DNA of 64,000 nt, taken from positions 408,635 to 472,634 of the forward strand of contig NZ_JARKNC010000002.1 of the NCBI RefSeq assembly GCF_029360805.1, read 5' to 3'. The notes beneath the pieces were generated by a model. That model searched no databases. It was not told the DNA's origin and saw nothing but the letters and a program-made list of their open reading frames with translations. This document shows, one piece after another, positions 1 through 64,000 of the stretch. Both the position numbers and the translations under genes were made by a program. Numbering within the stretch: position 1 is the first letter of the stretch; each line of letters opens with the position of its first letter. This stretch comes from Daejeonella sp. JGW-45. Its GTDB lineage: Bacteria; Bacteroidota; Bacteroidia; Sphingobacteriales; Sphingobacteriaceae.

Positions 1-97
1 AACAACCCAGCAGGGGTGTCTACCTCCCGATTACTATCGGGATCCACCATCCGAGCGAATGGTTATGCCTTGCCGGCAGTGTTTTTCCTTTAAACTT

Positions 98-125
98 AAA
101 TCCCTTCCTGGTTGGGAAGGGATTT
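98..125 (-). terminator. Hairpin downstream of tRNA-Gly
   Basis: The sequence AAATCCCTTCC, a short loop and GGGAAGGGATTT form a strong stem immediately after the tRNA on the minus strand. It is followed only by a loosely T-rich stretch, so termination is inferred from position and stem strength. Confidence 0.6.
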
Positions 126-127
126 GG

Positions 128-200
<73 letters not shown>

Positions 201-213
201 GTTTTGGTGAGTG

Positions 214-243
214 CAAATATAGACAGAAAAGCGCTTCTGTCAA
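214..243 (-). promoter_or_regulatory. Promoter of tRNA-Gly (Bacteroidota type)
   Basis: On the minus strand a perfect -7 box TATATTTG (214-221) sits 14 bases upstream of the tRNA. A -33 TTG (241-243) precedes it with a 19-bp spacer. This matches the Bacteroidota primary-sigma consensus (TTG, about 19-20 bp, TAnnTTTG). Confidence 0.75.
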
Positions 244-367
244 GCATTTTTTATTTTTTTTGAGGGTGCGGATTTAAGAGCTTGCTAATCAGGACATACA
301 TTATCGTGTCAATGCTTCGCTTCATAAAAATCTGGCAAACTTTCTATAAGTCTCCTACCCTGGTACC

Positions 368-752
368 AGACTGAAGGAAGACAAGTGGCAGATTGAAAGA
401 AGACGGAGGGCAGACAGCTCCAGCCAAAGACCCATCCATTACCGGCATTTCTTTCGGAACTCTTGTAGAGCTCTTCGACCGCTGTCGAAGATTTCCCAAA
501 GAAAAGGCCCTTTTCCCGAACGTTTCCCGAAGAGTTCCCGGACAAATGGGGGGTTTTCCCGAATAAGTCCCGAAGAACACTGCAAGAAACGCGGTATTTT
601 TCCCGAAGAATTCCTAAAGGGCTCCCGGGTAAATCCGGGAGAAATGCAGAAGAAAAGTGGGACGTTCTTCGGACTTGTCTTGGAGTTGTCTGCCATCTGT
701 CCTGGAGTTGTCTGGCATCTGTCTCGGAGCAGTGTGGGATCCTTGTCTCGTC
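368..752. repeat. 385-bp array of degenerate 11-bp units
   Basis: From 368 to 752 the sequence can be cut every 11 bases into related words without losing register. Units of the type TCCCGAAGA start at 511, 522, 533, 555, 566 and 599. At 676-741 three 22-bp double units run in tandem (TGTCTTGGAGT followed by TGTCTGCCATC, and variants). At 368-411 a 22-bp pair of the reverse-complement type occurs, so the two ends can pair. Inside are two perfect hairpins, CTTCGAC/GTCGAAG (473-490) and CTCCCGG/CCGGGAG (622-641). The open frames crossing it on the minus strand are low-complexity by-products. This is all the 201-828 gap holds apart from the tRNA promoter. Confidence 0.75.
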
Positions 753-828
753 CGACTCGAACAACGTGTACTTTTCCGGAAGAAATGTTTCCGCGCTGAT
801 AGCTATATCGTGTAAGACCGGTTACCTA

Positions 829-1386
829 TTAGACCCTTAGCGAACCCCGGAAACCCCTTGCAGCATAATAAGACTCTGCCCCGTTGTGATAGGTGAACAC
901 ATGTCCGTATCGCCAGTCGCAGAAGAGAGCTCCCCCGGCCTTCCTGATATCAGCAGGGGTTTTTACCCAGCTGGATGTCTTGGCATCGAATTTTCCGAAC
1001 TTCTGCAGTTCCCGGTATTCTTCTTCCGTTAAGATCTCGATGCCCATGTCGGCGGCCATATTGATAGCGCTGTCTGCCGGCTTATGCTCCTTCCTGGATT
1101 CCAGCGCTTTGGGATCATAGCAAATGCTCCGCCGTCCTTTTGGACTTTCGGGTGAACAATCATAAAAAATGAACTCGCCGGTCTTTTGATCATATCCTAC
1201 AACATCCGGTTCACCGCCCGATATCTCCATATCATCGAGCGACCAAAGTTTTTTTTCATCTTTTTCCAGCTTTGCCTGGATCTGAGCCCATTCCAGCCCC
1301 TTATGGCGATCCATATTTTTCTCAAAACGGTCCTTCAACGTTTTGAGAAGATCTGCATGTTGCTCTGGGGATAGTTTCTTTTTCAT
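829..1386 (-). CDS. DUF4256 family protein
   Basis: A 185-residue soluble protein with no signal peptide or membrane segment. The length and the central stretch around ISGGEPDVVG, FYDCSPESP and GRRSICYD fit the DUF4256 family, whose function is unknown. The N-terminus is a charged helix starting MKKKLSPEQ. The C-terminal part (FCDWRYGHVFTYHNGAESYY) is aromatic-rich. The ATG start is the natural one, with an A/T-rich upstream region. It stands alone between an 11-bp repeat array and a palindrome cluster. The family assignment is from memory of conserved motifs; I cannot infer a reaction. Confidence 0.8.
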   Translation of the reverse strand: MKKKLSPEQHADLLKTLKDRFEKNMDRHKGLEWAQIQAKLEKDEKKLWSLDDMEISGGEPDVVGYDQKTGEFIFYDCSPESPKGRRSICYDPKALESRKEHKPADSAINMAADMGIEILTEEEYRELQKFGKFDAKTSSWVKTPADIRKAGGALFCDWRYGHVFTYHNGAESYYAARGFRGSLRV

Positions 1387-1503
1387 TTGTTCAGCTTATT
1401 GGTAATCACAATTGACAGGGTAAAATTAAATTCTTTATTAAATGTGTATCAATTTTATACATTGAGTTTTTAGTCGCTTTAAAAATTTAGTCTTCTTATA
1501 CAA

Positions 1504-1758
1504 ACCACAGGTAGCTTGACCCCGAAGGTGGTCACATGTTTATAGATAAATTGCTTCCAGCAGTTTCCCGACCCCAAAGGTGGTCGCATGTACACCGTCT
1601 CCACATACGACCACCTCCGGGGTCGGGATTTCTCGCCTAATATTCATTCTATAAACATTCGACCACCTTCGGGGTCGTTTTGTCGGAAATATCTGACAAC
1701 TATAAACATACGACCGCCTTCGCGGTCGAAGAACAAATACCTTTAACCCGCACTGGTG
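1504..1758. repeat. Palindromic repeat cluster 1 (five 16-bp palindromes)
   Basis: Five palindromic modules of the type GACCCCGAAGGTGGTC lie at 1518-1533, 1570-1585, 1609-1624, 1661-1676 and 1712-1727. The first two are in one orientation and the last three in the other, so the cluster can fold back on itself. Within each half the spacing is 51-52 bp, and the spacer carries conserved words (TTTATAG, ATATTTCCGAC or their complements). The last module, GACCGCCTTCGCGGTC, is a perfect 6-bp stem with a compensated base pair. After it, 1728-1758 resembles the right flank of two other clusters (8995-9025, 54566-54598) and contains the DoxX stop codon. Confidence 0.85.
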
Positions 1759-2159
1759 TTACTTAATTGAACTGCTCTCCTGTCTGCAGGCCTGAAATAC
1801 CAGGACACCGCGGTCAGTACCAATAGCAACACCGGTCCAAATAATTCTGCCACACCGTCCCCGACAGCTAAATGAGAGAATACAGCGCCTGAGGCAGTAA
1901 AGAAGAAACCTGCATATGCCCATTCTTTAACAATAGGAAATTTAGGGATAAGAACCGTGATAACTCCTAACAATTTCCAGATTCCCAGTATGGTAAGGAG
2001 GTAGACGGGATATCCTAATCGTTCCATCATAGTAACTTCCTCTTTCATCTTCATTAATTGTACTACACCTGTTGAGGTCATTCCCAGGGAGAGCCAGACT
2101 GTGGCGATCCAGTAGATAATTTTGCCTGTCCTGTCGGCAGACGATCTTCTTTTGGTCAT
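1743..2159 (-). CDS. DoxX-like integral membrane protein
   Basis: 138 residues with four predicted membrane helices (approximately 14-34, 50-70, 80-100 and 105-122), the size and layout of DoxX-like (DoxX_2) proteins. Such proteins often accompany ArsR/AHSA1 gene pairs, and their transport or redox role is not settled. It is the last gene of an arsR-AHSA1-doxX operon; its ATG begins one base after the AHSA1 stop, so translation is probably coupled. The final residues and stop lie in the degenerate right flank of the repeat cluster next door, so the C-terminus may have been reshaped by that repeat. Confidence 0.85.
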   Translation of the reverse strand: MTKRRSSADRTGKIIYWIATVWLSLGMTSTGVVQLMKMKEEVTMMERLGYPVYLLTILGIWKLLGVITVLIPKFPIVKEWAYAGFFFTASGAVFSHLAVGDGVAELFGPVLLLVLTAVSWYFRPADRRAVQLSNTSAG

Positions 2160-2160
2160 A

Positions 2161-2628
2161 CTATTTTAAGTTGTTTACGACTTCCTGAAGCCGGTTATGT
2201 GCCATATTTATGCCCTTAGCAAAAGGCAATTTGAGCATTGCGTCCCTGTCGGCAACCGACTTGTATACAATTTGCATCGTGAGCTTGCTGGTATCGTGAT
2301 TTAACTGTTCGAATTCCAGGAACTCAAGCTGGACAGGAAATGGTGTATTTTCCATTTCGAACGTACGGATGATCTTCGAGTTTGGAACAAAGTCGTGAAT
2401 TACCCCGCCGGATTGCAACAAGATGTTCCCCTGTGGATCGGATGTTTGAAATTGCCAGCTGCCATGCCTTCTGCTCTCCAGTTTAAGAACCTTGGTCCCC
2501 ATCCATTGTTCTACAATTTCAGGCTCCACATATGCTTTAAAAAGCATTTCCAGGGGCAGGTCAAATTCCCTGGTGATCACGAGGTAGTGCTTACCGTCTT
2601 CAGCGTCGATCTTTGTTTTTAATCCCAT
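2161..2628 (-). CDS. SRPBCC (AHSA1-type) domain protein
   Basis: 155 residues covering a single START/Bet v1-like (SRPBCC) fold of the AHSA1 subfamily. Typical features are the N-terminal ITREFDLPLEMLFKAYVEPE, then VEQWMG, a central GGVIHDFVPNSKII and the C-terminal helix that closes the hydrophobic cavity (GINMAHNRLQEVV). Bacterial members bind hydrophobic ligands or act as accessory factors; the Hsp90 role of the eukaryotic namesake should not be assumed. It sits 12 bases after arsR and one base before doxX, so all three are co-transcribed. The ligand is not evident from sequence. Confidence 0.9.
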   Translation of the reverse strand: MGLKTKIDAEDGKHYLVITREFDLPLEMLFKAYVEPEIVEQWMGTKVLKLESRRHGSWQFQTSDPQGNILLQSGGVIHDFVPNSKIIRTFEMENTPFPVQLEFLEFEQLNHDTSKLTMQIVYKSVADRDAMLKLPFAKGINMAHNRLQEVVNNLK

Positions 2629-2640
2629 ATTTCTAAGGTG

Positions 2641-2967
2641 TCATTCATTTTTACCAGGGTAGTTTTTCATGATGCTTTCCAGCTTATTAAACCGGTAATC
2701 CCACATCTGCCGGAAGGGCTCTATAAAGTCGGCTACCGCCTTCATTTTACTGGCATTGGTATGATAGTAGATCTCTCTTCCGTTTTGCTCCTGTGCAAGC
2801 AATTCGCACTCTGTTAGTATTTGCAGGTGCTTTGAAACCGTGGGCCTTGCTGTGTCAAAGTTCGATGCAATCGCCCCGGCTGTCATCGACTGCGAGGCTA
2901 CCAACAGCAGTATAGCCCTCCTCGTAGGATCTGCTATGGCTTGAAATACATCCCGTCTTAAATTCAT
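2641..2967 (-). CDS. ArsR/SmtB-family transcriptional regulator
   Basis: A 108-residue winged-helix repressor. It shows the ArsR signature [13 protein letters not shown] (residues 12-24), then the recognition helix region [15 protein letters not shown] and the wing around GREIYYHT. The CxC metal-binding motif of classical arsenic or zinc sensors is absent; the only cysteine is in TECELL, so this belongs to the non-metal group that controls AHSA1/DoxX genes. It heads the operon and probably represses itself: two direct copies of a GTAG-N8-CTAC dyad sit in its promoter. The ATG follows an operator copy by two bases. Confidence 0.92.
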
Positions 2968-2969
2968 AT

Positions 2970-3015
2970 GTAGCTATTTGACTACAAATATATCTGTAGC
3001 TATTTAACTACGCAA
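2970..3015 (-). promoter_or_regulatory. arsR promoter with two operator-like dyads
   Basis: The -7 box TATATTTG (2985-2992) and -33 TTG (3013-3015), separated by 20 bp, form a textbook Bacteroidota promoter. Two 16-bp direct repeats overlap it: GTAGTTAAATAGCTAC (2996-3011, in the spacer) and GTAGTCAAATAGCTAC (2970-2985, at the predicted transcription start). Each has GTAG...CTAC ends, as expected for a dimeric ArsR operator. Repressor binding is inferred. Confidence 0.7.
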
Positions 3016-3067
3016 GAAGAAAATGATTTTTTTTAATTGGGAACTTAGGAAAGAAGAAGTACGATAT

Positions 3068-4585
3068 TTACTTCCTGTACTTTCCGTAAATGGGTTGCCC
3101 GGGGAAGACATTACTCACAGTATTACCATTCCTCAGCACAAAGCTCCCATTGACGAGCACGTGTTCCACACCTTCTGAAAACTCCAGACCTTTCTCAAAT
3201 GTAGCTTTGTCGATAATCGTTTTCGGATCGAAAATGGTGATGTCGGCGTCAGAACCAACCTGTATCCTTCCCTTCTGCTTCATCATCGGCGAAATGCCCT
3301 CAAGCCTTTTGGCCGGCAGCAGGGTCATCTTTTCAATGGCGTCGGGCAGGCTGAGTACTTTTTCATCACGCACATATTTGCCCAGCACCCGAGAAAAAGC
3401 ACCGGCCGACCTCGGATGCGCCAGCCTGGCGTAGGGCACGGCATCGGATGCTATCATAATACCACTGGCGGCAATTCCGGCTTTTATCCATTCCGGCTGC
3501 ATGGAATGAATGATAACTATTCCGCCCGATTTCCTGTAGCTGTCAAAGGTTTCCTTTGTGAGACGTTCGCCCGTGGCAACCCATTGCAGATCTCCATAGC
3601 TGATGTTCCTTCTTTGCTGCCATCCATCGTTAAAAAGAGCGCTTTCAAGTTTTGTTGATGAGGCAGTATACGGATACAGTTCCGCTGTAATATCGAGCCC
3701 TCTGCTTCTGGCTGCCTGAATAAGTTCAATGGCAAAATAGATCTCCCCCTGCGACGAACTGTTGATATGGCAGATATGCAGAGGTGCACCTGTTACTGCT
3801 GCGTCGGCAATAGCCTGCTGGAAAGCCATTATTCCGGCTTCCCTTACATGCGTAAACACGGGGGCTTGCAATCCGGCGGCTAATTTGTAGACCTCGAATA
3901 TTTCGTCTGGCTTTGCTCCAGGCACATAGGCTATCGGAACGCCAATACCAAGAGCTCCCTCATCAAGCGATTTCCTGATATTTGCGAGTGTCAGGTTGGT
4001 TTGATCCGGGGAAAGGCTGTTCGTATAGGTAGGTTGAATGGTATTAAACAGGTTTTGCCAGCCAGATTCACCGCTCACGACCGTCTGTTTAAGCTGATTC
4101 AACTCTTTGTTAAAGTTTCCCAGAGTCCGGAACCGCTCAAATGCCCATGAAACACTTGCGCCGTAATTGATCAGGGCTTTCGATTTACGCGAAGCATACC
4201 ACTGGGTCAAAAACTCTGTCCCAAATTCCGTTTCCAGAGCTGTTGTTACCCCGTCATGCAACTGGTATTCCTGCTCCTGGTTTGTTCTTCCGTGGACATG
4301 CAGATCTATGAAGCCCGGAGCGACGACTAAGCCGGAAACATTAACAATTTCTTTGCCCCGGAGGGGTTTGGATGAGATTTCATCAATCCTGTTATTGATA
4401 ATACCTACATTTTTAACCGTATCTAATCCGGTTTCCGGATCAATGACACGGCCGCCTTGCAGTACAATATCGTATATCTTGCTTGTCTGTGCCTCCACCG
4501 GGCAGCAAAAGCATATCACTAAGGCAAGAACCAATAATGAGCTCTTAGGAAATTTGAGAACCGGCACCCCGCTACCCACCAGCAC
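3068..4585 (-). CDS. Secreted amidohydrolase (N-acyl-D-amino-acid deacylase-like)
   Basis: 505 residues: a signal peptide (approximately 1-32, ending VEAQ), then an amidohydrolase TIM barrel. Visible metal-site motifs are GFIDLHVHGR (HxH), THVREAG, HICHIN and the late aspartate in ASDAVPYA, followed by the C-terminal beta-sandwich strand DADITIFDP. D-aminoacylases of this family hydrolyse N-acyl-D-amino acids or related D-dipeptides. The first start is GTG, overlapping the upstream serine hydrolase by 14 bases; a second GTG six codons on (4567) would also leave the signal peptide intact. Pairing with a penicillin-binding-like hydrolase suggests use of peptidoglycan-derived D-amino acid products, which is inference. 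Confidence 0.8.
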   Translation of the reverse strand: MLVGSGVPVLKFPKSSLLVLALVICFCCPVEAQTSKIYDIVLQGGRVIDPETGLDTVKNVGIINNRIDEISSKPLRGKEIVNVSGLVVAPGFIDLHVHGRTNQEQEYQLHDGVTTALETEFGTEFLTQWYASRKSKALINYGASVSWAFERFRTLGNFNKELNQLKQTVVSGESGWQNLFNTIQPTYTNSLSPDQTNLTLANIRKSLDEGALGIGVPIAYVPGAKPDEIFEVYKLAAGLQAPVFTHVREAGIMAFQQAIADAAVTGAPLHICHINSSSQGEIYFAIELIQAARSRGLDITAELYPYTASSTKLESALFNDGWQQRRNISYGDLQWVATGERLTKETFDSYRKSGGIVIIHSMQPEWIKAGIAASGIMIASDAVPYARLAHPRSAGAFSRVLGKYVRDEKVLSLPDAIEKMTLLPAKRLEGISPMMKQKGRIQVGSDADITIFDPKTIIDKATFEKGLEFSEGVEHVLVNGSFVLRNGNTVSNVFPGQPIYGKYRK

Positions 4586-6398
4586 TTTCGTTAAAATCTA
4601 TGCGTTTTGCTATAGCCTCATAAATCGCATCCTGTATCCTCGGACGGATCCTCAGGCTATTCAGCCTGTTGGTTACTGATGGATAAACGCGGTTTGATAA
4701 GAATATGTATATCAGGTCATTTTTCGGATCCACCCAAACGCAAGTACCTGTATAGCCTGTATGACCGTAGGTGCCCGAAGAAGCTAAAGCAGAAGGGTAA
4801 CCACTACCTTCACTCCTGTCGAAACCTAAGCCACGCCTGCTTACGTCCGACTGGCGGGAGGTGAACAGGTTTATTGTCTCAGGTTTAAAATACTCTACCC
4901 CGCCATATTTTCCGCCGTTGAGCAAAACCTGGTTCAGGATAGCAAGATCATTGGCGCTTGCAAACAAGCCGGCATGCCCCGAAACACCATTTACCAAAGC
5001 CGCCCCCTGGTCGTGTACATAACCCTGCAACAGGGTCTTACGGAAATAATTATCCTGCTCTGTGGGCACTATTTTCTCTTTTTCGAAACGGCGACGGGGG
5101 TTAAACCCTGCGGTCCGCATGCCCAGGGGCTTGTAAAATTCGTTCTGTACATATTGATCAAGAGAAGTACCTGCCTGGTGTTCCACAACTTCTTTCATCA
5201 TATACATACTGATATCGCTATATACATACTGTCCACGGGTTTTGATCGGTGAGCGCAGCATTCTTGGCAGCATGGCTTCCTGATAATAATTCCTTCGCAC
5301 AAAATAATTGTCGGTCACTTTTACCGGATAGAAAAAAGAGGAGTCGGTACTATGGTCCTGCGATTTGATGCCGCTGAAAAAATCAAGGTTAACAAAGCCC
5401 GCCTGGTGCAGCATTACCTCTTTCAAAGGGATAAATTCCTTATTTGTTTCCTTGGCTAATGGAAAATAAGAACCGATGCTGGCATCAAGATCGAGCTTTT
5501 GCTGCTCATATAGGCGCATTACGGCAATGGTGGTGGCTGCAGTCTTTGTTATCGATGCAAGGTCATAGATGTCATCGGTCTGAGTCGGTTCCACTGCATC
5601 GTAAGTATGGGAGCCGTATGCTTTATTAAATATCACGTTGCCATTCTTCACCACCATGACTACCGCGCTTGGCGTTGCATGCTGACTAATAGCTTCATTT
5701 ACAATACGATCTATCTTATTCAGGTTCATTGAACTGATGCCGACTTCTTCGGGCGCAGAGTATTTAAGTCTGATCTTTTCTGTAGAATAACCAGCTCCCG
5801 CAGGATATATATCGCTGACGTATTCATTTAACCGGTTATGGGCAGTTGTTCCGCCAAAGATCAGCTGTGCTGAGTAATCGGCTGATGCTGCTGAAATGTC
5901 CGGGTTCCATATAATGGGTGACTTGAATGAGGAAAGAAGTTTCAGTGCGTGTGTGTTACCATATCCGACCAATATCACCTCTTTTCGCTCCTGCAGGCCT
6001 AGTATATAGTTAAGCGTTTCAGGATATGCGAGCGACTCTGAGTTTACCTGTATAATAAGTGTTGTGTAAGCTTCGATCAGCTCAGGTGTTGCATTAACAA
6101 TATCTATCGCGGCAACGGGAGCATAGTTACGCAGCATGGCATTGAAAACCTCAGAGTGCTGTATTCCAATATTTATGGAAGCAATACTGCGATCCCTGAG
6201 ATTCACCAATGGGATCGTAGCAGAAGAATTATTTAACAATACAGCCGTTTGCTGAGCATCCGGCGTCAAATTTAAGTCGGCTGTAATTTCCACCGGATTT
6301 ACACGGCCGTTAAATCCTCCAAACACAACGATCACCAGAAATACACCTATACTAATACCTACACAGGCTATTCCTCTAGTCCAAAAATTTTTCCCCAA
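4572..6398 (-). CDS. GH3 C-domain/beta-lactamase fusion serine hydrolase
   Basis: 608 residues. An N-terminal membrane anchor (9-28) is followed by a region (about 45-215) resembling the C-terminal alpha/beta domain of family 3 glycosidases, ending in the stretch GYSTEKIRLKYSAPEEVGI. Next comes a class C beta-lactamase/PBP-like domain with S282-I-T-K285, Y393-S-D and H546-T-G. Related Bacteroidota proteins of about 1000 residues carry a full GH3 beta-N-acetylglucosaminidase in front; here that catalytic barrel is missing. The start is TTG, with no usable ATG before the anchor. It overlaps the amidohydrolase gene by 14 bases and is probably co-transcribed with it. Esterase or D-peptidase action on cell-wall products is likely but unproven. 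Confidence 0.82.
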   Translation of the reverse strand: MGKNFWTRGIACVGISIGVFLVIVVFGGFNGRVNPVEITADLNLTPDAQQTAVLLNNSSATIPLVNLRDRSIASINIGIQHSEVFNAMLRNYAPVAAIDIVNATPELIEAYTTLIIQVNSESLAYPETLNYILGLQERKEVILVGYGNTHALKLLSSFKSPIIWNPDISAASADYSAQLIFGGTTAHNRLNEYVSDIYPAGAGYSTEKIRLKYSAPEEVGISSMNLNKIDRIVNEAISQHATPSAVVMVVKNGNVIFNKAYGSHTYDAVEPTQTDDIYDLASITKTAATTIAVMRLYEQQKLDLDASIGSYFPLAKETNKEFIPLKEVMLHQAGFVNLDFFSGIKSQDHSTDSSFFYPVKVTDNYFVRRNYYQEAMLPRMLRSPIKTRGQYVYSDISMYMMKEVVEHQAGTSLDQYVQNEFYKPLGMRTAGFNPRRRFEKEKIVPTEQDNYFRKTLLQGYVHDQGAALVNGVSGHAGLFASANDLAILNQVLLNGGKYGGVEYFKPETINLFTSRQSDVSRRGLGFDRSEGSGYPSALASSGTYGHTGYTGTCVWVDPKNDLIYIFLSNRVYPSVTNRLNSLRIRPRIQDAIYEAIAKRIDFNESAGG

Positions 6399-6567
6399 AA
6401 CAACAATATAAAAAGCGTTTACACTAGTCCGGAAGCCTAACGGCTTGCCCGGACCCCCTGATCAGGAATCCCCATTCCCGATCCACTTAAGCTAAAATAT
6501 CTCAATTACTTTAAAAACGCAAGATAACTTACTATATTCTAGGCGAATGAAAATAAATTGGTACAAA

Positions 6568-6591
6568 GGCGACTGGCTTCAACCAGCCGCC
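6568..6591 (-). terminator. Hairpin after the Rieske gene
   Basis: The minus strand has GGCGGCTGG, a 6-base loop and CCAGTCGCC, then TTTG, 17 bases past the stop of the YceI-DUF5777-Rieske operon. The stem is strong but the T-run is short. The rest of 6399-6607 shows nothing recognisable. Confidence 0.45.
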
Positions 6592-6607
6592 CCCTCTACT
6601 TACCACA

Positions 6608-7051
6608 TTAACCGGTAACGGTTAAGGTGGTACCACTTACAGCAATATTATATTTTTTCAAATTTGTTGTCGCCGGGCCGGTTGTAACGGCTCCTGTACT
6701 ATTAAAAACACTGCCATGATTAGGGCACACAAAATTGCCCTGGTTAGTGTTAAATGCGATAGAGGTCCCTTCATGTGTGCAGGCAACTTGTACCGCGGTA
6801 AACGAAGCCGGTACATTCGATGCAGCCAACCTGACGACGATAACGCCGCTGTTTGTTTTAGACTCACCTACTGTCTTCAGTTCCGTATTAAGATCCAGGG
6901 TAAAATTTACGCCTGCAGGTGGTACCGGTGGTGGAATTACAGCGCCACCTCCTGGGGTAGCTTCTCCGCCTTTTCCGCAACTGGCCAGACATCCCGTACA
7001 GGCAGCTGCTAACCCTATTCCGAGGGTGTTTAAAAACTCTGTTCTTTTCAT
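6608..7051 (-). CDS. Rieske [2Fe-2S] lipoprotein-like protein
   Basis: About 147 residues from the ATG at 7051; a longer frame from 7099 adds 16 residues with no signal-like content. The N-terminus MKRTEFLNTLGIGLAAACTGCLASCGKGG is a signal sequence with a likely lipobox cysteine (LASC). After a Gly/Pro-rich linker comes a small Rieske fold with the cluster ligands C-T-H and, 17 residues later, C-P-N-H. It probably carries electrons on the periplasmic face, but no partner oxidase or cytochrome is nearby. It is the last gene of a YceI-DUF5777-Rieske operon, a grouping seen in Bacteroidota. Confidence 0.87.
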   Translation of the reverse strand: MKRTEFLNTLGIGLAAACTGCLASCGKGGEATPGGGAVIPPPVPPAGVNFTLDLNTELKTVGESKTNSGVIVVRLAASNVPASFTAVQVACTHEGTSIAFNTNQGNFVCPNHGSVFNSTGAVTTGPATTNLKKYNIAVSGTTLTVTG

Positions 7052-7168
7052 GAGTGTATAATTGTTTTTTAAATTCCGCACATGCGGGGAAGCTTGCATG
7101 AGCTTATCTTTCTATCGTTGTTTGGCTGGTAAGCTCATGCGGGTTTCATTTAGTAATATTTAGTTTAT

Positions 7169-8074
7169 TTAAGGTTTCTGTTTGTGAAGGGTAAACATCC
7201 GGGATATCGTGAAGCCGAAGCGGTATTGTCCCTTGCCCCATGAGGATGTGGAATTCGGAAGGAAATTGTTTTCGGCAATTGCTTTCACGTTGGCGAAGTT
7301 CATCGTAAAAACATGTCCGCCTGTTTCGATCTCGATCCCCAGTCCCAAAGGGTTGTAGAAGCTGGTACTGGTATTATTTTTCCGGTAGTCTGAATTGATC
7401 AGATAATAATCGGCGACGATTCCGAAGCGCTTAGTGAATTTATAGCGTCCGGCAATGCCCGTCGAAAACAGGGTCTCTTCATCTCCGGGCGATAAAACAA
7501 CATTGCGGAACAAAAAGCCTGGGGTGACTTGCAGAGAAAAGTTTGAAGAAAATTTCCGGGATATTATTCCCTGTACAAAATAAGAGAAGCGGTTCCCATA
7601 ATCATCAAAGACAGCAGTGTTCACTTTATACGGTGTAAAGCCCGCTTTAATCAGTGCGCTCAGAGAAATTGGCGAACCTTCCTTTTCTTTTTGCTGCAGG
7701 AAAGCATACTTCAGCTGAAGATCTAATAGTTGCTCAAATTTACTTCTTCCGAAGCCGATATTCAGCCTGTCGGATATGCCATAATCAAACCCGATATAAA
7801 TATCGGCGGAGTTATCAAATCCATATAGAGTTTTAGAGCCCCCGTCTGTTCCCCCAATATCTCCAAACCGATGTATGACCTTAAAATCAAGATCATACTT
7901 TTTCACCATGGTAGTGGTTTGAGAAAGGATCAGCCGGCTCGATTTAAATGATGCACCTACTGCTTCCGGCTCGGTTTCTGAGGATATATCCTTCATCAAC
8001 GAGTCGACATTTTGGGCAGTTCCCTGGTAAGCCGATAGTAAAAGTCCTATCAGAACGGTATAGATCTTACTCAT
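7169..8074 (-). CDS. DUF5777 family outer-membrane beta-barrel protein
   Basis: 301 residues with a signal peptide (1-20, ending GTAQ). The rest consists of alternating amphipathic strands (DLDFKVIHRFG, IYIGFDYGISDRLNIGFGRS, FGIVADYYLI) typical of a small outer-membrane barrel. The SETEPEAVGASFKSSRLI segment and the closing FTMNFANVKAIAENNFLPNS fit DUF5777. Function unknown. It lies 10 bases downstream of the YceI gene and upstream of the Rieske gene, suggesting an envelope lipid or redox role for the group (inference). Confidence 0.8.
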   Translation of the reverse strand: MSKIYTVLIGLLLSAYQGTAQNVDSLMKDISSETEPEAVGASFKSSRLILSQTTTMVKKYDLDFKVIHRFGDIGGTDGGSKTLYGFDNSADIYIGFDYGISDRLNIGFGRSKFEQLLDLQLKYAFLQQKEKEGSPISLSALIKAGFTPYKVNTAVFDDYGNRFSYFVQGIISRKFSSNFSLQVTPGFLFRNVVLSPGDEETLFSTGIAGRYKFTKRFGIVADYYLINSDYRKNNTSTSFYNPLGLGIEIETGGHVFTMNFANVKAIAENNFLPNSTSSWGKGQYRFGFTISRMFTLHKQKP

Positions 8075-8084
8075 AAATTTGGTT

Positions 8085-8636
8085 TTAGGTTAGGGTACTA
8101 AAAGTACCTTTAAAGGTTATTCTAATGGTTTCTGCTATATTTTTAAATACAAGTGCTGGTATCTTTATATTATGATCCTGGCATTTTACGTCAAACACTG
8201 AATAAATTTCCAGTTTGCCGTTTACAACTTTAACAGTTCCCGAAACAGATCGCCTTTTTGTAACTCCATGTACTTCAAGATCTCCGGTTGCTGTTACCTG
8301 ATATTCACCGTCCCTCGAAATCTCAAGCGGCATATTCAGCTTACCTTTGAATTTGGCTACGGGGTATTTATCAGATTCCATGTAATTTTCATTAAAATGC
8401 TCGCGCATCAAACTTTTGCGGAACTGGAAGCTCCTGATCGATACTCCAAACTGGATCTCACCGCTGTTGATATTCACCACGCCGTAAGCGTTTCTGGAAA
8501 CCGCCTCTATATTTTCCATTGGCGCTTCGGAGAACAGGGTCAATTCTGCATTTTTAGTAACAAATACAGATGCCGCACTCTCAACCCGGGGGATAGATGC
8601 TATTAAAAATCCTATCAGCAGCGTTGTAAACATCAT
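8085..8636 (-). CDS. YceI family secreted lipocalin-like protein
   Basis: 183 residues with a short signal peptide (1-20). The YceI beta-barrel shows the characteristic NAYGVVNINSGEIQFGVSI, FNENYMESDKYPVAKFKG and TATGDLEVHGVTKRR segments. YceI proteins bind isoprenoid-type lipids in a hydrophobic barrel in the periplasm. Two adjacent ATG codons (MM) open the gene. It is the first gene of the operon with the DUF5777 barrel and the Rieske protein. Confidence 0.87.
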   Translation of the reverse strand: MMFTTLLIGFLIASIPRVESAASVFVTKNAELTLFSEAPMENIEAVSRNAYGVVNINSGEIQFGVSIRSFQFRKSLMREHFNENYMESDKYPVAKFKGKLNMPLEISRDGEYQVTATGDLEVHGVTKRRSVSGTVKVVNGKLEIYSVFDVKCQDHNIKIPALVFKNIAETIRITFKGTFSTLT

Positions 8637-8867
8637 TTTTTGCTTTTACGAAACCAGGCATCAGTCCATTTTGAAGACGGAATTCTCAATTCCCTTAGAT
8701 CAGGAATTGTGTTTCATTGACAACACGTAAGAAGTTAATTAATGGTTGCCTTATTAAAAAAATAGCTGCCATTAAGGCATGGAAACCATAGCGTGCCGGG
8801 GGCATAAAAGACTTACATTTCAGAAGATAACAAGGAAGGTTCTTCCAAAGGTAAAAGAAAGGGAATT

Positions 8868-9023
8868 ACTAGTGTCCGGGTAAAATTGGAATCTCTATAA
8901 AATATGTTTTTACGCCTCGCATTGGATGTTTTTTGCCAATTTTTAAAAGCAAGCCCCCTGTAAAATACAAGTAGGCTTGACCCAGAAGGCGGTCGAAAAG
9001 TAAAACCTTTACCGGACACTTGT
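8868..9023. mobile_element. Possible MITE-like remnant with terminal inverted repeats
   Basis: Left end CTAGTGTCCGGGTAAA (8869-8884) is inverted at the right end as TTTACCGGACACTTG (9008-9022), enclosing about 155 bp without a gene. The same right-end word occurs beside another palindrome cluster (TTTTAACCGGACATTAGTGG, 54579-54598) and, degenerate, at 1740-1758. I see no transposase and no clear target duplication, so this may be only a repeat boundary. The remaining 8637-8867 holds no recognisable feature; a 68-codon frame at 8813-9019 is not credible. Confidence 0.35.
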
Positions 9024-9025
9024 GG
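8967..9025. repeat. Palindromic repeat cluster 2 (single module)
   Basis: A single palindrome GACCCAGAAGGCGGTC (8979-8994) is flanked on the left by ACAAGTAGGCTT, like cluster 1 (ACAGGTAGCTT). On the right it is flanked by GAAAAGTAAAACCTTT and ACCGGACACTTG, like cluster 4. It looks like the same element reduced to one module. Confidence 0.7.
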
Positions 9026-9078
9026 AACGGGAATTTATTTTCCAAATGGCCGGTGCAAGTTGAGCGAATAGCAGGGCG

Positions 9079-9759
9079 TCAAATCAAATCAAAGGAGCGT
9101 GCATATTGGCAAAGTTCATAATACGAAGAAGTTCCAAGCTTCTTGCGGATATTTTTTCTGTGAGTGTCGACGGTACTTAAAGAAATAAACAGCTCCACGG
9201 CGGTTTCTGCCGAGCTCTTTCCGAGGGCAAGTTCTTTTAAAACTTCTCGTTCCCGCTGACTAAGTTTGGAAAACTTCTGAAAGTTTTTCCTTAAAAAATT
9301 GTTCTCTTCCAGTACGCGCGCGGCCTTGGTAGTCATATGATGCATGGCATCGATAGGAAAAGAGACAGTGATCGTATAAAGAGGTTTTCCGTGGACATCA
9401 CGCATAAATACCCTGGAACTACTCATATGCCAGGTCCAATCGGATTTTCCTGCAACCCTCACCTGCTGAAAGTAAGTAATTATCTGGTTGAAATCTTTGC
9501 TCTCCAGTAATCCCAGGATCTTAGGAACATAATCCTTGGAATCTTCCTCATTAAAAAATCTTGAATAATATTCTTTGGCGCTCATGCTGGTAATTTCTTC
9601 AAGAGAAATATTGAGCTCATTGAGACCGTAAGCAGACATCCAGGTAACTGTCCAGTCACTTATATTATGAATAATGGTAACACCCGGAAGTTTTTCTGCT
9701 CCTGCAGCTACTATCCTGATCTGGTCTTCCAAGCTCTCCCGCCCTGTATATATATCCAT
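9079..9759 (-). CDS. LuxR-type regulator with PAS-like sensor domain
   Basis: 226 residues. The N-terminal about 140 resemble a PAS fold (DWTVTWMSAYGLNELN, then WHMSSSRVFMRDVHGKPLYTITVSFPID). The C-terminal about 60 are a LuxR/GerE helix-turn-helix: KLSQREREVLKELALGKSSAE, then LFISLSTVDTHRKNIRKKLG. No phospho-acceptor receiver domain is present, so it probably senses a ligand directly or acts with PAS partners. It is a single gene; no target is obvious, and the MBL gene downstream is on the same strand but unrelated. Confidence 0.85.
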   Translation of the reverse strand: MDIYTGRESLEDQIRIVAAGAEKLPGVTIIHNISDWTVTWMSAYGLNELNISLEEITSMSAKEYYSRFFNEEDSKDYVPKILGLLESKDFNQIITYFQQVRVAGKSDWTWHMSSSRVFMRDVHGKPLYTITVSFPIDAMHHMTTKAARVLEENNFLRKNFQKFSKLSQREREVLKELALGKSSAETAVELFISLSTVDTHRKNIRKKLGTSSYYELCQYARSFDLI

Positions 9760-9839
9760 CGTAAACGTGCAACAAGTTAAATCTTTTTAAAACATGGTGC
9801 AACCAGTATTTCCCGTAAAACAAAAATCTGCTTTCCAAA

Positions 9840-9881
9840 TTACTTTATACCTCATACCTCATACCCTCTTCGGCATACTCC
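9840..9881. repeat. Heptamer array H1 (ATACCTC word)
   Basis: Six 7-bp units in register (ATACCTC twice, then ATACCCT and variants). The stop codon of the MBL hydrolase (9845-9847) and its last residues GMRYEV are encoded by the array. Confidence 0.7.
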
Positions 9882-10609
9882 AGCTCGATGTTCTTAATAT
9901 TTATCAGCATCTCTTTATCGAAATGAGTGAGAAGGATCCTTTTGCAATTAAGACGGCTCAGGTGCTCCCGGAGCTGTAGGTAATTCATGTGCCCTTTAAC
10001 CTCCATTGTATAAAAGCAGCACTCGCAAATAAACAGGTCGGCCCTGTCTGCAAGTGAAATAAGCGTATCCGTCCACCCGGTATCGCCCGAATAACTTACA
10101 ACCTTACCGCCCAGGCCAAGCCTGACCCCGTGAGGCAACGCTTCTTTGGTATGAAAAACAGGGAAGCTTTCTACGGTCAGGTCTCCCAGATGGAAGATCT
10201 TGCTGTTATTGAAAGACCAGAACTCAATTTCAAGCTTTTCTAATACCTGGGAGCCGGGATATAGCAAAGCCAGCAAACTTTTCAGCTTCTCAAGACAACC
10301 AGGCGGCGATATTATATTAAGCTTCTTCTTTTGTCCGTAAGTTGCCAGGTACAAAAGCACAAAGGGAAGCCCTCCATAGTGATCGCCATGAAAGTGGGTG
10401 ATGATGATGGCATCAATATCCGGAAGCGGTACCTTATGGGATTTCAATGCAGGCAAAGAACTCGCCCCGCAATCAATAAGGGCCTTAACCGAATTATTTT
10501 TCAGATAAAAGCATGTGTTTAATTGCCCTCCGCTGCCGAAGGCATCGCCGCAACCAATGATTTTCACCGAAGCAGTATCCATACTTCTGAAACAGAGCTT
10601 ATACATCAA
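9845..10609 (-). CDS. MBL-fold metallohydrolase (RNase Z-like)
   Basis: 254 residues with the metallo-beta-lactamase signature THFHGDHYGG (about 71-80) and later metal ligands in VFHTKE, YSGDTGW and LTHFDKE. The overall length and the order of motifs resemble the RNase Z/ElaC group of MBL proteins, but it lacks the flexible arm I would need to call tRNase Z. It is cytoplasmic, with no signal peptide. The start is uncertain: M1, M2 or M10 (10582) are possible, and the core fold begins near residue 13. The 3' end is overprinted by a 7-bp repeat array, so the last about five residues are probably not conserved. Confidence 0.85.
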   Translation of the reverse strand: MMYKLCFRSMDTASVKIIGCGDAFGSGGQLNTCFYLKNNSVKALIDCGASSLPALKSHKVPLPDIDAIIITHFHGDHYGGLPFVLLYLATYGQKKKLNIISPPGCLEKLKSLLALLYPGSQVLEKLEIEFWSFNNSKIFHLGDLTVESFPVFHTKEALPHGVRLGLGGKVVSYSGDTGWTDTLISLADRADLFICECCFYTMEVKGHMNYLQLREHLSRLNCKRILLTHFDKEMLINIKNIELEYAEEGMRYEV

Positions 10610-10735
10610 TGTTTTGAACCGTCAGAGGCTTACTGTAAGATAACGTCCAATTTATTTAGATTAAATACAAATAATTTGTTTTTGAATTAACTTTTCCTGT
10701 TATTTGCCGCAATTTATAATCAATCTTAATAAAAG

Positions 10736-13174
10736 ATGAAAAGATACTTACTAACGCTTATAATTTTATGTGCTTTGTCGGGTTTTTCCTATAGCCAGAT
10801 CACATTATCGGGAAAAGTAACAGATAGCCTTGACAGGCCGGTTCCCGGAACCACCGTACGTCTTATGGAGAAAAACCTCAGCACGGTGACTAACTCACAG
10901 GGTATTTTTATATTCAGCGGCTTAGCAGAAGGAACATTCAACCTCACAGTTTCCTCAATAGGCTACGAGACCCGCCGCATGCCGTTTACACTCAGCAGTT
11001 CTCAGAATACACTAAACATCACACTTTCTGAAAGGGTAAACCAGCTCCAGAGTGTGGAGATCGTAGGGCGTAAGGAACAGAAATATAAAAACACAAGTTC
11101 TTTTTCAGGCACAAAAACTGAAACCCCGCTCAAGTACGTCCCCCAGGCAATCAGCTATGTTACCAAGGAAGTTATTGATGACCAGATGGCATTCAAAACA
11201 AGCGATGTGGTCAAGAATATAAGCGGAGCCTCAATCTTCTCTTTTTATAATAATGACATCGCCCTTAGAGGTTTCAGAGCCGGGAACGCACTCATTAACG
11301 GACTTAGAAATCCTACCACCAGCTTCAATCAATCGCTATTGCCCAACGTAGAACGTGTTGAGGTAATTAAAGGCCCTGCATCTGCCCTGTTTGCAAACTC
11401 CGATCCTGGTGGCACCGTGAATACGGTTACTAAGAAACCCCTTGATGAAGCGCGGAAATCAATAAACTTTGCCACCGGGAGTTTCAATACCTTCCGCGTA
11501 GCCTCAGATTTCACCGGACCGATGAATGATTCACGGACTTTGCTTTACCGGTTAAACCTGGCTTATCAAAATGCGCAGTCTTATCGCGAACTACAAGGAG
11601 GGCAGGATGTTGTTATCGCGCCTTCGGTATCGTTTATTCCTGATGAGAAAACATTTGTAAATTTCGACTTTGTTTATTCGAAAACGAATGCCAAGTTAGA
11701 CCGCGGCCAGCCGATTTTTGGTGCCACAGCGGGTACAGACCTTAACTCCACTCCTATTTCATTTGCGATCGGGAAGAACAACGATTTCAGCAAAGAGACA
11801 AACATGTATGTAACAACTTCCATTCAGAGGAAGGTGGGTAATAAAGTTACTCTCAATGCGTCCTATATGAAGTTCCTCTATGATGAGGACTTGCTTGAGC
11901 ATCGTACATCGAACAGATATGCAGTTGATGCCGCGGGAGTACAGATCCCTACACTAATGGAAATGCAGACCATTCGCCGCCAGTCGAGGAATTACAACGA
12001 TAATATTACCTTATATGGGGTAGCTGACTTGAAAACAGGCCCGCTGGAACATAAGATACTCCTGGGCTACGACTACCTTCAGAACGAAACTCCTGTAGGA
12101 AGTTCGAATTATAATGCCAACGGCTATATCAACGCTGCCCGAAACGGAACCATCGCCACCTATAACCCCGCTAACCGTGCTGCTTACTATATTGTAAACA
12201 ATCGCCCGGTACCTAACGTACCTCACTTTGACCTGGTGAACCCTGACTATTCTATCTCCGAGATATCTCAGTATTTTAATGTTTCTTCCAGCCAGCCTGT
12301 AACCAAATACTTTGTTAATGGCTTCTATATTCAAGATCAGATTAAATTCGGAAAATTTCAGGCTTTGCTTGGCCTGAGACAGGAGTACTATACTGATATT
12401 GTGAACTATAAGAAAGCGAATTCAAAAGAGGTAGAGCAAAAGGCGACGATCCCGCGTGTAGGATTAGTGTATTCCCCGATAGAACAGATCAGTCTGTATG
12501 GTACTTACGCTGAGGGCTATCAACCGCAAGGCGCTGCAACTATTGGGTCACCTGAGATCTATGGAGGCCCGTTTGATCCGCTTATTAGCAATATGATCGA
12601 GGGTGGTGCGAAATCTGAGTTTTTCGAAAAAAGGCTTGCTGTAAATCTTGCAGTATACAAAATAGAACAAAACAATATCCTGATCAATGCCAACGCGCCG
12701 GGAAATCCTCAAATGCTACGCCAGATCGGACAGCAGCAATCAAGTGGTGTTGAACTTGACATATATGGTCAGATCTTAAGCAATTTGAGTGTTACAGCTA
12801 ACTTCGCCCGCGGTGTCGCTAAGATAACCGAAAGCACAATAGCCGGGGAAGTTGGAAGGTTATTGCCAAACGCACCTAAAACCCAGGGCGGTTTATGGGC
12901 TAAGTATACCTTTACCAGTCCTGCTTTGAAAGGTATCGGCGTCGGGCTGGGCGGAAATTATGTTGGCGACAGAAATACATCAAGCTTTATATTGGTTCTG
13001 CCTTCTTACGTAGTTGCCAACGGCGCCTTATATTATACCGTCGATAAATTCCGGATCTCGGCTAATTTGAATAACATCTTTGATAAAACTCACTGGTTAG
13101 GGGGATATGATTACAACCGTTTGTTCCCGGGTGCTCCGAGAAACTTTATGGTAGGTGTCGGTTACTCATTTTAA
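10736..13174 (+). CDS. TonB-dependent siderophore receptor
   Basis: 812 residues. Signal peptide 1-20 (ending SYSQ). A carboxypeptidase-D regulatory-like beta-sandwich (about 22-105) has the motif GKVTDSLDRPVPGTTV. The plug domain (about 125-240) has the hallmark VERVEVIKGPASALFANSDPGGTVNTVTKKP. The rest is a 22-strand barrel ending in an aromatic C-terminus (MVGVGYSF). The plug sequence is that of siderophore receptors (FhuA/FpvA/FhuE type). It imports ferric siderophores across the outer membrane using TonB. A PepSY membrane protein follows after 5 bases and a small membrane protein overlaps that, so the three form an iron-uptake operon, probably Fur-controlled, although I see no clear Fur box. 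The siderophore is unknown. Confidence 0.93.
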   Translation: MKRYLLTLIILCALSGFSYSQITLSGKVTDSLDRPVPGTTVRLMEKNLSTVTNSQGIFIFSGLAEGTFNLTVSSIGYETRRMPFTLSSSQNTLNITLSERVNQLQSVEIVGRKEQKYKNTSSFSGTKTETPLKYVPQAISYVTKEVIDDQMAFKTSDVVKNISGASIFSFYNNDIALRGFRAGNALINGLRNPTTSFNQSLLPNVERVEVIKGPASALFANSDPGGTVNTVTKKPLDEARKSINFATGSFNTFRVASDFTGPMNDSRTLLYRLNLAYQNAQSYRELQGGQDVVIAPSVSFIPDEKTFVNFDFVYSKTNAKLDRGQPIFGATAGTDLNSTPISFAIGKNNDFSKETNMYVTTSIQRKVGNKVTLNASYMKFLYDEDLLEHRTSNRYAVDAAGVQIPTLMEMQTIRRQSRNYNDNITLYGVADLKTGPLEHKILLGYDYLQNETPVGSSNYNANGYINAARNGTIATYNPANRAAYYIVNNRPVPNVPHFDLVNPDYSISEISQYFNVSSSQPVTKYFVNGFYIQDQIKFGKFQALLGLRQEYYTDIVNYKKANSKEVEQKATIPRVGLVYSPIEQISLYGTYAEGYQPQGAATIGSPEIYGGPFDPLISNMIEGGAKSEFFEKRLAVNLAVYKIEQNNILINANAPGNPQMLRQIGQQQSSGVELDIYGQILSNLSVTANFARGVAKITESTIAGEVGRLLPNAPKTQGGLWAKYTFTSPALKGIGVGLGGNYVGDRNTSSFILVLPSYVVANGALYYTVDKFRISANLNNIFDKTHWLGGYDYNRLFPGAPRNFMVGVGYSF

Positions 13175-13179
13175 TCCGC

Positions 13180-14511
13180 ATGACACCGGGTAATACTGCT
13201 AAAAAAGACAATAAGCTCCTGTGGCGGATACACCACTGGGCTGGGTTATATTGCGGAATTGTAATTGCTGTGCTAAGCCTGACCGGCGCGCTGGCGGTTT
13301 TCATCCCCGAAATAGATCTGTTCATTCAAAAGCAGTATTATTCGGTTTCGTCCACTCCTTCCAGGACATTTAATATCGGTAAGTCTGTTGCTCAGGCCGA
13401 AAAACAGTATCCTGGCATGAGCGGACTTATCATCGATCTGCCTGAGAAACCCGGGCAGGTAGCGGGCCTGAACTTTTTCGTTGGCGGCGATAAGGGCCTT
13501 GGTCTCCAGCGGTATTACTTTTTTGTTGATGCCGGGAAAGACGAAATCGTCGGAACACGAAATCAGCAAAATTCCCTGGCCAATTACCTGCGTCAAATGC
13601 ACGTGCGCCTGTACGATGGCTACTGGGGAAGGCAACTTGTCGGACTCGGCGGCATTGCACTGCTTGTAGTAGCTATCACCGGCCTGCTTATTTACAGTGA
13701 TTTCATGAAACGGCAGCCCTATCCCAAGCTGCGGAAAGGACGGGGTCTTCGTATTTTAATGGCCGACTGGCATAAAATATTTGGAATCAGCGCCCTGGCA
13801 TTTAACATAGTCATTGCCATAACCGGGGCATGGCTAGGCTTGCAGCCTAAGCTCATGAACTGGTTTAATATTAAAACACCAAATAATTTTAAGCCGGAAA
13901 TTGTAATCAGTCCTGAAGAAGATAAAAAAACAACCGTTCATTGGGATAACTTGCTGGCGGTTGCAAAAAAAGAATTCCCTGATCTTGTACCTAATGGTAT
14001 AAAGGCGTCTGACGATGGCAGCTCAACCATATCGTTTTACGGTAATATTGCCGGACAGGCTTATGAAAGAAACGCAAACGTGCTTGTTATTTCTAAGAAT
14101 GGTCTTAAGCCCGTATTCAAATACGACGTCCGAACGGCACCCTTCAGTCATAAGTTTTACTTCATCCAGGAAGCCCTGCATTTTGGTGACTTTGGCGGGC
14201 TTGGCTTAAAGATTCTGTATGCGGTACTGGGACTAACAAGTGGCTTTCTTTCTATCAGCGGCTTTGTAGTTTACCTCTACAGGATGGATAAGAAGAAGAG
14301 AAACCGCTTCTCACCTCTTAAAACCACTTTTATTTATTGTATGGTGATCACGCTTGTCCTGATCGCTCTGGCGCTGGTAAGCATGTTTATTGGATATAGC
14401 AAAGCAGCACTGGCAGCGGCCATATTAATCAACGGTACACTGGTAATCTTTATACTTTATTCAATTTATACATTCATCAGAAAGAAACTGCAACCGGCCC
14501 ATTCGAAATGA
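13180..14511 (+). CDS. PepSY-associated membrane protein (iron-related)
   Basis: 443 residues with four main membrane helices: about 20-42 (HHWAGLYCGIVIAVLSLTGALAVF), about 150-170, about 195-215 and about 340-365, with extra helices near the C-terminus. It has the PepSY_TM pattern WRIHHWAGLYCG and the later DWHKIFGISALAFNIVIAITGAW. Such proteins are regularly encoded after siderophore TonB receptors and are thought to act as inner-membrane ferric-siderophore reductases or accessory factors. The gene begins 5 bases after the receptor stop and its own stop overlaps the next start (ATGA). Confidence 0.9.
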   Translation: MTPGNTAKKDNKLLWRIHHWAGLYCGIVIAVLSLTGALAVFIPEIDLFIQKQYYSVSSTPSRTFNIGKSVAQAEKQYPGMSGLIIDLPEKPGQVAGLNFFVGGDKGLGLQRYYFFVDAGKDEIVGTRNQQNSLANYLRQMHVRLYDGYWGRQLVGLGGIALLVVAITGLLIYSDFMKRQPYPKLRKGRGLRILMADWHKIFGISALAFNIVIAITGAWLGLQPKLMNWFNIKTPNNFKPEIVISPEEDKKTTVHWDNLLAVAKKEFPDLVPNGIKASDDGSSTISFYGNIAGQAYERNANVLVISKNGLKPVFKYDVRTAPFSHKFYFIQEALHFGDFGGLGLKILYAVLGLTSGFLSISGFVVYLYRMDKKKRNRFSPLKTTFIYCMVITLVLIALALVSMFIGYSKAALAAAILINGTLVIFILYSIYTFIRKKLQPAHSK

Positions 14512-14741
14512 AGGACTTTAAACTCGTAGAACATAATCTTATTCCTCTTTCCCTGTTTGCATTGAATATTTCGGTAGTGCATCTGCTCTATTTATTATTT
14601 ATAGACAATATATTATCATTTACCACTCTGCTGGTATTTTCGTCTACCATCGTATTGGTCGCAGGAGTTATAAGAAAAAAAAAGGTGTTGATGATCCCGG
14701 GAGCGTTGGTGTATACTATTGTTCTGCTTTTCTCACTTTAA
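14508..14741 (+). CDS. Small membrane protein of the siderophore operon
   Basis: 77 residues with two to three hydrophobic helices (about 12-32, 33-52 and 57-75) and a Lys/Arg-rich turn (IRKKKV). Its ATG overlaps the stop of the PepSY gene by four bases, which supports translation. I do not recognise a family; partner or assembly factor of the PepSY protein is a guess from position. Its 3' end overlaps the convergent surE by nine bases. Confidence 0.65.
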
Positions 14742-15494
14742 GACTTCGCGGCTGCTTTCAACAGGATTCTTTTCAACAGCTTTCTTAAGTTCCTCCTCAT
14801 GGGTAAGATCGAGCCTGAGAGGCGTAATTGAGACAAAACCATTTTCGACAGCCCAGCGGTCGGTTCCTTCCTCCGCTGGTTCCAGAGGAGTAACGGTAAA
14901 CCAGTAATGTTTTCTTCCCATCGGATCCGTCCCAGGAACTATCCGCCCGTCGTACAGGCGCACAGACTGCCTGGTCCATTGAACCCCTTTGGGATCTGGT
15001 GGTAAATTAACGTTATACAGCCCCAAAGCTGGATTATCAAGCAGCAAACTGATAGCTTCCTCTACGAACGGAGCCAGAATTTCCCAGTTTGGTTCTGTTT
15101 TACCAACAGGCGTACTTAAAGCAACGGCTTTGATCCCCAGCAGGGCACCTTGCTTTGCAGCGGCAAGAGTTCCCGAATGCCACATGGAGTTGCCCAGGTT
15201 CGGCCCCATATTGATCCCCGATAACACCAGGTCGGCATGATCCCATAAATGTGTGCCCAGTGCTACGCAATCTGCCGGGGTTCCATTTACGCGGTAAGCC
15301 TCAATGCCTGGAAACTCTATCGGCGACCTTTTACATGTAAGAGGTTTAGAATGTGTAACAGCATGCCCCATGGAAGATTGTTCCACATCAGGAGCTACAA
15401 CCCGAACCTCACCGAATTTTAATGCAGCTCTTGCAAGTGCAGCTATGCCAGGACTATAAATACCATCGTCGTTCGTTACCAGGATCCTCATCAT
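14733..15494 (-). CDS. surE: 5'/3'-nucleotidase SurE
   Basis: 253 residues, the standard SurE length. The N-terminal ILVTNDDGI contains the two metal-binding aspartates (D9, D10). The conserved [10 protein letters not shown] and [22 protein letters not shown] loops, which bind metal and phosphate, are intact. SurE dephosphorylates nucleoside 5'- and 3'-monophosphates and short polyphosphate in the cytoplasm. Two adjacent ATG codons open the gene. It is divergent from the lipid kinase gene and converges, with a 9-base overlap, on the siderophore operon. Confidence 0.95.
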
Positions 15495-15560
15495 AATAAT
15501 ACTTGTTTAAATTCCAACAAAAAACACCTTTCTATGTTTCAAGAAGATATCAATTAGCAC

Positions 15561-16451
15561 ATGACCAGGGTAAAACTTCTGCATAATGATAAAGCCGGGG
15601 ACGAAAGTCACTCTAAACAGAAACTGATTTCCATGATCGAGTCAAAAGGGTTTATTTGCGATTACTCGTCAATAAAGTCTTCAGACTGGGACATTCCGCA
15701 AGAAACCGACTTTATTGTCGTGGCGGGCGGTGACGGAACAGTAAAAAAAACTGCGAAAAGCTTGTTAAACAGGCGATTGGTCGACAAGAGGTTCCCGATT
15801 GCCATCCTCCCGCTTGGTACCGCGAATAATCTTTCGCGGGCTTTAAGTATAGGCAACGACCCTGAAAAGATAATCGAGTCGTGGTTAAAACCCAAGCTCA
15901 GGAAATTCGATGTGGGCCGGGTGTACGGCATGCCTAAATATGATTTTTTCATGGAAGGGCTGGGTTACGGCGTATTTCCGGAACTCATGCGTCAAATGAA
16001 AAGCGTTGATGATAACCTTTCAGATGACCCCGAAAAGAGAATGGGAGCCGCTTTGAAAGCCCTGCAGAAGGTGATTGCTTCTTATAAGCCGCACTTCGCT
16101 CATATTGTTATAGACGGGCAGGATTATTCAGGCGAATACTTAATGATAGAGGTAATGAATATACCTTCCATTGGCCCGAATCTTCTTATGGCACCTGATG
16201 CCGATACCGCGGATGGCCTTTTTGATATTATCCTTATTCACGAAGACAAGAGAAAGGTACTGAGCTCTTACGTAGGAGAAAAGCTTAAAGGAAAGGAGAA
16301 ACCACTAAAACTGAATCCCATTCAGGGGCGCCAGATATATATTAACTGGCAAGGATCCGATGGCCATATTGATGACAAGCTCATCCAAATGAAAGAACAT
16401 CCGGAACTGAAAATTGAGAACCATAGCGGCTTGCTTGAATTTTTTCAGTGA
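15561..16451 (+). CDS. Diacylglycerol kinase-family lipid kinase
   Basis: 296 residues of the DAGK catalytic family. The nucleotide loop VVAGGDGTVKKTA (about 51-63), LPLGTANNLSRAL and the later domain with MAPDADTADGLFDI are present. Members phosphorylate diacylglycerol, ceramide or related lipids with ATP at the membrane; DgkB, YegS and BmrU cannot be told apart here. A soluble protein with no signal peptide. It is divergent from surE with a 66-base gap. Confidence 0.88.
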   Translation: MTRVKLLHNDKAGDESHSKQKLISMIESKGFICDYSSIKSSDWDIPQETDFIVVAGGDGTVKKTAKSLLNRRLVDKRFPIAILPLGTANNLSRALSIGNDPEKIIESWLKPKLRKFDVGRVYGMPKYDFFMEGLGYGVFPELMRQMKSVDDNLSDDPEKRMGAALKALQKVIASYKPHFAHIVIDGQDYSGEYLMIEVMNIPSIGPNLLMAPDADTADGLFDIILIHEDKRKVLSSYVGEKLKGKEKPLKLNPIQGRQIYINWQGSDGHIDDKLIQMKEHPELKIENHSGLLEFFQ

Positions 16452-16481
16452 TGTTTAAGGACATTCTGATTTCATCTTAAA

Positions 16482-17756
16482 TCAACTTCCCTTCATTACG
16501 CCGATGCTCCCCCCTTTAAATCCCGGGAACAGTATTTTATTATTATTTATCAATAAATGCCTGCCGGCCACTTCGCCGAAAACACTTCTGAAATCTGTCG
16601 TAACAGCCAGGTCACGCCCATCTTCAAGGTTTTCCAGCGCCAGCGGCTGGACATCTCCATGAACCAGTCCTCCATTCACACCATTACCGAGAATGAAGTT
16701 ACATGAAGCCCGGCCATGATCTGTACCGCCGGTGCCGTTCTGTTTGACAGTACGTCCAAACTCGGTCATTGTCATTACGGTGAGGTCATCCTGGTATGCG
16801 TCCATATCCGTCCAGAATGCCATAATGCTATTGCTCAGGTCGCTTACATTCCGGGCAAATATGCCCGTTTCCTTTCCCTGGTTAAAGTGGGTATCCCATC
16901 CTCCGGATTCGGCGAAGGCAACCTCCAGTCCAACATCCATTTTAATAAGCTGTGCGATCTGCCTTAGTGAATTTCCCAGGGCTGTATTCGGATAAACAGC
17001 ATTATTTGCGGGTTTGTAATTCTTAATATCAGCTTTCTGAAGCATTTTAATCGCGTCAAAGCTTTCCTTACCGGTTTGTTTGAGCAAACCTGAAGCAGTT
17101 TGATCGTAAAGGTCTTCAAAGCTTTGCGAAACGCGGCTCGTACCTGTGGGATTTCCTTTCATCTGAATGGCAAAATCCTGAAGGTTGCTGATAGCTACTG
17201 AAGGCATATCACCATAAAAGGACCTGGGCATGGAGGATGTTAAACTCACGGCCTGAAATGGAGTGGCTTCATGGCCCAAAAGACCGACTGCCCGGTTGAG
17301 CCAGCCGCTCGGGGTGCCCTTGCTGAAAGGAGTTCCCGATTCCATATAGTCCTGCGCATCAAAATGCGAGCGGCTATTATTAGGCGAGCCCATTCCATGC
17401 ACGATCGCCAGTCTCTTTTCGCGGAACATTCTCTCAAACGCTTCCATAGATGGATGAAGCCCGAAACGTCCATCGAGATCGATAAGGGGTTTTGCATTAC
17501 CTGCTTTGGCTGCTGACATCATCAGGCCGGGCCGTGCCGCCTGAAGATATTTATCGCCGAATGGCGTAACCGCCATAAGGCCGTCCATAGCACCCCTTTG
17601 GAATATGGAGACAAGAATCTTTTTACGTTTAAAAAGCCCGGGCGCCTGCACAAGGCTCGCTGCTTCGGCAAGAAAAGTTGGAATGCCTCCCACACTGATC
17701 CCAAAGAGCGCCAGCCCTCCGGCTTTTAAGAATGCTTTTCTGGATATCATCGCCAT
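16482..17756 (-). CDS. DUF1501 domain-containing protein
   Basis: 424 residues with an N-terminal signal-like helix (SRKAFLKAGGLALFGISVGGIPTFLAEA). It then has the DUF1501 fold, related to the sulfatase/alkaline phosphatase superfamily, with GGWDTH, VMTMTEFGRTVKQNG and GTDHGRASCNFILG. It lies 13 bases after a DUF1800 gene; the two families are almost always paired in Bacteroidota, Planctomycetota and Proteobacteria, and are presumed to act together in the envelope. The reaction is unknown. M3 (17750) is an alternative start. Confidence 0.9.
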   Translation of the reverse strand: MAMISRKAFLKAGGLALFGISVGGIPTFLAEAASLVQAPGLFKRKKILVSIFQRGAMDGLMAVTPFGDKYLQAARPGLMMSAAKAGNAKPLIDLDGRFGLHPSMEAFERMFREKRLAIVHGMGSPNNSRSHFDAQDYMESGTPFSKGTPSGWLNRAVGLLGHEATPFQAVSLTSSMPRSFYGDMPSVAISNLQDFAIQMKGNPTGTSRVSQSFEDLYDQTASGLLKQTGKESFDAIKMLQKADIKNYKPANNAVYPNTALGNSLRQIAQLIKMDVGLEVAFAESGGWDTHFNQGKETGIFARNVSDLSNSIMAFWTDMDAYQDDLTVMTMTEFGRTVKQNGTGGTDHGRASCNFILGNGVNGGLVHGDVQPLALENLEDGRDLAVTTDFRSVFGEVAGRHLLINNNKILFPGFKGGSIGVMKGS

Positions 17757-17769
17757 TCGTTTTTAATTC

Positions 17770-19734
17770 CTATTTACGCTGAAATTCCGGAGATCCAAGT
17801 ATAACGCCGACTACCTGCGCAAGAACCGTATTGGATGCCTGGTTGTTGGTCATTTTCGACGGGTCTTTTAGGCCCGTCCTTTTAACGGGTTTGCTCCTTC
17901 CCGCATCAGTCATCTGCGGATCAGCCTCCCCCGGCTGCGGTTTTTCCTCCGGAGGAGAATTTTTCAATGCTGCGTCTTCTATCTTTTTCTGCAGAAGTGG
18001 ATCGTTAAGCATTGGCTTAAGACGATCAATGGTTTCACTGAGATCTCTTTCTGGCATGATCACTCGCCCGTACGTCATCAGAGCTGTTCCGGAGCTCTCA
18101 GGCTCACGATTATTATTTAAGGCAGCCAGATTGACCTTAACTCCGGGGATTCGCTGTGAAGCAAGCGCAAGGCCAAAATTCATGCGATTTAGTAAAGAGC
18201 CTGTATTGATCCAATACTGCCCCCGATCAGGGAATCCGGTAGGTGCCTGGTAGGAATATATCTTTTGACCCATCCTGTTAATCCAGTTGTACAACTGATA
18301 AGGTTGGCCAATATCAGCGTTCAAAGCCCTTACCGCACTAATAGCAAGCTCAAAGGGTGATTTAGTTTTTTCGCGAAGCGCATCCTTACTCCAAAACTCC
18401 GGCGAGGAGACCATAGCTGTTAAAACTTTAGAAATATCGCCCTTTGTTTTAATGAAGGTTGTGGTCATTTTATTAACAATTTTCGGTGAGGGGTCGTCGC
18501 TAACAAAGCGGATTGCAATTTTCCGGGAAATAAAATTTGCTGCAGAAGGATGATTTGCAAGCATCTCCAAAAGCTGTACCCCCTCTTCGTATCCGCCGTT
18601 TGCAGGAAAGTGCCTGCCCATCACTGTCTTTTCCCCGGTATCATGCCTGTTTGCTGCAAAAAGGAAGTCTCCTTCATGAACAAAGCCTCTTTTTGCAAGA
18701 TTTTGTTCACCTATCTTATCGAGTGTGTTCTTTAAAGCAGACGCATAGCCATTCTCCATGGGATAAACAGTCCAGCCCGTTAATACCCGTGCAGCCTGCG
18801 TTACATCTGCCTGTGTATAGCCCCCATCCACACCCAGAGTATGGAGTTCCATAACCTCCCGTGCGTAATTCTCATTGAGTCCCTGTATCTTTCTGTTTTG
18901 TTGAAGCTTCGCAGGCACCCTTGCTTTTATTGACGAATCTGTAACGTTTGCAGCACGCTGTGCTGCCAGCCGCCTTTGCAAAGCCGGATTAGCAGTCTGT
19001 GGCAAGCTTTCAGGTGATCCGGAACTGCTGAAGTTATCAAGATAGGTCAACATCGCCGGGGATTTGGCCGTAGCGAGCACGAGACTTTCAAAACTGCCAA
19101 ACACATTGGGCCTGATGACGTCGCGTTCATAGGCTGGGACAAATTCGGCCGATTGCCCTTTTGTAAGTGAAACATTAAAATGATTGAACCAAAAATCCGT
19201 CAGGAGCTCACGCATTTGGTTATGCGAGTATGCCGCTCTCAGTATCTTTTGATTGATCAGCTGCCTGTATAGTTCCGCCTGTGGCCGGTAACCGTTTTGC
19301 GTCATGTAGGACAGTATTTGATCCCTGTATGCTTTTTTATCTGCCTGGATTGAATCCTTATGGATGAGGCCGTCCTTTATCGCCATCCGGATAACCTGAC
19401 CATTGTTTGGAAATAATCTGGAAACCTCATTATTACTAAGGTTGATGGCATCATAATTCTGAAGCCTGGCTTTCAAGGACTGATCGGGCAAATCCCCCTT
19501 CAACTGCTGAAAAAACCATTTCTCAAGACCCATTTTTACAAGAGCATCAATATCACCAGGCCTTGCACCATAGGTAAACCTGCTTAATAGGTGGGCTGCC
19601 GCCTGGCGTTCCGTCAGTCCCGCCTTTTTATAAGGGAAATTTACAGTCGCGGGTAAATCTCCCGGGAAAGAAGAAAATATGATAAGCGCAGATATGATAA
19701 GTGGCAGAAAGAAGTACCTTAATGTAGTTTTCAT
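17770..19734 (-). CDS. DUF1800 domain-containing protein
   Basis: 654 residues. A signal peptide (1-24) precedes a long helical DUF1800 region with AAAHLLSRFTYGARPGDID near the N-terminus and NENYAREVMELHTLGVDGGYTQADVTQAARVLTGW in the middle. The C-terminal third has a charged, Pro-rich insert (about 585-630, PPEEKPQPGEADPQMTDAG). It is upstream of, and co-transcribed with, the DUF1501 gene. Function unknown. Confidence 0.9.
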   Translation of the reverse strand: MKTTLRYFFLPLIISALIIFSSFPGDLPATVNFPYKKAGLTERQAAAHLLSRFTYGARPGDIDALVKMGLEKWFFQQLKGDLPDQSLKARLQNYDAINLSNNEVSRLFPNNGQVIRMAIKDGLIHKDSIQADKKAYRDQILSYMTQNGYRPQAELYRQLINQKILRAAYSHNQMRELLTDFWFNHFNVSLTKGQSAEFVPAYERDVIRPNVFGSFESLVLATAKSPAMLTYLDNFSSSGSPESLPQTANPALQRRLAAQRAANVTDSSIKARVPAKLQQNRKIQGLNENYAREVMELHTLGVDGGYTQADVTQAARVLTGWTVYPMENGYASALKNTLDKIGEQNLAKRGFVHEGDFLFAANRHDTGEKTVMGRHFPANGGYEEGVQLLEMLANHPSAANFISRKIAIRFVSDDPSPKIVNKMTTTFIKTKGDISKVLTAMVSSPEFWSKDALREKTKSPFELAISAVRALNADIGQPYQLYNWINRMGQKIYSYQAPTGFPDRGQYWINTGSLLNRMNFGLALASQRIPGVKVNLAALNNNREPESSGTALMTYGRVIMPERDLSETIDRLKPMLNDPLLQKKIEDAALKNSPPEEKPQPGEADPQMTDAGRSKPVKRTGLKDPSKMTNNQASNTVLAQVVGVILGSPEFQRK

Positions 19735-19961
19735 ATCATCAACCGGTTTGTAGTTGTCTGACTACAGAAATTCGCAAAGGATTAAAATAAAACGATAATT
19801 GTTAGTTGTTAGTCTTTGCCCCTTGCTTATGGTATGCAAATTCCCCGTTCCCCGAGCCCTGTAAGGCGTCTAAAAAAATAGATTTTTCGGCCTGATTTAT
19901 ATTTGATTTAGATAGATTTGATTTGGCTGTAAACATCACGTGAAAATAAACAGATAATAAT

Positions 19962-21020
19962 ATGAGAATAAAGAATATTGCATTTGCCATCGCATTTATG
20001 GTGATTTCATTACATGTAAGCGCACAAAGTTCCGGGCGCTGGAGTGCAGAAAAAGCAAAACAATGGTATGCACAGCATCCCTGGATAAATGGCGCCAATT
20101 TTATACCCAGCACCGCCATTAACCAACTGGAGATGTGGCAGGCCGGCACCTTCGATCCGAAAACTATTGATCGTGAACTTGGCTGGGCCGAGGGGCTTGG
20201 ATTCAATACGATGAGGGTTTATCTCCATAGCCTGGCCTATAAGCAGGATCCGAAAGGCTTTAAGGACAGGATGGGTCAATATCTAACTATTGCAAATAAA
20301 CATGGCATTAAAACGATTTTTGTTTTTTTTGACGATTGCTGGAATAAAATGGGTTTTATCGGAAAACAGCCGGCACCGCAGTCAGGCATACACAATTCGG
20401 GCTGGGTTCAGGACCCCGGAGACCCGGCATCGAAAGACCCTGCGAATTTTCCTGAACTGGAGAAATATGTAAAGGATGTAATGACGCATTTTGCAAAGGA
20501 TAAGCGGGTGCTGTTGTGGGACTTGTACAACGAGCCGGGGAATTCAGGGAAGTTAGATACCTCCCTTCCCCTGCTGACTAAGGTTTTCGAGTGGGCCAGA
20601 GCTGCCAATACCGATCAGCCGATTTCGGCAGGCCTGTGGAGATGGGATTTTGAAAAGCTCAACGCTGTTCAGATCGCAAACTCTGATGTAATAACGTATC
20701 ATAACTATGAAGCGCCTGAGTGGCACAAAAGGGTTCTCCAATTATTAAAAACACATGACCGGCCTTTAATATGTACCGAATATATGGCGAGGACGAAGAA
20801 CAGCACATTTGCTAATACCATGCCTATGCTGAAAGACCAAAAGATAGGAGCAATTAACTGGGGATTGGTCGCGGGAAAGACCAATACAATCTATGCGTGG
20901 GATACTCCAATTAAAGACGGTGGGCAACCAACAGATTGGTTCCACGATATTTTCTGGCCAGACGGACGAATATATCGTACAGCTGAAACGGACCTGATAA
21001 AAAAATTAAACAACAAATAA
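19962..21020 (+). CDS. Secreted GH5-like glycoside hydrolase
   Basis: 352 residues: signal peptide 1-21, then a (beta/alpha)8 barrel of clan GH-A. The likely acid/base glutamate is E191 in LLWDLYNEPGNSG, and the nucleophile is E273 in PLICTEYMAR. Both lie at barrel strand ends, as expected for cellulase-like hydrolases. Database entries of this type are often labelled 1,4-beta-xylanase or cellulase; the substrate cannot be settled from sequence. A mutarotase gene follows after three bases, consistent with sugar processing in the periplasm. A possible -7 box TATATTTG lies at 19898-19905 without a clear -33 partner. Confidence 0.85.
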   Translation: MRIKNIAFAIAFMVISLHVSAQSSGRWSAEKAKQWYAQHPWINGANFIPSTAINQLEMWQAGTFDPKTIDRELGWAEGLGFNTMRVYLHSLAYKQDPKGFKDRMGQYLTIANKHGIKTIFVFFDDCWNKMGFIGKQPAPQSGIHNSGWVQDPGDPASKDPANFPELEKYVKDVMTHFAKDKRVLLWDLYNEPGNSGKLDTSLPLLTKVFEWARAANTDQPISAGLWRWDFEKLNAVQIANSDVITYHNYEAPEWHKRVLQLLKTHDRPLICTEYMARTKNSTFANTMPMLKDQKIGAINWGLVAGKTNTIYAWDTPIKDGGQPTDWFHDIFWPDGRIYRTAETDLIKKLNNK

Positions 21021-21023
21021 ACA

Positions 21024-22193
21024 ATGAACTGCGGAATCAATGGAATGTACACGAGCCTGCTGATCTTTACAACTATCAGTTTCATGGCATGTACTAATAA
21101 CACTCAATCTTCAGAAAACATGGATGACCGTTCGATACGTCGCCCGGATATGGGGGCATTCAGTAAAATAATCGATGGTAAAAAAGTAAGTTCTTACGAG
21201 ATCGGTAATGGCAAAATCACTGCATATTTTACAAACTACGGCGCACGTATCACTGGTCTTTGGGTTCCTGACAAGCGTGGTGTTTCCACAGACGTGGTGG
21301 TTGGCTTTGGAAATATTGAGGGTTACCTGAAGTCCACCGAGCCTTATTTCGGCGCAACTATCGGACGTTATGGAAACCGTATAGCCAAAGGCAAATTCAC
21401 TCTGGACGGTACTGAATACCAGATACCTCTAAATAATGGCCAAAATGCCCTGCATGGTGGAATTAAAGGATTCCAGGGTGTGGTATGGGATGTCGAACAG
21501 CCTGATGAAAGAACGCTGATCTTTACCTATTTGGCTAAGGATGGGGAAGAGGGCTTTCCCGGAAATCTTACATCAAAGGTTACTTATTCTGTGACTGACA
21601 ATGACGAGGTGAAAATGGTCTACGAAGCGAGCACTGACAAAAAGACTGTCGTCAACCTTACCAATCATGCGTTTTTTAATCTTAACGGCGAAGGCAGCGG
21701 TGAGATCCTGGATCATGCTGTTCAGATCTTCGCAGATAAATTTAGCCCCGTCGATAGCACGCTTATTCCCACAGGTGAGCTGCGCAGCGTTTCAGGAACC
21801 CCCTTTGACTTCCTGTCTGCCACAAGTATCGGTAAAAGAATAAATGCGGATAATGAGCAGCTTAAATTTGGTAAGGGATATGATCACAATTATATCCTTA
21901 GCGGAAAGAAGGAAAATGGGATGCTGCATGCGGCAACTGTAATCGGGGACAAATCTGGAATAAAGATGGACATCTTTACGCAGGAACCCGGCATGCAGTT
22001 CTATAGCGGCAATTTTATGCAGGGAAAAAACCAATTCAAAAACGGCAGTAAAGATGAATTCAGAACTGCTTTCGCTATGGAAACCCAACATTTTCCAGAC
22101 TCGCCAAACCAGCCCTCCTTCCCTACTACAGTTCTCAGTCCCGGGGAGAAATACCGTACTATTTCGATCTATAAATTCTCAACTGAAAAATAA
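21024..22193 (+). CDS. galM: Aldose 1-epimerase (galactose mutarotase), lipoprotein
   Basis: 389 residues. The N-terminus ends in a lipobox (FMAC, cysteine about 23), so this is an exported lipoprotein form, as is common in Bacteroidota. GalM motifs are present: YFGATIGRYGNRIAKGKF, LHGGIKGF, the histidine of NLTNHAFFNL, DHNYIL and the catalytic glutamate in FAMETQHFPDSPNQPSFP. It interconverts alpha and beta anomers of free aldoses. It is the second gene of an operon with the GH5-like hydrolase and is followed by a strong terminator. Confidence 0.93.
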   Translation: MNCGINGMYTSLLIFTTISFMACTNNTQSSENMDDRSIRRPDMGAFSKIIDGKKVSSYEIGNGKITAYFTNYGARITGLWVPDKRGVSTDVVVGFGNIEGYLKSTEPYFGATIGRYGNRIAKGKFTLDGTEYQIPLNNGQNALHGGIKGFQGVVWDVEQPDERTLIFTYLAKDGEEGFPGNLTSKVTYSVTDNDEVKMVYEASTDKKTVVNLTNHAFFNLNGEGSGEILDHAVQIFADKFSPVDSTLIPTGELRSVSGTPFDFLSATSIGKRINADNEQLKFGKGYDHNYILSGKKENGMLHAATVIGDKSGIKMDIFTQEPGMQFYSGNFMQGKNQFKNGSKDEFRTAFAMETQHFPDSPNQPSFPTTVLSPGEKYRTISIYKFSTEK

Positions 22194-22216
22194 CGGTCGA
22201 ACAAAATCATTAAAAA

Positions 22217-22246
22217 AAAAGGCCAATTGGTTCTCAATTGGCCTTT
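22217..22246. terminator. Bidirectional intrinsic terminator
   Basis: AAAAGGCCAATTG, a 5-base loop and CAATTGGCCTTTT form a perfect stem flanked by an A-run and T-rich sequence. It lies between galM (+) and the CWC gene (-) and can serve both. Confidence 0.88.
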
Positions 22247-22269
22247 TCTTGCCTTCTCATATAAACAAT

Positions 22270-22479
22270 TCAGGATTTAAGGAACTCCCGATACTCTTCC
22301 TGCAAGGCTAATAAACAATCGGCGCACAAACATCCGTCAAAACACTCGCTCACATACTGTATTTCATTTAAGCTCAACTGAACCTTACTGCACTGGCATT
22401 TGGTATAGGAGTTAGCCTTACACTCAACTCGTTTACCGCAGCGTTCACAGGGGATAATTTCGTGCTTGCTTAAAATCAT
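22270..22479 (-). CDS. Cysteine-rich CWC-like small protein
   Basis: 69 residues with eight cysteines: CERCG, ECKA, CQC, ECFDGC and CADC. The spacing resembles the cysteine-rich CWC family, probably one or two structural zinc sites; the Trp of the CWC motif is Gln here (CQC). Cytoplasmic, function unknown. It follows nrdA on the same strand after a heptamer array and may be its read-through partner. The gene ends just before the bidirectional terminator. Confidence 0.75.
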   Translation of the reverse strand: MILSKHEIIPCERCGKRVECKANSYTKCQCSKVQLSLNEIQYVSECFDGCLCADCLLALQEEYREFLKS

Positions 22480-22489
22480 ATTTTTTGAG

Positions 22490-22604
22490 TTATACGTTTT
22501 ACGTTATAAGTTATAAGTTGCTAAACGCTGGCAAAAATCAAAAGTTATTCAGCGTTTAGAATCAGTGGGTTTTACGTAAAACGCACAACGTATAACGTTC
22601 AACT
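22490..22604. repeat. Heptamer array H2 (TTATACG/TATAACG words)
   Basis: The left half has TTATACG, TTTTACG and TTATAAG twice; the right half has TTTTACG, TAAAACG, CACAACG and TATAACG. Between them lies a perfect TAAACGCTG/CAGCGTTTA stem (22522-22558). It begins four bases after the nrdA stop and ends 11 bases before the CWC start. Confidence 0.8.
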
Positions 22605-22607
22605 TCC

Positions 22608-25001
22608 TTAAGAGCTGCAAGTAACACACCCTTCCTCCATACTGCAGCTGGGGCCGCTTACCACAGATGGTTCTATCTCATCCAGGTCATTTTTGCTCAC
22701 CGGATGAATTTGAGGAACAAGTGGTTCCATCGTTTTACCACCCTGCTTCTCTACTGTAAACTGAACTGCCTTTGCAGCTGCCTGGGTGCGCAAATAGTAC
22801 ATACCCGTTTTCAGACCCTTCTTCCAGGCGTAAAAATGCATCGATGTTAGCTTACCGGTATTCGGACTATCAACGAACAGGTTCAACGATTGAGACTGGC
22901 AGATAAACGCACCACGGTCTGCCGCCATATCTATCAGGTTACGCTGCTTAATCTCCCAGACGGTTTTATATAGCTCCCGGATCTCCGAAGGTATTTCTTC
23001 GATATGCTGCACGGATCCATTAGCGGTAATTATACTGTCCTTCATCGCATTGTTCCATAACCCTAAACTTACAAGGTCCTTAAGAAGGTGCTTATTAACA
23101 ATCACAAATTCCCCGCTAAGCACTCGCCGGGTATAAATATTCGAAGTATAAGGTTCAAAACATTCGTTATTGCCCAGAACCTGGGAGGTTGAAGCTGTAG
23201 GCATTGGAGCAACAAGCAGGGAATTCCTTACCCCATGCTTCATAACTTCCGTTCTCAGCGATTCCCAGTCGTGCCTGTTTGATGGTTTCACACCCCACAG
23301 GTCAAACTGAAATTTGCCAGCAGACAACGGTGAACCTTTAAATGTTTCGTAAGCACCCTGATCCTTCGCCAGGTCTTTACTGGCCGTCATGGCGGCAAAA
23401 TAGATAGTTTCGAAAATATTCTTATTCAGCACCTTAGCCAGATCACTTTCAAAGGGAAGGCGCATAAGAATAAAGACATCAGCCAGCCCCTGTACCCCAA
23501 GCCCGATTGGCCGGTGCCTCATATTCGATCTTCTGGCCTCTTCAACAGGATAGTAATTATTATCAATGATCCTGTTCAGGTTTTTTGTAGCCTGGTAGGT
23601 TATCGTATATAATTTGTCGAAATCGAAGTTTCCGTTAGTCACAAATCTAGGCAGGGCCAGAGAAGCCAGGTTACAAACCGCAACTTCATCGGCACTGGTG
23701 TACTCCATAATTTCCGTACATAGGTTACTGCTCTTTATTGTGCCCAGGTTTTGCTGATTGCTTTTACTGTTCGCTGCGTCTTTGTATAAAAGATAAGGCG
23801 TTCCCGTTTCAATTTGGGCGTCAAGGATCGCAAACCAAAGTTCCTGGGCTTTAATGGTCTTCCTCGCCCTCCCTTCCGTTTCGTACTGATGATACAGCTG
23901 TTCAAAAGCTTCTCCGTGACATTCGTATAACCCGGGGGCTTCGTGCGGACAAAACAAACTCCATTCAGCATTGGCTTCTACCCGTTTCATGAACAAGTCG
24001 GGCACCCAAAGTGCATAAAAAAGGTCGCGGGCCCGCATTTCTTCTTTACCATGATTTTTCCTCAGGTCAAGAAATTCAAACACATCGGCATGCCAAGGCT
24101 CAAGATAGATCGCGAAGGCGCCTTTGCGCTTGCCGCCGCCCTGATCAACATACCTCGCGGTGTCGTTGAATACTTTGAGCATAGGTACTATCCCGTTGCT
24201 GGTACCGTTGGTGCCGCCTATATAACTTCCGGTAGCGCGTACATTATGTATGGCCAAACCTATGCCTCCCGCACTTTGCGAGATCCTGGCAGTTTGTTTC
24301 AGTGTGTCGTAAATCCCATCGATACTATCATCTTTCATGGATAGAAGGAAACATGACGACATCTGTGGCTTGGGCGTTCCTGCGTTAAATAAGGTGGGCG
24401 TAGCGTGCGTAAACCAACGCTCGCTCATCTGATTATAAGTCTCGATTACGCTCTCTATATCCTCTTTGTGAATCCCTATAGCTACCCGCATATACATGTG
24501 TTGCGGGCGTTCAATAACCTGACCGTTTATTCTTAATAGATAGGACTTTTCCAAGGTTTTAAAACCAAAGTAGTCAAAGCCAAAATCACGGTCATAAATA
24601 ATCGAACTGTCTAATATCTCAGCATTATCTTTAATGATCTCATAAACGTCGTCAGCAATCAGCGGCATTTTACGGCCATTATGTTCGTCCGTGTAATTAT
24701 ACATCCTCGACATCGTTTCAGAGAACGATTTTTCTGTGTTTTTATGGAGGTTGCTCACTGCGATCCTGCTGGCAAGCAAGGCATAATCCGGGTGTTTGGT
24801 GGTTAATGACGCCGCGGTTTCTGCCGCCAGATTATCCAGCTCTGTGGTGGTAACTCCGTCAAAAATCCCCTCTATCACCTTCTTAGCCACGTCTATCGGA
24901 TCTACAAGCGGACTTAATCCGTATGATAATTTCTGGATCCGCGCAGTTATCTTGTCGAATTTTACAGTTTCTAGTCTCCCGTTTCTTTTATGTACGTACA
25001 T
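22608..25001 (-). CDS. nrdA: Ribonucleoside-diphosphate reductase, alpha subunit (class Ia)
   Basis: 797 residues. An ATP-cone (about 1-90, starting [18 protein letters not shown]) gives allosteric control by ATP/dATP. The active site is complete: the redox cysteines in PQMSSCFLL and [11 protein letters not shown], and the N-x-C-x-E triad in SSNLCTEI. The C-terminus ends in the swinging-arm cysteines CVTCSS. The enzyme reduces ribonucleoside diphosphates to deoxy forms together with NrdB. It is the second gene of nrdB-nrdA, so it is also downstream of the cobalamin riboswitch. The 142-bp gap to nrdB is filled largely by two heptamer arrays. Confidence 0.97.
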
Positions 25002-25031
25002 GGTAAATTGTTGTTTTTTGTTAATGATTGG

Positions 25032-25146
25032 TTACTAGGTGATGGGGATTAGGCTTTAGGTGTTAGGGATTAGGTATTAGGTAAGATTGAAAGAACACTT
25101 TCAGCTTTCAACTTTCAACTTTCAACTTTCCCCTTTCAACTCCTTA
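25032..25146. repeat. Heptamer arrays H3a/H3b (TTAG and CTTTCAA words)
   Basis: H3a (25032-25087) has eight units, mostly ending in TTAG (GGATTAG, GCTTTAG, GTATTAG). H3b (25098-25139) has six units of CTTTCAA type, and its register continues exactly onto the nrdB stop codon (25144-25146). Both lie in the nrdB-nrdA gap, inside the operon. Confidence 0.85.
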
Positions 25147-26112
25147 AAAGTCCTCTTCCAAAGAGAAATTCTGCGTCTCTCTTCCCGAAAGCACTCCTGA
25201 TTTTTGATAATCGCCTACTCTTTTTTCAAAGAAGTTCGTTTTGCCTTGCAGGGATATCATTTCCATGAAATCGAATGGATTTGAAGCACCATAAATTTTG
25301 GCATACCCCAATTCGTCTATCCAGCGGTCTGCCACAAACTCAATATATTGCTTCATTAGCCTGGCATTCATCCCGATGAGGTCGACCGGCAGGGCTTCTG
25401 TAATAAACTCCTTTTCAATTTCTACCGCATCGCGAATGATGGAATGGATTTTTTCTTCGGGCAATTTGCTGGAAAGCATTCTGTAAAGCAGGCAGGCAAA
25501 TTCGCAATGAAGGCCTTCGTCGCGGCTGATCAATTCGTTACTGAATGTTAAGCCAGGCATAAGTCCCCGTTTCTTTAACCAGAAAATAGAGCAAAAGCTG
25601 CCACTGAAAAATATGCCTTCAACCGCTGCGAAAGCTACAAGACGCTCAGCAAAGGTTCCGTTATCAATCCATCTTAGTGCCCATTCAGCCTTTTTCTTAA
25701 CTGCAGGAACTGTATCGATCGCATGGAATAAATGATCTTTCTCTTTGCTATCTTTTATATAAGTATCGATGAGAAGTGCGTACGTTTCAGAATGGATATT
25801 TTCCATCATGATCTGGAATCCATAAAAACAACGCGCTTCCGGAACCTGAACTTCGCTCATGAAATTTACCGCGAGATTTTCATTTACGATACCATCACTG
25901 GCTGCGAAAAATGCGAGGATATGCGAGATGAAGTGCCGCTCACCATCGTTAAGATTATCCCAATCTTTAAGATCACCAGAGAGATCGATCTCCTCGGCTG
26001 TCCAGAAACTGGCTTCATGTTTTTTGTACATCTCCCAGATCTGGGGATAGTTAATGGGAAGGATCACAAAACGATCCTTGTTCTCTTTAAGTAATACTTC
26101 TTCCTGTTGCAT
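25144..26112 (-). CDS. nrdB: Ribonucleoside-diphosphate reductase, beta subunit (class Ia)
   Basis: 322 residues from the ATG at 26112; a ten-codon extension to a TTG at 26142 is less likely. Di-iron ligands are visible in ENIHSETY (E-x-x-H), AVEGIFFSG and DEGLHCEF (E-x-x-H). The tyrosine four residues after the first ligand His (HSETY) is in the position of the class Ia radical Tyr. It makes and stores the radical used by NrdA. It is the first gene of the operon, 108 bases behind a cobalamin riboswitch, so B12 probably lowers its expression. Confidence 0.96.
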
Positions 26113-26136
26113 AATCTTTGTTTTAGTGACAAGAAA

Positions 26137-26184
26137 TGACAAAAGGCAACATTGCTTCGAAAGAAGATGAGCGGGCTTTTGTCA
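26137..26184 (-). promoter_or_regulatory. Expression-platform hairpin of the nrdB leader
   Basis: A perfect 9-bp inverted repeat TGACAAAAG/CTTTTGTCA (26137-26145 and 26176-26184) encloses a smaller CTTC/GAAG hairpin between the riboswitch and nrdB. It ends 25 bases before the ATG. Its role as the switching element is inferred from position. Confidence 0.5.
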
Positions 26185-26219
26185 AAACTTTATTCGTGAA
26201 AGCTTTGAACAAACTATTT

Positions 26220-26384
26220 TGGCAGGTGTCTGGCTTGCAGCTATGAGCTATGAGCAGGAAGCTGTGAACAAAAGTTCAAAGCTGATTTCTCATAGCTGAC
26301 AGCTACTTACAGTTGCACGTCAGCCCGTGATTTTAACACGGTTCCCTTTTAATTGTCCCGCAGGTGCGAGACAAACCGGATAGT
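26220..26384 (-). ncRNA. Cobalamin riboswitch upstream of nrdBA
   Basis: On the minus strand the leader shows the conserved cobalamin-aptamer blocks in order: CCGGTTTGTC (about 26370-26380), AAAAGGGAA (26342-26350), the B12 box CTGACGTGCAACTGTAAG (26306-26323) and GCCAGACACCTGCC (26221-26234). Such riboswitches normally shut off expression when adenosylcobalamin is abundant. The variable arm between the B12 box and the 3' block (26239-26307) is an unusually long hairpin built of 7-bp AGCTATG-type words. Control of a B12-independent reductase by B12 suggests a B12-dependent class II enzyme elsewhere in the genome. Confidence 0.9.
26239..26307. repeat. Heptamer array H4 forming a riboswitch arm
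   Basis: The plus strand reads AGCTATG, AGCTATG, AGCAGGA, AGCTGTG, then a loop, then AGCTGAT, TTCTCAT, AGCTGAC and AGCTACT. The two halves are largely complementary (for example AGCTATGAG with CTCATAGCT), giving a stem of about 30 bp with mismatches. Confidence 0.75.
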
Positions 26385-26537
26385 TTATGTAAAAGAACTT
26401 GTGGGATAAAAGTAGAAGATAAATCAGCTTGCCCGGCTATGAAGTTTTAAACATCTGGTGGAATTCTTAACACCGGTTTTATTTAAGACCGAACTATAGA
26501 GTTTTTGATCTGTTATGACACCAGTAAATTACTTTGC

Positions 26538-27749
26538 ATGGCAGAAAAACTCAAACGGACATTATCGTTAGCCGAATGTATCTTTTTTGGAGTAGGATCT
26601 ATACTCGGGGCTGGAATATACACGATAATTGGTAAGGTGGCAGGATACTCAGGTAACCTAACCTGGCTGTCATTTCTGATTGCTTCATTCACTGCTCTGC
26701 TAACTGCATTTTCATATGCAGAACTCAGTGCGGCATACCCTAAAGCAGGAGGAGAATATGTCTACACGAAAAAAGCGATGGGTGTTACAGCGGGAACAGC
26801 GATAGGTTTCATAATCGCATTGAACGGGATCATAAGCGGAGCGACCGTTGCTGTCGGATTTGGTGGCTATCTGAGTGAGCTTTTAGACGCACCAATAGTA
26901 CTTGGTGCACTTGGCATTATCGGAGTAATATTCCTGGTAAACGTTTCAGGAATCAGGGAATCTTCTTTAATAAATATCATTTTTACTGTAATAGAATTTT
27001 CAGGGCTCGTGCTGGTGATCGTTTCTGCCTTCTCTAAAATCGGGTCCGTTAACCTTTTTGAAGGAACAAATTCGGGAAATACGTCCGTGCTGATCGCAGC
27101 ATCGCTTGGCTTCTTTGCGTTCATCGGCTTTGAAGAGATCGTTAAGTTGGCAGAAGAAACTAAAAATCCACGAAAAACTATCCCGAGAGCATTGTTTATA
27201 GCCAGCGGAATCGTAACTGTAATGTATCTGATTGTCGCTGTTTGCGCTGTCTCTGCCTTGCCAATAAAGGAGCTCTCAGCCTCTGCAAGCCCCTTGTCGG
27301 ATATTGCAAAAGAAGGCCTGGGCAATACTGCGGGGCTTGTGATTATAATTATAGCCTTATTTTCAACCTCCAACACCATACTTTCCAACATGCTTGGTAG
27401 TTCACGGGTGATATATGATATGGCCAAGCAAGTGAAATTCCTTACGATTTTCAAAAGTATATCGAAACGCCAGACTCCCTACGCGTCGTTGATTCTTATT
27501 CTTGTTATTATGTCGGCTTTCGCGCTGATCGGAAAGATTGAAGTAATCGCCATGATCGCTAACCTCTTTATTTTTATTACGTTCTTTGCAATTAACCTCA
27601 CTGTGATACTTCTCCGGCGTTCGGATCCTCAAAAAAGCAGGCCTTTTAAAGTTCCGTTCAGTGTTAATAACCTGCCCGTCATCAGCTTTTTAGGAATGAC
27701 TATGACCCTGCTCCTGTTCGGTTTTAATGTATATGTCCTTTTTTTCTAA
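26538..27749 (+). CDS. APC-family amino acid permease
   Basis: About 403 residues from the ATG at 26538; an upstream in-frame start at 26505 adds 11 non-conserved residues. Twelve membrane helices and the APC signature near the start (CIFFGVGSILGAGIYTIIGKVAG), plus FAFIGFEEIVKLAEETKNPRKTIPRA in helix 6-7, place it in the amino acid-polyamine-cation superfamily. It is an inner-membrane importer of amino acids by proton symport or exchange. The substrate is not determined. A single gene, converging with a 4-base overlap on the fatty acid hydroxylase. Confidence 0.9.
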   Translation: MAEKLKRTLSLAECIFFGVGSILGAGIYTIIGKVAGYSGNLTWLSFLIASFTALLTAFSYAELSAAYPKAGGEYVYTKKAMGVTAGTAIGFIIALNGIISGATVAVGFGGYLSELLDAPIVLGALGIIGVIFLVNVSGIRESSLINIIFTVIEFSGLVLVIVSAFSKIGSVNLFEGTNSGNTSVLIAASLGFFAFIGFEEIVKLAEETKNPRKTIPRALFIASGIVTVMYLIVAVCAVSALPIKELSASASPLSDIAKEGLGNTAGLVIIIIALFSTSNTILSNMLGSSRVIYDMAKQVKFLTIFKSISKRQTPYASLILILVIMSAFALIGKIEVIAMIANLFIFITFFAINLTVILLRRSDPQKSRPFKVPFSVNNLPVISFLGMTMTLLLFGFNVYVLFF

Positions 27750-28453
27750 AAAACCGTTGGGCCGGTTTCAGACTCAGGCCTGTTTCCCGCGCAATCCTCA
27801 TTCAAACTATTATCAACCGGTCGTCCATTAGCCTCCGGAAGCGTACCGAATACCAGGTCCCAAAACGAAGAGCTTACACCAAACCCCTTATCCGGATATT
27901 TATAGTGATGAAGATGATGATTTCTCCACAGGGCCTTAAAAGGTTTAGGAGGTGCAAAGGCATGGATCGCGTAATGCATGGACACATATAACAGGTAACC
28001 CATTAAGAATCCCGGAAAAAAGATCAGCGCGTAGTCGCCAGTACCGGTCAGTACACGATATATCCCCCATATAAGTCCGAAAACTATAGATGCAAAGATT
28101 ATACTTGGTACCGGCGGCATAAAAAGCCTCATCGTATCGCGTGGATACTCATGGTGATTACCATGGAAAATATAAACTAATCGCCGTCCTATACCACTTT
28201 CTGCATGAAAATGGAAAAGATAACGATGTGCTATATATTCGAAAAGCGTCCAGCATATAAGTCCCGACAGGAAGATTCCTGTTATTAGATATCCCGAATA
28301 AAAGAGACTGGTATAGCTATAGTAGATCATGAAAATACTGAGGGGTATATACATACAATATATGACCCATGGCCTGGTTTTTGAAAGTCGTTCAAGGATG
28401 GGATCTGCAAATATCCGTGCCTGCCCTTTGTTGTGAATTCTAGGGAAATTCAT
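27746..28453 (-). CDS. Fatty acid hydroxylase/sterol desaturase family protein
   Basis: 235 residues with four membrane helices and the histidine clusters of the di-iron membrane hydroxylases: HRYLFHFH, HGNHHEYP, HYAIH and NHHLHHYKYPDKGFGVSS. The length and the FHGNHHEYPRD motif fit fatty acid 2-hydroxylases (Scs7/FA2H-like), which hydroxylate the acyl chain of sphingolipids. Sphingobacteriaceae make sphingolipids with hydroxylated chains, so that role is plausible. The 3' end overlaps the APC permease stop. Confidence 0.88.
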   Translation of the reverse strand: MNFPRIHNKGQARIFADPILERLSKTRPWVIYCMYIPLSIFMIYYSYTSLFYSGYLITGIFLSGLICWTLFEYIAHRYLFHFHAESGIGRRLVYIFHGNHHEYPRDTMRLFMPPVPSIIFASIVFGLIWGIYRVLTGTGDYALIFFPGFLMGYLLYVSMHYAIHAFAPPKPFKALWRNHHLHHYKYPDKGFGVSSSFWDLVFGTLPEANGRPVDNSLNEDCAGNRPESETGPTVF

Positions 28454-28486
28454 AGCATCAGCTTAAAATTTAACACTAAATTCTGT

Positions 28487-28529
28487 GCTGGCATGGAAGT
28501 TTCATATTACCAGAAGCCTCCATGCCAGC
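28487..28529. repeat. 11-bp perfect inverted repeat between divergent genes
   Basis: GCTGGCATGGA and TCCATGCCAGC are separated by 21 bases in the 214-bp divergent gap between the hydroxylase and the lipoprotein gene. It could be an operator or a leader hairpin; no family is recognised. Confidence 0.6.
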
Positions 28530-28667
28530 TACAGGTGCCTGTATAACACCACCTGGTTTCATGTTGTTTTCTGAAATTTTCAATTCCGGTGATCCTGCTT
28601 GTTGGCGGTCTGAAAAAACTTATCTCAGCATGGCTTGTTTAACATTTTTCAACTAACATAAAATCAC

Positions 28668-29048
28668 ATGAAAAAGTTTATGATTATTCTGCTGGCCTCA
28701 TTGATACTGAGCTCATGCGCTGATAAACAAAAAGAATTTTCAAGTATCACGAAGGGAATGACAAAGGACGAGGTCATACAAAAGGTTGGTGAGCCTACCA
28801 CCAAACGCGATATCCTGGTTGCTGAAATTTGGAAGTATGATCTGGCTGACCGTACAATTGTTTTTCGAAATGGCGAGGTTTATGATATCATGACAAGCAC
28901 GGAGGCACGTGTCGACTCCATTGAATCATCTTTGAAAGAAACCGGCCGGGATGTTAAAGAAAAACTCCGGCAAACAGGTGACACGCTTGACAGCGCCAGC
29001 CGCAGATTAAAAGAAAAGATTGTTGGTGATTCTGTGAAAAAAAATTAA
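28668..29048 (+). CDS. SmpA/OmlA-like small lipoprotein
   Basis: 126 residues. Lipoprotein signal with LSSC (cysteine 17). Then the SmpA/OmlA (BamE-like) motif FSSITKGMTKDEVIQKVGEPTTK and WKYDLADRTIVFRNGEVYDI. The C-terminal about 50 residues are a charged helix (VDSIESSLKETGRDVKEKLRQTGDTLD). It resembles the envelope fold used by BamE, but a role in outer-membrane protein assembly is not shown. An aldehyde dehydrogenase follows after 16 bases. Confidence 0.78.
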   Translation: MKKFMIILLASLILSSCADKQKEFSSITKGMTKDEVIQKVGEPTTKRDILVAEIWKYDLADRTIVFRNGEVYDIMTSTEARVDSIESSLKETGRDVKEKLRQTGDTLDSASRRLKEKIVGDSVKKN

Positions 29049-29064
29049 GTTCTTAGTATGCGGA

Positions 29065-30432
29065 ATGAGAATTGATTCGATAAATCCTTTTAATGGGCAG
29101 GTAGTTAACTGCTACGAAACCCACAAACCTGATGAGGTTGAAAATATCATCAGATCAGTCCACCTGGCCTGGGGAAACTGGCGGACCATATCCTTTACAA
29201 AAAGGGCTGAGCTTTTGAACAGGACGGCCGGAATTCTCCGTGAACGGAAGTCGGAGCTGGCAATGTTAATGGCCACAGAGATGGGCAAACCTTTAAAAGG
29301 TGGCATAGCTGAGGTAGAGAAATGTGCCGATGCCTGTGAATTCTACGCAAAGCATACCGAAGATTTTTTAAGGGATGAGATCATTTCTACGGATGCATCG
29401 AAAAGTTATGTAAGCTTTCAGCCTTTGGGGCTGATATTAGCCGTTATGCCCTGGAACTTCCCATTTTGGCAGGTTTTCCGGTTTCTGGCCCCTGCCCTAA
29501 TGGCCGGCAACTGCGGTATTCTTAAACATGCTTCAAATGTTTTCGGATGTGCGGTAGAAATTGAAAACATTATCAGGGCCGCCGGCTTTCCCGAAAACGT
29601 CTTCAGGACGCTGCTCATCCCCGGCTCAGAAGTTAACCCGGTAATCGAAAATGGCCTGGTCAAGGCTGTAACCCTCACCGGCAGTACAGAAGCTGGCAAA
29701 AAGGTAGCGGAAAAAGCCGGATCGCTTATAAAAAAAACGGTTCTTGAACTGGGAGGCAGTGATGCCTACGTGGTTCTCCATGACGCCGATCTTGAACTCG
29801 CTGCAGAGACCTGCGTAAACAGCAGGCTTATCAATAGCGGACAAAGCTGTATTGCGGCTAAGCGATTTATTGTGGTGAAGTCCGTTTTAGAGGAATTTAC
29901 GGATCTATTCCTTAAAAAAATGGGATCTAAAATTATGGGGGATCCCACCGACCCGACCACCGATATCGGCCCGCAGGCAAGAACAGATCTTCGCAACGAA
30001 TTACATGAACAGGTTAAGAAAAGCATCGAAATGAGTGCAAAATGCCTGCTCGGTGGATTTATACCGGATGGTAACAATGCGTTTTACCCGCCTACTGTAT
30101 TAACCGGCGTCAAAAAAGGTATGCCCGCGTATGATGAAGAGCTATTTGGCCCCGTCGCCGCGATTATCAGTGCTGAAAATGAAAGTGACGCTATAAAAAT
30201 CGCAAATGATTCTGTATTTGGTCTTGGAGCAGCAATATTCTCAAAAGACATTGCCCGGGCCGAAACGATAGCGGCTACACAAATCGAGGCCGGATCCTGC
30301 TTTGTCAATGCCTTTGTTAAGTCGGATCAGAGATTGCCTTTCGGTGGCGTCAAACAATCGGGCTATGGGCGTGAGCTTTCATATTATGGGATAAAGGAGT
30401 TTGTGAATATTAAGACGGTTTATGTTAAATAG
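29065..30432 (+). CDS. NAD(P)-dependent succinate-semialdehyde dehydrogenase-like
   Basis: 455 residues, an aldehyde dehydrogenase lacking the N-terminal oligomerisation extension, like Sad/YneI-type SSADH. The glutamate loop LELGGSDAYVVL and the catalytic cysteine in NSGQSCIAAKRFIV are intact, as are PWNFPFWQVFR and GSTEAGKKVAEKAG for cofactor binding. It probably oxidises succinate semialdehyde or a similar short aldehyde. The substrate call comes from overall similarity (MGKPLKGGIAEVEKCA). The gene is followed directly by a heptamer array. Confidence 0.87.
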   Translation: MRIDSINPFNGQVVNCYETHKPDEVENIIRSVHLAWGNWRTISFTKRAELLNRTAGILRERKSELAMLMATEMGKPLKGGIAEVEKCADACEFYAKHTEDFLRDEIISTDASKSYVSFQPLGLILAVMPWNFPFWQVFRFLAPALMAGNCGILKHASNVFGCAVEIENIIRAAGFPENVFRTLLIPGSEVNPVIENGLVKAVTLTGSTEAGKKVAEKAGSLIKKTVLELGGSDAYVVLHDADLELAAETCVNSRLINSGQSCIAAKRFIVVKSVLEEFTDLFLKKMGSKIMGDPTDPTTDIGPQARTDLRNELHEQVKKSIEMSAKCLLGGFIPDGNNAFYPPTVLTGVKKGMPAYDEELFGPVAAIISAENESDAIKIANDSVFGLGAAIFSKDIARAETIAATQIEAGSCFVNAFVKSDQRLPFGGVKQSGYGRELSYYGIKEFVNIKTVYVK

Positions 30433-30435
30433 GAA

Positions 30436-30566
30436 GGGTGAATTGGGAATAGGAAATAGGGAATTACCTGCTGCTGTTCAATTTCCTATTCCCAATTTGC
30501 TTATTCCCCATTCCCTATTCTCCATTTCCTATCCCCATTTGCTATTTCCCATTTGCTATTCCCAAA
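30436..30566. repeat. Heptamer array H5 (TTCCCAT/TTGCTAT words)
   Basis: Five left units (TTGGGAA, TAGGAAA, TAGGGAA) face about thirteen right units of the complementary type (TCCTATT, TCCCTAT, TTCCTAT, TTGCTAT). The register breaks once, by one base. The array starts right after the aldehyde dehydrogenase stop, and the halves can pair. Confidence 0.85.
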
Positions 30567-30614
30567 AAAGACCCCTTCCTGACACTAGGCCTTCAAATTA
30601 AGCATCCAAACCCC

Positions 30615-30622
30615 TATCTTTG
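30615..30622 (+). promoter_or_regulatory. -7 box of the mnmA promoter
   Basis: TATCTTTG matches TAnnTTTG and lies 18 bases before the mnmA ATG. No clear -33 TTG is seen at the usual distance. Confidence 0.5.
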
Positions 30623-30639
30623 CACCGAATTGAATATCA

Positions 30640-31728
30640 ATGAGTAAAAGAGGCAGAGTTTTGGTCGCCATGAGTGGTGGTGTAGATAGTTCGGTGGCAG
30701 CAGTTATGCTTCACGAGCAGGGTTATGAGGTGATCGGCCTTACTATGAAAACCTGGGATTACGCATCATCCGGTGGCTCGTCGAAAGAAACCGGTTGCTG
30801 TAGTCTTGATAGCATCAACGACGCCAGGGCGCTCGCTGTTGGTTATGGCTTCCCGCATTATATTCTTGATATCCGGGACGAGTTTGGTGATTTTGTAATC
30901 GACAACTTCGTTGATGAGTATCTGGCTGGCCGTACTCCTAATCCCTGCGTTTTGTGTAACACCCATATTAAATGGGAAGCGTTGCTAAAACGTGCCGACA
31001 AACTTGACTGCGAATTTATTGCTACTGGCCATTATGCTAATATCCGCCTGCAGGATAACGGGAGATATGTTATTTCTAAAGGCAAAGATGAGCACAAAGA
31101 CCAGTCATATGTGCTGTGGGGCGTTTCTCAGGAAAACCTCGCCAGGACACAATTTCCGCTTGGCAGCTTTGCCAAGTCTGAAATCCGTCAAATGGCAAAG
31201 GATATGGGACAGCTCGAACTTGCTAACAAATCGGAAAGCTATGAGATCTGCTTTGTACCGGATAATGATTACCGCGCCTTTCTTAGGAATAAAGTCCATG
31301 ACCTTGACGACCGTGTCGGTCCAGGTAATTTTATGTTAAGTGACGGAACCATTGCAGGCAAACATCAGGGATATCCTTTTTATACAATAGGCCAGCGCAA
31401 AGGCCTGGGTGTCGCCTTTGGCCATCCTATGTTCGTCACCAGGATCCTGCCGGAGTCAAATACCGTTATGTTAGGAACAGTAGAGGAACTTGAACGTTCT
31501 GAAGCTATGGTACGTAATGTCAATCTCGTAAAATACGCCTCAATTAACCAGCCACTCGAAGCCATTACCAAGATCCGTTATAAAGATTCAGGAGCAATGA
31601 GTACACTTAGCCAATCTGGCGACTTGATTAAAGTAGATTTTCACCATTCTGTATCCGGCATCGCACCAGGCCAGTCAGCGGTCTTCTATCAAGGGAATGA
31701 TCTGTTGGGAGGTGGTTTTTTAGTGTAA
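30640..31728 (+). CDS. mnmA: tRNA 2-thiouridine(34) synthase MnmA
   Basis: 362 residues. The PP-loop SGGVDSSVAAVML (about 14-26) binds ATP; the catalytic cysteines sit in NPCVLCN (about 102) and YEICFVPD (about 205). IRYKDSGAM lies in the C-terminal barrel. MnmA adenylates and thiolates U34 of tRNA-Lys, tRNA-Glu and tRNA-Gln using sulfur relayed from IscS. A CC pair near residue 52 (TGCCSLD) is an extra feature of many Bacteroidota homologues. A single gene, followed by a heptamer array. Confidence 0.96.
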   Translation: MSKRGRVLVAMSGGVDSSVAAVMLHEQGYEVIGLTMKTWDYASSGGSSKETGCCSLDSINDARALAVGYGFPHYILDIRDEFGDFVIDNFVDEYLAGRTPNPCVLCNTHIKWEALLKRADKLDCEFIATGHYANIRLQDNGRYVISKGKDEHKDQSYVLWGVSQENLARTQFPLGSFAKSEIRQMAKDMGQLELANKSESYEICFVPDNDYRAFLRNKVHDLDDRVGPGNFMLSDGTIAGKHQGYPFYTIGQRKGLGVAFGHPMFVTRILPESNTVMLGTVEELERSEAMVRNVNLVKYASINQPLEAITKIRYKDSGAMSTLSQSGDLIKVDFHHSVSGIAPGQSAVFYQGNDLLGGGFLV

Positions 31729-31739
31729 GTGCCTTGGAA

Positions 31740-31880
31740 GTAATCTGTGGTCAGTAATCAGTGACACCGTGCTAACCCGCCAATTACTACCACCGAATAC
31801 TGTTTACCGAATACTAATAACTGAGCACTGATAACTGTTTACCGAATACTGATTACTGAATCCTGATTACCAACGATTAC
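31740..31880. repeat. Heptamer array H6 (ACTGATA/GTAATCA words)
   Basis: Four left units (GTAATCT, GTGGTCA, GTAATCA, GTGACAC) are followed by fourteen right units in uninterrupted register from 31783 (ATACTGT, TTACCGA, TAACTGA, ATACTGA, TTACTGA). It starts 12 bases after the mnmA stop, and the halves are partly complementary. Confidence 0.88.
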
Positions 31881-31920
31881 ACTTTCCTCCCACCTAATAT
31901 TGCTTTAAATACCCCTCTGA

Positions 31921-31952
31921 TTTGATTTTCCCTTAATTATTGTCTTTATTTG
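31921..31952 (+). promoter_or_regulatory. topA promoter
   Basis: A -33 TTTG (31921-31924) and a -7-like TTTATTTG (31945-31952) are separated by 20 bp; the ATG is 19 bases further. The -7 box deviates from TAnnTTTG at its second base. Confidence 0.5.
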
Positions 31953-31970
31953 CAGATATCACCGTACTGA

Positions 31971-34550
31971 ATGGCTAAAAATCTACTTATTGTTGAATCT
32001 CCGGCGAAAGCGAAAACTATCGAAAGTTATCTTGGAAAAGATTTCCTTGTTAAGTCAAGTTACGGACATATACGAGATCTGATCAAGACCGACGACGCTA
32101 TTGACGTTAACAATAATTTTGATCAGCGCTATGAGGTGCCGGCAGACAAACGCGCCGTTGTAAATGAACTAAAAAAGCTTGCCAAGGCAGCCGAAATGGT
32201 GTGGCTTGCTTCGGATGAGGACCGTGAAGGGGAAGCAATTTCGTGGCACCTTTATGAAACTTTGGGGCTTAAAGATGAGAAAACTAAGCGGATAGTCTTT
32301 CATGAGATCACGAAAACGGCCATTTTAAAAGCAATAGAGACTCCCCGCAAAATCGACTACAACCTGGTATATGCACAGCAGGCAAGACGCGTTTTAGACA
32401 GGCTGGTAGGTTTTGAGCTCTCACCAGTGCTCTGGAAAAAGGTAAAACCCTCATTATCAGCCGGCCGCGTTCAATCGGTTGCCGTACGTCTTATCGTAGA
32501 CCGTGAGCGGGAAGTTAATAGATTTAAGCCGACCGCTGCTTTTAAGATTGTTGCGATTTTCAGCACCGATAAGCAGAAAGAAATCTTTCGCGCTGAATTA
32601 CCTGAAAGGTTTGAACAGTCGGCCGAGGCTGAAAAGTTCCTGAAAGACTGTGTCGAAGCTATTTTTACTATAAAATCACTGGAAACCAGGCCAACGAAAA
32701 GAAGTCCGGCAGCACCGTTCACCACCTCTACCCTTCAGCAGGAGGCTAGCAGGAAGCTTGGGTTTTCCGTTGCCCGCACAATGTCTGTTGCGCAGAAGTT
32801 ATACGAGCATGGAAAAATAACCTACATGCGAACAGACTCAGTGAATCTTTCCGATACAGCCCTAAAGGCTGCAGCAGCCGAAATAAAATCTGCGTTCGGA
32901 GAGAAATATCATCAATTAAGAAAATATAAAACCAAATCGGCGGGAGCACAAGAAGCTCACGAGGCGATCCGCCCTACCTATTTCGAACAGCATAGCATTA
33001 GTGGCGACCCTTCTGAACAACGATTATACGATCTGATATGGAAACGGTCGATTGCTTCACAAATGGCTGAAGCAGCTTTTGAAAAAACCACGGCCAGAAT
33101 AGACATTTCTACGCGGAAGGAAGAATTTGTAGCAAACGGCGAGGTCATGAAATTTGACGGATTCCTGAAGGTCTACATTGAATCGACCGATGAAGACGAA
33201 CAGGAAATAAGCCTTAATGAAGATAGTGAGAATTCTATCCTGCCACCTTTAAGCAAGGGGCAGCAATTGAATCTCCGCGAAATGAATGCAACAGAGCGGT
33301 ATTCAAGGCCGCCGGCCCGTTATACTGAAGCAAGCCTCGTTAAAAAACTCGAAGAACTTGGCATCGGACGCCCATCAACTTATGCCCCTACAATCTCTAC
33401 AATACAGAATCGGGGATATGTAGTAAAGGAAGAAAGGGAGGGTAAAAAGCGTGATTTCCGGGTGATCAGCCTGAAGGGCGGAGTGATAAATTCAGATGTC
33501 AAAACCGAAAACACAGGAGCAGAAAAGAATAAACTCTTCCCTACTGACATTGGTGCCGTGGTGAACGACTTCCTCGTTGAGCATTTTAAAGGTATCGTGG
33601 ATTTTAATTTTACAGCTTCTGTTGAGAAAGAATTCGATGAAATTGCTCAGGGCATGAAGAACTGGACAGAAATGCTCCGGTCATTTTACAATCCTTTCCA
33701 TACAGAAGTCGAAACTACATTACAAAACGCGAACCGTGCCAGTGGCGAGAGGGAACTTGGTATAGATCCGGAGACGGGGAAAAAGATCTCCGTACGTATA
33801 GGACGGTTCGGTCCTTTCGTTCAGATTGGTGAAGCTGCTGAAAGCGAAGACGATGAGAAACCACGCTACGCGAGCCTTCGGGCCGGGCAGATGATCGAGA
33901 CTATTTCGCTCGAAGAAGCTCTTGATCTTTTTAAACTTCCTTTTCAGCTTGAGAATTACCAGGACAAAGAAGTTAGTGTGGGTGTCGGCAGGTTCGGGCC
34001 TTATATAAAATGGGGAGATAGCTTTATTTCTCTTCCCAAGGGTGAAGATCCGCTCTCAGTTAACCTGGAACGCGCGATTGAAATTATAGATGAGAAAAAT
34101 CTCGCCGATGCTCCTGTCGCTCATTACCAGGGGCTTGGTGTAACTAAGGGTAAAGGACGTTTCGGACCGTTTATCAAATGGAATAATTTATATATTAATG
34201 TTCCGGTGCGTTATAATTTCGATAAACTTGGACAGGCCGAGATAGAAGAACTGATCGCTAAGAAGGTAGAAAAAGAATCCAATCGTTATATCCAGCAATG
34301 GGAAAACGAAAAAATAGCGATCGAAAACGGACGTTGGGGGCCTTTTATCCGTTTTGGTAAGATGATGCTTAAGCTCGGAAAAAATCCGGCGACAAATGAT
34401 AAATTTACCGCAGATGAATTAGCCGAACTTCCGCTTGAAGAAGTCAAAAAATTCATTACTGCTCAGGTTCCCGACGCTTTCACTCCAAAGACGAAAAAAC
34501 CGGCTAAAAAAGCTGCACCTAAAAAAACGACGGCAAAGACAAAGAAGTAA
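31971..34550 (+). CDS. topA: DNA topoisomerase I
   Basis: 859 residues. The TOPRIM domain (MAKNLLIVESPAKAKTIESYLG, with DEDREGEAISWH) comes first. Then the type IA core has SLSAGRVQSVAVRLIVDRE and the active-site tyrosine in ITYMRTDSVNLS (about residue 286). The C-terminus lacks classical zinc fingers and instead has several GRFGPF-type repeats (about 600-810). A Lys/Ala/Pro tail (KKPAKKAAPKKTTAKTKK) probably binds DNA. The enzyme relaxes negative supercoils. A hypothetical gene follows after 16 bases. Confidence 0.97.
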   Translation: MAKNLLIVESPAKAKTIESYLGKDFLVKSSYGHIRDLIKTDDAIDVNNNFDQRYEVPADKRAVVNELKKLAKAAEMVWLASDEDREGEAISWHLYETLGLKDEKTKRIVFHEITKTAILKAIETPRKIDYNLVYAQQARRVLDRLVGFELSPVLWKKVKPSLSAGRVQSVAVRLIVDREREVNRFKPTAAFKIVAIFSTDKQKEIFRAELPERFEQSAEAEKFLKDCVEAIFTIKSLETRPTKRSPAAPFTTSTLQQEASRKLGFSVARTMSVAQKLYEHGKITYMRTDSVNLSDTALKAAAAEIKSAFGEKYHQLRKYKTKSAGAQEAHEAIRPTYFEQHSISGDPSEQRLYDLIWKRSIASQMAEAAFEKTTARIDISTRKEEFVANGEVMKFDGFLKVYIESTDEDEQEISLNEDSENSILPPLSKGQQLNLREMNATERYSRPPARYTEASLVKKLEELGIGRPSTYAPTISTIQNRGYVVKEEREGKKRDFRVISLKGGVINSDVKTENTGAEKNKLFPTDIGAVVNDFLVEHFKGIVDFNFTASVEKEFDEIAQGMKNWTEMLRSFYNPFHTEVETTLQNANRASGERELGIDPETGKKISVRIGRFGPFVQIGEAAESEDDEKPRYASLRAGQMIETISLEEALDLFKLPFQLENYQDKEVSVGVGRFGPYIKWGDSFISLPKGEDPLSVNLERAIEIIDEKNLADAPVAHYQGLGVTKGKGRFGPFIKWNNLYINVPVRYNFDKLGQAEIEELIAKKVEKESNRYIQQWENEKIAIENGRWGPFIRFGKMMLKLGKNPATNDKFTADELAELPLEEVKKFITAQVPDAFTPKTKKPAKKAAPKKTTAKTKK

Positions 34551-34566
34551 GCTACTGGATTAGTGT

Positions 34567-34971
34567 ATGAAGAAAGATCTTCCCGAAAATATCGTTGAAA
34601 ATATTTCTATTGCCGTGGTGATGGAAAGCGCAACACCCGAATCTAAAACATGGTATGTATATCTTATTAACTTAAAAGAAGAGGCGATTCAAACGGTTTT
34701 AGTGAGTTCGAAAGGCTACGGCGAAAAGGATGGGGAAACAGTAAAAACTTCAACACTCCGCCATTCTATTGGCGACGTACCGCCAAGCGACTATGCAATG
34801 ATCGAAATGATTGACGAACAGGTATTCGGTTTAACCAACGAGTACTGGCTTAGTTATTATATCAATGGCCAGATCTACGACAAGAAATTCATCTTTGTAC
34901 CGGAAAGTATTGTTGAAACTAATCTTATCCGTGTACCCGTACTAAATAAGCCGGGAGTAATGATCGGTTGA
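34567..34971 (+). CDS. Conserved hypothetical protein after topA
   Basis: 134 residues, soluble, mixed alpha/beta, with no signal peptide, membrane helix or recognisable motif. It opens MKKDLPENIVENISIAVV and contains a repeated WYVYLINLKEEAIQTVLVSSKGYG stretch. The codon use and clear ATG 16 bases after topA support a real gene in the same transcript. I do not recognise a function. Confidence 0.75.
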   Translation: MKKDLPENIVENISIAVVMESATPESKTWYVYLINLKEEAIQTVLVSSKGYGEKDGETVKTSTLRHSIGDVPPSDYAMIEMIDEQVFGLTNEYWLSYYINGQIYDKKFIFVPESIVETNLIRVPVLNKPGVMIG

Positions 34972-35052
34972 TAAATTTTAACCCTCGCAATCTTCTTCAT
35001 CCTTCCCATGGCACAATCCTTGATATTCAACAGTATATAACTGATTATATCA

Positions 35053-35238
35053 ATGGACACAATATTAAGAGTATCTAACACAGCGTACCCGGATGGTACA
35101 TTTGTGAAGTATTTATTTGGAATGAAACAGCCGGAAATTATCTATTCCGGAATCCAGATTAAAAAAGACATGTGGCTGAAAAAAGCCGGCAAGGAAATTA
35201 TGAAGTTGAGAAACCGGGCTTCAAAAATAACTGTCTAG
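35053..35238 (+). CDS. Possible small protein, 61 residues
   Basis: An open frame from ATG with plausible amino acid composition: DTILRVSNTAYPDGTFVKYLFG, then a basic C-terminal half. It lies 81 bases after the hypothetical gene. No motif is recognised and no promoter is evident. A Lys/Arg-rich tail could bind nucleic acid. It may equally be a chance frame. Confidence 0.3.
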   Translation: MDTILRVSNTAYPDGTFVKYLFGMKQPEIIYSGIQIKKDMWLKKAGKEIMKLRNRASKITV

Positions 35239-35660
35239 TTGCGGCGTATACTTTAACTCACATAGCCCTGTCCTTCAAAGTATACGAAGCAAAGATTAGG
35301 GTAGTTCGCCTCTGGCATTTCAGTTAACTGCAGCAAATTCGCCTAAAAAATTATCAACATTTTTAGGGCTTCTGGCAACAAACAGATTCAGCTGTTATCG
35401 TTAATAATGGAACAGAGTATACCCTTTCTGACGACGGAAGAACAACGAGATCCGGACGCACTTCAGAGAAAGCAAAACCCCTCAAGCCCCTTCGCTGCTT
35501 CGGGATGACGAACTCCGTGCCGCATCCTAAAATCCTATCATCCTGCTAATCCTACTCCGGACATCGCTGTTCCAACAATCTTCCCCTCTCATTGTTATCC
35601 CAATAATAAATTAACTTTTAAGTTATCCCGTATAGCTATCTTAGTAAAAATTCGTACAAC
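35239..35660. other. Gene-free gap with a hairpin and intergenic repeats
   Basis: The gap holds a hairpin GTATACTTT/AAAGTATAC (35246-35285), which could end the upstream transcript. It also has a CCCTTCGCTGCTTCGGGATGACG sequence (about 35488-35510), reminiscent of the widespread GTCATnnCGAnnnAGCGAAG intergenic repeat. A run of ATCCTA-type words follows at 35522-35556. Nothing else is recognised. Confidence 0.5.
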
Positions 35661-37790
35661 ATGTCGAAAAAGAAATCCAATAATTTTAACCTCGTTTTGA
35701 CCAAGCTTATCAGCGACGTATTTGAAAAGTCGGGGAATAAGCCATTAAACTATAAACAAGTTGCCGCTAAACTTCATCTTCACGATGAGGAGTCACGTGA
35801 CCTGATCCTGCAGATTTTAAAAGAAGAAAGTCGCAAGGGCTTGCTTTCAGAGCCTGAAAGGGGGAAGTTCATCTTAAAAGAGCTTAAAACCTTTGTGACA
35901 GGAAAAGTAGATATGACCTCTGACGGGTCAGCCTACATTGTAACTGAAGATGAGTTTGAAGAAGATATATTTATTGCACCGAGAAAACTACGTACAGCTC
36001 TTCATGGTGATATCGTAAAGGCCTACGTGTATGCTAAAACTAAGGGCAGAAAAAAGGACGGCGAAGTTGTAGAGATCATCAAAAGAGCGAAGATGAACTT
36101 TACCGGGATCATTAAGCTGTCTGAACGGTTTGCGTTTTTTGTTCCCGACGACCGGAAGATGTTGCATGACATATTCATCCCGCTTGACGGCCTAAAAGGC
36201 GGAAAGGACAACGAAAAAGCAGTGGCGAGGATTATCGACTGGCCAGAAGACGCAAAAAATCCAATCGGGGAAATAACCCACGTCCTTGGAATGCAGGGAG
36301 ACAACAATGCCGAAATGAACTCCATCCTGGCCGATTATGGCTTCCCGCTGGAATTCCCGAAACAGGTTGAAAAAGAGGCTGAGGAAATTCCGGAGGCGAT
36401 CTCGAAAGAAGAAATTGCCAAAAGGAGGGATTTTAGAGATACCCTTACATTTACAATTGATCCTGCAGATGCAAAAGATTTTGACGATGCCATCTCATTT
36501 AAAAAGCTTCAAAATGGCAACGTGGAGGTTGGCGTACATATAGCAGACGTTTCACACTATGTGAGGCCGAACTCAGCCCTGGATAAGGAAGCCTTTGAAA
36601 GGGCAACCTCTGTTTATTTGGTTGACAGGGTAATTCCTATGCTTCCGGAGAGATTATCGAATGGTCTGTGTTCTTTACGCCCTAACGAAGATAAACTATG
36701 TTTTTCTGCTGTATTTGAGCTTGACAAGGAGGCCAATGTGATCAATGAATGGTATGGAAAGACGATCATTCACTCGGATACAAGATTCAGTTATGAACAG
36801 GCACAGGAGGTGATTGAAAACAAAGCAGGTAAACATAGTGATGAGATTCTTGCGCTGAATGCACTCGCTTATAAACTCAGGGAACGGAAGTTTAAACATG
36901 GAGCGATCAGTTTCGAGAGTACAGAAGTTAAATTCAGGCTTGATGAACATGGAAAACCGCTAGGTGTGTATGTAAAGGAACGAAAGGATGCCCATAAGCT
37001 TATTGAGGACTTTATGCTGCTTGCGAACAAGAAGGTGGCTGAATTCATCGCAAAAAAAGGGAAAGGAAAACAGAAATTAACATTTGTTTACCGGGCTCAC
37101 GACTCGCCCAAGGAAGATGCATTATTAAGTTTTTCCCAGTTCGCACTTAAATTCGGTTATAAAATAGATATCAGTTCTGGCAGGGAGACCGCACGGTCGC
37201 TGAATTTCCTGATGGCCGATGTAGAAGGAAAGAAAGAACAGAACGTGCTGACCCAACTCGCCATAAGATCAATGGCTAAGGCCATTTATACAACTAAAAA
37301 GCATAGCCACTACGGACTAGCCTTTGATTTCTACACCCATTTCACCTCTCCTATCAGGCGGTACCCGGATGTTATGGTTCACCGCCTACTGGAACTTTAT
37401 CTCGCAGGGGGCAAGTCCGTGAATGAGGAAGAATATGAAAAGCTCGCTCTTCATTCATCGTTGATGGAGAAAAAGGCTGCAGATGCTGAACGGGCTTCTG
37501 TAAAATATAAGCAGGCAGAGTATCTGGAAAACAATATCGGGCAGGAGTTCAAAGGGATCATTTCCGGTCTGACCGAGTGGGGAATGTATGTGGAGATCAT
37601 CGAAAATAAATGCGAAGGCATGGTGCGCCTGCGCGATCTGAATGATGACTTCTATGTCCTGGATGAGAAAAATTACTGTATTATCGGGCAAAGACGTAAA
37701 AAGAAATTCCAGCTGGGTGATGAAGTAACTATTATGGTCAAAAAAGTAGACCTCGGCAAACGGCAGATTGATTTTTCACTGATACATTGA
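35661..37790 (+). CDS. rnr: Ribonuclease R
   Basis: 709 residues. An N-terminal winged helix and cold-shock domains come first. The RNB catalytic domain has TIDPADAKDFDDAISF (the metal-binding aspartates) and THFTSPIRRYPDVMVHRLL. The C-terminal S1 domain begins GQEFKGIISGLTEWGMYVEI. It is a 3'-5' processive exoribonuclease able to degrade structured RNA. In a genome rich in intergenic hairpins this activity may matter. The stop codon TGA (37788-37790) is the first three bases of a heptamer array. Confidence 0.96.
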   Translation: MSKKKSNNFNLVLTKLISDVFEKSGNKPLNYKQVAAKLHLHDEESRDLILQILKEESRKGLLSEPERGKFILKELKTFVTGKVDMTSDGSAYIVTEDEFEEDIFIAPRKLRTALHGDIVKAYVYAKTKGRKKDGEVVEIIKRAKMNFTGIIKLSERFAFFVPDDRKMLHDIFIPLDGLKGGKDNEKAVARIIDWPEDAKNPIGEITHVLGMQGDNNAEMNSILADYGFPLEFPKQVEKEAEEIPEAISKEEIAKRRDFRDTLTFTIDPADAKDFDDAISFKKLQNGNVEVGVHIADVSHYVRPNSALDKEAFERATSVYLVDRVIPMLPERLSNGLCSLRPNEDKLCFSAVFELDKEANVINEWYGKTIIHSDTRFSYEQAQEVIENKAGKHSDEILALNALAYKLRERKFKHGAISFESTEVKFRLDEHGKPLGVYVKERKDAHKLIEDFMLLANKKVAEFIAKKGKGKQKLTFVYRAHDSPKEDALLSFSQFALKFGYKIDISSGRETARSLNFLMADVEGKKEQNVLTQLAIRSMAKAIYTTKKHSHYGLAFDFYTHFTSPIRRYPDVMVHRLLELYLAGGKSVNEEEYEKLALHSSLMEKKAADAERASVKYKQAEYLENNIGQEFKGIISGLTEWGMYVEIIENKCEGMVRLRDLNDDFYVLDEKNYCIIGQRRKKKFQLGDEVTIMVKKVDLGKRQIDFSLIH

Positions 37791-37875
37791 CCTGAGGTCT
37801 GATGCCTGAGGTCTGAGTAAATCGGAGATTCGGATTTCCGGCTTCCTGCATCAGACTTCAGTCCTCAGACCTCAA
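37788..37875. repeat. Heptamer array H7 (AGGTCTG/TCCTCAG words)
   Basis: Left units TGACCTG, AGGTCTG, ATGCCTG and AGGTCTG start on the rnr stop codon. Right units GCATCAG, ACTTCAG, TCCTCAG and ACCTCAA are their complements. The spacer is about 32 bases. The next gene starts 40 bases later. Confidence 0.85.
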
Positions 37876-37914
37876 GATCTTTTCCTAATTTAGAGGCCGT
37901 CGTAATTTGATTAG

Positions 37915-38880
37915 ATGCATTCAATAAAACAACTTCAGGATCTCGTAAACGAGGCCATAGCCCAAACTAAATATCCCTCGCACCCTAAAGAATTATATGA
38001 GCCTATCAAGTATCTGATGGGACCTGGCGGCAAGCGTATGCGCCCTGTCCTGGTGTTGCTTTCTGCGGAGTTGTTTGGTGGCCAGGCGTCAAAAGCTATG
38101 GGTGCAGCGCTGGGTATAGAGCTGTTCCATAATTTCACCCTTATGCATGATGACATAATGGATAAAGCTCCGCTGCGTCGCGGCAAGCCAACTGTTCATG
38201 TCAAATGGAGCGAGAGCGCAGCGATCCTCTCCGGAGACGTCATGCTCGTAGAAGCCTACAAAATGATGGTGAAGGTCGACACTGCCATTCTCCGCGAAGT
38301 TTTGGATGTGTTCAATGAGACAGCAGCAGCTGTTTGTCAGGGACAGCAAGGTGACATGAACTTTGAGATCCGCGATGATGTGAGTATTGAAGAATACCTC
38401 CAAATGATCAGGCAAAAAACGGCCGTATTACTGGCGGGAAGTATGCAAATAGGTGCATTGATTGGGGGAGCTGAAAAATCACAGGCAGAACGTCTATACG
38501 AATTCGGGGAAAACCTGGGCCTGGCCTTTCAGCTCCAGGACGACATCCTTGATGTCTATGGAGATCCTGAAAAATTTGGGAAGCAAATCGGCGGTGACAT
38601 TATCGCCAATAAAAAGACTTTCTTGCTGATCAAGGCTAAGGATATAAATACAGGGCCGGAATTAAATACATGGCTGACAGGTAACGCCCATGATCCCGTC
38701 GATAAGGTCACAGCTATCACTTCCATATACGATAAGCTGGAGGTCAGAAAATTGGCGGAGGCACAAATGGAGGCTTATGTCCGAAAGGCTTTAACCTGTC
38801 TGGACGAGATTGCTGTCGAAAATAACACAAAACTACTGTTGAAGGGATTCGCTGAGCAACTGCTCATCCGGGAGAACTAG
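37915..38880 (+). CDS. Polyprenyl diphosphate synthase
   Basis: 321 residues, all-helical trans-prenyltransferase. First Asp-rich motif in LMHDDIMDKAPLRRGKPT, second in QLQDDILDVYGD, plus GGKRMRPVL for allylic substrate binding. It condenses IPP units onto an allylic diphosphate to make C20 to C40 chains (quinone side chain or carotenoid precursor). The residues before the first DDxxD (FHNFTLM) do not let me fix the chain length. A strong bidirectional terminator follows. Confidence 0.93.
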   Translation: MHSIKQLQDLVNEAIAQTKYPSHPKELYEPIKYLMGPGGKRMRPVLVLLSAELFGGQASKAMGAALGIELFHNFTLMHDDIMDKAPLRRGKPTVHVKWSESAAILSGDVMLVEAYKMMVKVDTAILREVLDVFNETAAAVCQGQQGDMNFEIRDDVSIEEYLQMIRQKTAVLLAGSMQIGALIGGAEKSQAERLYEFGENLGLAFQLQDDILDVYGDPEKFGKQIGGDIIANKKTFLLIKAKDINTGPELNTWLTGNAHDPVDKVTAITSIYDKLEVRKLAEAQMEAYVRKALTCLDEIAVENNTKLLLKGFAEQLLIREN

Positions 38881-38886
38881 AATAAA

Positions 38887-38920
38887 AAAGCGCCTTGCTG
38901 TAAAACAACAAGGCGCTTTT
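38887..38920. terminator. Bidirectional intrinsic terminator
   Basis: AAAAGCGCCTTG, an 11-base loop and CAAGGCGCTTTT form a perfect stem with A and T runs on either side. It lies between the polyprenyl synthase (+) and rpmA (-). Confidence 0.9.
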
Positions 38921-38936
38921 CAATACTATTTTAATA

Positions 38937-39383
38937 CTATAGCTCTTCAGACGGAGCTGGTGCCTCAGGGGCTTCTTCAGCTTCCTTCTTAGCCGGAGCT
39001 TTCTTAGCAGGAGCAGCTTTCTTAGCAGCAGCTTTCTCTGCTTTCGGAGCAGCCTCTTCAGACGCTTGTGCTACAGGAGCAGCAGCCTTTTTTGCTTTTA
39101 CAGGCGCATCTTCTACTACTACCTGTGCTTCCCTCGGAAGAATTGAAACATATGACTTATCGTCGAATTTCTTCTTAAAAATCACGGTGCCGTCGATCAA
39201 AGCAAATAATGTATGATCTTTACCAATACCTACATTCTTATCAGGGTGGTGTTTAGTACCGCGCTGACGCACGATAATGTTTCCTGCTATTGCAGCTTGA
39301 CCACCGAATATCTTAATACCTAAACGCTTGCTATGTGACTCGCGACCGTTTCTGGAACTACCGGCTCCTTTTTTATGTGCCAT
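38937..39383 (-). CDS. rpmA: 50S ribosomal protein L27 with long Ala/Lys tail
   Basis: 148 residues, against the usual about 85. Residues 1-85 are a normal L27 ([22 protein letters not shown], then [33 protein letters not shown]). The basic N-terminus that reaches the peptidyl-transferase centre is intact and needs no N-terminal cleavage. Residues about 92-148 are a low-complexity Ala/Lys/Pro/Glu tail ([27 protein letters not shown]) ending in an acidic stretch. Tails of this type occur on some Bacteroidota ribosomal proteins, but this one is long. Second gene of rplU-rpmA. Confidence 0.95.
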
Positions 39384-39432
39384 TATATTTTATGTTTATG
39401 AACTCTTAAAGCTCAGGATTTAAACTTAGATT

Positions 39433-39474
39433 AAAAACGTAATACTTATAACGTAATACGTATAACTTATAAAG
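39433..39474. repeat. Heptamer array H8 (TAATACG/TATAACG words)
   Basis: Six units in register (AAAAACG, TAATACT, TATAACG, TAATACG, TATAACT, TATAAAG). The rplU stop codon (39467-39469) lies inside. The array fills the gap between rplU and rpmA, within one operon. Confidence 0.8.
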
Positions 39475-39778
39475 TGATACCCGTGATCTCGATCTTGGTG
39501 AACTGCTGACGATGACCGTTTTTCTTTTTGTAGCCTTTACGACGTTTCTTCTTGAAAACGATCACTTTTTCTCCTTTTAAATGAGACACGATCTTAGCAG
39601 AAACTTTGGCGCCTTTCAATGCATCCGCACCGATAGAAAACTTACCACCATTCTCAGCTAATAACACATTGTCAAATTCAATACTAGCGCCTTCTTCTCC
39701 CTGTAAACGGTGTACAAAAAGATATTGGTCTTTAGCAACTTTAAATTGCTGTCCGGCTATATTTACTATTGCGTACAT
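39467..39778 (-). CDS. rplU: 50S ribosomal protein L21
   Basis: 103 residues, standard length. MYAIVNIAGQQFKVAKDQYLFVHRL at the start and the C-terminal signature KKKRRKGYKKKNGHRQQFTKIEITGI are diagnostic. It binds 23S rRNA in the large subunit. First gene of rplU-rpmA, with a consensus -7 box 28 bases upstream. The stop codon is part of a heptamer array. Confidence 0.97.
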   Translation of the reverse strand: MYAIVNIAGQQFKVAKDQYLFVHRLQGEEGASIEFDNVLLAENGGKFSIGADALKGAKVSAKIVSHLKGEKVIVFKKKRRKGYKKKNGHRQQFTKIEITGITL

Positions 39779-39805
39779 TATTAATTTGTTTTTTTAAATG
39801 AGGTG

Positions 39806-39813
39806 CAAATATA
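39806..39813 (-). promoter_or_regulatory. -7 box of the rplU-rpmA promoter
   Basis: On the minus strand TATATTTG matches the Bacteroidota -7 consensus perfectly, in an A/T-rich context 28 bases before the rplU ATG. No TTG is evident at -33. Confidence 0.55.
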
Positions 39814-39844
39814 GGAATATATTTTTTAAATAAAAACTAATTCC

Positions 39845-40345
39845 CTATTTCCGGTCCCTTGCATCATTAATCTTATTGCTGATCTCAGTGATAAGGGATT
39901 TAGCTGCGTCGTTCAGCTTTGGGCTTTCATTATTCTGAATATCAAAGACGACATGCTTTGTTTTATCCTTGTATTTGAATTCAACGTAATAGTGAGGTGA
40001 GTTTTTACTGTGCCCGGGTACATTATCACCTGATATCTCCCGGGGAAAATTCCAAAAGCCTAATTCGGCTGCTTTTCGATGCAGGTACAGCAGGTCGTCT
40101 TTACGTAGCTTCACGGTTTCTTTCACCAATGAATCCCTGCTGTTAATATACTGATAATCTCCTGTTTTGGAGCTGTACGTATTAATGAGGCTGTCTCCAA
40201 GGCCATATCTAAATGTAATCGAATCAAAATCAGAAAATCTGTATGGCGCGTTCTTAACCATAATAGAATAGTAATAAACGCAGTATAACAGGAATGGCGT
40301 AATTATACAAATTGCAAGAAATATCTTCTTTCCTCTATCGGTCAT
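39845..40345 (-). CDS. Hypothetical single-pass membrane protein
   Basis: 166 residues. An N-terminal helix (about 8-27, IFLAICIITPFLLYCVYYY) acts as an anchor or uncleaved signal. The rest is a small soluble domain with HYYVEFKYKDKTKHVVFDIQNNESPKLNDAAKSL. I recognise no family. It lies between rplU and the symporter gene, on the same strand as both but with separate spacing. Probably an envelope protein; function unknown. Confidence 0.7.
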   Translation of the reverse strand: MTDRGKKIFLAICIITPFLLYCVYYYSIMVKNAPYRFSDFDSITFRYGLGDSLINTYSSKTGDYQYINSRDSLVKETVKLRKDDLLYLHRKAAELGFWNFPREISGDNVPGHSKNSPHYYVEFKYKDKTKHVVFDIQNNESPKLNDAAKSLITEISNKINDARDRK

Positions 40346-40391
40346 GATCTGTATGGGAATCGTTCGTCCCTTTCAAAATTAAAAATTATAA

Positions 40392-41798
40392 TTAAACCTC
40401 GTCTTCTAGTTTGTGAATACGGTCCTCATTGGGTGCACTCAATTCAACCGGCGGATGGAACTCACCCTCCCATTTAGCTATCACAATTGTAGCCAGGCAA
40501 TTACCGATAACATTTACAGAAGTCCGCGCCATATCCATAAGCTCATCAATACCTAAAATGATAAAAATAGGCCATACCGGCATGCCAAAAGACGATGCTG
40601 TGCCTAAAAGAATGACCAGAGACGCCCTCGGAACCCCGGCTACACCTTTACTCGTAAGCATAAGGGTGAACACAATTAAGAGTTGCTGCCCGAAGGAAAA
40701 ATCAATTCCCGCCGCCTGGGCAACAAAAATAGAGGCAAGTGAAAGATATAGAGTTGTGCCATCAAGATTAAAGCTATAGCCCGTGGGCATAACAAAAGCC
40801 ACGATCTTACGGGGAACGCCAAGCCGCTCCATAGCCTCCATAGCCCTGGGCAGCGCAGCTTCCGAACTGGTCGTGGCAAACGCTATTGAAACCGGCTCTG
40901 CAATTGCCTGCAGGAATTTTCTTATCGGTACACCCACCATTACCGCGATAGGCAGCAAGACAGCAAGAAGGAAAAAGAGCAAAGCCACGTACAGAGTGAT
41001 GAGCAAGTGAAAGAGGTTTACCAGGATACCTAGACCCATGTGACCCACGGTGTAGGCTATAGCCGCGCCCACCCCTATAGGAGCGAAATACATGATCAGG
41101 TTTGTAAACTTAAACATCACCTCGGATAAGCTCTCTGTTGCTTTAAGCATAGGCTGGCGTTTATCTTCTTTAACCATAGCCAAAGCGATCCCAAAAAGGA
41201 TACTAAATACCACGATCTGCAAAATGGCCCCGTCAGCTATCGACTTTGCAATATTTTCCGGGAAGATATGAAGGATAATGTCATTTAATGATTGAGGGGG
41301 CACAACTGGCAGTTCCTCGTGTTCGCCCACCGGCATATTAATACCCATGCCCGCCTGGGAGATATTTATTGCTGCCAGTCCTATAAATAGCGCTACCGTG
41401 GTAACAACCTCAAAATAAAGAATTGACTTCCATCCCATGCGCCCCACCTGCTTAAGGTCGGAGTGACCGGCAATTCCGAATACAAGGGTTGCAAACAGAA
41501 GAGGTGCAATAATAGTCTTGATCATTTTAAGAAAGACCTTGCTTAACACCTGCAGTTTCATTCCGATTTCCGGATAATCATGGCCGATCTCTGCCCCTAT
41601 TACCATAGAAATCAGTATCCACGTTGTCAATGACCGCTTTTTCAGCCCGTATAAAAATAAGCCTGCAATCGCCAGCCACCTCGAGAATATCAGGGCTGTA
41701 GCATTTACCGGGATAACGTTATAGTGGTTGAGGAAGGCCAGAATGGCTGCTATTGAAACAACAATAAGGGTAACTAATCCAATGTTTTTAAACTTCAT
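40392..41798 (-). CDS. Dicarboxylate/amino acid:cation symporter (DAACS family)
   Basis: About 468 residues from the ATG at 41798 (MKFKNIGLV); a longer frame to 41864 is not needed. Eight membrane helices and the two family signatures are visible: the serine-rich hairpin IAFATTSSEAALPRAMEAMERLG and MPTGYSFNLDGTTLYLSLA, both lining the substrate and sodium site. It imports C4-dicarboxylates, glutamate or aspartate with Na+ or H+ (GltP/GltT/DctA type). Substrate not resolved. A 10-bp inverted repeat lies in the divergent gap upstream. Confidence 0.93.
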   Translation of the reverse strand: MKFKNIGLVTLIVVSIAAILAFLNHYNVIPVNATALIFSRWLAIAGLFLYGLKKRSLTTWILISMVIGAEIGHDYPEIGMKLQVLSKVFLKMIKTIIAPLLFATLVFGIAGHSDLKQVGRMGWKSILYFEVVTTVALFIGLAAINISQAGMGINMPVGEHEELPVVPPQSLNDIILHIFPENIAKSIADGAILQIVVFSILFGIALAMVKEDKRQPMLKATESLSEVMFKFTNLIMYFAPIGVGAAIAYTVGHMGLGILVNLFHLLITLYVALLFFLLAVLLPIAVMVGVPIRKFLQAIAEPVSIAFATTSSEAALPRAMEAMERLGVPRKIVAFVMPTGYSFNLDGTTLYLSLASIFVAQAAGIDFSFGQQLLIVFTLMLTSKGVAGVPRASLVILLGTASSFGMPVWPIFIILGIDELMDMARTSVNVIGNCLATIVIAKWEGEFHPPVELSAPNEDRIHKLEDEV

Positions 41799-41873
41799 AG
41801 TTTGGGTTTGGTATAGCAGACAAAAGTAAGTAATTGCATTTACATTGAAACGGTTCGGCAACAAAACTAGTCT

Positions 41874-41900
41874 CCGATCAATTTAGGCAGAATTGATCGG
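41874..41900. promoter_or_regulatory. Perfect 10-bp inverted repeat in a divergent promoter region
   Basis: CCGATCAATT, 7 bases, AATTGATCGG lie between the symporter (-) and a lipoprotein gene (+), 76 and 35 bases from their starts. The symmetry and location suit an operator for a dimeric regulator; a leader hairpin is the alternative. Confidence 0.55.
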
Positions 41901-41934
41901 CAGAAATTACCAATTTTAGTCTTATTTTACAGCC

Positions 41935-42564
41935 ATGAATCTATGCAAGCAAATCCCTTCTTTCGACGGCAACTGGCTTCCGTGGAAGATTCAAAAAGCC
42001 TTCGTTCTGGCCTTGTCGGTTTTCTTCCTGTCATGCCAGCACAAAACCCTGACAGATAACCGCCCCTCAGATCAAAAATCGTTCGTCGCTTTGGTTAAAG
42101 AATTAAAGGACCGGGCTGAAAAGATACCTTTAAGCGACGGGAACAGACCAGTGGTGATCGACAACGACGTAAAACGGCTAAAAGCCTACATCACTGACAC
42201 CCTTAACTCCAGATTCGCCAACTGGGATGCGCGCGTTTTGGATAATAAAATGACTGATCCAAACGGAGGTGACACGAGGATTACCTTCGGAATAAGTATT
42301 GATGATTTCAATCTTGACGAGACGTCCCGGTTTAAGTCAATCGTCTTCCGTGAATCTCTGGGTAACCTTCAGCCGCCGCTACGTGAAAAACTTCAAAATC
42401 TAAAAGTAGGTGATCATGTTAAGATCAGCGGCTCATTTGTAACCAGGGATAAAAAAATTGACGTCGATCCTTACAACGTCAAAGAGTTCAAGATCTCAAA
42501 AAATATATTTTCTAATCCCGAATTCCGGACAGATATAACCGACCTGGTTCAGGCTCAGGATTGA
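41935..42564 (+). CDS. Hypothetical lipoprotein
   Basis: 209 residues. An unusually long N-region (MNLCKQIPSFDGNWLPWKIQK) precedes the hydrophobic helix AFVLALSVFFLSC and a likely lipobox cysteine near 36, so the true start may be further in, although no better ATG is visible. The mature part is soluble, with an OB-like pattern near its end: LKVGDHVKISGSFVTRDKKIDVDPYNV. No family recognised. It is the first of four same-strand genes leading to the ECF sigma factor. Confidence 0.65.
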   Translation: MNLCKQIPSFDGNWLPWKIQKAFVLALSVFFLSCQHKTLTDNRPSDQKSFVALVKELKDRAEKIPLSDGNRPVVIDNDVKRLKAYITDTLNSRFANWDARVLDNKMTDPNGGDTRITFGISIDDFNLDETSRFKSIVFRESLGNLQPPLREKLQNLKVGDHVKISGSFVTRDKKIDVDPYNVKEFKISKNIFSNPEFRTDITDLVQAQD

Positions 42565-42603
42565 CACGGCAGCAACGGAACTTCACAGGCAAAAACCTAA
42601 AAT

Positions 42604-43122
42604 ATGAAGCCTGAAAAACTAAGCGATATAAAAAAGGAACTGTCAGGCCTTAGCGTACAGGAGCTTACCGAGATCTGCCTCCGCATCGCCAAATATAAAA
42701 AGGAAAATAAAGAGCTCCTGAATTACCTGCTGTTTGATGCAAATGACCCTCTGGCCTATGCCGAAGCGGTTAAGTCATTTTTGGAGGAGGATTTTAAAAC
42801 ACTTCAGAAGCATTATTATCACAGTACAAAAAGCCTTAGAAAAATAATCAGGCTAATGAACAGGTATGCAAAATATACTGCGTCCAGGCAGGTCGACATT
42901 GAAATGGCCCTTTGGTTTTGCAGTAATTTCCTGCTTTACGCCGATCTAAAATCCAGTCATAAGCCTTTGCAGGGCCTCCTCATCCGCCAGCTGGAAAAAA
43001 TCAGCAAGCTACTGCCTAAATTGCATGAAGACCTTCAGTTCGACTATCAAAGCGAATTCGAAGAATTACTTCACCGGGCTGAGAATCAGGCAAGATGGAT
43101 CAGTAAAAGCCTTTATTTGTAA
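42604..43122 (+). CDS. Conserved hypothetical helical protein
   Basis: 172 residues, predicted almost entirely helical and very Lys/Leu/Glu-rich (MKPEKLSDIKKELSGLSVQELTEICLRIAKYKKENKELLNYLLFD), with no signal peptide or membrane helix. The first 60 residues resemble a helical-hairpin adaptor. I do not recognise a named family. It is 40 bases after the lipoprotein and 40 before the sigma factor. Confidence 0.7.
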   Translation: MKPEKLSDIKKELSGLSVQELTEICLRIAKYKKENKELLNYLLFDANDPLAYAEAVKSFLEEDFKTLQKHYYHSTKSLRKIIRLMNRYAKYTASRQVDIEMALWFCSNFLLYADLKSSHKPLQGLLIRQLEKISKLLPKLHEDLQFDYQSEFEELLHRAENQARWISKSLYL

Positions 43123-43161
43123 CAAAACTCTAAGGTTTAAATCCAAATAAAAAATAAAGAT

Positions 43162-43656
43162 TTGAGCAAAGAAGCGCTTTTCAAAGAAATTTTTCAGGCC
43201 AACTCTAAGAAGATATATCATTTGTGCTATGGTTATACCGGTGATGACGACATCGCCAATGACCTGATGCAGGAAACATTCATGAAAGTCTGGCAGAACC
43301 TCGATAAGTTTCGTAATCAGGCGCTTATTTCCACCTGGATCTATCGGATCGCTGTAAATACCTGCCTATCTCACCTGCGCGTAGAGAAACGGCAACCTAA
43401 AGAAGAGCTCACCGATAACATTATTGAGACCAAGGGTGAAGAGCTATCTGAGAAAAATGAACAGGTAGCCGCACTTTATAAATGTATAGCACAACTCGAG
43501 GAAAATGAAAGGATCATTATCACGATGGTATTGGACGAAGTACCATACCCTGAGATTGCTACTATTTCCGGTATTTCGGAAGGCAATCTTAGGGTAAAGA
43601 TCCATCGAATTAAGCAAAAACTGACTGAATTATATAATAGAAATGAAAGATTTTGA
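43162..43656 (+). CDS. ECF-type RNA polymerase sigma factor
   Basis: 164 residues. Region 2 (FQANSKKIYHLCYGYTGDDDIANDLMQETFMKVWQNLDKFRNQALISTWIYRIAVNTCLSHLR) and region 4 (LEENERIIITMVLDEVPYPEIATISGISEGNLRVKIHRIKQKL) are both complete, with no N-terminal region 1. The start is TTG (43162); no ATG is available before the conserved region. The following membrane protein gene overlaps its 3' end by 14 bases, as with sigma/anti-sigma pairs. Targets unknown. Confidence 0.93.
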   Translation: MSKEALFKEIFQANSKKIYHLCYGYTGDDDIANDLMQETFMKVWQNLDKFRNQALISTWIYRIAVNTCLSHLRVEKRQPKEELTDNIIETKGEELSEKNEQVAALYKCIAQLEENERIIITMVLDEVPYPEIATISGISEGNLRVKIHRIKQKLTELYNRNERF

Positions 43657-44239
43657 AGCACTACAGGATATCTGGCATAATCAGATAGCGCTGCCGAAGG
43701 TCAGTCACGAAGATGTATTAAAGAAAATAAAAAAGACCCGGACAGGCCTTGCAACCAAGTTATTGGTGGAAATACTGGGGACGGCTTTATTCAGTGCTAT
43801 GCTTATTTATTTATGGATAGAAAGTCCATTTAGAATGTGGACAACCCATCTGGCGATGTTCATTTTCATGAGTTGCTGTCTTTATTATATCGTAGCGCTA
43901 ATTGGAAATTACCGCCGGATCACTTACGATAACCTTCTGGATAAACCCGGTGAATACATACTCTATCTCAAAAAGTACAAGCACGACAGGTTCATCTTCA
44001 ACACCCGGAAATACCGGATCTACTCCATATTCGTCACCGCCGGATTTATACTTTATTTTATTGAGATCGCTTTTGTCGCGGCCCTATGGATCACAATAAT
44101 CTGCATCATATTCACTTTTCTCTGGATAGCGTTATATTATTTTGTGCTCATGCGTATCTATATCCGAAGAGAGGAAGCTAAACTGGAAGACATGATCCAG
44201 AACCTGGAGAGGATTGAGAAGCAGTTTGAGGACTCTTGA
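43643..44239 (+). CDS. Membrane protein, candidate anti-sigma factor
   Basis: 198 residues. A soluble N-terminal about 35 residues (MKDFEALQDIWHNQIALPKVSHEDVLKKIKKT) precede four membrane helices (about 38-56, 65-85, 130-150 and 152-172) and end in a charged coiled-coil-like tail (REEAKLEDMIQNLERIEKQ). It overlaps the ECF sigma gene by 14 bases. The N-terminal segment is where an anti-sigma domain would sit, but no known anti-sigma motif (such as a zinc HxxxCxxC) is present, so the role is inferred from position only. Confidence 0.7.
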   Translation: MKDFEALQDIWHNQIALPKVSHEDVLKKIKKTRTGLATKLLVEILGTALFSAMLIYLWIESPFRMWTTHLAMFIFMSCCLYYIVALIGNYRRITYDNLLDKPGEYILYLKKYKHDRFIFNTRKYRIYSIFVTAGFILYFIEIAFVAALWITIICIIFTFLWIALYYFVLMRIYIRREEAKLEDMIQNLERIEKQFEDS

Positions 44240-44255
44240 AGTTTAGGCAGAGAAC

Positions 44256-44389
44256 AACTGAAAACTGAAGCCAGGAGGTTAATCCGAACTAATTTACTTA
44301 TCTTGTTTAATTCAGAAGATTTTCAGTTTTCAGTTTTCAGTTTTCAGTTTTCAGTTTTCAGTTTTCAGTTTTCAGTTTTCAGTTTTCAG
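44256..44389. repeat. Heptamer array H9 (ten perfect TTTTCAG units)
   Basis: Two AACTGAA units (44256-44269) face ten perfect copies of TTTTCAG at 44320-44389. The stop codon of the PliI-like gene (44372-44374) lies in copy eight. The perfect identity suggests recent expansion and likely copy-number variation between strains. Confidence 0.95.
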
Positions 44390-45004
44390 TTGGTCATCGA
44401 TCTCCCTAACATTCAAACTATTACTTCTTAAACTATATTCCAGTTTCCTGATCTCGCCGGTTGCCTTACTTGCTGAATCCCCGGTGCTGAATAAAGGAAA
44501 CTCACGCATTAGCTTTCCTTCCTTTACATAAACAGAATCATTGCCTTTATATCCCTTTTTCAAAGATCCGCTTAGATCGGGAAAACGGATCTGCTGATTC
44601 GAACCTCCTTCACTATATTCATAAATGTACATACTCAGATAAGACCCTTCACCCTCACCTTTCGATTGAATATATAATTCGGGGTTACCATCTGAATCAA
44701 GGTCCATATCCCAGGCATCAACAATCTTACCATCAAGCTCTCCCGCTATCGAACGGTAACTCATATGCGTTGAATCAGAACGCAGCACAAGATAACCGCC
44801 AACGGAATTGGAACCCCTGCCCCAGCTTACAATATCAAGGGTAAGGCCTGGTTTAACTTCAATTGCCTTATGATAGCGAAATGGCTGCATAACCTTTTTC
44901 GGCTCCGGTTTGCTGGAAACCACCGGGGCTTTTTCTTCACTTGTGCATGAAATAAAAAGAGCCGTCGATAACATCACTGCCGAAATTCTATTTAATAAGT
45001 TCAT
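44372..45004 (-). CDS. Lipoprotein with PliI-like domain
   Basis: About 210 residues from the ATG at 45004; the longer frame to 45256 runs through trxB and is not real. MNLLNRISAVMLSTALFISC is a lipoprotein signal. The domain has strands ending in GGYLVLRSD, then the loop DMDLDSDGNPELYIQSKGEGEGSYLSMYIYEY, which resembles the periplasmic inhibitors of I-type lysozyme (PliI). The resemblance is by pattern, so this is tentative. The last residues, about QLKTEN, are written by a heptamer array. It is 46 bases after trxB on the same strand. Confidence 0.6.
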   Translation of the reverse strand: MNLLNRISAVMLSTALFISCTSEEKAPVVSSKPEPKKVMQPFRYHKAIEVKPGLTLDIVSWGRGSNSVGGYLVLRSDSTHMSYRSIAGELDGKIVDAWDMDLDSDGNPELYIQSKGEGEGSYLSMYIYEYSEGGSNQQIRFPDLSGSLKKGYKGNDSVYVKEGKLMREFPLFSTGDSASKATGEIRKLEYSLRSNSLNVREIDDQLKTEN

Positions 45005-45020
45005 CTTAAATTTGAATAAG

Positions 45021-45055
45021 TCTTGGTTCCTGGTTCCTGATACTTGGCTCTTAAC
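45021..45055. repeat. Heptamer array H10 (TCCTGGT word)
   Basis: Five units in register (TCTTGGT, TCCTGGT, TCCTGAT, ACTTGGC, TCTTAAC). The last contains the trxB stop codon (45051-45053). It occupies most of the gap to the PliI-like gene. Confidence 0.75.
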
Positions 45056-46028
45056 TAGTTGCCAATGGAAAAGTCGCCTCTGCCGGATGTTCCTTCCCCG
45101 CCAGGTAACGCTCAGCTTCAAGAGCCGCCATGCAACCGGTTCCAGCCGCCGTAACAGCCTGCCTCCATAATTTATCCTGGGCATCGCCACAAGCAAAAAC
45201 ACCCTCAACATTAGTTTTCGTGCTGTCAGGCTGGGTAATAAGATATCCTGTTTCATCCATATCCAGCCAGCCCTTAAATATTTCGGTATTAGGATTGTGT
45301 CCTATTGCAACGAAGAAGCCGCTGACATCGATCACCTTCTCTTCATTGGTTTTATTATTAACCACCCGTACACCCGTCACATTTTTCCCATCACCAATAA
45401 TTTCCTTTGTGTCGGTATTATAATGAATAACAATATTCGGGATACTTAAAACCCGGTGCTGCATAGCCTTAGATGCCCTGAATTCATCACGGCGAACAAG
45501 CATGTGGACGGACTTGCAAAGTTTAGAAAGATAAGCCGCCTCTTCGGCTGCAGTATCGCCCGCACCTACGATGGCAACATCCTGGCCCTTAAAAAAGAAC
45601 CCATCACACACTGCACAGGCAGAAACCCCAAATCCATTATATTTCTGCTCGCTGTCAAGACCCAGCCATTTTGCTGATGCGCCGGTAGCGATAATAACTG
45701 TATCCGCAGTTATAGTTTTGATTTCGTCAACTATTACTTTGTGTGGTGCCGACGAGAAGTCAACTTTTGTAATATATCCAAAGCGGATCTGTGTGCCGAA
45801 CCTTTCAGCCTGCTTTCTGAAATCCTCCATCATCTCCGGGCCCATTATCCCATCAGGGTAGCCCGGAAAATTCTCGACATCGGTAGTTTGGGTCAGCTGG
45901 CCGCCTGGAACCATCCCAGTATACATTACAGGTTTAAGATCAGCTCTGGCAGCATAAATAGCAGCAGTATAACCTGCTGGCCCTGAACCTATTATCAGGC
46001 ATTGTACATGTTCGGTTTCTTGAGACAT
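45051..46028 (-). CDS. trxB: Thioredoxin-disulfide reductase
   Basis: 325 residues. FAD site LIIGSGPAGYTAAIYAARADL (about 11-31), active-site CAVCDG (about 138-143), NADPH site VAIVGAGDTAAEEAAYLS and the late FAD motif GVFACGDAQDKLWRQAVTAAGTGCMAA. It reduces thioredoxin with NADPH. The promoter upstream has near-consensus -33 and -7 boxes. The last residues are unrelated to other TrxB proteins and run into a heptamer array. Confidence 0.97.
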   Translation of the reverse strand: MSQETEHVQCLIIGSGPAGYTAAIYAARADLKPVMYTGMVPGGQLTQTTDVENFPGYPDGIMGPEMMEDFRKQAERFGTQIRFGYITKVDFSSAPHKVIVDEIKTITADTVIIATGASAKWLGLDSEQKYNGFGVSACAVCDGFFFKGQDVAIVGAGDTAAEEAAYLSKLCKSVHMLVRRDEFRASKAMQHRVLSIPNIVIHYNTDTKEIIGDGKNVTGVRVVNNKTNEEKVIDVSGFFVAIGHNPNTEIFKGWLDMDETGYLITQPDSTKTNVEGVFACGDAQDKLWRQAVTAAGTGCMAALEAERYLAGKEHPAEATFPLATS

Positions 46029-46045
46029 CCTTTTAGTTTAAACAG

Positions 46046-46076
46046 CAAATTTAAAACTTTGAATGCGCATCGGCAA
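46046..46076 (-). promoter_or_regulatory. trxB promoter
   Basis: The minus strand has a -7 TAAATTTG (46046-46053) and a -33 TTG (46074-46076) with a 20-bp spacer, 18 bases before the ATG. This is a good Bacteroidota promoter. Confidence 0.7.
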
Positions 46077-46199
46077 TATGCATTTGTCAGGCAAGTATAT
46101 AATCTTTTAGAGATCTCTTATAAATTTAGCTGGTCATTCAAACTTAGTCAGAAACCATTTTTCAACTCCTTCAGGCAATGTCCTTATTTAAGGATCGGG

Positions 46200-46335
46200 G
46201 GTTCCCAGCGTCCGCAGGATCCGATAGCACAGATCCCAGCGGAGGCTGGAACCTCTCAATGCCCTCCCTCGCAGCGTTGTCATCCGATAGCTATCGGATC
46301 CAGCGAAAGCTGGAACTGCCTGATAGCCCTGTACG
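46200..46335. repeat. Two copies of a CCAGC-hairpin repeat
   Basis: Two related stretches each carry a GATAGC motif and then a short hairpin and GGAAC: CCAGCGGAGGCTGG (about 46234-46247) and CCAGCGAAAGCTGG (46300-46313). The second is preceded by the perfect 18-bp palindrome ATCCGATAGCTATCGGAT (46282-46299). A related palindromic CCCGATTACTATCGGG sits at about 27-45 in this window. The rest of 46029-46387 shows only the trxB promoter. Confidence 0.65.
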
Positions 46336-46387
46336 ACAACATCTCACTAAAAAATCTTATTATTACTGAAATTACTTAAACAATAAG

Positions 46388-48622
46388 ATGCCCGTTTCTA
46401 TATTCCGTAGGCTAAAAAGATCAAGTACATTACACCATCTTCTAAAAGCTAAGCCCTCTAAAACCACCTTCCTCCTTCTTTCTTTACTTTGTACCAGCAT
46501 TTATACAAGCGCTCAAAAGAAAAACGATTCCTACGAGCTCAAGCTCAAACCGGCGTCTTCAGCAATAAAAATTGATGGTGTATTGGATGAACAAACCTGG
46601 CAGGAAGCCAACATCGCTAAGGACTTTTATTTAGTCCAACCTATGGACACTAGCTATGCCAAGGTAAAAACTGATGTAATGATGAGCTACGATAAGGACA
46701 ACCTATACATTATCGCGGTTTGTTATCACGAACCCGGGCCATACTTTGTTGAGTCTCTCCGCAGGGATTTCGGCTTTAACAAGAACGACAATTTCCTGTT
46801 GTTCATGGATCCATTCGATGACAATACAAATGGATTTTCATTTGGCGCTAATGCTGCAGGAGCACAGTGGGACGGCATTATGTACGATGGCAGCAAAGTA
46901 GATCTCAGTTGGGACAATAAATGGACCTCAGTCGTTAAAAACTATAATGACAGATGGATCTTTGAGGCTGCTATTCCCTTCAAATCCATACGTTACAAAG
47001 CGGGTATCACAAAATGGGGCGTCAATTTTAGCCGGATGGACCTGAAATCAAGTGAGAAATCGAGCTGGGCACCGGTTCCCCGCCAGTTCGGTACCGCTTC
47101 ACTGGCATATACCGGCAACCTGGTATGGGACCAGGCGCCGCCTGTGCCGGGGCAAAATATATCCGTAATTCCCTATGTTATGGGTGGAATTTCCAACGAC
47201 TACCTGGTTAATCCCACCAAACGCGACTATCGACGTGAAATTGGCGGTGATGTAAAGGTTGCAGTTACTTCGTCATTGAACCTGGATCTGACGGTAAACC
47301 CCGATTATTCGCAGGTTGAAGTAGACAGGCAAGTACCTAATCTCGACCGGTTCGAGCTTTTTTTTCCCGAAAGAAGACAATATTTCCTCGAAAACGGCGA
47401 CCTGTTTTCCAATTACGGATACGCCAATATCCGCCCGTTCTTCTCGAGGCGCATAGGCCTTGGCGTGCCTATTCAATTTGGCGCAAGGTTAAGCGGCAAG
47501 CTGGATAAGAACTGGAGGATCGGTTTAATGGACATGCAAACAGCGAAAGTCGGCAATAGCCTCCCCGCTCAAAACTTCGCCGTTATGTCGCTCCAGCGAA
47601 AAGTATTTGCCCGTTCTAATATCGGTGCTATATTCATAAATAAACAGTCGCTCAACTTTCAGCCGTCACATGCAGCTGCCTCGATATCAAAATATAACCG
47701 CAATCTTGGCTTAGAATATAACCTGGCCTCAGCAGCAAACACCTGGACAGGAAAGGCTGTGGTGCTGAAATCATTTAGCCCCGAGAGAAAGGGGAATGAT
47801 TTCATGCAGGCAGCAAACCTCAATTATATCAGCGGCAACTGGAACGTAAACTGGCAGCATGAGATCGTTGGCCGGAATTATAATGCTGAGGTAGGGTATG
47901 TTCCACGGACAGGATATATCAACTTCAATCCACAGGCAGCATACCTGTTCTTCCCAAAAAAAGGAAACCTTGTAAGTCACGGACCAAAGATCGTCTCCGC
48001 GAACTATTTCGACCAGTCGTTTAATCGCACAGACAATACCACATACCTTGCTTATAACATCAATTTCAGGAGCAGGGCTACATTTACCGCGTGGGCGGCA
48101 AACGACTATGTCAAATTATTGCGTCCTTTTGATCCTACTAACTTTAATGGCGCCACACTGCCTGCGGGATCCGAACATCATTGGAGGTCCTGGGGAACTG
48201 ATTTCGTGTCGCGGCCTCAAAGCTTACTGACCTATGCATTTTCTACCCGCTATGGAGGATATTATGCTGATGGTACAAGATTGAATATTAACACTGAACT
48301 CGGATACCGCTTTCAGCCCTATGTAAGCCTCGCATTAAGTTCCAGCTATAACGATATAAAACTGCCCCAGCCATGGGATAGAACTAAATTCTGGCTGGTT
48401 GGCCCGCGCCTGGATGTGACAATGACTAACAAGCTTTACTTTACGGGTTTTGTTCAATATAATGAACAACGGGAAAATCTCAATATCAACACGCGTCTGC
48501 AATGGAGATATAAACCCGCATCGGATATATTCATCGTTTATACAGATAATTATCTGCCCACGCCATTCTCTGTCAAGAACAGGTTTTTAGTGTTGAAAGC
48601 AACTTATTGGTGGAATCTTTAA
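46388..48622 (+). CDS. CBM9-like/DUF5916 outer-membrane protein
   Basis: 744 residues. The N-region to about 42 includes a signal helix ending TSAQ. Then a carbohydrate-binding family 9-like domain (about 55-240, AIKIDGVLDEQTWQEANIAKDFYLVQP) precedes the DUF5916 region, predicted as a beta-barrel. The hallmark is PNLDRFELFFPERRQYFLENGDLF. It ends in an aromatic strand (TYWWNL), as expected for outer-membrane insertion. Substrate unknown. It is a single gene; the M19 dipeptidase converges from the other side with 3 bases between stops. Confidence 0.9.
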   Translation: MPVSIFRRLKRSSTLHHLLKAKPSKTTFLLLSLLCTSIYTSAQKKNDSYELKLKPASSAIKIDGVLDEQTWQEANIAKDFYLVQPMDTSYAKVKTDVMMSYDKDNLYIIAVCYHEPGPYFVESLRRDFGFNKNDNFLLFMDPFDDNTNGFSFGANAAGAQWDGIMYDGSKVDLSWDNKWTSVVKNYNDRWIFEAAIPFKSIRYKAGITKWGVNFSRMDLKSSEKSSWAPVPRQFGTASLAYTGNLVWDQAPPVPGQNISVIPYVMGGISNDYLVNPTKRDYRREIGGDVKVAVTSSLNLDLTVNPDYSQVEVDRQVPNLDRFELFFPERRQYFLENGDLFSNYGYANIRPFFSRRIGLGVPIQFGARLSGKLDKNWRIGLMDMQTAKVGNSLPAQNFAVMSLQRKVFARSNIGAIFINKQSLNFQPSHAAASISKYNRNLGLEYNLASAANTWTGKAVVLKSFSPERKGNDFMQAANLNYISGNWNVNWQHEIVGRNYNAEVGYVPRTGYINFNPQAAYLFFPKKGNLVSHGPKIVSANYFDQSFNRTDNTTYLAYNINFRSRATFTAWAANDYVKLLRPFDPTNFNGATLPAGSEHHWRSWGTDFVSRPQSLLTYAFSTRYGGYYADGTRLNINTELGYRFQPYVSLALSSSYNDIKLPQPWDRTKFWLVGPRLDVTMTNKLYFTGFVQYNEQRENLNINTRLQWRYKPASDIFIVYTDNYLPTPFSVKNRFLVLKATYWWNL

Positions 48623-48652
48623 TTGTCATTGCGAGCGCAGCGAAGTAACAGC
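48623..48652. repeat. GTCATTGCGAGCGCAGCGAAG-type intergenic repeat
   Basis: TGTCATTGCGAGCGCAGCGA at about 48628-48647 matches a repeat widely seen between genes in many bacterial phyla. Here it encodes the last residues and stop of the M19 dipeptidase gene (SLRSQ, stop). Confidence 0.75.
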
Positions 48653-49804
48653 CTTATTCGCCTTCAATAACCGCACAAAATTTGCACCCAATATATTTAT
48701 GATATCTTTTTCCGCATAGCCCCTTTTCAGCAGCGCATCTGTGATCACCGGATAATTGGACACATCATCCAGGTGCTGAGGATAAGATTCTGCACCATCA
48801 TAGTCTGCACCGAGTCCTACATGTTCTGACCCGACCAGCTTAACCATATGGTCTATGTGATCTATCAGCAGTTCCAGGGGCGCACGCATATAATATATCT
48901 CTTGCTTATATTTCTCGTTGATCTCATTCTGTGCTTTCGAGCGACTTGAATACTTTTTAGTTAATTCGGCCAGCTCCGCTTTGTGATCAGCAATAAACTT
49001 AGCTTGCTTCCCCGAATACGTACTGTCCAGGAACCCGCTGTAAAAATTCACGAAAACAACACCGCCTGTCCGGGCGATGCCCTTTATTTGCTCGTCTTTC
49101 AGGTTACGTTGGTGGGCATTGAATTTATATGCCGAGCTGTGCGACGCCATTACAGGCTTTGTCGTAATCTTTAATACATCATTAACGGTGGTTTCCCCTA
49201 CATGCGAAAGATCGACTATCACACCCAGTTCATTCATTCTTTTAATAATCTTCTTTCCCAGATCTGTCAACCCCAGATGCTTCAAACTGTCCCTCTTAAA
49301 AGTTTCGTCATAGGCCGAACTAGCCCAGGGAGTGCTATTATTCCATGTGAGAGTCATATAGGTCATGCCGCGCGCTGCCAGTGCCTCCAGATAATCTATC
49401 CTGCTTTCTATCATATGACCACCTTCCACACCGATCATGCCGGCCATTCTTTTAGACCGTACAACCGATTCTAACTCAGACGCCGTTTTCACCAGTTGAA
49501 GTTTGTCGGCGTGCCTCCTGGCAAGTGCATTCAGGGAATCAATCTGCCGGTTCGCCAGCGCGAATCCTCCTGAGGCGTCACTCCAGATAGAAAAAACCTG
49601 AACATCAAGACCACCTTCACGCGCCCTGACCAGGTCAAAATTTCCCCCCGGCTGACGCTTTCCCACGTCAATTCCGGATCTGATCTGATCGGACATAATA
49701 TCTCCGTGCGTGTCAACTACAACCGCTTTTTTATGCAATTTAGAGGATTGCCCGAATGCGTGGATTGACGTTAGCAGGGAGACTGCAAGTAGTATTTTTT
49801 TCAT
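48626..49804 (-). CDS. Secreted membrane-type dipeptidase (peptidase M19)
   Basis: 392 residues with a signal peptide (1-18, ending AFGQ). Zinc-ligand motifs of renal dipeptidases are present: VVDTHGDIMSD (HxD), GVEGGHMIESR, VDLSHVGETT, MASHSSAYKF and GLGADYDGAESYP. Members cleave dipeptides, often those with a C-terminal D-residue, in the periplasm. Together with the D-aminoacylase earlier in the window this hints at D-amino acid peptide turnover. The C-terminal five residues come from an intergenic repeat. Confidence 0.92.
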   Translation of the reverse strand: MKKILLAVSLLTSIHAFGQSSKLHKKAVVVDTHGDIMSDQIRSGIDVGKRQPGGNFDLVRAREGGLDVQVFSIWSDASGGFALANRQIDSLNALARRHADKLQLVKTASELESVVRSKRMAGMIGVEGGHMIESRIDYLEALAARGMTYMTLTWNNSTPWASSAYDETFKRDSLKHLGLTDLGKKIIKRMNELGVIVDLSHVGETTVNDVLKITTKPVMASHSSAYKFNAHQRNLKDEQIKGIARTGGVVFVNFYSGFLDSTYSGKQAKFIADHKAELAELTKKYSSRSKAQNEINEKYKQEIYYMRAPLELLIDHIDHMVKLVGSEHVGLGADYDGAESYPQHLDDVSNYPVITDALLKRGYAEKDIINILGANFVRLLKANKAVTSLRSQ

Positions 49805-49841
49805 TTTCGAGTATTGCTTCGTTTTAACGATTTTTCTTTTT

Positions 49842-50199
49842 GACCCCGAAGGCGGTCACATATTTATAGTAATTAATATTTCCGACCAATCGACCCTGAA
49901 GGTGGTCACATATTTATAGTAATTAATATTTCCGACCAATCGACCCCGAAGGTGGTCACATATTTATAGTAATTAATATTTCCGACCAATCGACCCTGAA
50001 GGTGGTCACATATTTATAGTAATTAATATTTCCGACCAATCGACCCCGAAGGTGGTCACATATTTATAGTAATTAATATTTCCGACCAATCGACCCCGAA
50101 GGTGGTCGTATGTGAAGCTGTCAAGCATATACGACCGCCTTCCGGGGTCGGGGTCGGGGCTGTAAAGATGTTCTATAAACGTGTGACCCCTTCGGGGTC
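49842..50199. repeat. Palindromic repeat cluster 3 (six 50-bp tandem units plus two inverted)
   Basis: Five full 50-bp units and a sixth partial one begin at 49842, 49892, 49942, 49992, 50042 and 50092. Each opens with GACCCYGAAGGYGGTC and continues ATATTTATAGTAATTAATA. Alternating C/T at one position in units 1-5 shows that 100-bp dimers were duplicated. After a 26-base spacer, inverted modules follow at 50133-50149 and 50185-50199. Unlike a CRISPR, the sequence between palindromes is identical. The gap 49805-50271 holds nothing else except array H11. Confidence 0.95.
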
Positions 50200-50220
50200 A
50201 ACCCAGTCTTTATGACACGC

Positions 50221-50276
50221 CTATTTGCTAATTTGCTCATTTCCTAATTTTATCATCTACGAATTTGCCTCTCACG
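50221..50276. repeat. Heptamer array H11 (CTATTTG/CTAATTT words)
   Basis: Units CTATTTG, CTAATTT, GCTCATT and TCCTAAT, then weaker ones, reach the stop codon of the acyl-CoA carboxylase gene (50272-50274). Confidence 0.55.
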
Positions 50277-51900
50277 TCTGCAGCACCCCTACATTAAACT
50301 GCTTTTCTATAGGCGCCTGGTTCGCCGCTTCAATTCCCATAGAAATTACTTTTCTGGTTTCAAGCGGGTCGATAATACCGTCTACCCACAGCCTTGAGGC
50401 AGCGTAGTAGGGAGTTGTCTGGTTGTCATAACGGTCTGTGATCTCTTTCAGCAGCTCGGTTTCTTTCTCCTGGGTGATTTCTTCGCCTTTAGCTTTCAAT
50501 GACGCCTCTTTAATTTGCAAAAGCACCTTCGCCGCCTGCGATCCTCCCATTACAGCAATCTTGGCCGAAGGCCAGGCAAAGATAAGCCTTGGGTCATAAG
50601 CTTTACCGCACATGGCATAGTTACCCGCGCCGTAAGAGTTCCCTATCACAATAGTGAACTTTGGAACAACCGAATTGGCCACGGCATTTACCATTTTAGC
50701 ACCATCCTTGATGATACCTCCCTGCTCAGAACGACTGCCAACCATAAAGCCGGTTACATCCTGTAAAAAAACAAGCGGGATTTTTTTCTGATTGCAGTTC
50801 ATGATAAAACGGCTTGCCTTGTCCGCGGAGTCTGAATAAATAACCCCCCCAAACTGCATTTCACCTTTTTTACTTTTAACTACTTTACGCTGGTTGGCAA
50901 TAATTCCAACCGCCCAGCCATCAATACGACCCAGGCCGCAGATGATGCTCTGACCATAAAGGGCTTTATATTCTTCCAGTTCAGAATTGTCCAGTAAGCG
51001 CTTAATAATCTCCCTCATATCATACGGGCTTTCGCGGCTTTCCGGCAGCAGCCCGTATATCTCTTCTTCATCCAGCTTCGGCGGAGCTGCCTTTACCCGG
51101 TCGAAACCGGCATTCTCAGGTGAACCGATCATGCCGACGATCTTGCGTATAGAATCCAGGCATGTTGCATCATCCGGATGTTTGTAATCCGTAACGCCGG
51201 ATATTTCGCTATGTGTTGATGCGCCTCCAAGAGTTTCATTGTCGATATCTTCCCCTATAGCTGATTTTACCAGGTAGCTTCCCGCAAGGAAAACAGACCC
51301 GGTACCCTCCACGATCATTGCCTCATCGCTCATTATCGGCAAATAAGCACCGCCAGCTACGCAGGATCCCATGATTGCCGATATCTGTACAAGGCCTCTG
51401 CTGCTCATGATGGCATTGTTGCGGAATATTCTTCCGAAATGTTCTTTATCCGGAAATATCTCATCCTGAAGAGGCAGGAACACTCCCGCCGAGTCTACCA
51501 GATAAATTACCGGCAAGCGATTTTCCATCGCAATTTCCTGAGCGCGGAGGTTCTTTTTTGCTGTCATAGGAAACCAGGCGCCAGCCTTAACTGTGGCGTC
51601 ATTTGCCACGATCATGCACTGACGGCCAGATACATAACCGATACCGCAAACTACTCCGGCGGAGGGACAACCGCCAAATTCCTTGTACATATCCTCAGCC
51701 GCAAAGGAGCCTATTTCCAACCAGGGCTTGCCCTCATCCAGCAAATATGAAATTCGTTCCCGGGCGAGCATCTTACCTTTCTCTTTTTGTTTAGCTGCTG
51801 CCTTCTTCCCGCCTCCGGCATATATTGCCTTCAAACGACTTTTGACTTCATATAAGAGCTGCTTGTTTTTGTCTTCGTTTTTATTGAACTCCAGATCCAT
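50272..51900 (-). CDS. Acyl-CoA carboxylase, carboxyltransferase subunit
   Basis: 542 residues, the full length of biotin-dependent carboxyltransferase beta subunits (propionyl-CoA or methylcrotonyl-CoA type). Landmarks: LARERISYLLDEG, the oxyanion-hole glycine pairs in AVMGGSQAAKVL and GNSYGAGNYAMCGKAYDPRLIFAWPSAK, and FLQDVTGFMVG. It transfers CO2 from carboxybiotin to an acyl-CoA. ITDRYDNQTTPYYAASRLWVDGIIDP near the C-terminus favours the methylcrotonyl-CoA type. The biotin-carboxylase partner is not in the window. A methyltransferase gene is 38 bases upstream. Confidence 0.92.
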   Translation of the reverse strand: MDLEFNKNEDKNKQLLYEVKSRLKAIYAGGGKKAAAKQKEKGKMLARERISYLLDEGKPWLEIGSFAAEDMYKEFGGCPSAGVVCGIGYVSGRQCMIVANDATVKAGAWFPMTAKKNLRAQEIAMENRLPVIYLVDSAGVFLPLQDEIFPDKEHFGRIFRNNAIMSSRGLVQISAIMGSCVAGGAYLPIMSDEAMIVEGTGSVFLAGSYLVKSAIGEDIDNETLGGASTHSEISGVTDYKHPDDATCLDSIRKIVGMIGSPENAGFDRVKAAPPKLDEEEIYGLLPESRESPYDMREIIKRLLDNSELEEYKALYGQSIICGLGRIDGWAVGIIANQRKVVKSKKGEMQFGGVIYSDSADKASRFIMNCNQKKIPLVFLQDVTGFMVGSRSEQGGIIKDGAKMVNAVANSVVPKFTIVIGNSYGAGNYAMCGKAYDPRLIFAWPSAKIAVMGGSQAAKVLLQIKEASLKAKGEEITQEKETELLKEITDRYDNQTTPYYAASRLWVDGIIDPLETRKVISMGIEAANQAPIEKQFNVGVLQT

Positions 51901-51938
51901 AGCCGTAAGTTAAGAAATAACAAATTGAGAGAATCTTG

Positions 51939-52478
51939 CTAATTCAGTTTGTAGCATGAATAAAGCACTGCAGGCGGCAAATTCATTTCCAGGCTTGTTT
52001 CCATCCTGTCGAAAATGGGCACGAAATAATTCTTCTGCAGGGAATACAGAAATTGGCGGTACACACCACCTTTCTTCAAAAGACCGTAGCAGTCATGCAG
52101 AAGTTGGCTTCGGTCCGAGTTATCAAAGAGGCTTAACGGCAAGCCTGATATTATAATGTCTACGGAACCCGGATCGAAATATTTAGTAACATCAGCTGCA
52201 GACTCTTTGATTAGATGAAAACGGTCATCTTGTATATTTTCAAGCTTGGCATAGAATTGTGGTTCTATTTCAAAACAGTAGAATTTGGAATCCGGATGCA
52301 GCTTCGAAAGTATCCTCTCTGTGATATTACCGCTTCCCGCTCCCAGTTCGATTACGATCTGCGGCCTCTGAAAATTTATTTCGTGAGTGATGTTGCGGGA
52401 AACAAAGCGTGATGACTCATACACCGCCCCGGTGGTTCTTATTTTCTTAATATAGCTTAAAGCTTTGGAGATCATCAA
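51939..52478 (-). CDS. SAM-dependent methyltransferase (phospholipid N-methyltransferase-like)
   Basis: 179 residues, a single class I Rossmann domain: motif I IVIELGAGSGNITE, motif II FYCFEIEPQFY, motif IV VDIIISGLPLSLF. The TTGAVYESSRFVSRNI opening and the SGLPL motif match PmtA/OlsG-type enzymes, which methylate phosphatidylethanolamine or ornithine lipids, better than rRNA methyltransferases of the KsgA type. The lipid substrate is inferred. It probably shares a transcript with the carboxylase gene. Confidence 0.8.
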   Translation of the reverse strand: MMISKALSYIKKIRTTGAVYESSRFVSRNITHEINFQRPQIVIELGAGSGNITERILSKLHPDSKFYCFEIEPQFYAKLENIQDDRFHLIKESAADVTKYFDPGSVDIIISGLPLSLFDNSDRSQLLHDCYGLLKKGGVYRQFLYSLQKNYFVPIFDRMETSLEMNLPPAVLYSCYKLN

Positions 52479-52649
52479 TTTCGTATAGATTTCAACGAGG
52501 TTAAATATGGAATAATGTTACCGGATTGGATTAGCAGCTGGAAAATAAAGATAATATAAATACTTTAACAACCCAGAACATAAACGTTGTTGCCAGTCCT
52601 AAAGTATCCCCCGTTTTCTGAGGAGCGACATAAGCCGGAGAGGAATTTC

Positions 52650-53087
52650 TTAGCGAACCCGTGACCAGGTTTCGGTTCGCCCTAGCATGGATATTCCTAC
52701 ATAGCCACGCACATTTATTTTGTCCCGCTCAGCCATGCTGATCCTGCAACTGTATGTCCGGCCCGTCTTTGGATCGTAAATGGTACCATCTTCCCATACT
52801 CCTTTTTCGGTGTATCTGAAGCCTTTCAGCATTTCTAAACCCAATATTGGGCGTTTAGCGAGCTTCTGATCAGGATTCTTATTATCCGTTTCTGGCTTGC
52901 CTGTACCGTCATTAGGCTTTTTCAGCCAAACAATTCTTCCCGAAAACTTACCGTCCGAGGGATATATAAGTATCTGGGCATCGCCTGAAGTTGTTAGCCA
53001 TTTTCCGATCAATGCGTCCTTATGCTGTGCAAAAGCACTGCTAATGCTAATTAGAAAGAGTATTATCAACAATGATCGTTTAGCCAT
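52650..53087 (-). CDS. DUF2147 family secreted protein
   Basis: 145 residues from the ATG at 53087; an upstream GTG (53096) adds three. Signal peptide (1-21, ending AFAQ). The domain has the DUF2147 pattern IGKWLTTSGDAQILIYPSDGKFSGRIVWLK, ILGLEMLKGF, WEDGTIYDPKTGRTYSC and the closing GRTETWSRV. It is a small lipocalin-like beta-barrel of unknown function in the periplasm. A single gene. Confidence 0.9.
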   Translation of the reverse strand: MAKRSLLIILFLISISSAFAQHKDALIGKWLTTSGDAQILIYPSDGKFSGRIVWLKKPNDGTGKPETDNKNPDQKLAKRPILGLEMLKGFRYTEKGVWEDGTIYDPKTGRTYSCRISMAERDKINVRGYVGISMLGRTETWSRVR

Positions 53088-53163
53088 GGATCGCACATTT
53101 AATATTTAACTATAAAAATATCGATAATTTACATTTTAAGCATAGAATCTTCTCCTAAGATTT

Positions 53164-53171
53164 TATATTTG
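53164..53171 (+). promoter_or_regulatory. -7 box for the tRNA-Leu pair
   Basis: TATATTTG, a perfect match to the -7 consensus, ends 14 bases before the first tRNA-Leu, the same distance as for tRNA-Gly. No clear -33 TTG is found. Confidence 0.55.
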
Positions 53172-53185
53172 CAGTCCCTTAGAAT

Positions 53186-53269
53186 GCCCGGATGGCGAAA
53201 TTGGTAAACGTTGCGGTCTCAGAAGCCGTTGGAGTTAAATCCTTGAGAGTTCGAGTCTCTCTTCGGGCA
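53186..53269 (+). tRNA. tRNA-Leu (CAG anticodon)
   Basis: An 84-nt class II tRNA. Acceptor GCCCGGA/TTCGGGC with an A discriminator, D-loop GGCGAAATTGGTAAAC, long variable arm GTTGGAGTTAAATCC and T-arm GTTCGAGTC. The anticodon loop CTCAGAA gives CAG, reading CTG codons. CCA is not encoded. Confidence 0.95.
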
Positions 53270-53270
53270 C

Positions 53271-53317
53271 AAACGTAATACGTTGTACGTTATACGTTTT
53301 AAGTTTTAAGTTATAGG
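53271..53317. repeat. Heptamer array H12 (TTATACG word) between two tRNAs
   Basis: Units TAATACG, TTGTACG, TTATACG, TTTTAAG twice and TTATAGG fill the 53-bp spacer between the two tRNA-Leu genes. The register begins at the 3' end of the first tRNA. Confidence 0.8.
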
Positions 53318-53322
53318 CACCT

Positions 53323-53406
53323 GCCCAGGTGGCGAAATTGGTAGACGCACCACTTTGAGGGGGTGGCGCCTTAACGGGTGTGGCAGTTCGAATCTGCTCC
53401 TGGGCA
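53323..53406 (+). tRNA. tRNA-Leu (GAG anticodon)
   Basis: An 84-nt class II tRNA: acceptor GCCCAGG/CCTGGGC with an A discriminator, D-loop GGCGAAATTGGTAGAC, variable arm GGCGCCTTAACGGGTG and T-arm GTTCGAATC. The anticodon stem CCACT/GGTGG encloses TTGAGGG, giving GAG, which reads CTC and CTT. It is in tandem with the CAG isoacceptor and followed by a strong terminator. Confidence 0.95.
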
Positions 53407-53424
53407 CAAAAGATTACTTTAGGG

Positions 53425-53450
53425 GGAGCAATGCGCATTGCTCCTTTTTT
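53425..53450 (+). terminator. Terminator of the tRNA-Leu operon
   Basis: GGAGCAATGCGCATTGCTCC is a perfect palindromic stem followed by six T residues, 18 bases after the second tRNA-Leu. Confidence 0.9.
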
Positions 53451-53489
53451 GTAAACGCTCGATAAACCCGGTCAACTAACCGCTCAGAC

Positions 53490-53517
53490 TTACAACGTAT
53501 AACGTACCTCGTATCAC
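53490..53517. repeat. Heptamer array H13 (AACGTAT word)
   Basis: Four units (AACGTAT, AACGTAC, CTCGTAT, CACTCAA) run onto the stop codon of the DUF6266 gene (53514-53516). Confidence 0.6.
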
Positions 53518-54128
53518 TCAATCAGCATTCTTCCCAAATACACGCTATTCGAACACCTATCCCGTTCCTCTGTAATAAATGCTATATACAAGTCTGCTTC
53601 ATGACCGCCGAATGTTGTGCATTTGAGTGTCTGTTTACCGACACGCCGCGTCGCTCCGCATAGATCTGCGTAGGAAAAGTTCAAATCATCGGAATGGGCC
53701 ACGACCATTACGTGATCGTTATTGTTTTCTACAGGCTCCCAGGTAAACTCAAGAATTCCCGGTTCTATCTGTGTTACACCCGGCGATGCCGGTATAGGCA
53801 GGTCACCCCAGGATATCAATACACGGGAAGGATCTACAGTAAAATCCTCCCTGATCGCGTTAAGCTTGAGATATGATAAGGCACTGCCGAACCCATGCTG
53901 CTTCCGCGAGTAATTTTTAAAACCTACCCGTACAGCGGGTAGAATAGGTTTGAGCCATTGCTGTGCTACCTTCATTCGCTTTTGGTTGTCGAGCTGCTTT
54001 TGAGTTCTAGCTTTACTTATTCGCGGTAATCCGCGGATAATCCCCTGACCGTAGCGATCAACGTAACCTACAACGGATCCGGCCTTGCCGCGAAAGGGTC
54101 CGTTAACCCCATTTATTAATACTGCCAT
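53514..54128 (-). CDS. DUF6266 family protein
   Basis: 204 residues from the ATG at 54128. The longer frame to 54224 adds 32 residues derived from the 11-bp array and is rejected. MAVLINGVNGPFRGKAGSVVGY and the following KARTQKQLDNQKRMKVAQQWLKPI are typical of DUF6266 proteins of Bacteroidota. These are soluble and of unknown function, and frequently occur as isolated, variable genes. The last half is a fibronectin-like beta domain (SWGDLPIPASPGVTQIEPGILEFTWEP). Flanked on both sides by repeat arrays. Confidence 0.82.
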   Translation of the reverse strand: MAVLINGVNGPFRGKAGSVVGYVDRYGQGIIRGLPRISKARTQKQLDNQKRMKVAQQWLKPILPAVRVGFKNYSRKQHGFGSALSYLKLNAIREDFTVDPSRVLISWGDLPIPASPGVTQIEPGILEFTWEPVENNNDHVMVVAHSDDLNFSYADLCGATRRVGKQTLKCTTFGGHEADLYIAFITEERDRCSNSVYLGRMLIE

Positions 54129-54184
54129 AATTCTTTCTTTAGTTAATGCTTTAGCTAATAGAAAGTTACCTAAACTTATCATAT

Positions 54185-54283
54185 AATCAAGGGATAATTT
54201 GCAGGTTATTCGAAGATTATTCACAAATTATCCGTCAATTTCCCTAAAACATCCGAACAAGCTCCGAATAAGCTCCGAAGAAA
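54185..54283. repeat. 11-bp register array (CTCCGAATAAG words)
   Basis: Nine 11-bp units in register: AATCAAGGGAT, AATTTGCAGGT, TATTCGAAGAT, TATTCACAAAT, TATCCGTCAAT, TTCCCTAAAAC, ATCCGAACAAG, CTCCGAATAAG and CTCCGAAGAAA. It begins 56 bases upstream of the DUF6266 start. Confidence 0.7.
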
Positions 54284-54407
54284 TAGGTACCCAATTAATA
54301 GCCTTTTAGCTGTGATTCAATAATCAAACGTGCTTTTCGGGTAAGGTAGATGTGGTGATAGCTTGCCTATGGTTCGGCGGGAATTGTGTTACAATAAATA
54401 TACAAAA

Positions 54408-54598
54408 GACCCCGGAGGTGGTCACATGCTTGTAGAAGAAATCATTCCTGCCCTTTCCGACCCCGGAGGTGGTCGTATATGTTTGATACTTTACATGCGA
54501 CCACCTTCGGGGTCGATTTGTCGGAAATATCAATTACTATAAACATGCGACCGCCTTCGGAGGTCGAAAAGTGAAATCTTTTAACCGGACATTAGTGG
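54408..54598. repeat. Palindromic repeat cluster 4 (two direct, two inverted modules)
   Basis: Modules GACCCCGGAGGTGGTC (54408-54423 and 54459-54474) face GACCACCTTCGGGGTC (54499-54514) and GACCGCCTTCGGAGGTC (54549-54565). The spacers contain the same ATATTTCC/TTTATAG-type words as cluster 3. The right flank GAAAAGTGAAATCTTTTAACCGGACAT matches clusters 1 and 2. Confidence 0.9.
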
Positions 54599-54716
54599 TC
54601 CGAAAGACAGGATTCTATTCCTCATTCAACAGCAATACGGGAGTATCCTTCTTCGCAAATTCGAGTCCGAAAGACAGGGTTGTATTGCCTGATTCAAAAG
54701 CAATACACGGAGGATG
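54598..54716. repeat. Diverged 67-bp direct repeat
   Basis: GTCCGAAAGACAGG begins at 54598 and again at 54665. Each copy is followed by similar words: TATT, ATTCA and AGCAATAC near the end. No gene is present. The rest of 54129-54736 is the array and cluster listed separately. Confidence 0.55.
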
Positions 54717-54736
54717 TTTCCTTAAAAGTGCGGTAG

Positions 54737-55501
54737 TCAGATTTGGACTTTCAGCCCGTCATAAGCCAGATAAATGCTTTCCGGCAGTTCGTTAGAAACG
54801 CGTTCATGAGTTCCCAGGCGGTGGCTGATATGAGTAAGATAGGTTTGCTCTGCATTTATTTCCCGGGCAAGACTAATTGCCTCATCGAACGTGAGATGGG
54901 AAATATGGTCCTCTTTCTGAAGGGCATTTATAACAACAATTTTGGACCCCCGGATTTTTGATATATTTTCCTTATCAATGGTTTTTGCATCGGTGATGTA
55001 AGTGAAATCTCCTATCCGGAATCCAAAAACAGGAAGACGGTAATGCATTACTGTAATGGGAATAATTTCAATGCCGGCCACACTAAATGGCTGATCAGCT
55101 GTAATTTCATGCAGCTGCAGGCGCGGGATACCGGGGTATTTAGCCTCGGAGAAGATATAATGGAATTCTTGCTTCAGGGCATTCTGAACACGGATATCGG
55201 CATAGACATCGATTTCAGATTGTTGCTTGTAGTTAAACGCCCTTACGTCGTCCAGGCCTGCTACGTGGTCTTTATGCTCATGTGTAAATAAGATTGCATC
55301 AAGATGCCTGATACGGGCACGAAGCATCTGGTACCTGAAATCAGGCCCCGCATCAATGACAATTGATTTTCCCTGAGTCTCAATTAAAACAGAGACCCGG
55401 AGCCTTTTATCATGCTTGTCCGGTGATGCGCAAACTTCACACTCACAGGCAATGACAGGTACACCCTGTGATGTTCCGGTTCCCAAGAATGTGACCTTCA
55501 A
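54737..55501 (-). CDS. MBL-fold metallohydrolase (PhnP-like)
   Basis: 254 residues with MKVTFLGTGTSQGVPVIACECEVCASPDKHDKRLR at the start, the metal-binding cysteine-rich opening of PhnP-type enzymes. The MBL core THEHKDHVAGLDD (about 96-108) follows, with later ligands in MHYRLPVFGF, ITDAKTI and LTHISHRLG. Relatives are phosphodiesterases acting on cyclic phosphates; the substrate here is unknown. It overlaps a small upstream gene by four bases (ATGA) and is probably translated with it. Confidence 0.88.
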   Translation of the reverse strand: MKVTFLGTGTSQGVPVIACECEVCASPDKHDKRLRVSVLIETQGKSIVIDAGPDFRYQMLRARIRHLDAILFTHEHKDHVAGLDDVRAFNYKQQSEIDVYADIRVQNALKQEFHYIFSEAKYPGIPRLQLHEITADQPFSVAGIEIIPITVMHYRLPVFGFRIGDFTYITDAKTIDKENISKIRGSKIVVINALQKEDHISHLTFDEAISLAREINAEQTYLTHISHRLGTHERVSNELPESIYLAYDGLKVQI

Positions 55502-55773
55502 AATTCCAGTTTGGTTTGTTTTAATAAATAAAGAAAAGCTTTTTGCTTCTCATCCAATAAACTATCGTCTGTGTCAGCATGCTGAAGCAGATCGGCCAGC
55601 GCCAATATCTTATTTTCCAGATTTGAAAATTTGTTAACGATGATCACCCTGCTCTGCTGCAGGACACAGGCGCCGGTTTTAAAATTTCCTTTTTCGTAAC
55701 GCAATTTAAAGCCCAGCGATCTCAGCAGGGCTTCGAGTTTATCAAGAGTGTGCTGGGTATACGAAAGAGCCAT
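55498..55773 (-). CDS. Conserved hypothetical, 91 residues
   Basis: Start ATG at 55773; a TTG further up adds three residues. A small soluble protein: MALSYTQHTLDKLEALLRSLGFKLRYEKGNFKTGACVLQQSRVIIVNKF, then a helical C-terminus. The pattern of a basic beta-hairpin around CVLQQSRVIIVNK recurs in Bacteroidota homologues next to PhnP-like genes. Its stop overlaps the MBL start by four bases. No function known. Confidence 0.75.
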   Translation of the reverse strand: MALSYTQHTLDKLEALLRSLGFKLRYEKGNFKTGACVLQQSRVIIVNKFSNLENKILALADLLQHADTDDSLLDEKQKAFLYLLKQTKLEF

Positions 55774-55790
55774 TGCAATCAAAATTAAAC

Positions 55791-55826
55791 AAAAAGGGCT
55801 TAAACTTTACACGTTTAAGCCCTTTT
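55791..55826 (-). terminator. Terminator after lolA
   Basis: AAAAGGGCTTAAACGTG, a short loop and GTTTAAGCCCTTTT form a perfect stem with T residues on the minus-strand side. It lies between lolA and the small gene, marking a transcript end for ftsK-lolA. Confidence 0.88.
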
Positions 55827-55842
55827 AAGAAAATATTTAATC

Positions 55843-56496
55843 TTAGCGAAGATCTACAACCTCTACCCCCGGGTACTTCTTGGCATCAAATGCAAAAGTA
55901 GATTCGGGAACTTTAATATTAGGTGTAAACGTTTTGATGGCGTAAGTGTATTTATTACCATTTTTATCGAAAATAACCGCGCTTGTGATCTGCTTATTTA
56001 ACTTATCGATCTGCAAACGCACTTTAAAAAACGTCCGCTTCGAATCAGTTGGTGTAAGGTCGATATTATGGACCATTCTTCCGTTGGCCGCCTTGGTATC
56101 ATTGGTGTAAAGAGATTTAAACCCTTTTTCATAGATAGTAAAGATCTTGGCGGGATTTAAACCCTCAGAGCTGTTATCAACTTCGCTTAACTGGACTTCC
56201 TTATCGGCCTTCAAATAGGTCCATTGATTCTTGCCATCGCTGATCAGTTCCTGTCCCTTAAGAATGATCTTATACTTATTAACCTTGGATCTGACGTATA
56301 ATGTCCCTGACTGGGTTTCCTTAAGCTTAGCCTGAGGGTTTTCCAAAGTGTAGGAAAAATCGGTCTTTATAATATCATAGTTCCGGTATTTCTTGCTTAC
56401 TTCTGCGAGGATTGCCTTTGCTTTAACTTCACTTTGCGCCATCAAGTTCACCGCCGATCCCAGAATTACAAATGCGCATATAACTAACTTTTTCAT
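55843..56496 (-). CDS. lolA: LolA-like outer-membrane lipoprotein carrier
   Basis: 217 residues; signal peptide 1-20 (ending LMAQ). The single LolA beta-barrel has the patterns YDIIKTDFSYTLENPQAKLKETQSGTLYVRSKVNKYKIILKGQELISDGKNQWTYL and TFFKVRLQIDKLNKQITSAVIFDKNGNKYTYAI. It carries lipoproteins from the inner to the outer membrane. It lies downstream of ftsK; the entire gap between them is a heptamer array. The symbol is given on family grounds; close relatives may have specialised roles. Confidence 0.87.
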   Translation of the reverse strand: MKKLVICAFVILGSAVNLMAQSEVKAKAILAEVSKKYRNYDIIKTDFSYTLENPQAKLKETQSGTLYVRSKVNKYKIILKGQELISDGKNQWTYLKADKEVQLSEVDNSSEGLNPAKIFTIYEKGFKSLYTNDTKAANGRMVHNIDLTPTDSKRTFFKVRLQIDKLNKQITSAVIFDKNGNKYTYAIKTFTPNIKVPESTFAFDAKKYPGVEVVDLR

Positions 56497-56497
56497 T

Positions 56498-56581
56498 TTC
56501 TATTTTCTAATCTATTTCTTAACGTTTATTTCCTAATCCTTAAAGCCTAATCCCTAAAGCCTAAAGCCTAATCCCTAATCC
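56498..56581. repeat. Heptamer array H14 filling the ftsK-lolA gap
   Basis: Twelve units in unbroken register: TTCTATT, TTCTAAT, CTATTTC, TTAACGT, TTATTTC, then CTAATCC, TTAAAGC, CTAATCC, CTAAAGC twice and CTAATCC twice. It runs from beside the lolA ATG (56494-56496) through the ftsK stop codon (56575-56577). Confidence 0.92.
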
Positions 56582-59115
56582 TTTTGATCTAATGTACCCA
56601 AGAACTGTTCCAAAGAATATTCGTCAGGTATAAGAACCTCGCGCGCCTTGCTCCCTTCGAAAGGACCAACAATCCCCGCGGCCTCAAGTTGATCAATTAT
56701 CCGTCCTGCCCTATTGTATCCTAATTTCAGTTTACGCTGAATTAATGACGTAGAGCCCTGTTGGTGCATGACAATTAGTCTTGCTGCCTCTTCAAAGAAC
56801 TGGTCTCTTTCTGACGCATCGAAATCTTTCATGGACGATTCAGAATTTTCATCCAGATATTCAGGCAGCATAAAGGCAGAAGGGTAACCTCGCTGAGAAC
56901 CTATAAATTCCGATACCTTTTCCACTTCGGGTGTGTCGACAAAGGCGCATTGTATCCTTATAAGATCACTGCCGGTGGATAGCAGCATATCTCCCCGTCC
57001 TATGAGCTGATCCGCTCCCCCGCTGTCGAGTATAGTGCGTGAGTCTATTTTGGATAAAACGCGGAAGGCAAGACGGGCAGGAAAATTGGCTTTAATGGTA
57101 CCGGTAATAATGTTTACTGATGGTCTTTGTGTGGCGATCACCAAATGTATTCCAACTGCACGCGCGAGCTGGGCAATACGGGCTATCGGGGTTTCGACTT
57201 CCTTACCCGCAGTCATCATCAAATCGGCAAATTCATCAATAATCAGAACTATAAATGGAAGAAAACGATGACCATCATTCGGGTTAAGCTTCCTGCTGAT
57301 GAATTTCTGGTTATATTCCTTAAGATTCCTGACATGCCCATTTTTCAGAAGGTCGTAGCGCTGATCCATCTCAATGCAAAGGGAATTAAGTGTGGCGATC
57401 ACCTTTTTCGTATCGGTAATTATCGCGTCTTCTTCTCCTGGTAGTTTCGCCAGAAAATGCCGTTCTATCTTCCTGAATAAGGTTAACTCTACCTTTTTAG
57501 GATCTACCAGCACAAATTTCAACTGGGAAGGATGCATTTTATACAAAAGAGACACGAGAATTGAGTTAATACCCACAGATTTCCCCTGTCCGGTTGCCCC
57601 CGCTACGAGCAGGTGAGGCATTTTAGACAAATCGGCGATATAAACCTCGTTGGATATGGTTTTACCGAGTGCAATCGGCAGGTCCATGGTGGTGTTCTGG
57701 AATTTCTCCGTGGCCAGTACGGAACGCATAGACACCATTTCCGGATGCTGATTAGGCACTTCAATACCTATGGTGCCTTTGCCGGGCATGGGAGCAATGA
57801 TACGAATACCCAAAGCAGCAAGACTGAGGGCTATGTCATCTTCCAGGTTTTTGATTTTGGAGATCCTTACTCCCGGTGCGGGAATTATCTCATATAAAGT
57901 TACTGTCGGACCAATGGTTGCTTTGATCTTATCAATCTCAATATTGTAATGATTAAGGGTTTCAACGATCTTGTTTTTGTTTGCTTCCAGTTCTTCGGCG
58001 TTTACAGCGATCTTGTTCGACCCGTAGTTCTCGAGCAGGTCGAGCGGGGGATATTTATAGTTCGACAGGTCGAGAGTAGGGTCATACATACCGAACTGCT
58101 CAACGAGTTCAGTTGCTTTTTTCTCCTCTTCGGACCTTTCGATCACCAAAGCCGGCGATTCCTTAATTTCATTGACAACTGTCTCCGCTGTTTCCATTGG
58201 CACATTCTTCGACGGACTTAACACCACATTAACGTGTTCCTGGGGTTCAGGCTGTGCGGCGGTTTGAACAAGCGGCGGTAAATTCTGATTAATCTTATTG
58301 GTAGCGCCGTTCTCGGAACCTGACCGGTTAGGCAGGTTAAATTCTACGGGCGCATAGGTCACCTCCTCTTCCAATTCTACGTTATCCGGAGTTTCCGGAA
58401 CTACATATCTGGGTTCCTTTTTCCACTCGGGTATCTTGAAGTCAACATTATAAGCAATGATCAGAACAGCTAATCCAGCGAACACGAGCAAACCGGCAGT
58501 TCCCGCATCGCCAATCTGGGCCTGAAGAAGCCGGTTTGTCCAGAAGCCAAACTCGCCCTCCAAATAGTGCGGGTAATCAGATAAAAATGCGTGGAAAAAA
58601 CCTAAGGTAACCGAGATAAATATGAGCAGGAAAAAAGAGTATGACAAAGTCTTCGAGAGGGAAAAAACCTTGATCTTAAACAGCATCCGGTATCCTACGA
58701 CGAAGAAAACCCCTATAAAAATAAAGGATGCTACGCCGAACCATTCAAAAATAAACTGGTGAGATAAGAGAGCTCCGAACTTGCCGAGCCAGTTTTGCAC
58801 TACCGGTTGGTTCAATCCCATTTCACCTAGCTCGGCCTGTGTTTTCCATAAATTAGACCAGCCTCCATTAGCATCGATCACATAGCTTTGATCGTCCTCC
58901 CAGGTAAAAATATAGGAGGTAAAAGCCACCATAAAATATAGAGAGACAATCAGAAAGAATAAGCCGATGATCTTTACCGTGCGATCGTCGTTCAGCCTGA
59001 ATTTGGGCATGACTTCTCCTGTTTCCCTCGGAACCCTTTGTTTTGCTGCAGACTTCGACTTTGGTTCATTACGAAATGAGTTCTCATTTCTGAATTGATT
59101 TCCTCTCAAGGGCAT
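56575..59115 (-). CDS. ftsK: DNA translocase FtsK
   Basis: 846 residues. The N-terminal domain has four membrane helices (about 50-69, 120-139, 155-174 and 203-222), then a low-complexity linker, then the FtsK/SpoIIIE motor: Walker A VAGATGQGKSVGINSILVSLL, Walker B IVLIIDEFADLMM. The C-terminal winged gamma domain (QQGSTSLIQRKLKLGYNRAGRIIDQLEAAGIVGP) reads polar chromosome sequences. It pumps the chromosome terminus at the septum and activates XerCD. A consensus -7 box lies 24 bases upstream. Confidence 0.96.
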   Translation of the reverse strand: MPLRGNQFRNENSFRNEPKSKSAAKQRVPRETGEVMPKFRLNDDRTVKIIGLFFLIVSLYFMVAFTSYIFTWEDDQSYVIDANGGWSNLWKTQAELGEMGLNQPVVQNWLGKFGALLSHQFIFEWFGVASFIFIGVFFVVGYRMLFKIKVFSLSKTLSYSFFLLIFISVTLGFFHAFLSDYPHYLEGEFGFWTNRLLQAQIGDAGTAGLLVFAGLAVLIIAYNVDFKIPEWKKEPRYVVPETPDNVELEEEVTYAPVEFNLPNRSGSENGATNKINQNLPPLVQTAAQPEPQEHVNVVLSPSKNVPMETAETVVNEIKESPALVIERSEEEKKATELVEQFGMYDPTLDLSNYKYPPLDLLENYGSNKIAVNAEELEANKNKIVETLNHYNIEIDKIKATIGPTVTLYEIIPAPGVRISKIKNLEDDIALSLAALGIRIIAPMPGKGTIGIEVPNQHPEMVSMRSVLATEKFQNTTMDLPIALGKTISNEVYIADLSKMPHLLVAGATGQGKSVGINSILVSLLYKMHPSQLKFVLVDPKKVELTLFRKIERHFLAKLPGEEDAIITDTKKVIATLNSLCIEMDQRYDLLKNGHVRNLKEYNQKFISRKLNPNDGHRFLPFIVLIIDEFADLMMTAGKEVETPIARIAQLARAVGIHLVIATQRPSVNIITGTIKANFPARLAFRVLSKIDSRTILDSGGADQLIGRGDMLLSTGSDLIRIQCAFVDTPEVEKVSEFIGSQRGYPSAFMLPEYLDENSESSMKDFDASERDQFFEEAARLIVMHQQGSTSLIQRKLKLGYNRAGRIIDQLEAAGIVGPFEGSKAREVLIPDEYSLEQFLGTLDQKD

Positions 59116-59138
59116 CGGATATTAATTATTTAGTGACA

Positions 59139-59146
59139 AATATAGC
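59139..59146 (-). promoter_or_regulatory. -7 box of the ftsK promoter
   Basis: On the minus strand TATATTTG matches the -7 consensus perfectly, 24 bases before the ftsK ATG. The -33 region has no clear TTG. Confidence 0.55.
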
Positions 59147-59194
59147 TTATAAAAGAATAATCGGATATCACTGAATTTACTGTTTTTTGCCCCC

Positions 59195-59352
59195 TGGCTT
59201 AAACCTTACGGGCGGTTGCGAGTCTTATAATTAAGTGGTATGTAATTATACTGAGAATATTTTAAACCAGTATAACGCTTTTAAGGCAGCATATTACATA
59301 GTTTAGGTTTAGGTGGTTGATCCCACTCCTTGGTCAGGAGTGGGATTTTTTT
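59195..59352 (+). ncRNA. Candidate structured non-coding RNA
   Basis: Nested complementary blocks are visible: TTAAACC (59199-59205) with GGTTTA (59306-59311), ATGTAAT (59240-59246) with ATTACAT (59293-59299), and an inner hairpin TTATACTG/CAGTATAA (59246-59253 and 59268-59275). The block is followed at once by a textbook terminator (59320-59352). No open frame explains it. The arrangement, a closed multi-stem structure with its own terminator about 160 nt long, is what a 6S-like or other small RNA would look like. I do not recognise the family and see no convincing promoter. Confidence 0.5.
59320..59352 (+). terminator. Intrinsic terminator upstream of the ankyrin gene
   Basis: ATCCCACTCCT, a 5-base loop, AGGAGTGGGAT and seven T residues. 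It lies before the ankyrin start (59411), so it must end a different transcript, the candidate RNA, or act as an attenuator. Confidence 0.9.
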
Positions 59353-59410
59353 GTTTATTTTTATTAATATTGATTGTCGGACAGATATTTATCTTTTAAA
59401 ACAGGAAATA

Positions 59411-60058
59411 ATGGATCAGGATTTACTGGAAGAATACATCCAAACAGGCAATTCCAATGAGCTGGATGCCCTGCTAAACGGTAATCCCAAACTCGCAACG
59501 CTAAAAACAAGCCTTCAGGTATCTCCCCTGATGTTGTGCTGTTATTATAAAAAGCCGGAGTTGTCTGAGATTATACTAAAATATATTAACGATATTACTT
59601 TTTTTGAAGCCGCAGCCTTGGGAAAGCAGGACCTGGTAGAGCAAAAACTGCAAGATAATCCCACCCTGATCCATGAGTTTTCGGACGACGGCTTCAGCCC
59701 ACTGGGCCTGGCTTCATATTTTGGGAATGAAGATGTGGTCAGGTTATTACTTCTGAAAGGTGCGGAACCGAACATTCCGTCGCAGAACGGGTATAATGTT
59801 TACCCTATCCATTCTGCCGTATCATCGAACTATGACATGATCGCTAAAATGCTCCTGGAGGCGGGGGCGAATGTAAATGTAGTGCAGATGTCGGGAGCCA
59901 CTCCTCTACATTCTGCTGCCCATAACGGCAATATTGAATTGTTGATTGTGCTTCTTGAAGCCGGAGCTAACGTAGATGCTAAAATGGAGGACGGTAAAAC
60001 TCCGGCAGATAAAGCGTCCGAGAAGGGTTTTGGGGAAATTGCGAAAATACTTTCGTGA
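59411..60058 (+). CDS. Ankyrin-repeat protein
   Basis: 215 residues from the ATG at 59411; the frame from 59330 would read through the terminator and is rejected. About four to five ankyrin repeats are recognisable, best in GFSPLGLASYFGNEDVVRLLLLKGAEPNI, YPIHSAVSSNYDMIAKMLLEAGANVNV and TPLHSAAHNGNIELLIVLLEAGANVDA. A soluble, cytoplasmic protein-interaction scaffold. The N-terminal 60 residues form two weaker repeats. The partner is unknown. Confidence 0.9.
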   Translation: MDQDLLEEYIQTGNSNELDALLNGNPKLATLKTSLQVSPLMLCCYYKKPELSEIILKYINDITFFEAAALGKQDLVEQKLQDNPTLIHEFSDDGFSPLGLASYFGNEDVVRLLLLKGAEPNIPSQNGYNVYPIHSAVSSNYDMIAKMLLEAGANVNVVQMSGATPLHSAAHNGNIELLIVLLEAGANVDAKMEDGKTPADKASEKGFGEIAKILS

Positions 60059-60197
60059 GAGGAGCAAGGATCAAGGAACAAAGAGCAAAGATTTGTCCAC
60101 TGAAATAAATCAATAACCTGCTAATTTGACTAAAGCGACTACATCCTCATTAACGCATAGATGTCTTTATTCTTTTATCTTTATTCCTTACTCCTAA
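60057..60197. repeat. Heptamer array H15, two facing halves
   Basis: The left half (60057-60091: GCAAGGA, TCAAGGA, ACAAAGA, GCAAAGA) starts on the ankyrin stop codon. The right half (60163-60197: GTCTTTA, ATCTTTA, TTCCTTA, CTCCTAA) contains the PspC stop codon (60194-60196). The halves are roughly complementary. Between them are 71 bases without a recognisable feature. Confidence 0.8.
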
Positions 60198-60415
60198 AGA
60201 TCCAGCACTCCAGCTCTTCTTCTCCTTATAAAATGGCGTATATCAAGAACGAGTGCAGCACAAACATAAAATATCAAAGGAAACCCTACCGCCAGAAAAG
60301 AAGAATAAATAAAGAATAGCCTGATCTTTGATATGGAAATATTTAAACGCTCGCCCAGATATGTGCAAACTCCAAAAGACCGTTTCTCAAAATATGTTAT
60401 AAATTCCTGTAACAT
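60194..60415 (-). CDS. PspC domain small membrane protein
   Basis: 73 residues. A PspC-like N-terminus (RSFGVCTYLGERLNISISKIRLFFIYSSFLAVGFPLIFYVCAALVLDI) contains one or two membrane helices, then a basic tail (RRRRAG). PspC proteins sense or respond to envelope stress together with PspA/PspB in other bacteria; no such partner lies nearby. Its ATG begins one base before the DUF2851 gene ends, so the pair is co-transcribed. Confidence 0.82.
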   Translation of the reverse strand: MLQEFITYFEKRSFGVCTYLGERLNISISKIRLFFIYSSFLAVGFPLIFYVCAALVLDIRHFIRRRRAGVLDL

Positions 60416-60416
60416 C

Positions 60417-61697
60417 TTATATGTTCAATAACTTCATTCCAATGCCACAAGATAAGCATTTCTTCTGATCGCAATAAGCTTTTTTTAGCTCAATTAACGA
60501 CTGTGAGAAAAATGCATTCTCTGGCCGGATGTTAATTTCTTTAAAACGGCTTATCAAGGAATTTGTTTCAGGTTCGAGGTTCTCGAGCAGGATGATGCTG
60601 CGGTTAACGTGCTCATGTGAGCAGACCTGTCTTCCGTAGGCCATCAGAAATACAGCCACAGTATTAATCAGGATGCTGTTAACTGACTGTTTTCCCAAGC
60701 GGCACGTGCAGCGAACGGGATCGGTATCAAAACGGTAGTGGCTCTCCCAATATTTATTGACGGGAAGATGATCAAACATTTTGATCAGTGCAGCTATATC
60801 TGTTTCTGCAATTACATTTGAAAACAAATGGTTCGACCTGATAATGAGCGAGGCAAATTGAGCAAGCCTTATTGTCGGAAAATTTGCGGGCCGCATCCTT
60901 AAATATTTCCAGAGATAGTTATCTATTGATCTTAAAGAATGCTTTTTCTTGAGAAAAGAATATTCCTTCGTCAGCAACCTGGGATATTCATCCTGATATG
61001 GCTGGTTTAAAAATCCGGCTTGCCCGAAAATCAGCGCTTCTATCTGAAGAGGTCTATCCTTATATCTGGAAACGAGCCGCCGCGGAAGAGACCTCGCCAG
61101 CATTTCAAAGGGTATCGCATTTACTTTGAATCCGAAATTTATGGCCAGAAATATGTAAAAAGCGTCATCCCAACTTCCGTTGAGCTCGGAGAGCAAATAG
61201 CTGATCGTGGCTGATTTCTTCTCCAGTCTTTCAATTCCGACCCGGTAAAGCCAGTTCCTTATATGAAAAACATCCACTTCGGCTATCTGACGGCTGCAAG
61301 GTATCCAATCCAGGCACTCAATGAGTGTGAGGTATTTATTAGTGATCTGCTTTGGTGTAAGGTGCTCCAGGCATAGCACGGGGATCATCGTTTGGTCTGA
61401 ACGGACAATATCCTGGTCATGCTTCCCTACGACGTGCAGGATCACATTGTCGTAGGCCATATCTGACTGATGATTATGACGGCTCCAATCGGACGAGCGC
61501 AAATGTATCTCCACATTTCCGACCCAAAGAGTTCCGCCAATTCTGATCGTCGCACCTTCAAAATCCGGTCCCGCGTGAGAGTTATGGATCCCAACTTTCA
61601 GTATTTCGATCGGTTCACCTGAAGTAGTTCGCAAGTCCCTCTGCTCAAACAGCCGGAATTTCCATAAGTAATGGAGAAAGTCTTCAGGTACAGCCAT
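60417..61697 (-). CDS. DUF2851 family protein
   Basis: 426 residues, soluble. MAVPEDFLHYLWKFRLFEQRDLRTTSGEPIEILKVGIHNSHAGPDFEGATIRIGGTLWVGNVEIHLRSSDW is the conserved N-terminal domain (nuclease-like beta core in appearance). The C-terminus has four cysteines around CDQKKCLSCGIG that may bind zinc. The family is Bacteroidota-restricted and its function is unknown. First gene of a pair with the PspC protein. Confidence 0.88.
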   Translation of the reverse strand: MAVPEDFLHYLWKFRLFEQRDLRTTSGEPIEILKVGIHNSHAGPDFEGATIRIGGTLWVGNVEIHLRSSDWSRHNHQSDMAYDNVILHVVGKHDQDIVRSDQTMIPVLCLEHLTPKQITNKYLTLIECLDWIPCSRQIAEVDVFHIRNWLYRVGIERLEKKSATISYLLSELNGSWDDAFYIFLAINFGFKVNAIPFEMLARSLPRRLVSRYKDRPLQIEALIFGQAGFLNQPYQDEYPRLLTKEYSFLKKKHSLRSIDNYLWKYLRMRPANFPTIRLAQFASLIIRSNHLFSNVIAETDIAALIKMFDHLPVNKYWESHYRFDTDPVRCTCRLGKQSVNSILINTVAVFLMAYGRQVCSHEHVNRSIILLENLEPETNSLISRFKEINIRPENAFFSQSLIELKKAYCDQKKCLSCGIGMKLLNI

Positions 61698-61790
61698 AGT
61701 TTAATCTACGGCGTTGTTACACAGTTACATTATTTTATGATCGAATGGTGGGTTTTATTGAGGTTCTGGTTGTTGCAGTTTGAGGGAAGT

Positions 61791-61853
61791 GTCAGTATTC
61801 TGTAATCAGTAACCAGTAATCAGTATTCGGTTACTGCTTACTGGTTACTGATT
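61791..61853. repeat. Heptamer array H16 (ATCAGTA/ACTGGTT words)
   Basis: Units GTCAGTA, TTCTGTA, ATCAGTA, ACCAGTA and ATCAGTA face ACTGCTT, ACTGGTT and ACTGATT. The halves pair, and the pyrF stop codon (61845-61847) is in the array. Confidence 0.88.
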
Positions 61854-62681
61854 ACAAATTCCTTTTTCTTCCAGCAAAACACTCATCTCTTGCTGCAATT
61901 TCAGAGCTTCTTCCCTTGCCCGGTCAGCAAAGTCGCCGTCTTTAGATGCATAGATAATTGAACGGGACGAATTCACCAATAGACCGCAATCGGCATTAAG
62001 ACCGTTTTGACTTACGTCCTGTAAGTTGCCGCCCTGGGCACCTACTCCCGGGACTAACAGAAAGTGGTCCGGAGCATGTTTTCTGATGCTGATGAATTCT
62101 TCGTTCCTCGTGGCTCCAACAACGTACATCATCCTGTCATCGCCAGCCCATGTATTTGCTGTATCTATAACAGTTTCGAACAAGCGCGAAGTACCCGTAT
62201 TAATAAATTGGAAATTCTTTCCCCCTTCATTCGACGTAAGGGCGAGTAGTATAACCCACTTGTCTTCAAATTCCAGAAATGGCTTAACTGAATCTATTCC
62301 CATGTACGGTGCAACAGTTATTGCATCAAAACTCATCCCCGAAGTGGAATGGTCAAAAAACGCTTTGGCGTACATGGCGGATGTATTTCCAATATCACCG
62401 CGTTTGGCGTCAATAATACCTAAACAGGTTGGAGGTATATAATTGGCTGTGCTAATAAGGCTCTCCCACCCCTTTAACCCACGGCTTTCATAAAAGGCGC
62501 TGTTAGGTTTATATGCTACACACAAATCGTGCGTTGCATCAATAATCCTTTTATTGAACTCAAACACGGGGTCAGCGTAATCTAAAAGGAAGCGGGGGAT
62601 CAGGTTTATGTCTGTATCAAGCCCTATACACAAAAACGACTTCTTCAATTTGATCTGCTCTATTAACTGTTTCCTGTTCAT
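61845..62681 (-). CDS. pyrF: Orotidine-5'-phosphate decarboxylase
   Basis: 278 residues, the long (type 2) OMP decarboxylase form. [32 protein letters not shown] and the catalytic [21 protein letters not shown] are intact, with [18 protein letters not shown] near the end for phosphate binding. It makes UMP from OMP in pyrimidine synthesis. A single gene. The last residues (about ICNQ) and stop are written by a heptamer array. Confidence 0.95.
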
Positions 62682-62797
62682 TGGCTTGAAATTTGAGCGA
62701 AAATAAATAAAGAAGGGGGCTTGCCCTCAAAAAAAGAATTAAAAGTTTTGATTATTTCATTTTATTGTATAGCATTGTGCTGTAATCTCAATTTATC

Positions 62798-62809
62798 CCT
62801 GAATTCAGG
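62798..62809. promoter_or_regulatory. 12-bp palindrome upstream of rho
   Basis: CCTGAATTCAGG is perfectly palindromic, 107 bases before the rho ATG in an A/T-rich gap. It may be an operator; nothing else supports a regulator. Confidence 0.3.
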
Positions 62810-62848
62810 AAATCACAATAATTCTTAGATATCTATTTTCTGTAATTT

Positions 62849-62878
62849 TTTGTGTTGTCGTTCTCCAGGATAAATTTT
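62849..62878 (+). promoter_or_regulatory. Possible rho promoter
   Basis: TTTG (62849-62852), an 18-bp spacer, then TAAATTTT (62871-62878). It is similar to the Bacteroidota consensus except for the last base of the -7 box. Confidence 0.35.
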
Positions 62879-62915
62879 TTGAAATCAAATTCCCAAAAGA
62901 CATAAACCATATTTA

Positions 62916-64000
62916 ATGCTGGATAGTAATAAATTGAACGATAAGCTCGTTTCCGAGCTGCGTGAAATTGCTCAAACTCTTGGTGTGGCCGACACAGACA
63001 CCTTACGTAAACAAGATCTTATTCATAAGATTATAGAAAGCTCTGTCGAACCATCGCCCCTAACTTCAGAAACAACAGCACAAAACGCAGATATCGGTGT
63101 TACTGTGGAAGCTGCCGCAGAAGCGAAACCTCGCAAACGGCTGCGAAGTGTTAAAAGCAAGAACGAGACTAAGCAACACAAGGAAGTACACCTTGATAAT
63201 ACCAGAACTTTCGATTTCCCCGAAGAAGATGAGATATCCCAGCGAGATGCTGTCGGGGAATCCACTGAACCTCAGGCAACAACTGAAGATCAAAATATAA
63301 GCCAGGAGCCTAATCCCGCAGGAGCTTCTGAAAAACCCTCGGATAAGTCTGCAGGGCAGGGAGACCAGAAAAAATTTGAACGTAAGCCGAACCAGAATAA
63401 TCCCAGTCAAAATAGAAATCAGGAGCCCGTCATAAACATGGATTTTGATAATGTTATAGTGAACGAGGGAATTTTGGAGATAATGCCTGATGGATATGGT
63501 TTTTTAAGATCTTCAGATTACAACTACCTTTCTTCACCGGATGATATCTACGTTTCCCAGTCGCAGATAAAACTTTTCGGCTTAAAAACAGGTGATACGG
63601 TAAGGGGCAGCATACGCCCACCAAAAGAAGGTGAGAAGTATTTCCCACTGGTGCGTGTGGAAGCGATCAACGGCCGTATCCCGGCTGAAGTCCGCGACAG
63701 GGTACCATTTGATTACCTCACTCCTCTTTTTCCAACTGAGAAATTAAATCTTTTCGTTGACACAGCAAATCATTCTACAAGGATAATAGATCTGTTCACG
63801 CCAATTGGTAAAGGACAGCGCGGACTGATCGTAGCGCAGCCCAAAACCGGTAAAACTATGCTTCTGAAGGATGTGGCGAATGCGATTGCGAAGAACCATC
63901 CGGAAGTCTATCTGATCATCCTTCTTATAGATGAACGTCCGGAAGAGGTAACAGATATGGCAAGAAGCGTGCGTGCGGAAGTAGTTTCATCGACTTTCGA
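62916..64000 (+). CDS. rho: Transcription termination factor Rho (partial, 3' end outside window)
   Basis: 361 codons are present before the window ends. Residues 1-50 are the Rho N-terminal domain ([30 protein letters not shown]). About 50-170 is a low-complexity insert rich in Glu, Gln, Asn, Lys and Pro. Then comes the RNA-binding cold-shock-like domain ([43 protein letters not shown]) and the start of the ATPase (Walker [11 protein letters not shown]). Rho is a hexameric RNA helicase that ends transcription of untranslated RNA. The insert is a Bacteroidota feature. The ATG at 62916 is the first in-frame start. Confidence 0.95.

Follow-up and report, generated by a model that had tools for sequence, protein, structure and literature searches.

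Gene-end arrays of seven-base words in Daejeonella sp. JGW-45

The window analysed here, a stretch of 64,000 nucleotides from Daejeonella sp. JGW-45 (Sphingobacteriaceae), carries tandem arrays of seven-base words (heptads) between its genes, and topA, an RNase R gene and an FtsK-like gene are among those flanked by arrays. The arrays and their partner arms are collected in Table 1, together with what occupies the orthologous gap in D. lutea.

Table 1. Heptad arrays and partner arms in the window, with the corresponding D. lutea gap
Position	Strand	Words	Context	D. lutea
9841..9865	-	about 3 heptads, GAGGTAT type	overlaps stop codon of ORF 9845-10609(-)	
22489..22519	+	GTTATAC/GTTTTAC	convergent gap	
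~22574-22603		partner words ACGTAAAACGCACAACGTATAACG of 22489..22519 array	beside stop of 22608-25001(-)	
25049..25083	-	CCTAATA/CCTAAAG type (TTAGGNN on +)	on start side of 22608-25001(-)	
25098..25137	-	GTTGAAA	after stop of 25144-26142(-)	same word, shorter
26239..26255	.	AGCTATG, 2.4 copies	inside cobalamin riboswitch 26204-26394(-); probably distinct from the heptad gene-end elements	
30433..30464	+	GGGAATA-type 5' arm	immediately follows TAG of gene 29065-30432	absent
30479..30563	+	ATTCCCC/ATTTCCT, inverted partner of 30433..30464		
near 31750		short GTCAGTAATCAGTG-type arm	after stop preceding topA	recognisable
31792..31870	+	ACTGATT/ACCGAAT, 35-bp higher-order repeat	before start of topA 31971-34550	
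37791..37816	+	CCTGAGGTCTGATG	directly after TGA of RNase R gene 35661-37790	
37829..37874	+	inverted partner arm (TCAGACC) of 37791..37816		
39436..39469	-	GTTATACGTATTACG	includes TAA of gene 39467-39778(-)	AGTATCA
~44258-44270		short CTGAAAACTGAAG partner of TTTTCAG array	after stop of 43643-44239	
44320..44391	+	TTTTCAG, 10 perfect copies		CTCAGAC x4
45021..45046	.	weak TGGTTCC, 2-3 copies		
53273..53315	.	ACGTTAT	between tRNA-Leu genes 53186-53270 and 53323-53407	absent
53488..53513	-	TACGAGGTACGTTATACGTTGTAAG	after stop of 53514-54224(-)	
56513..56578	-	TTAGGCT/TTAGGGA	includes stop of FtsK-like gene 56575-59115(-)	absent
60060..60091	+	AGGAGCA/AGGATCA	after stop of 59330-60058	absent
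60164..60195	+	partner-type pyrimidine array TCTTTAT		
61792..61860	-	CAGTAAT arm and inverted partner	overlaps stop of 61845-62681(-)	absent

A first-pass annotation had proposed 16 intergenic loci of period 7, and each of these stretches was scored at period 7/14 against 1000 dinucleotide shuffles of its own. Fifteen loci outscored their shuffles. At 13 of them no shuffle attained the observed score, while one did so at 53490 and two at 26239, which with 9840 and 45021 (2.3 copies) makes up the small loci of the set. The period claim fails for the locus at 50221, where 496 of 1000 shuffles attain the score, the best period is 8 and TRF gives 8/16. Across the window as a whole, intergenic DNA has the lag-7 excess that had been predicted (z 10.8), with echoes at lag 14 (z 7.6) and lag 21 (z 5.3), and coding DNA has none (z -2.8), while both classes score high at lag 1 (13.8 and 21.5, respectively). 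The same holds on a larger scale. In a sample of 464 kb (11% of the genome, being about 10% in stretches plus the window), strong intergenic arrays (T of at least 14) number 43 at lag 7 and 13 at lag 14, compared to none in shuffles, 0-3 at other periods and a single lag-7 array in coding DNA, although about seven times more coding than intergenic bases were sampled. The corresponding counts for D. lutea are 33 and 11 in intergenic DNA, and 2 and 1 in coding DNA. Perfect runs reach 10-15 units in some arrays. The period is thus the conserved property, as first suggested, and the arrays are mostly intergenic, although some begin within the last codons of a gene.

The placement of these arrays relative to genes, absent from the first-pass description, is far from uniform. 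Arrays make up 12.6% of gap bases in convergent gaps, 11.4% and 4.8% in tandem gaps (++ and --, respectively), and 2.1% in divergent gaps. An array edge lies no more than 3 nt from a stop codon in 21 cases against 4.2 expected (10 against 2.9 in D. lutea), and the lag-7 signal here reaches z 14.6 downstream of stops, compared to 5.7 upstream of starts. Strand follows the gene: near-stop arrays have more G than C in 84 of 99 cases, with the 15 rule-breaking arrays retained in the counts, and near-start arrays have more C than G in 38 of 46. Array-free gaps have no such G bias after stops (44:61 and 44:51, G>C to C>G), but before starts their ratios are 59:102 and 35:86, so the C excess near starts is partly background. 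Doubly sampled loci (stretches L159 and L163, which repeat L058 and L017) were removed from the strand counts, having been included in an earlier near-stop figure of 87/102, and stretch L009, from the same genome as G018, was left out of both the strand and the stop-register counts.

After removal of identical ends (108 to 106), the stop codon lies within the array at 42 of 106 array-bearing gene ends and is repeated in register in 37 of these 42, a proportion that is partly due to how they were selected. The other 64 show no stop-codon register, and seeding by stop codons was therefore rejected as the only origin. Stops in all three frames occur on the sense strand of 57 of the 106 gene-end arrays and on the antisense strand of 15. 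As the sole cause of the strand rule this was likewise rejected, since 49 arrays lack a stop in at least one frame; it was retained as a contributing factor. On visual inspection, the ACGT and CAGTAAT families hold to one strand though stops are possible on both.

The arrays draw on a small shared lexicon. An identical word is common to 68 of 1581 gap pairs, compared to 4.3 expected from letter-shuffled words, a 16-fold excess that contradicts the initial impression of a separate word for each locus. For instance, a pattern of four ACGTNNN copies matches this genome 41 times, at 34 separate positions, and three copies of TTTTCAG occur at 11 places on seven of its contigs, with no occurrence in 12 other congeners searched. 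The first-pass annotation held that words shared between loci as a dispersed family would count against local templated amplification, and this recurrence goes halfway to such a pattern. The words of this genome nevertheless grade into one another: 56 of 57 fall in one cluster linked by single changes, against 26 after shuffling, with eight clusters in D. lutea. Within arrays of this genome, neighbouring units are identical 66 times versus 41.9 in unit-permuted arrays (z 5.5), and identity at distance 2 is raised here (z 3.5) and in D. lutea (z 5.7). Identity of direct neighbours is not raised over permuted units in D. lutea (z -0.3). Local amplification is supported all the same, because neighbour units here are identical beyond permutation and orthologous D. 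lutea gaps can carry another word.

Alignment of orthologous D. lutea gaps, which covered the listed loci other than 9840, 22490, 26239 and 45021, returns another seven-base word, the same word or none. To illustrate, the gap at 39436..39469 holds, among the matches listed, heptads of GTAATAA, GTTATAG or GTTATAA at other copy numbers in related species. Between species, then, arrays differ in word, in copy number or in being present at all, as the comparison had been expected to reveal. Beyond Daejeonella, the lag-7 signal after stops is strong in Pedobacter loci (z 11.8), a value that stems from a single orthologous neighbourhood recurring across genomes. For other genera of the family, random stretches gave z 1.1 after stops against 4.0 before starts; for further families within the class the values were 4.1 and 4.4, respectively (22 of 25 family and 20 of 22 class stretches held sequence). 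The preference for stop codons is therefore no general rule and the trait has a patchy distribution, on which ground a conserved family-wide trait was rejected.

Complementary halves, noted at the outset for many loci, are borne out for about half of the gaps: the best stem beats all eight shuffles in 20 of 35 array-bearing gaps (gaps of up to 420 nt), the best of the 16 loci being 61792..61860 with a score of 45, and the remainder do not. Adjacent arrays of the same family are inverted in 17 cases and direct in 6. Stem arms match unit by unit better than all eight unit permutations in only 2 of 35 gaps here and 5 of 22 in D. lutea, so that selection for exact pairing is not in evidence. Canonical intrinsic terminators, a GC-rich stem followed by a T-run, were counted with an ad hoc finder, with stretch L163 (the repeat of L017) included. 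In the two genomes they occur at 0 of 46 near-stop array ends compared to 46 of 225 array-free ends (p 1e-4), and elsewhere at 4 of 51 compared to 188 of 829 (p 0.013), although the difference falls short of significance in each context of the two genomes taken alone (p 0.11-0.56) and in convergent gaps elsewhere (p 0.58). The terminator recount and the inverted and direct pairs cover stretch L148 up to position 16000. Random 45-nt insertions after stops left terminators at 13 of 107 ends (18 before) and 29 of 118 (28 before). Some arrays stand where a terminator is unexpected, namely between two tRNA genes and in the gap that separates gene 39467-39778 from a downstream ORF starting MAHKKGAG, a pair that we take to be rplU-rpmA. 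All 21 genomes searched have Rho. Of the C>G, YC-rich tract after the stop that marks Rho-dependent terminators, the arrays give a weak signal: C minus G at array ends is 10.5 versus 6.6 shuffled, but YC counts with and without arrays are about equal here (10.3 and 10.1; 11.3 and 9.3 in D. lutea).

The likeness to cyanobacterial heptameric repeats drawn in the first-pass annotation is apt, but earlier reports from Xanthomonas, Nostoc, Beggiatoaceae and a few Bacteroidetes had been missed. As in heptameric simple sequence repeats (the STRR/LSSR class), the 7-bp tandem unit is well above chance and the arrays occupy many intergenic loci with a shared lexicon, though one of more words than in published cases, where a genome has one or a few. 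The STRR sequences of heterocystous cyanobacteria are reportedly the subject of papers by Mazel and Vioque. They are 7-bp intergenic repeats able to form hairpins, for which a part in transcript stability or termination has been proposed, and the available sections of the source describe neither a strand rule nor word replacement (PMC2670836). Judging from the portions of Rehm et al. 2015 at hand (PMC4692102), the GGGAATC and GGGGA(C/T)T heptads of Xanthomonas and Nostoc come closest: a unit of seven, mostly noncoding, single or in inverted pairs, near or overlapping stops on the sense strand and antisense before starts, under-represented between divergent genes, and variable in length among relatives. 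The arrays described here have this same placement. Those heptads are, however, of one G-tract word type with quadruplex potential, while here there are many words, most of them without GGG (CAGTAAT, GAAAACT, GTTATAC) and thus short of a G-tract of at least three per unit; the word is replaceable at an orthologous gap, and near-stop arrays mostly lack canonical terminators. The TAACTGA direct repeats of Beggiatoaceae, cyanobacteria and five Bacteroidetes (MacGregor 2015, PMC4679880) are also, in the accessible text, mostly intergenic heptads found sporadically across phyla and missing in several cases from close relatives at the same gap, and long sets and other heptamers occur in some Bacteroidetes, as here. 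In Beggiatoaceae they are one word and mainly start-proximal, in contrast to many mainly stop-proximal words here. No array in the two sampled genomes has TAACTGA as its consensus, though the related ACTGATT, ACTGAAT and AAACTGA are present, and by our comparison ACTGATT-type words before starts have the same strand sense. Heptamer-derived bacterial satellites (PMC6749651) and the GGGACCG and MTYCTGA elements of Geobacter (PMC2700814) likewise form multi-locus arrays, and the parts available mention neither a stop-codon nor a strand rule. In the open literature, a scope that takes in few subscription papers, no published description of heptad arrays in Daejeonella or Pedobacter was found.

REP/BIME elements of enterobacteria are intergenic palindromic elements at gene 3' ends, REP having a fixed palindrome and an associated RAYT transposase. 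The arrays share this location, but have no fixed sequence and a strict 7-nt period. Only a single Y1 transposase (Y1_Tnp) gene is present in the genome, and RAYT mobility was rejected on that count. REP act as hairpins stabilising 3' ends, according to the available text of PMC13289151.

What is observed, then, is strict 7-nt-step arrays at gene 3' ends, with strand following the gene and a small shared lexicon. The explanation that we favour, though our confidence in it is evenly balanced, is that these are satellites amplified by slippage, confined to gene ends, and kept or tolerated as elements of the transcript 3' end. Replication slippage in 7- or 14-nt steps would enlarge short seeds, often including the stop codon. 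Steps of 7 nt shift the reading frame, and arrays therefore survive only outside the coding frame. There the arm close to the stop, with its excess of G on the sense strand, could pair with the inverted partner before the next gene into a stem, at gene ends mostly devoid of canonical intrinsic terminators. The arrays probably act, or are tolerated, as transcript 3'-end elements. A good deal of the same evidence would be accounted for if the arrays were neutral debris, arising anywhere by slippage, purged from genes since a unit of 7 disrupts the frame, and persisting without function at gene ends, and this we regard as a substantial, if lesser, possibility. Slippage is Mrazek's published proposal, as quoted in the available sections of PMC4679880 and PMC4692102, and it agrees with the identity of neighbouring units, the near absence from coding DNA, the fast gain and loss between species, and the in-register stops expected of a stop-containing seed (subject to the selection noted above). 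It does not predict the strand rule for arrays that begin after the stop, the scarcity in divergent gaps, identical words at distant loci, or the lack of terminators at array ends.

Identical words are what would be expected if array cassettes had spread between loci, by gene conversion between arrays or an unknown mobile process, and then diverged. The TTTTCAG copies, with none in the 12 other congeners searched, agree with such dispersal, and a palindrome, CCCGATAGCTATCGGG (up to two mismatches), adjoins heptads at six of its nine matches. The words of this genome, however, grade by single changes, and the one Y1 gene here compares with more in 14 of 20 relatives searched; shared flanks, examined through the palindrome only, count weakly against it, and we consider dispersal distinctly unlikely. 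Still less probable is that the arrays are binding sites, at which a protein of cold-shock or S1 type would read one unit per 7 nt and control translation of the next gene. This is MacGregor's proposal for TAACTGA, which in the text available lies mostly forward and just upstream of start codons (PMC4679880). The fixed strand of near-start arrays would suit it, but the strongest association here is with stop codons, and the words are too varied for one site.

Earlier reports of heptads, in separate bacterial groups, mostly concern one word with its own proposed role, such as quadruplexes or translational sites. Here many words come under the same placement and strand grammar, and an orthologous gap can exchange its word yet keep period and position. 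Both the 7-nt step and the gene-end location can therefore be separated from the sequence, which argues against quadruplex or single-protein explanations, and many words under one rule of placement and direction suggests a role at transcript ends. A broader reading, which we hold to be rather unlikely, is that one kind of gene-end element is common to several phyla, with only its 7-nt step and transcription-fixed strand conserved and its word free. Copying in 7-nt steps would then act at transcript 3' ends, and the arrays would be interchangeable 3'-end or termination signals replacing ordinary terminators. Why seven is the favoured unit can now be tested in D. lutea DSM 22385.

Intergenic DNA of the window carries an excess of matches at lag 7 (z = 10.8), with echoes at lags 14 and 21, whereas its coding DNA has no lag-7 excess. 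The first-pass annotation had proposed sixteen intergenic arrays of 7-nt words (heptads), each locus with a word of its own. Fifteen of these stand, 13 with none of 1000 shuffles equalling the observed score and two with 1 or 2 of 1000; the locus at 50221 is a period-8 repeat. Gene calls, made using no annotation, took the longest ORFs that do not overlap, with a minimum of 100 codons (80 for the window lag analysis). Counts were extended to 464 kb of the 4.10-Mb draft genome (the window, G000:C3:408635-472634, plus 20 stretches of 20 kb) and to 400 kb of Daejeonella lutea DSM 22385, each periodic intergenic segment being given its best period among 4-15. At a score of at least 14, the 464 kb hold 43 arrays of period 7, 13 of period 14, one of period 8, three of period 11 and none at the other periods among 4-15. 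Shuffled gaps give none at periods 7 and 14, and coding DNA gives a single period-7 array despite sevenfold more bases. D. lutea has 33 and 11 arrays at periods 7 and 14 (2 and 1 in coding DNA), three at period 10 and five at period 11, the last a weak excess in both samples. By extrapolation, the whole genome would hold about 500 such arrays. Period 8 is weakly in excess in loci named Pedobacter and Mucilaginibacter (8 and 4 arrays).

By position, the arrays are gene-end elements. They occupy 12.6% of gap bases between convergent genes, 11.4% in ++ gaps, 4.8% in -- gaps and 2.1% between divergent genes (in D. lutea 9.4, 7.0, 5.0 and 2.5%, respectively); the ++ and -- values are expected to be equal, so that their difference measures sampling noise. 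Twenty-one array edges fall no more than 3 nt from a stop codon, where random placement would give 4.2 (in D. lutea, 10 where it would give 2.9), whereas start-side edges are not enriched (1 against 1.8; 0 against 1.0). Across all sampled genomes, arrays begin between -30 and +12 nt of the stop at 106 distinct gene ends; the stop codon falls within the array at 42, being repeated in register in 37, and the remaining 64 have no stop-codon register.

The arrays near stops also follow a strand rule. After doubly sampled loci were dropped, 84 of 99 near-stop arrays have more G than C on their sense strand (33/35 in the window genome, 10/14 in D. lutea, 26/33 in 79 named loci and 15/17 in other sampled genomes), and C exceeds G in 38 of 46 near-start arrays (12/14, 10/12, 10/12 and 6/8, respectively); before dropping, the counts were 87/102 and 38/46. 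Array-free gaps show no G>C bias after stops (44:61 and 44:51) but do show the C>G bias before starts (59:102 and 35:86). The rule is therefore specific to arrays only in its near-stop half. Neighbouring arrays of the same family are inverted in 17 cases and direct in 6 (14 and 7 in D. lutea), with 9 and 2 unrelated pairs. The suggestion that many arrays are complementary halves that would fold holds in part: the best stem exceeds all eight shuffles in 20 of 35 array gaps (in D. lutea, 13 of 22), but variant units do not follow one another in mirrored order along the two arms. The strand rule is independent of pairing, because in some species (loci L164 and L017) the ends of a convergent gap (genes 46388-48622 and 48626-49804) bear different words, each on its own gene's strand.

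Canonical terminators, called by a simple stem-plus-T-run finder, are short at array ends. Counting arrays within 60 nt of the gene end, they occur at none of 46 array-bearing ends and 46 of 225 array-free ends in the two genomes pooled (p = 1e-4), and at 4/51 and 188/829 in other loci (p = 0.013). Within single contexts the two genomes show no significant difference (p = 0.11-0.56); in the other loci the tandem context gives p = 0.011 and the convergent p = 0.58. Displacement alone does not explain the shortage, since most terminators stay in view after random 45-nt inserts behind stops (13/107, from 18; 29/118, from 28; 175/829, from 188). Purine-rich sense tracts followed by pyrimidine-rich ones would suit Rho avoidance and Rho loading, as described for Bacillus (PMC13323073); YC counts at the arrays lend this reading little support.

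The first-pass view that every locus has its own word does not hold. Taking one word per gap, with near-identical words within a gap merged and identity allowed in any rotation or strand, 68 of 1581 between-gap pairs are identical, against a mean of 4.3 (maximum 9) for letter-shuffled words. The figures are 41 of 557 (1.7 shuffled) within D. lutea and 40 of 1938 (3.9 shuffled) between the two species. The main families are AAACTGA/GTTGAAA, CAGTAAT/CGGTAAT, GTTATAC (ACGTNNN), GGGAATA, TTAGGCT, TCTGAGG, AAGTATC, GTTGAGA/GTTGACA and AGGAGCA. TTTTCAG x3 occurs at 11 places on seven contigs of the window genome and nowhere in 12 congeners other than D. lutea. ACGTNNN x4 matches 41 times here, spread over 34 separate positions, with two matches and one in the congeners G003 and G006, and none in 10 further congeners other than D. 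lutea, whose 400-kb sample has neither an AAAACTG nor an ACGTNNN array. Overlapping matches of ACTGATT x3 number 17 here and 22 in D. lutea, with none in 18 other congeners and one in 40 other genomes. Given this excess of identical words and the species-restricted matches, the lexicon is small, reused within one genome and turned over between species. The palindrome CCCGATAGCTATCGGG (at most two mismatches) has nine matches in the 464 kb (stretches L122, L123, L126, L129, L131 and L135), six of them adjoining GTTGAAA/TTTCAG heptads, and none in the D. lutea sample; a similar sequence occurs in Daejeonella loci L010 and L017.

Eleven window gaps were aligned with D. lutea, and both word and copy number vary there and among related species. 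The first-pass proposal of local amplification is supported: identity between units of an array exceeds that of permuted arrays at distances 1 and 2 (z = 5.5 and 3.5), and in D. lutea at distance 2 only (z = 5.7; -0.3 at distance 1), which is the mark of local duplication by 7 or 14 nt.

Positions in the window of compared gaps and other features, with one D. lutea locus
Position	Window genome	D. lutea or related species
Gap 25002		D. lutea retains both words, shorter and decayed
26204-26394 (-)	Cobalamin riboswitch; first-pass locus 26239 lies inside	
Gaps 30433, 53097, 56497, 60059, 61698	Arrays	No arrays in D. lutea
Gaps 31729, 37791		Partial likeness to D. lutea
Gap 39384	ACGTAAT	AGTATCA at same place in D. 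lutea
After gene 39467-39778		GTAATAA (L010), GTTATAG (L016), GTTAAGG (L014), GTTATAA (L164); copy numbers differ
Gap 44240	TTTTCAG x10	CTCAGAC x4 at same place in D. lutea
After gene 46388-48622	No heptads	AGTTGAC/AGTTGAG in L010, L012, L016, L017, L164
About 48623-48650	TGTCATTGCGAGCGCAGCGAAG-type sequence after a stop; resembles a dispersed repeat widespread in bacteria	
Gap 49805	Other repeats	Heptads in D. lutea
49842-50107	50-bp unit x 5.3, 97% identity, in gap after gene 50272-51900(-)	Absent at D. lutea ortholog
50223-50268	Period-8 repeat (ATTTGCTA)	
L148, about 17600-18050		D. lutea macro-satellite; units ~46-52 bp, each made of GTTGAGA heptads

In the 45 nt after stops, the lag-7 excess over shuffles reaches z = 14.6 in the window genome, 9.3 in D. 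lutea and 7.4 in other Daejeonella; values of 11.8 for Pedobacter, 4.3 for Mucilaginibacter and 3.8 for other named loci come from one orthologous neighbourhood and are not independent. In other genera of the family (22 stretches with sequence) z is 1.1 behind stops and 4.0 ahead of starts. In other families of the class (20 stretches with sequence) the values are 4.1 and 4.4, a signal that comes from a few genomes. The trait is thus patchy. The thioredoxin reductase of the window genome is 96% identical to that of D. lutea and 89-91% to those of other Daejeonella-titled records, which makes the genome a Daejeonella species (Sphingobacteriaceae, Bacteroidota); three loci titled Sphingobacterium thalpophilum or Pedobacter schmidteae (L014, L015 and L016) are as close, at 90%, and are possibly misnamed bins.

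Heptad arrays are of a kind already known, since examples have been published from Xanthomonas and Nostoc, as TAACTGA and as cyanobacterial STRRs. In Xanthomonas and Nostoc, the heptads GGGAATC and GGGGA(C/T)T share the placement seen in Daejeonella (Rehm et al., PMC4692102): they lie on the coding strand after stops (some overlapping the stop) and the noncoding strand before starts, form inverted pairs, are scarce between divergent genes and vary in length among relatives. MacGregor (PMC4679880) reports TAACTGA, mostly forward and right before starts, from Beggiatoaceae, cyanobacteria and five Bacteroidetes. The same paper cites earlier work in which, among repeats of 5-11 nt, heptanucleotides outnumber the other lengths in most genomes and slippage is proposed. 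Cyanobacterial STRR hairpins of 7-bp units are proposed to stabilise or end transcripts (PMC2670836). What is new, as far as our searches show, is that many words lacking a G-tract obey one grammar in a single genome, that the strand rule is counted across several Bacteroidota genera, that words are replaced at orthologous gaps, and that canonical terminators are short at array ends.

Beyond the period, place, strand, shared lexicon, turnover and local duplication documented for the arrays, we suggest that seeds at gene ends would be enlarged by slippage of 7 or 14 nt and that arrays entering reading frames would be lost. More tentatively, the arrays may act as 3'-end elements of transcripts.
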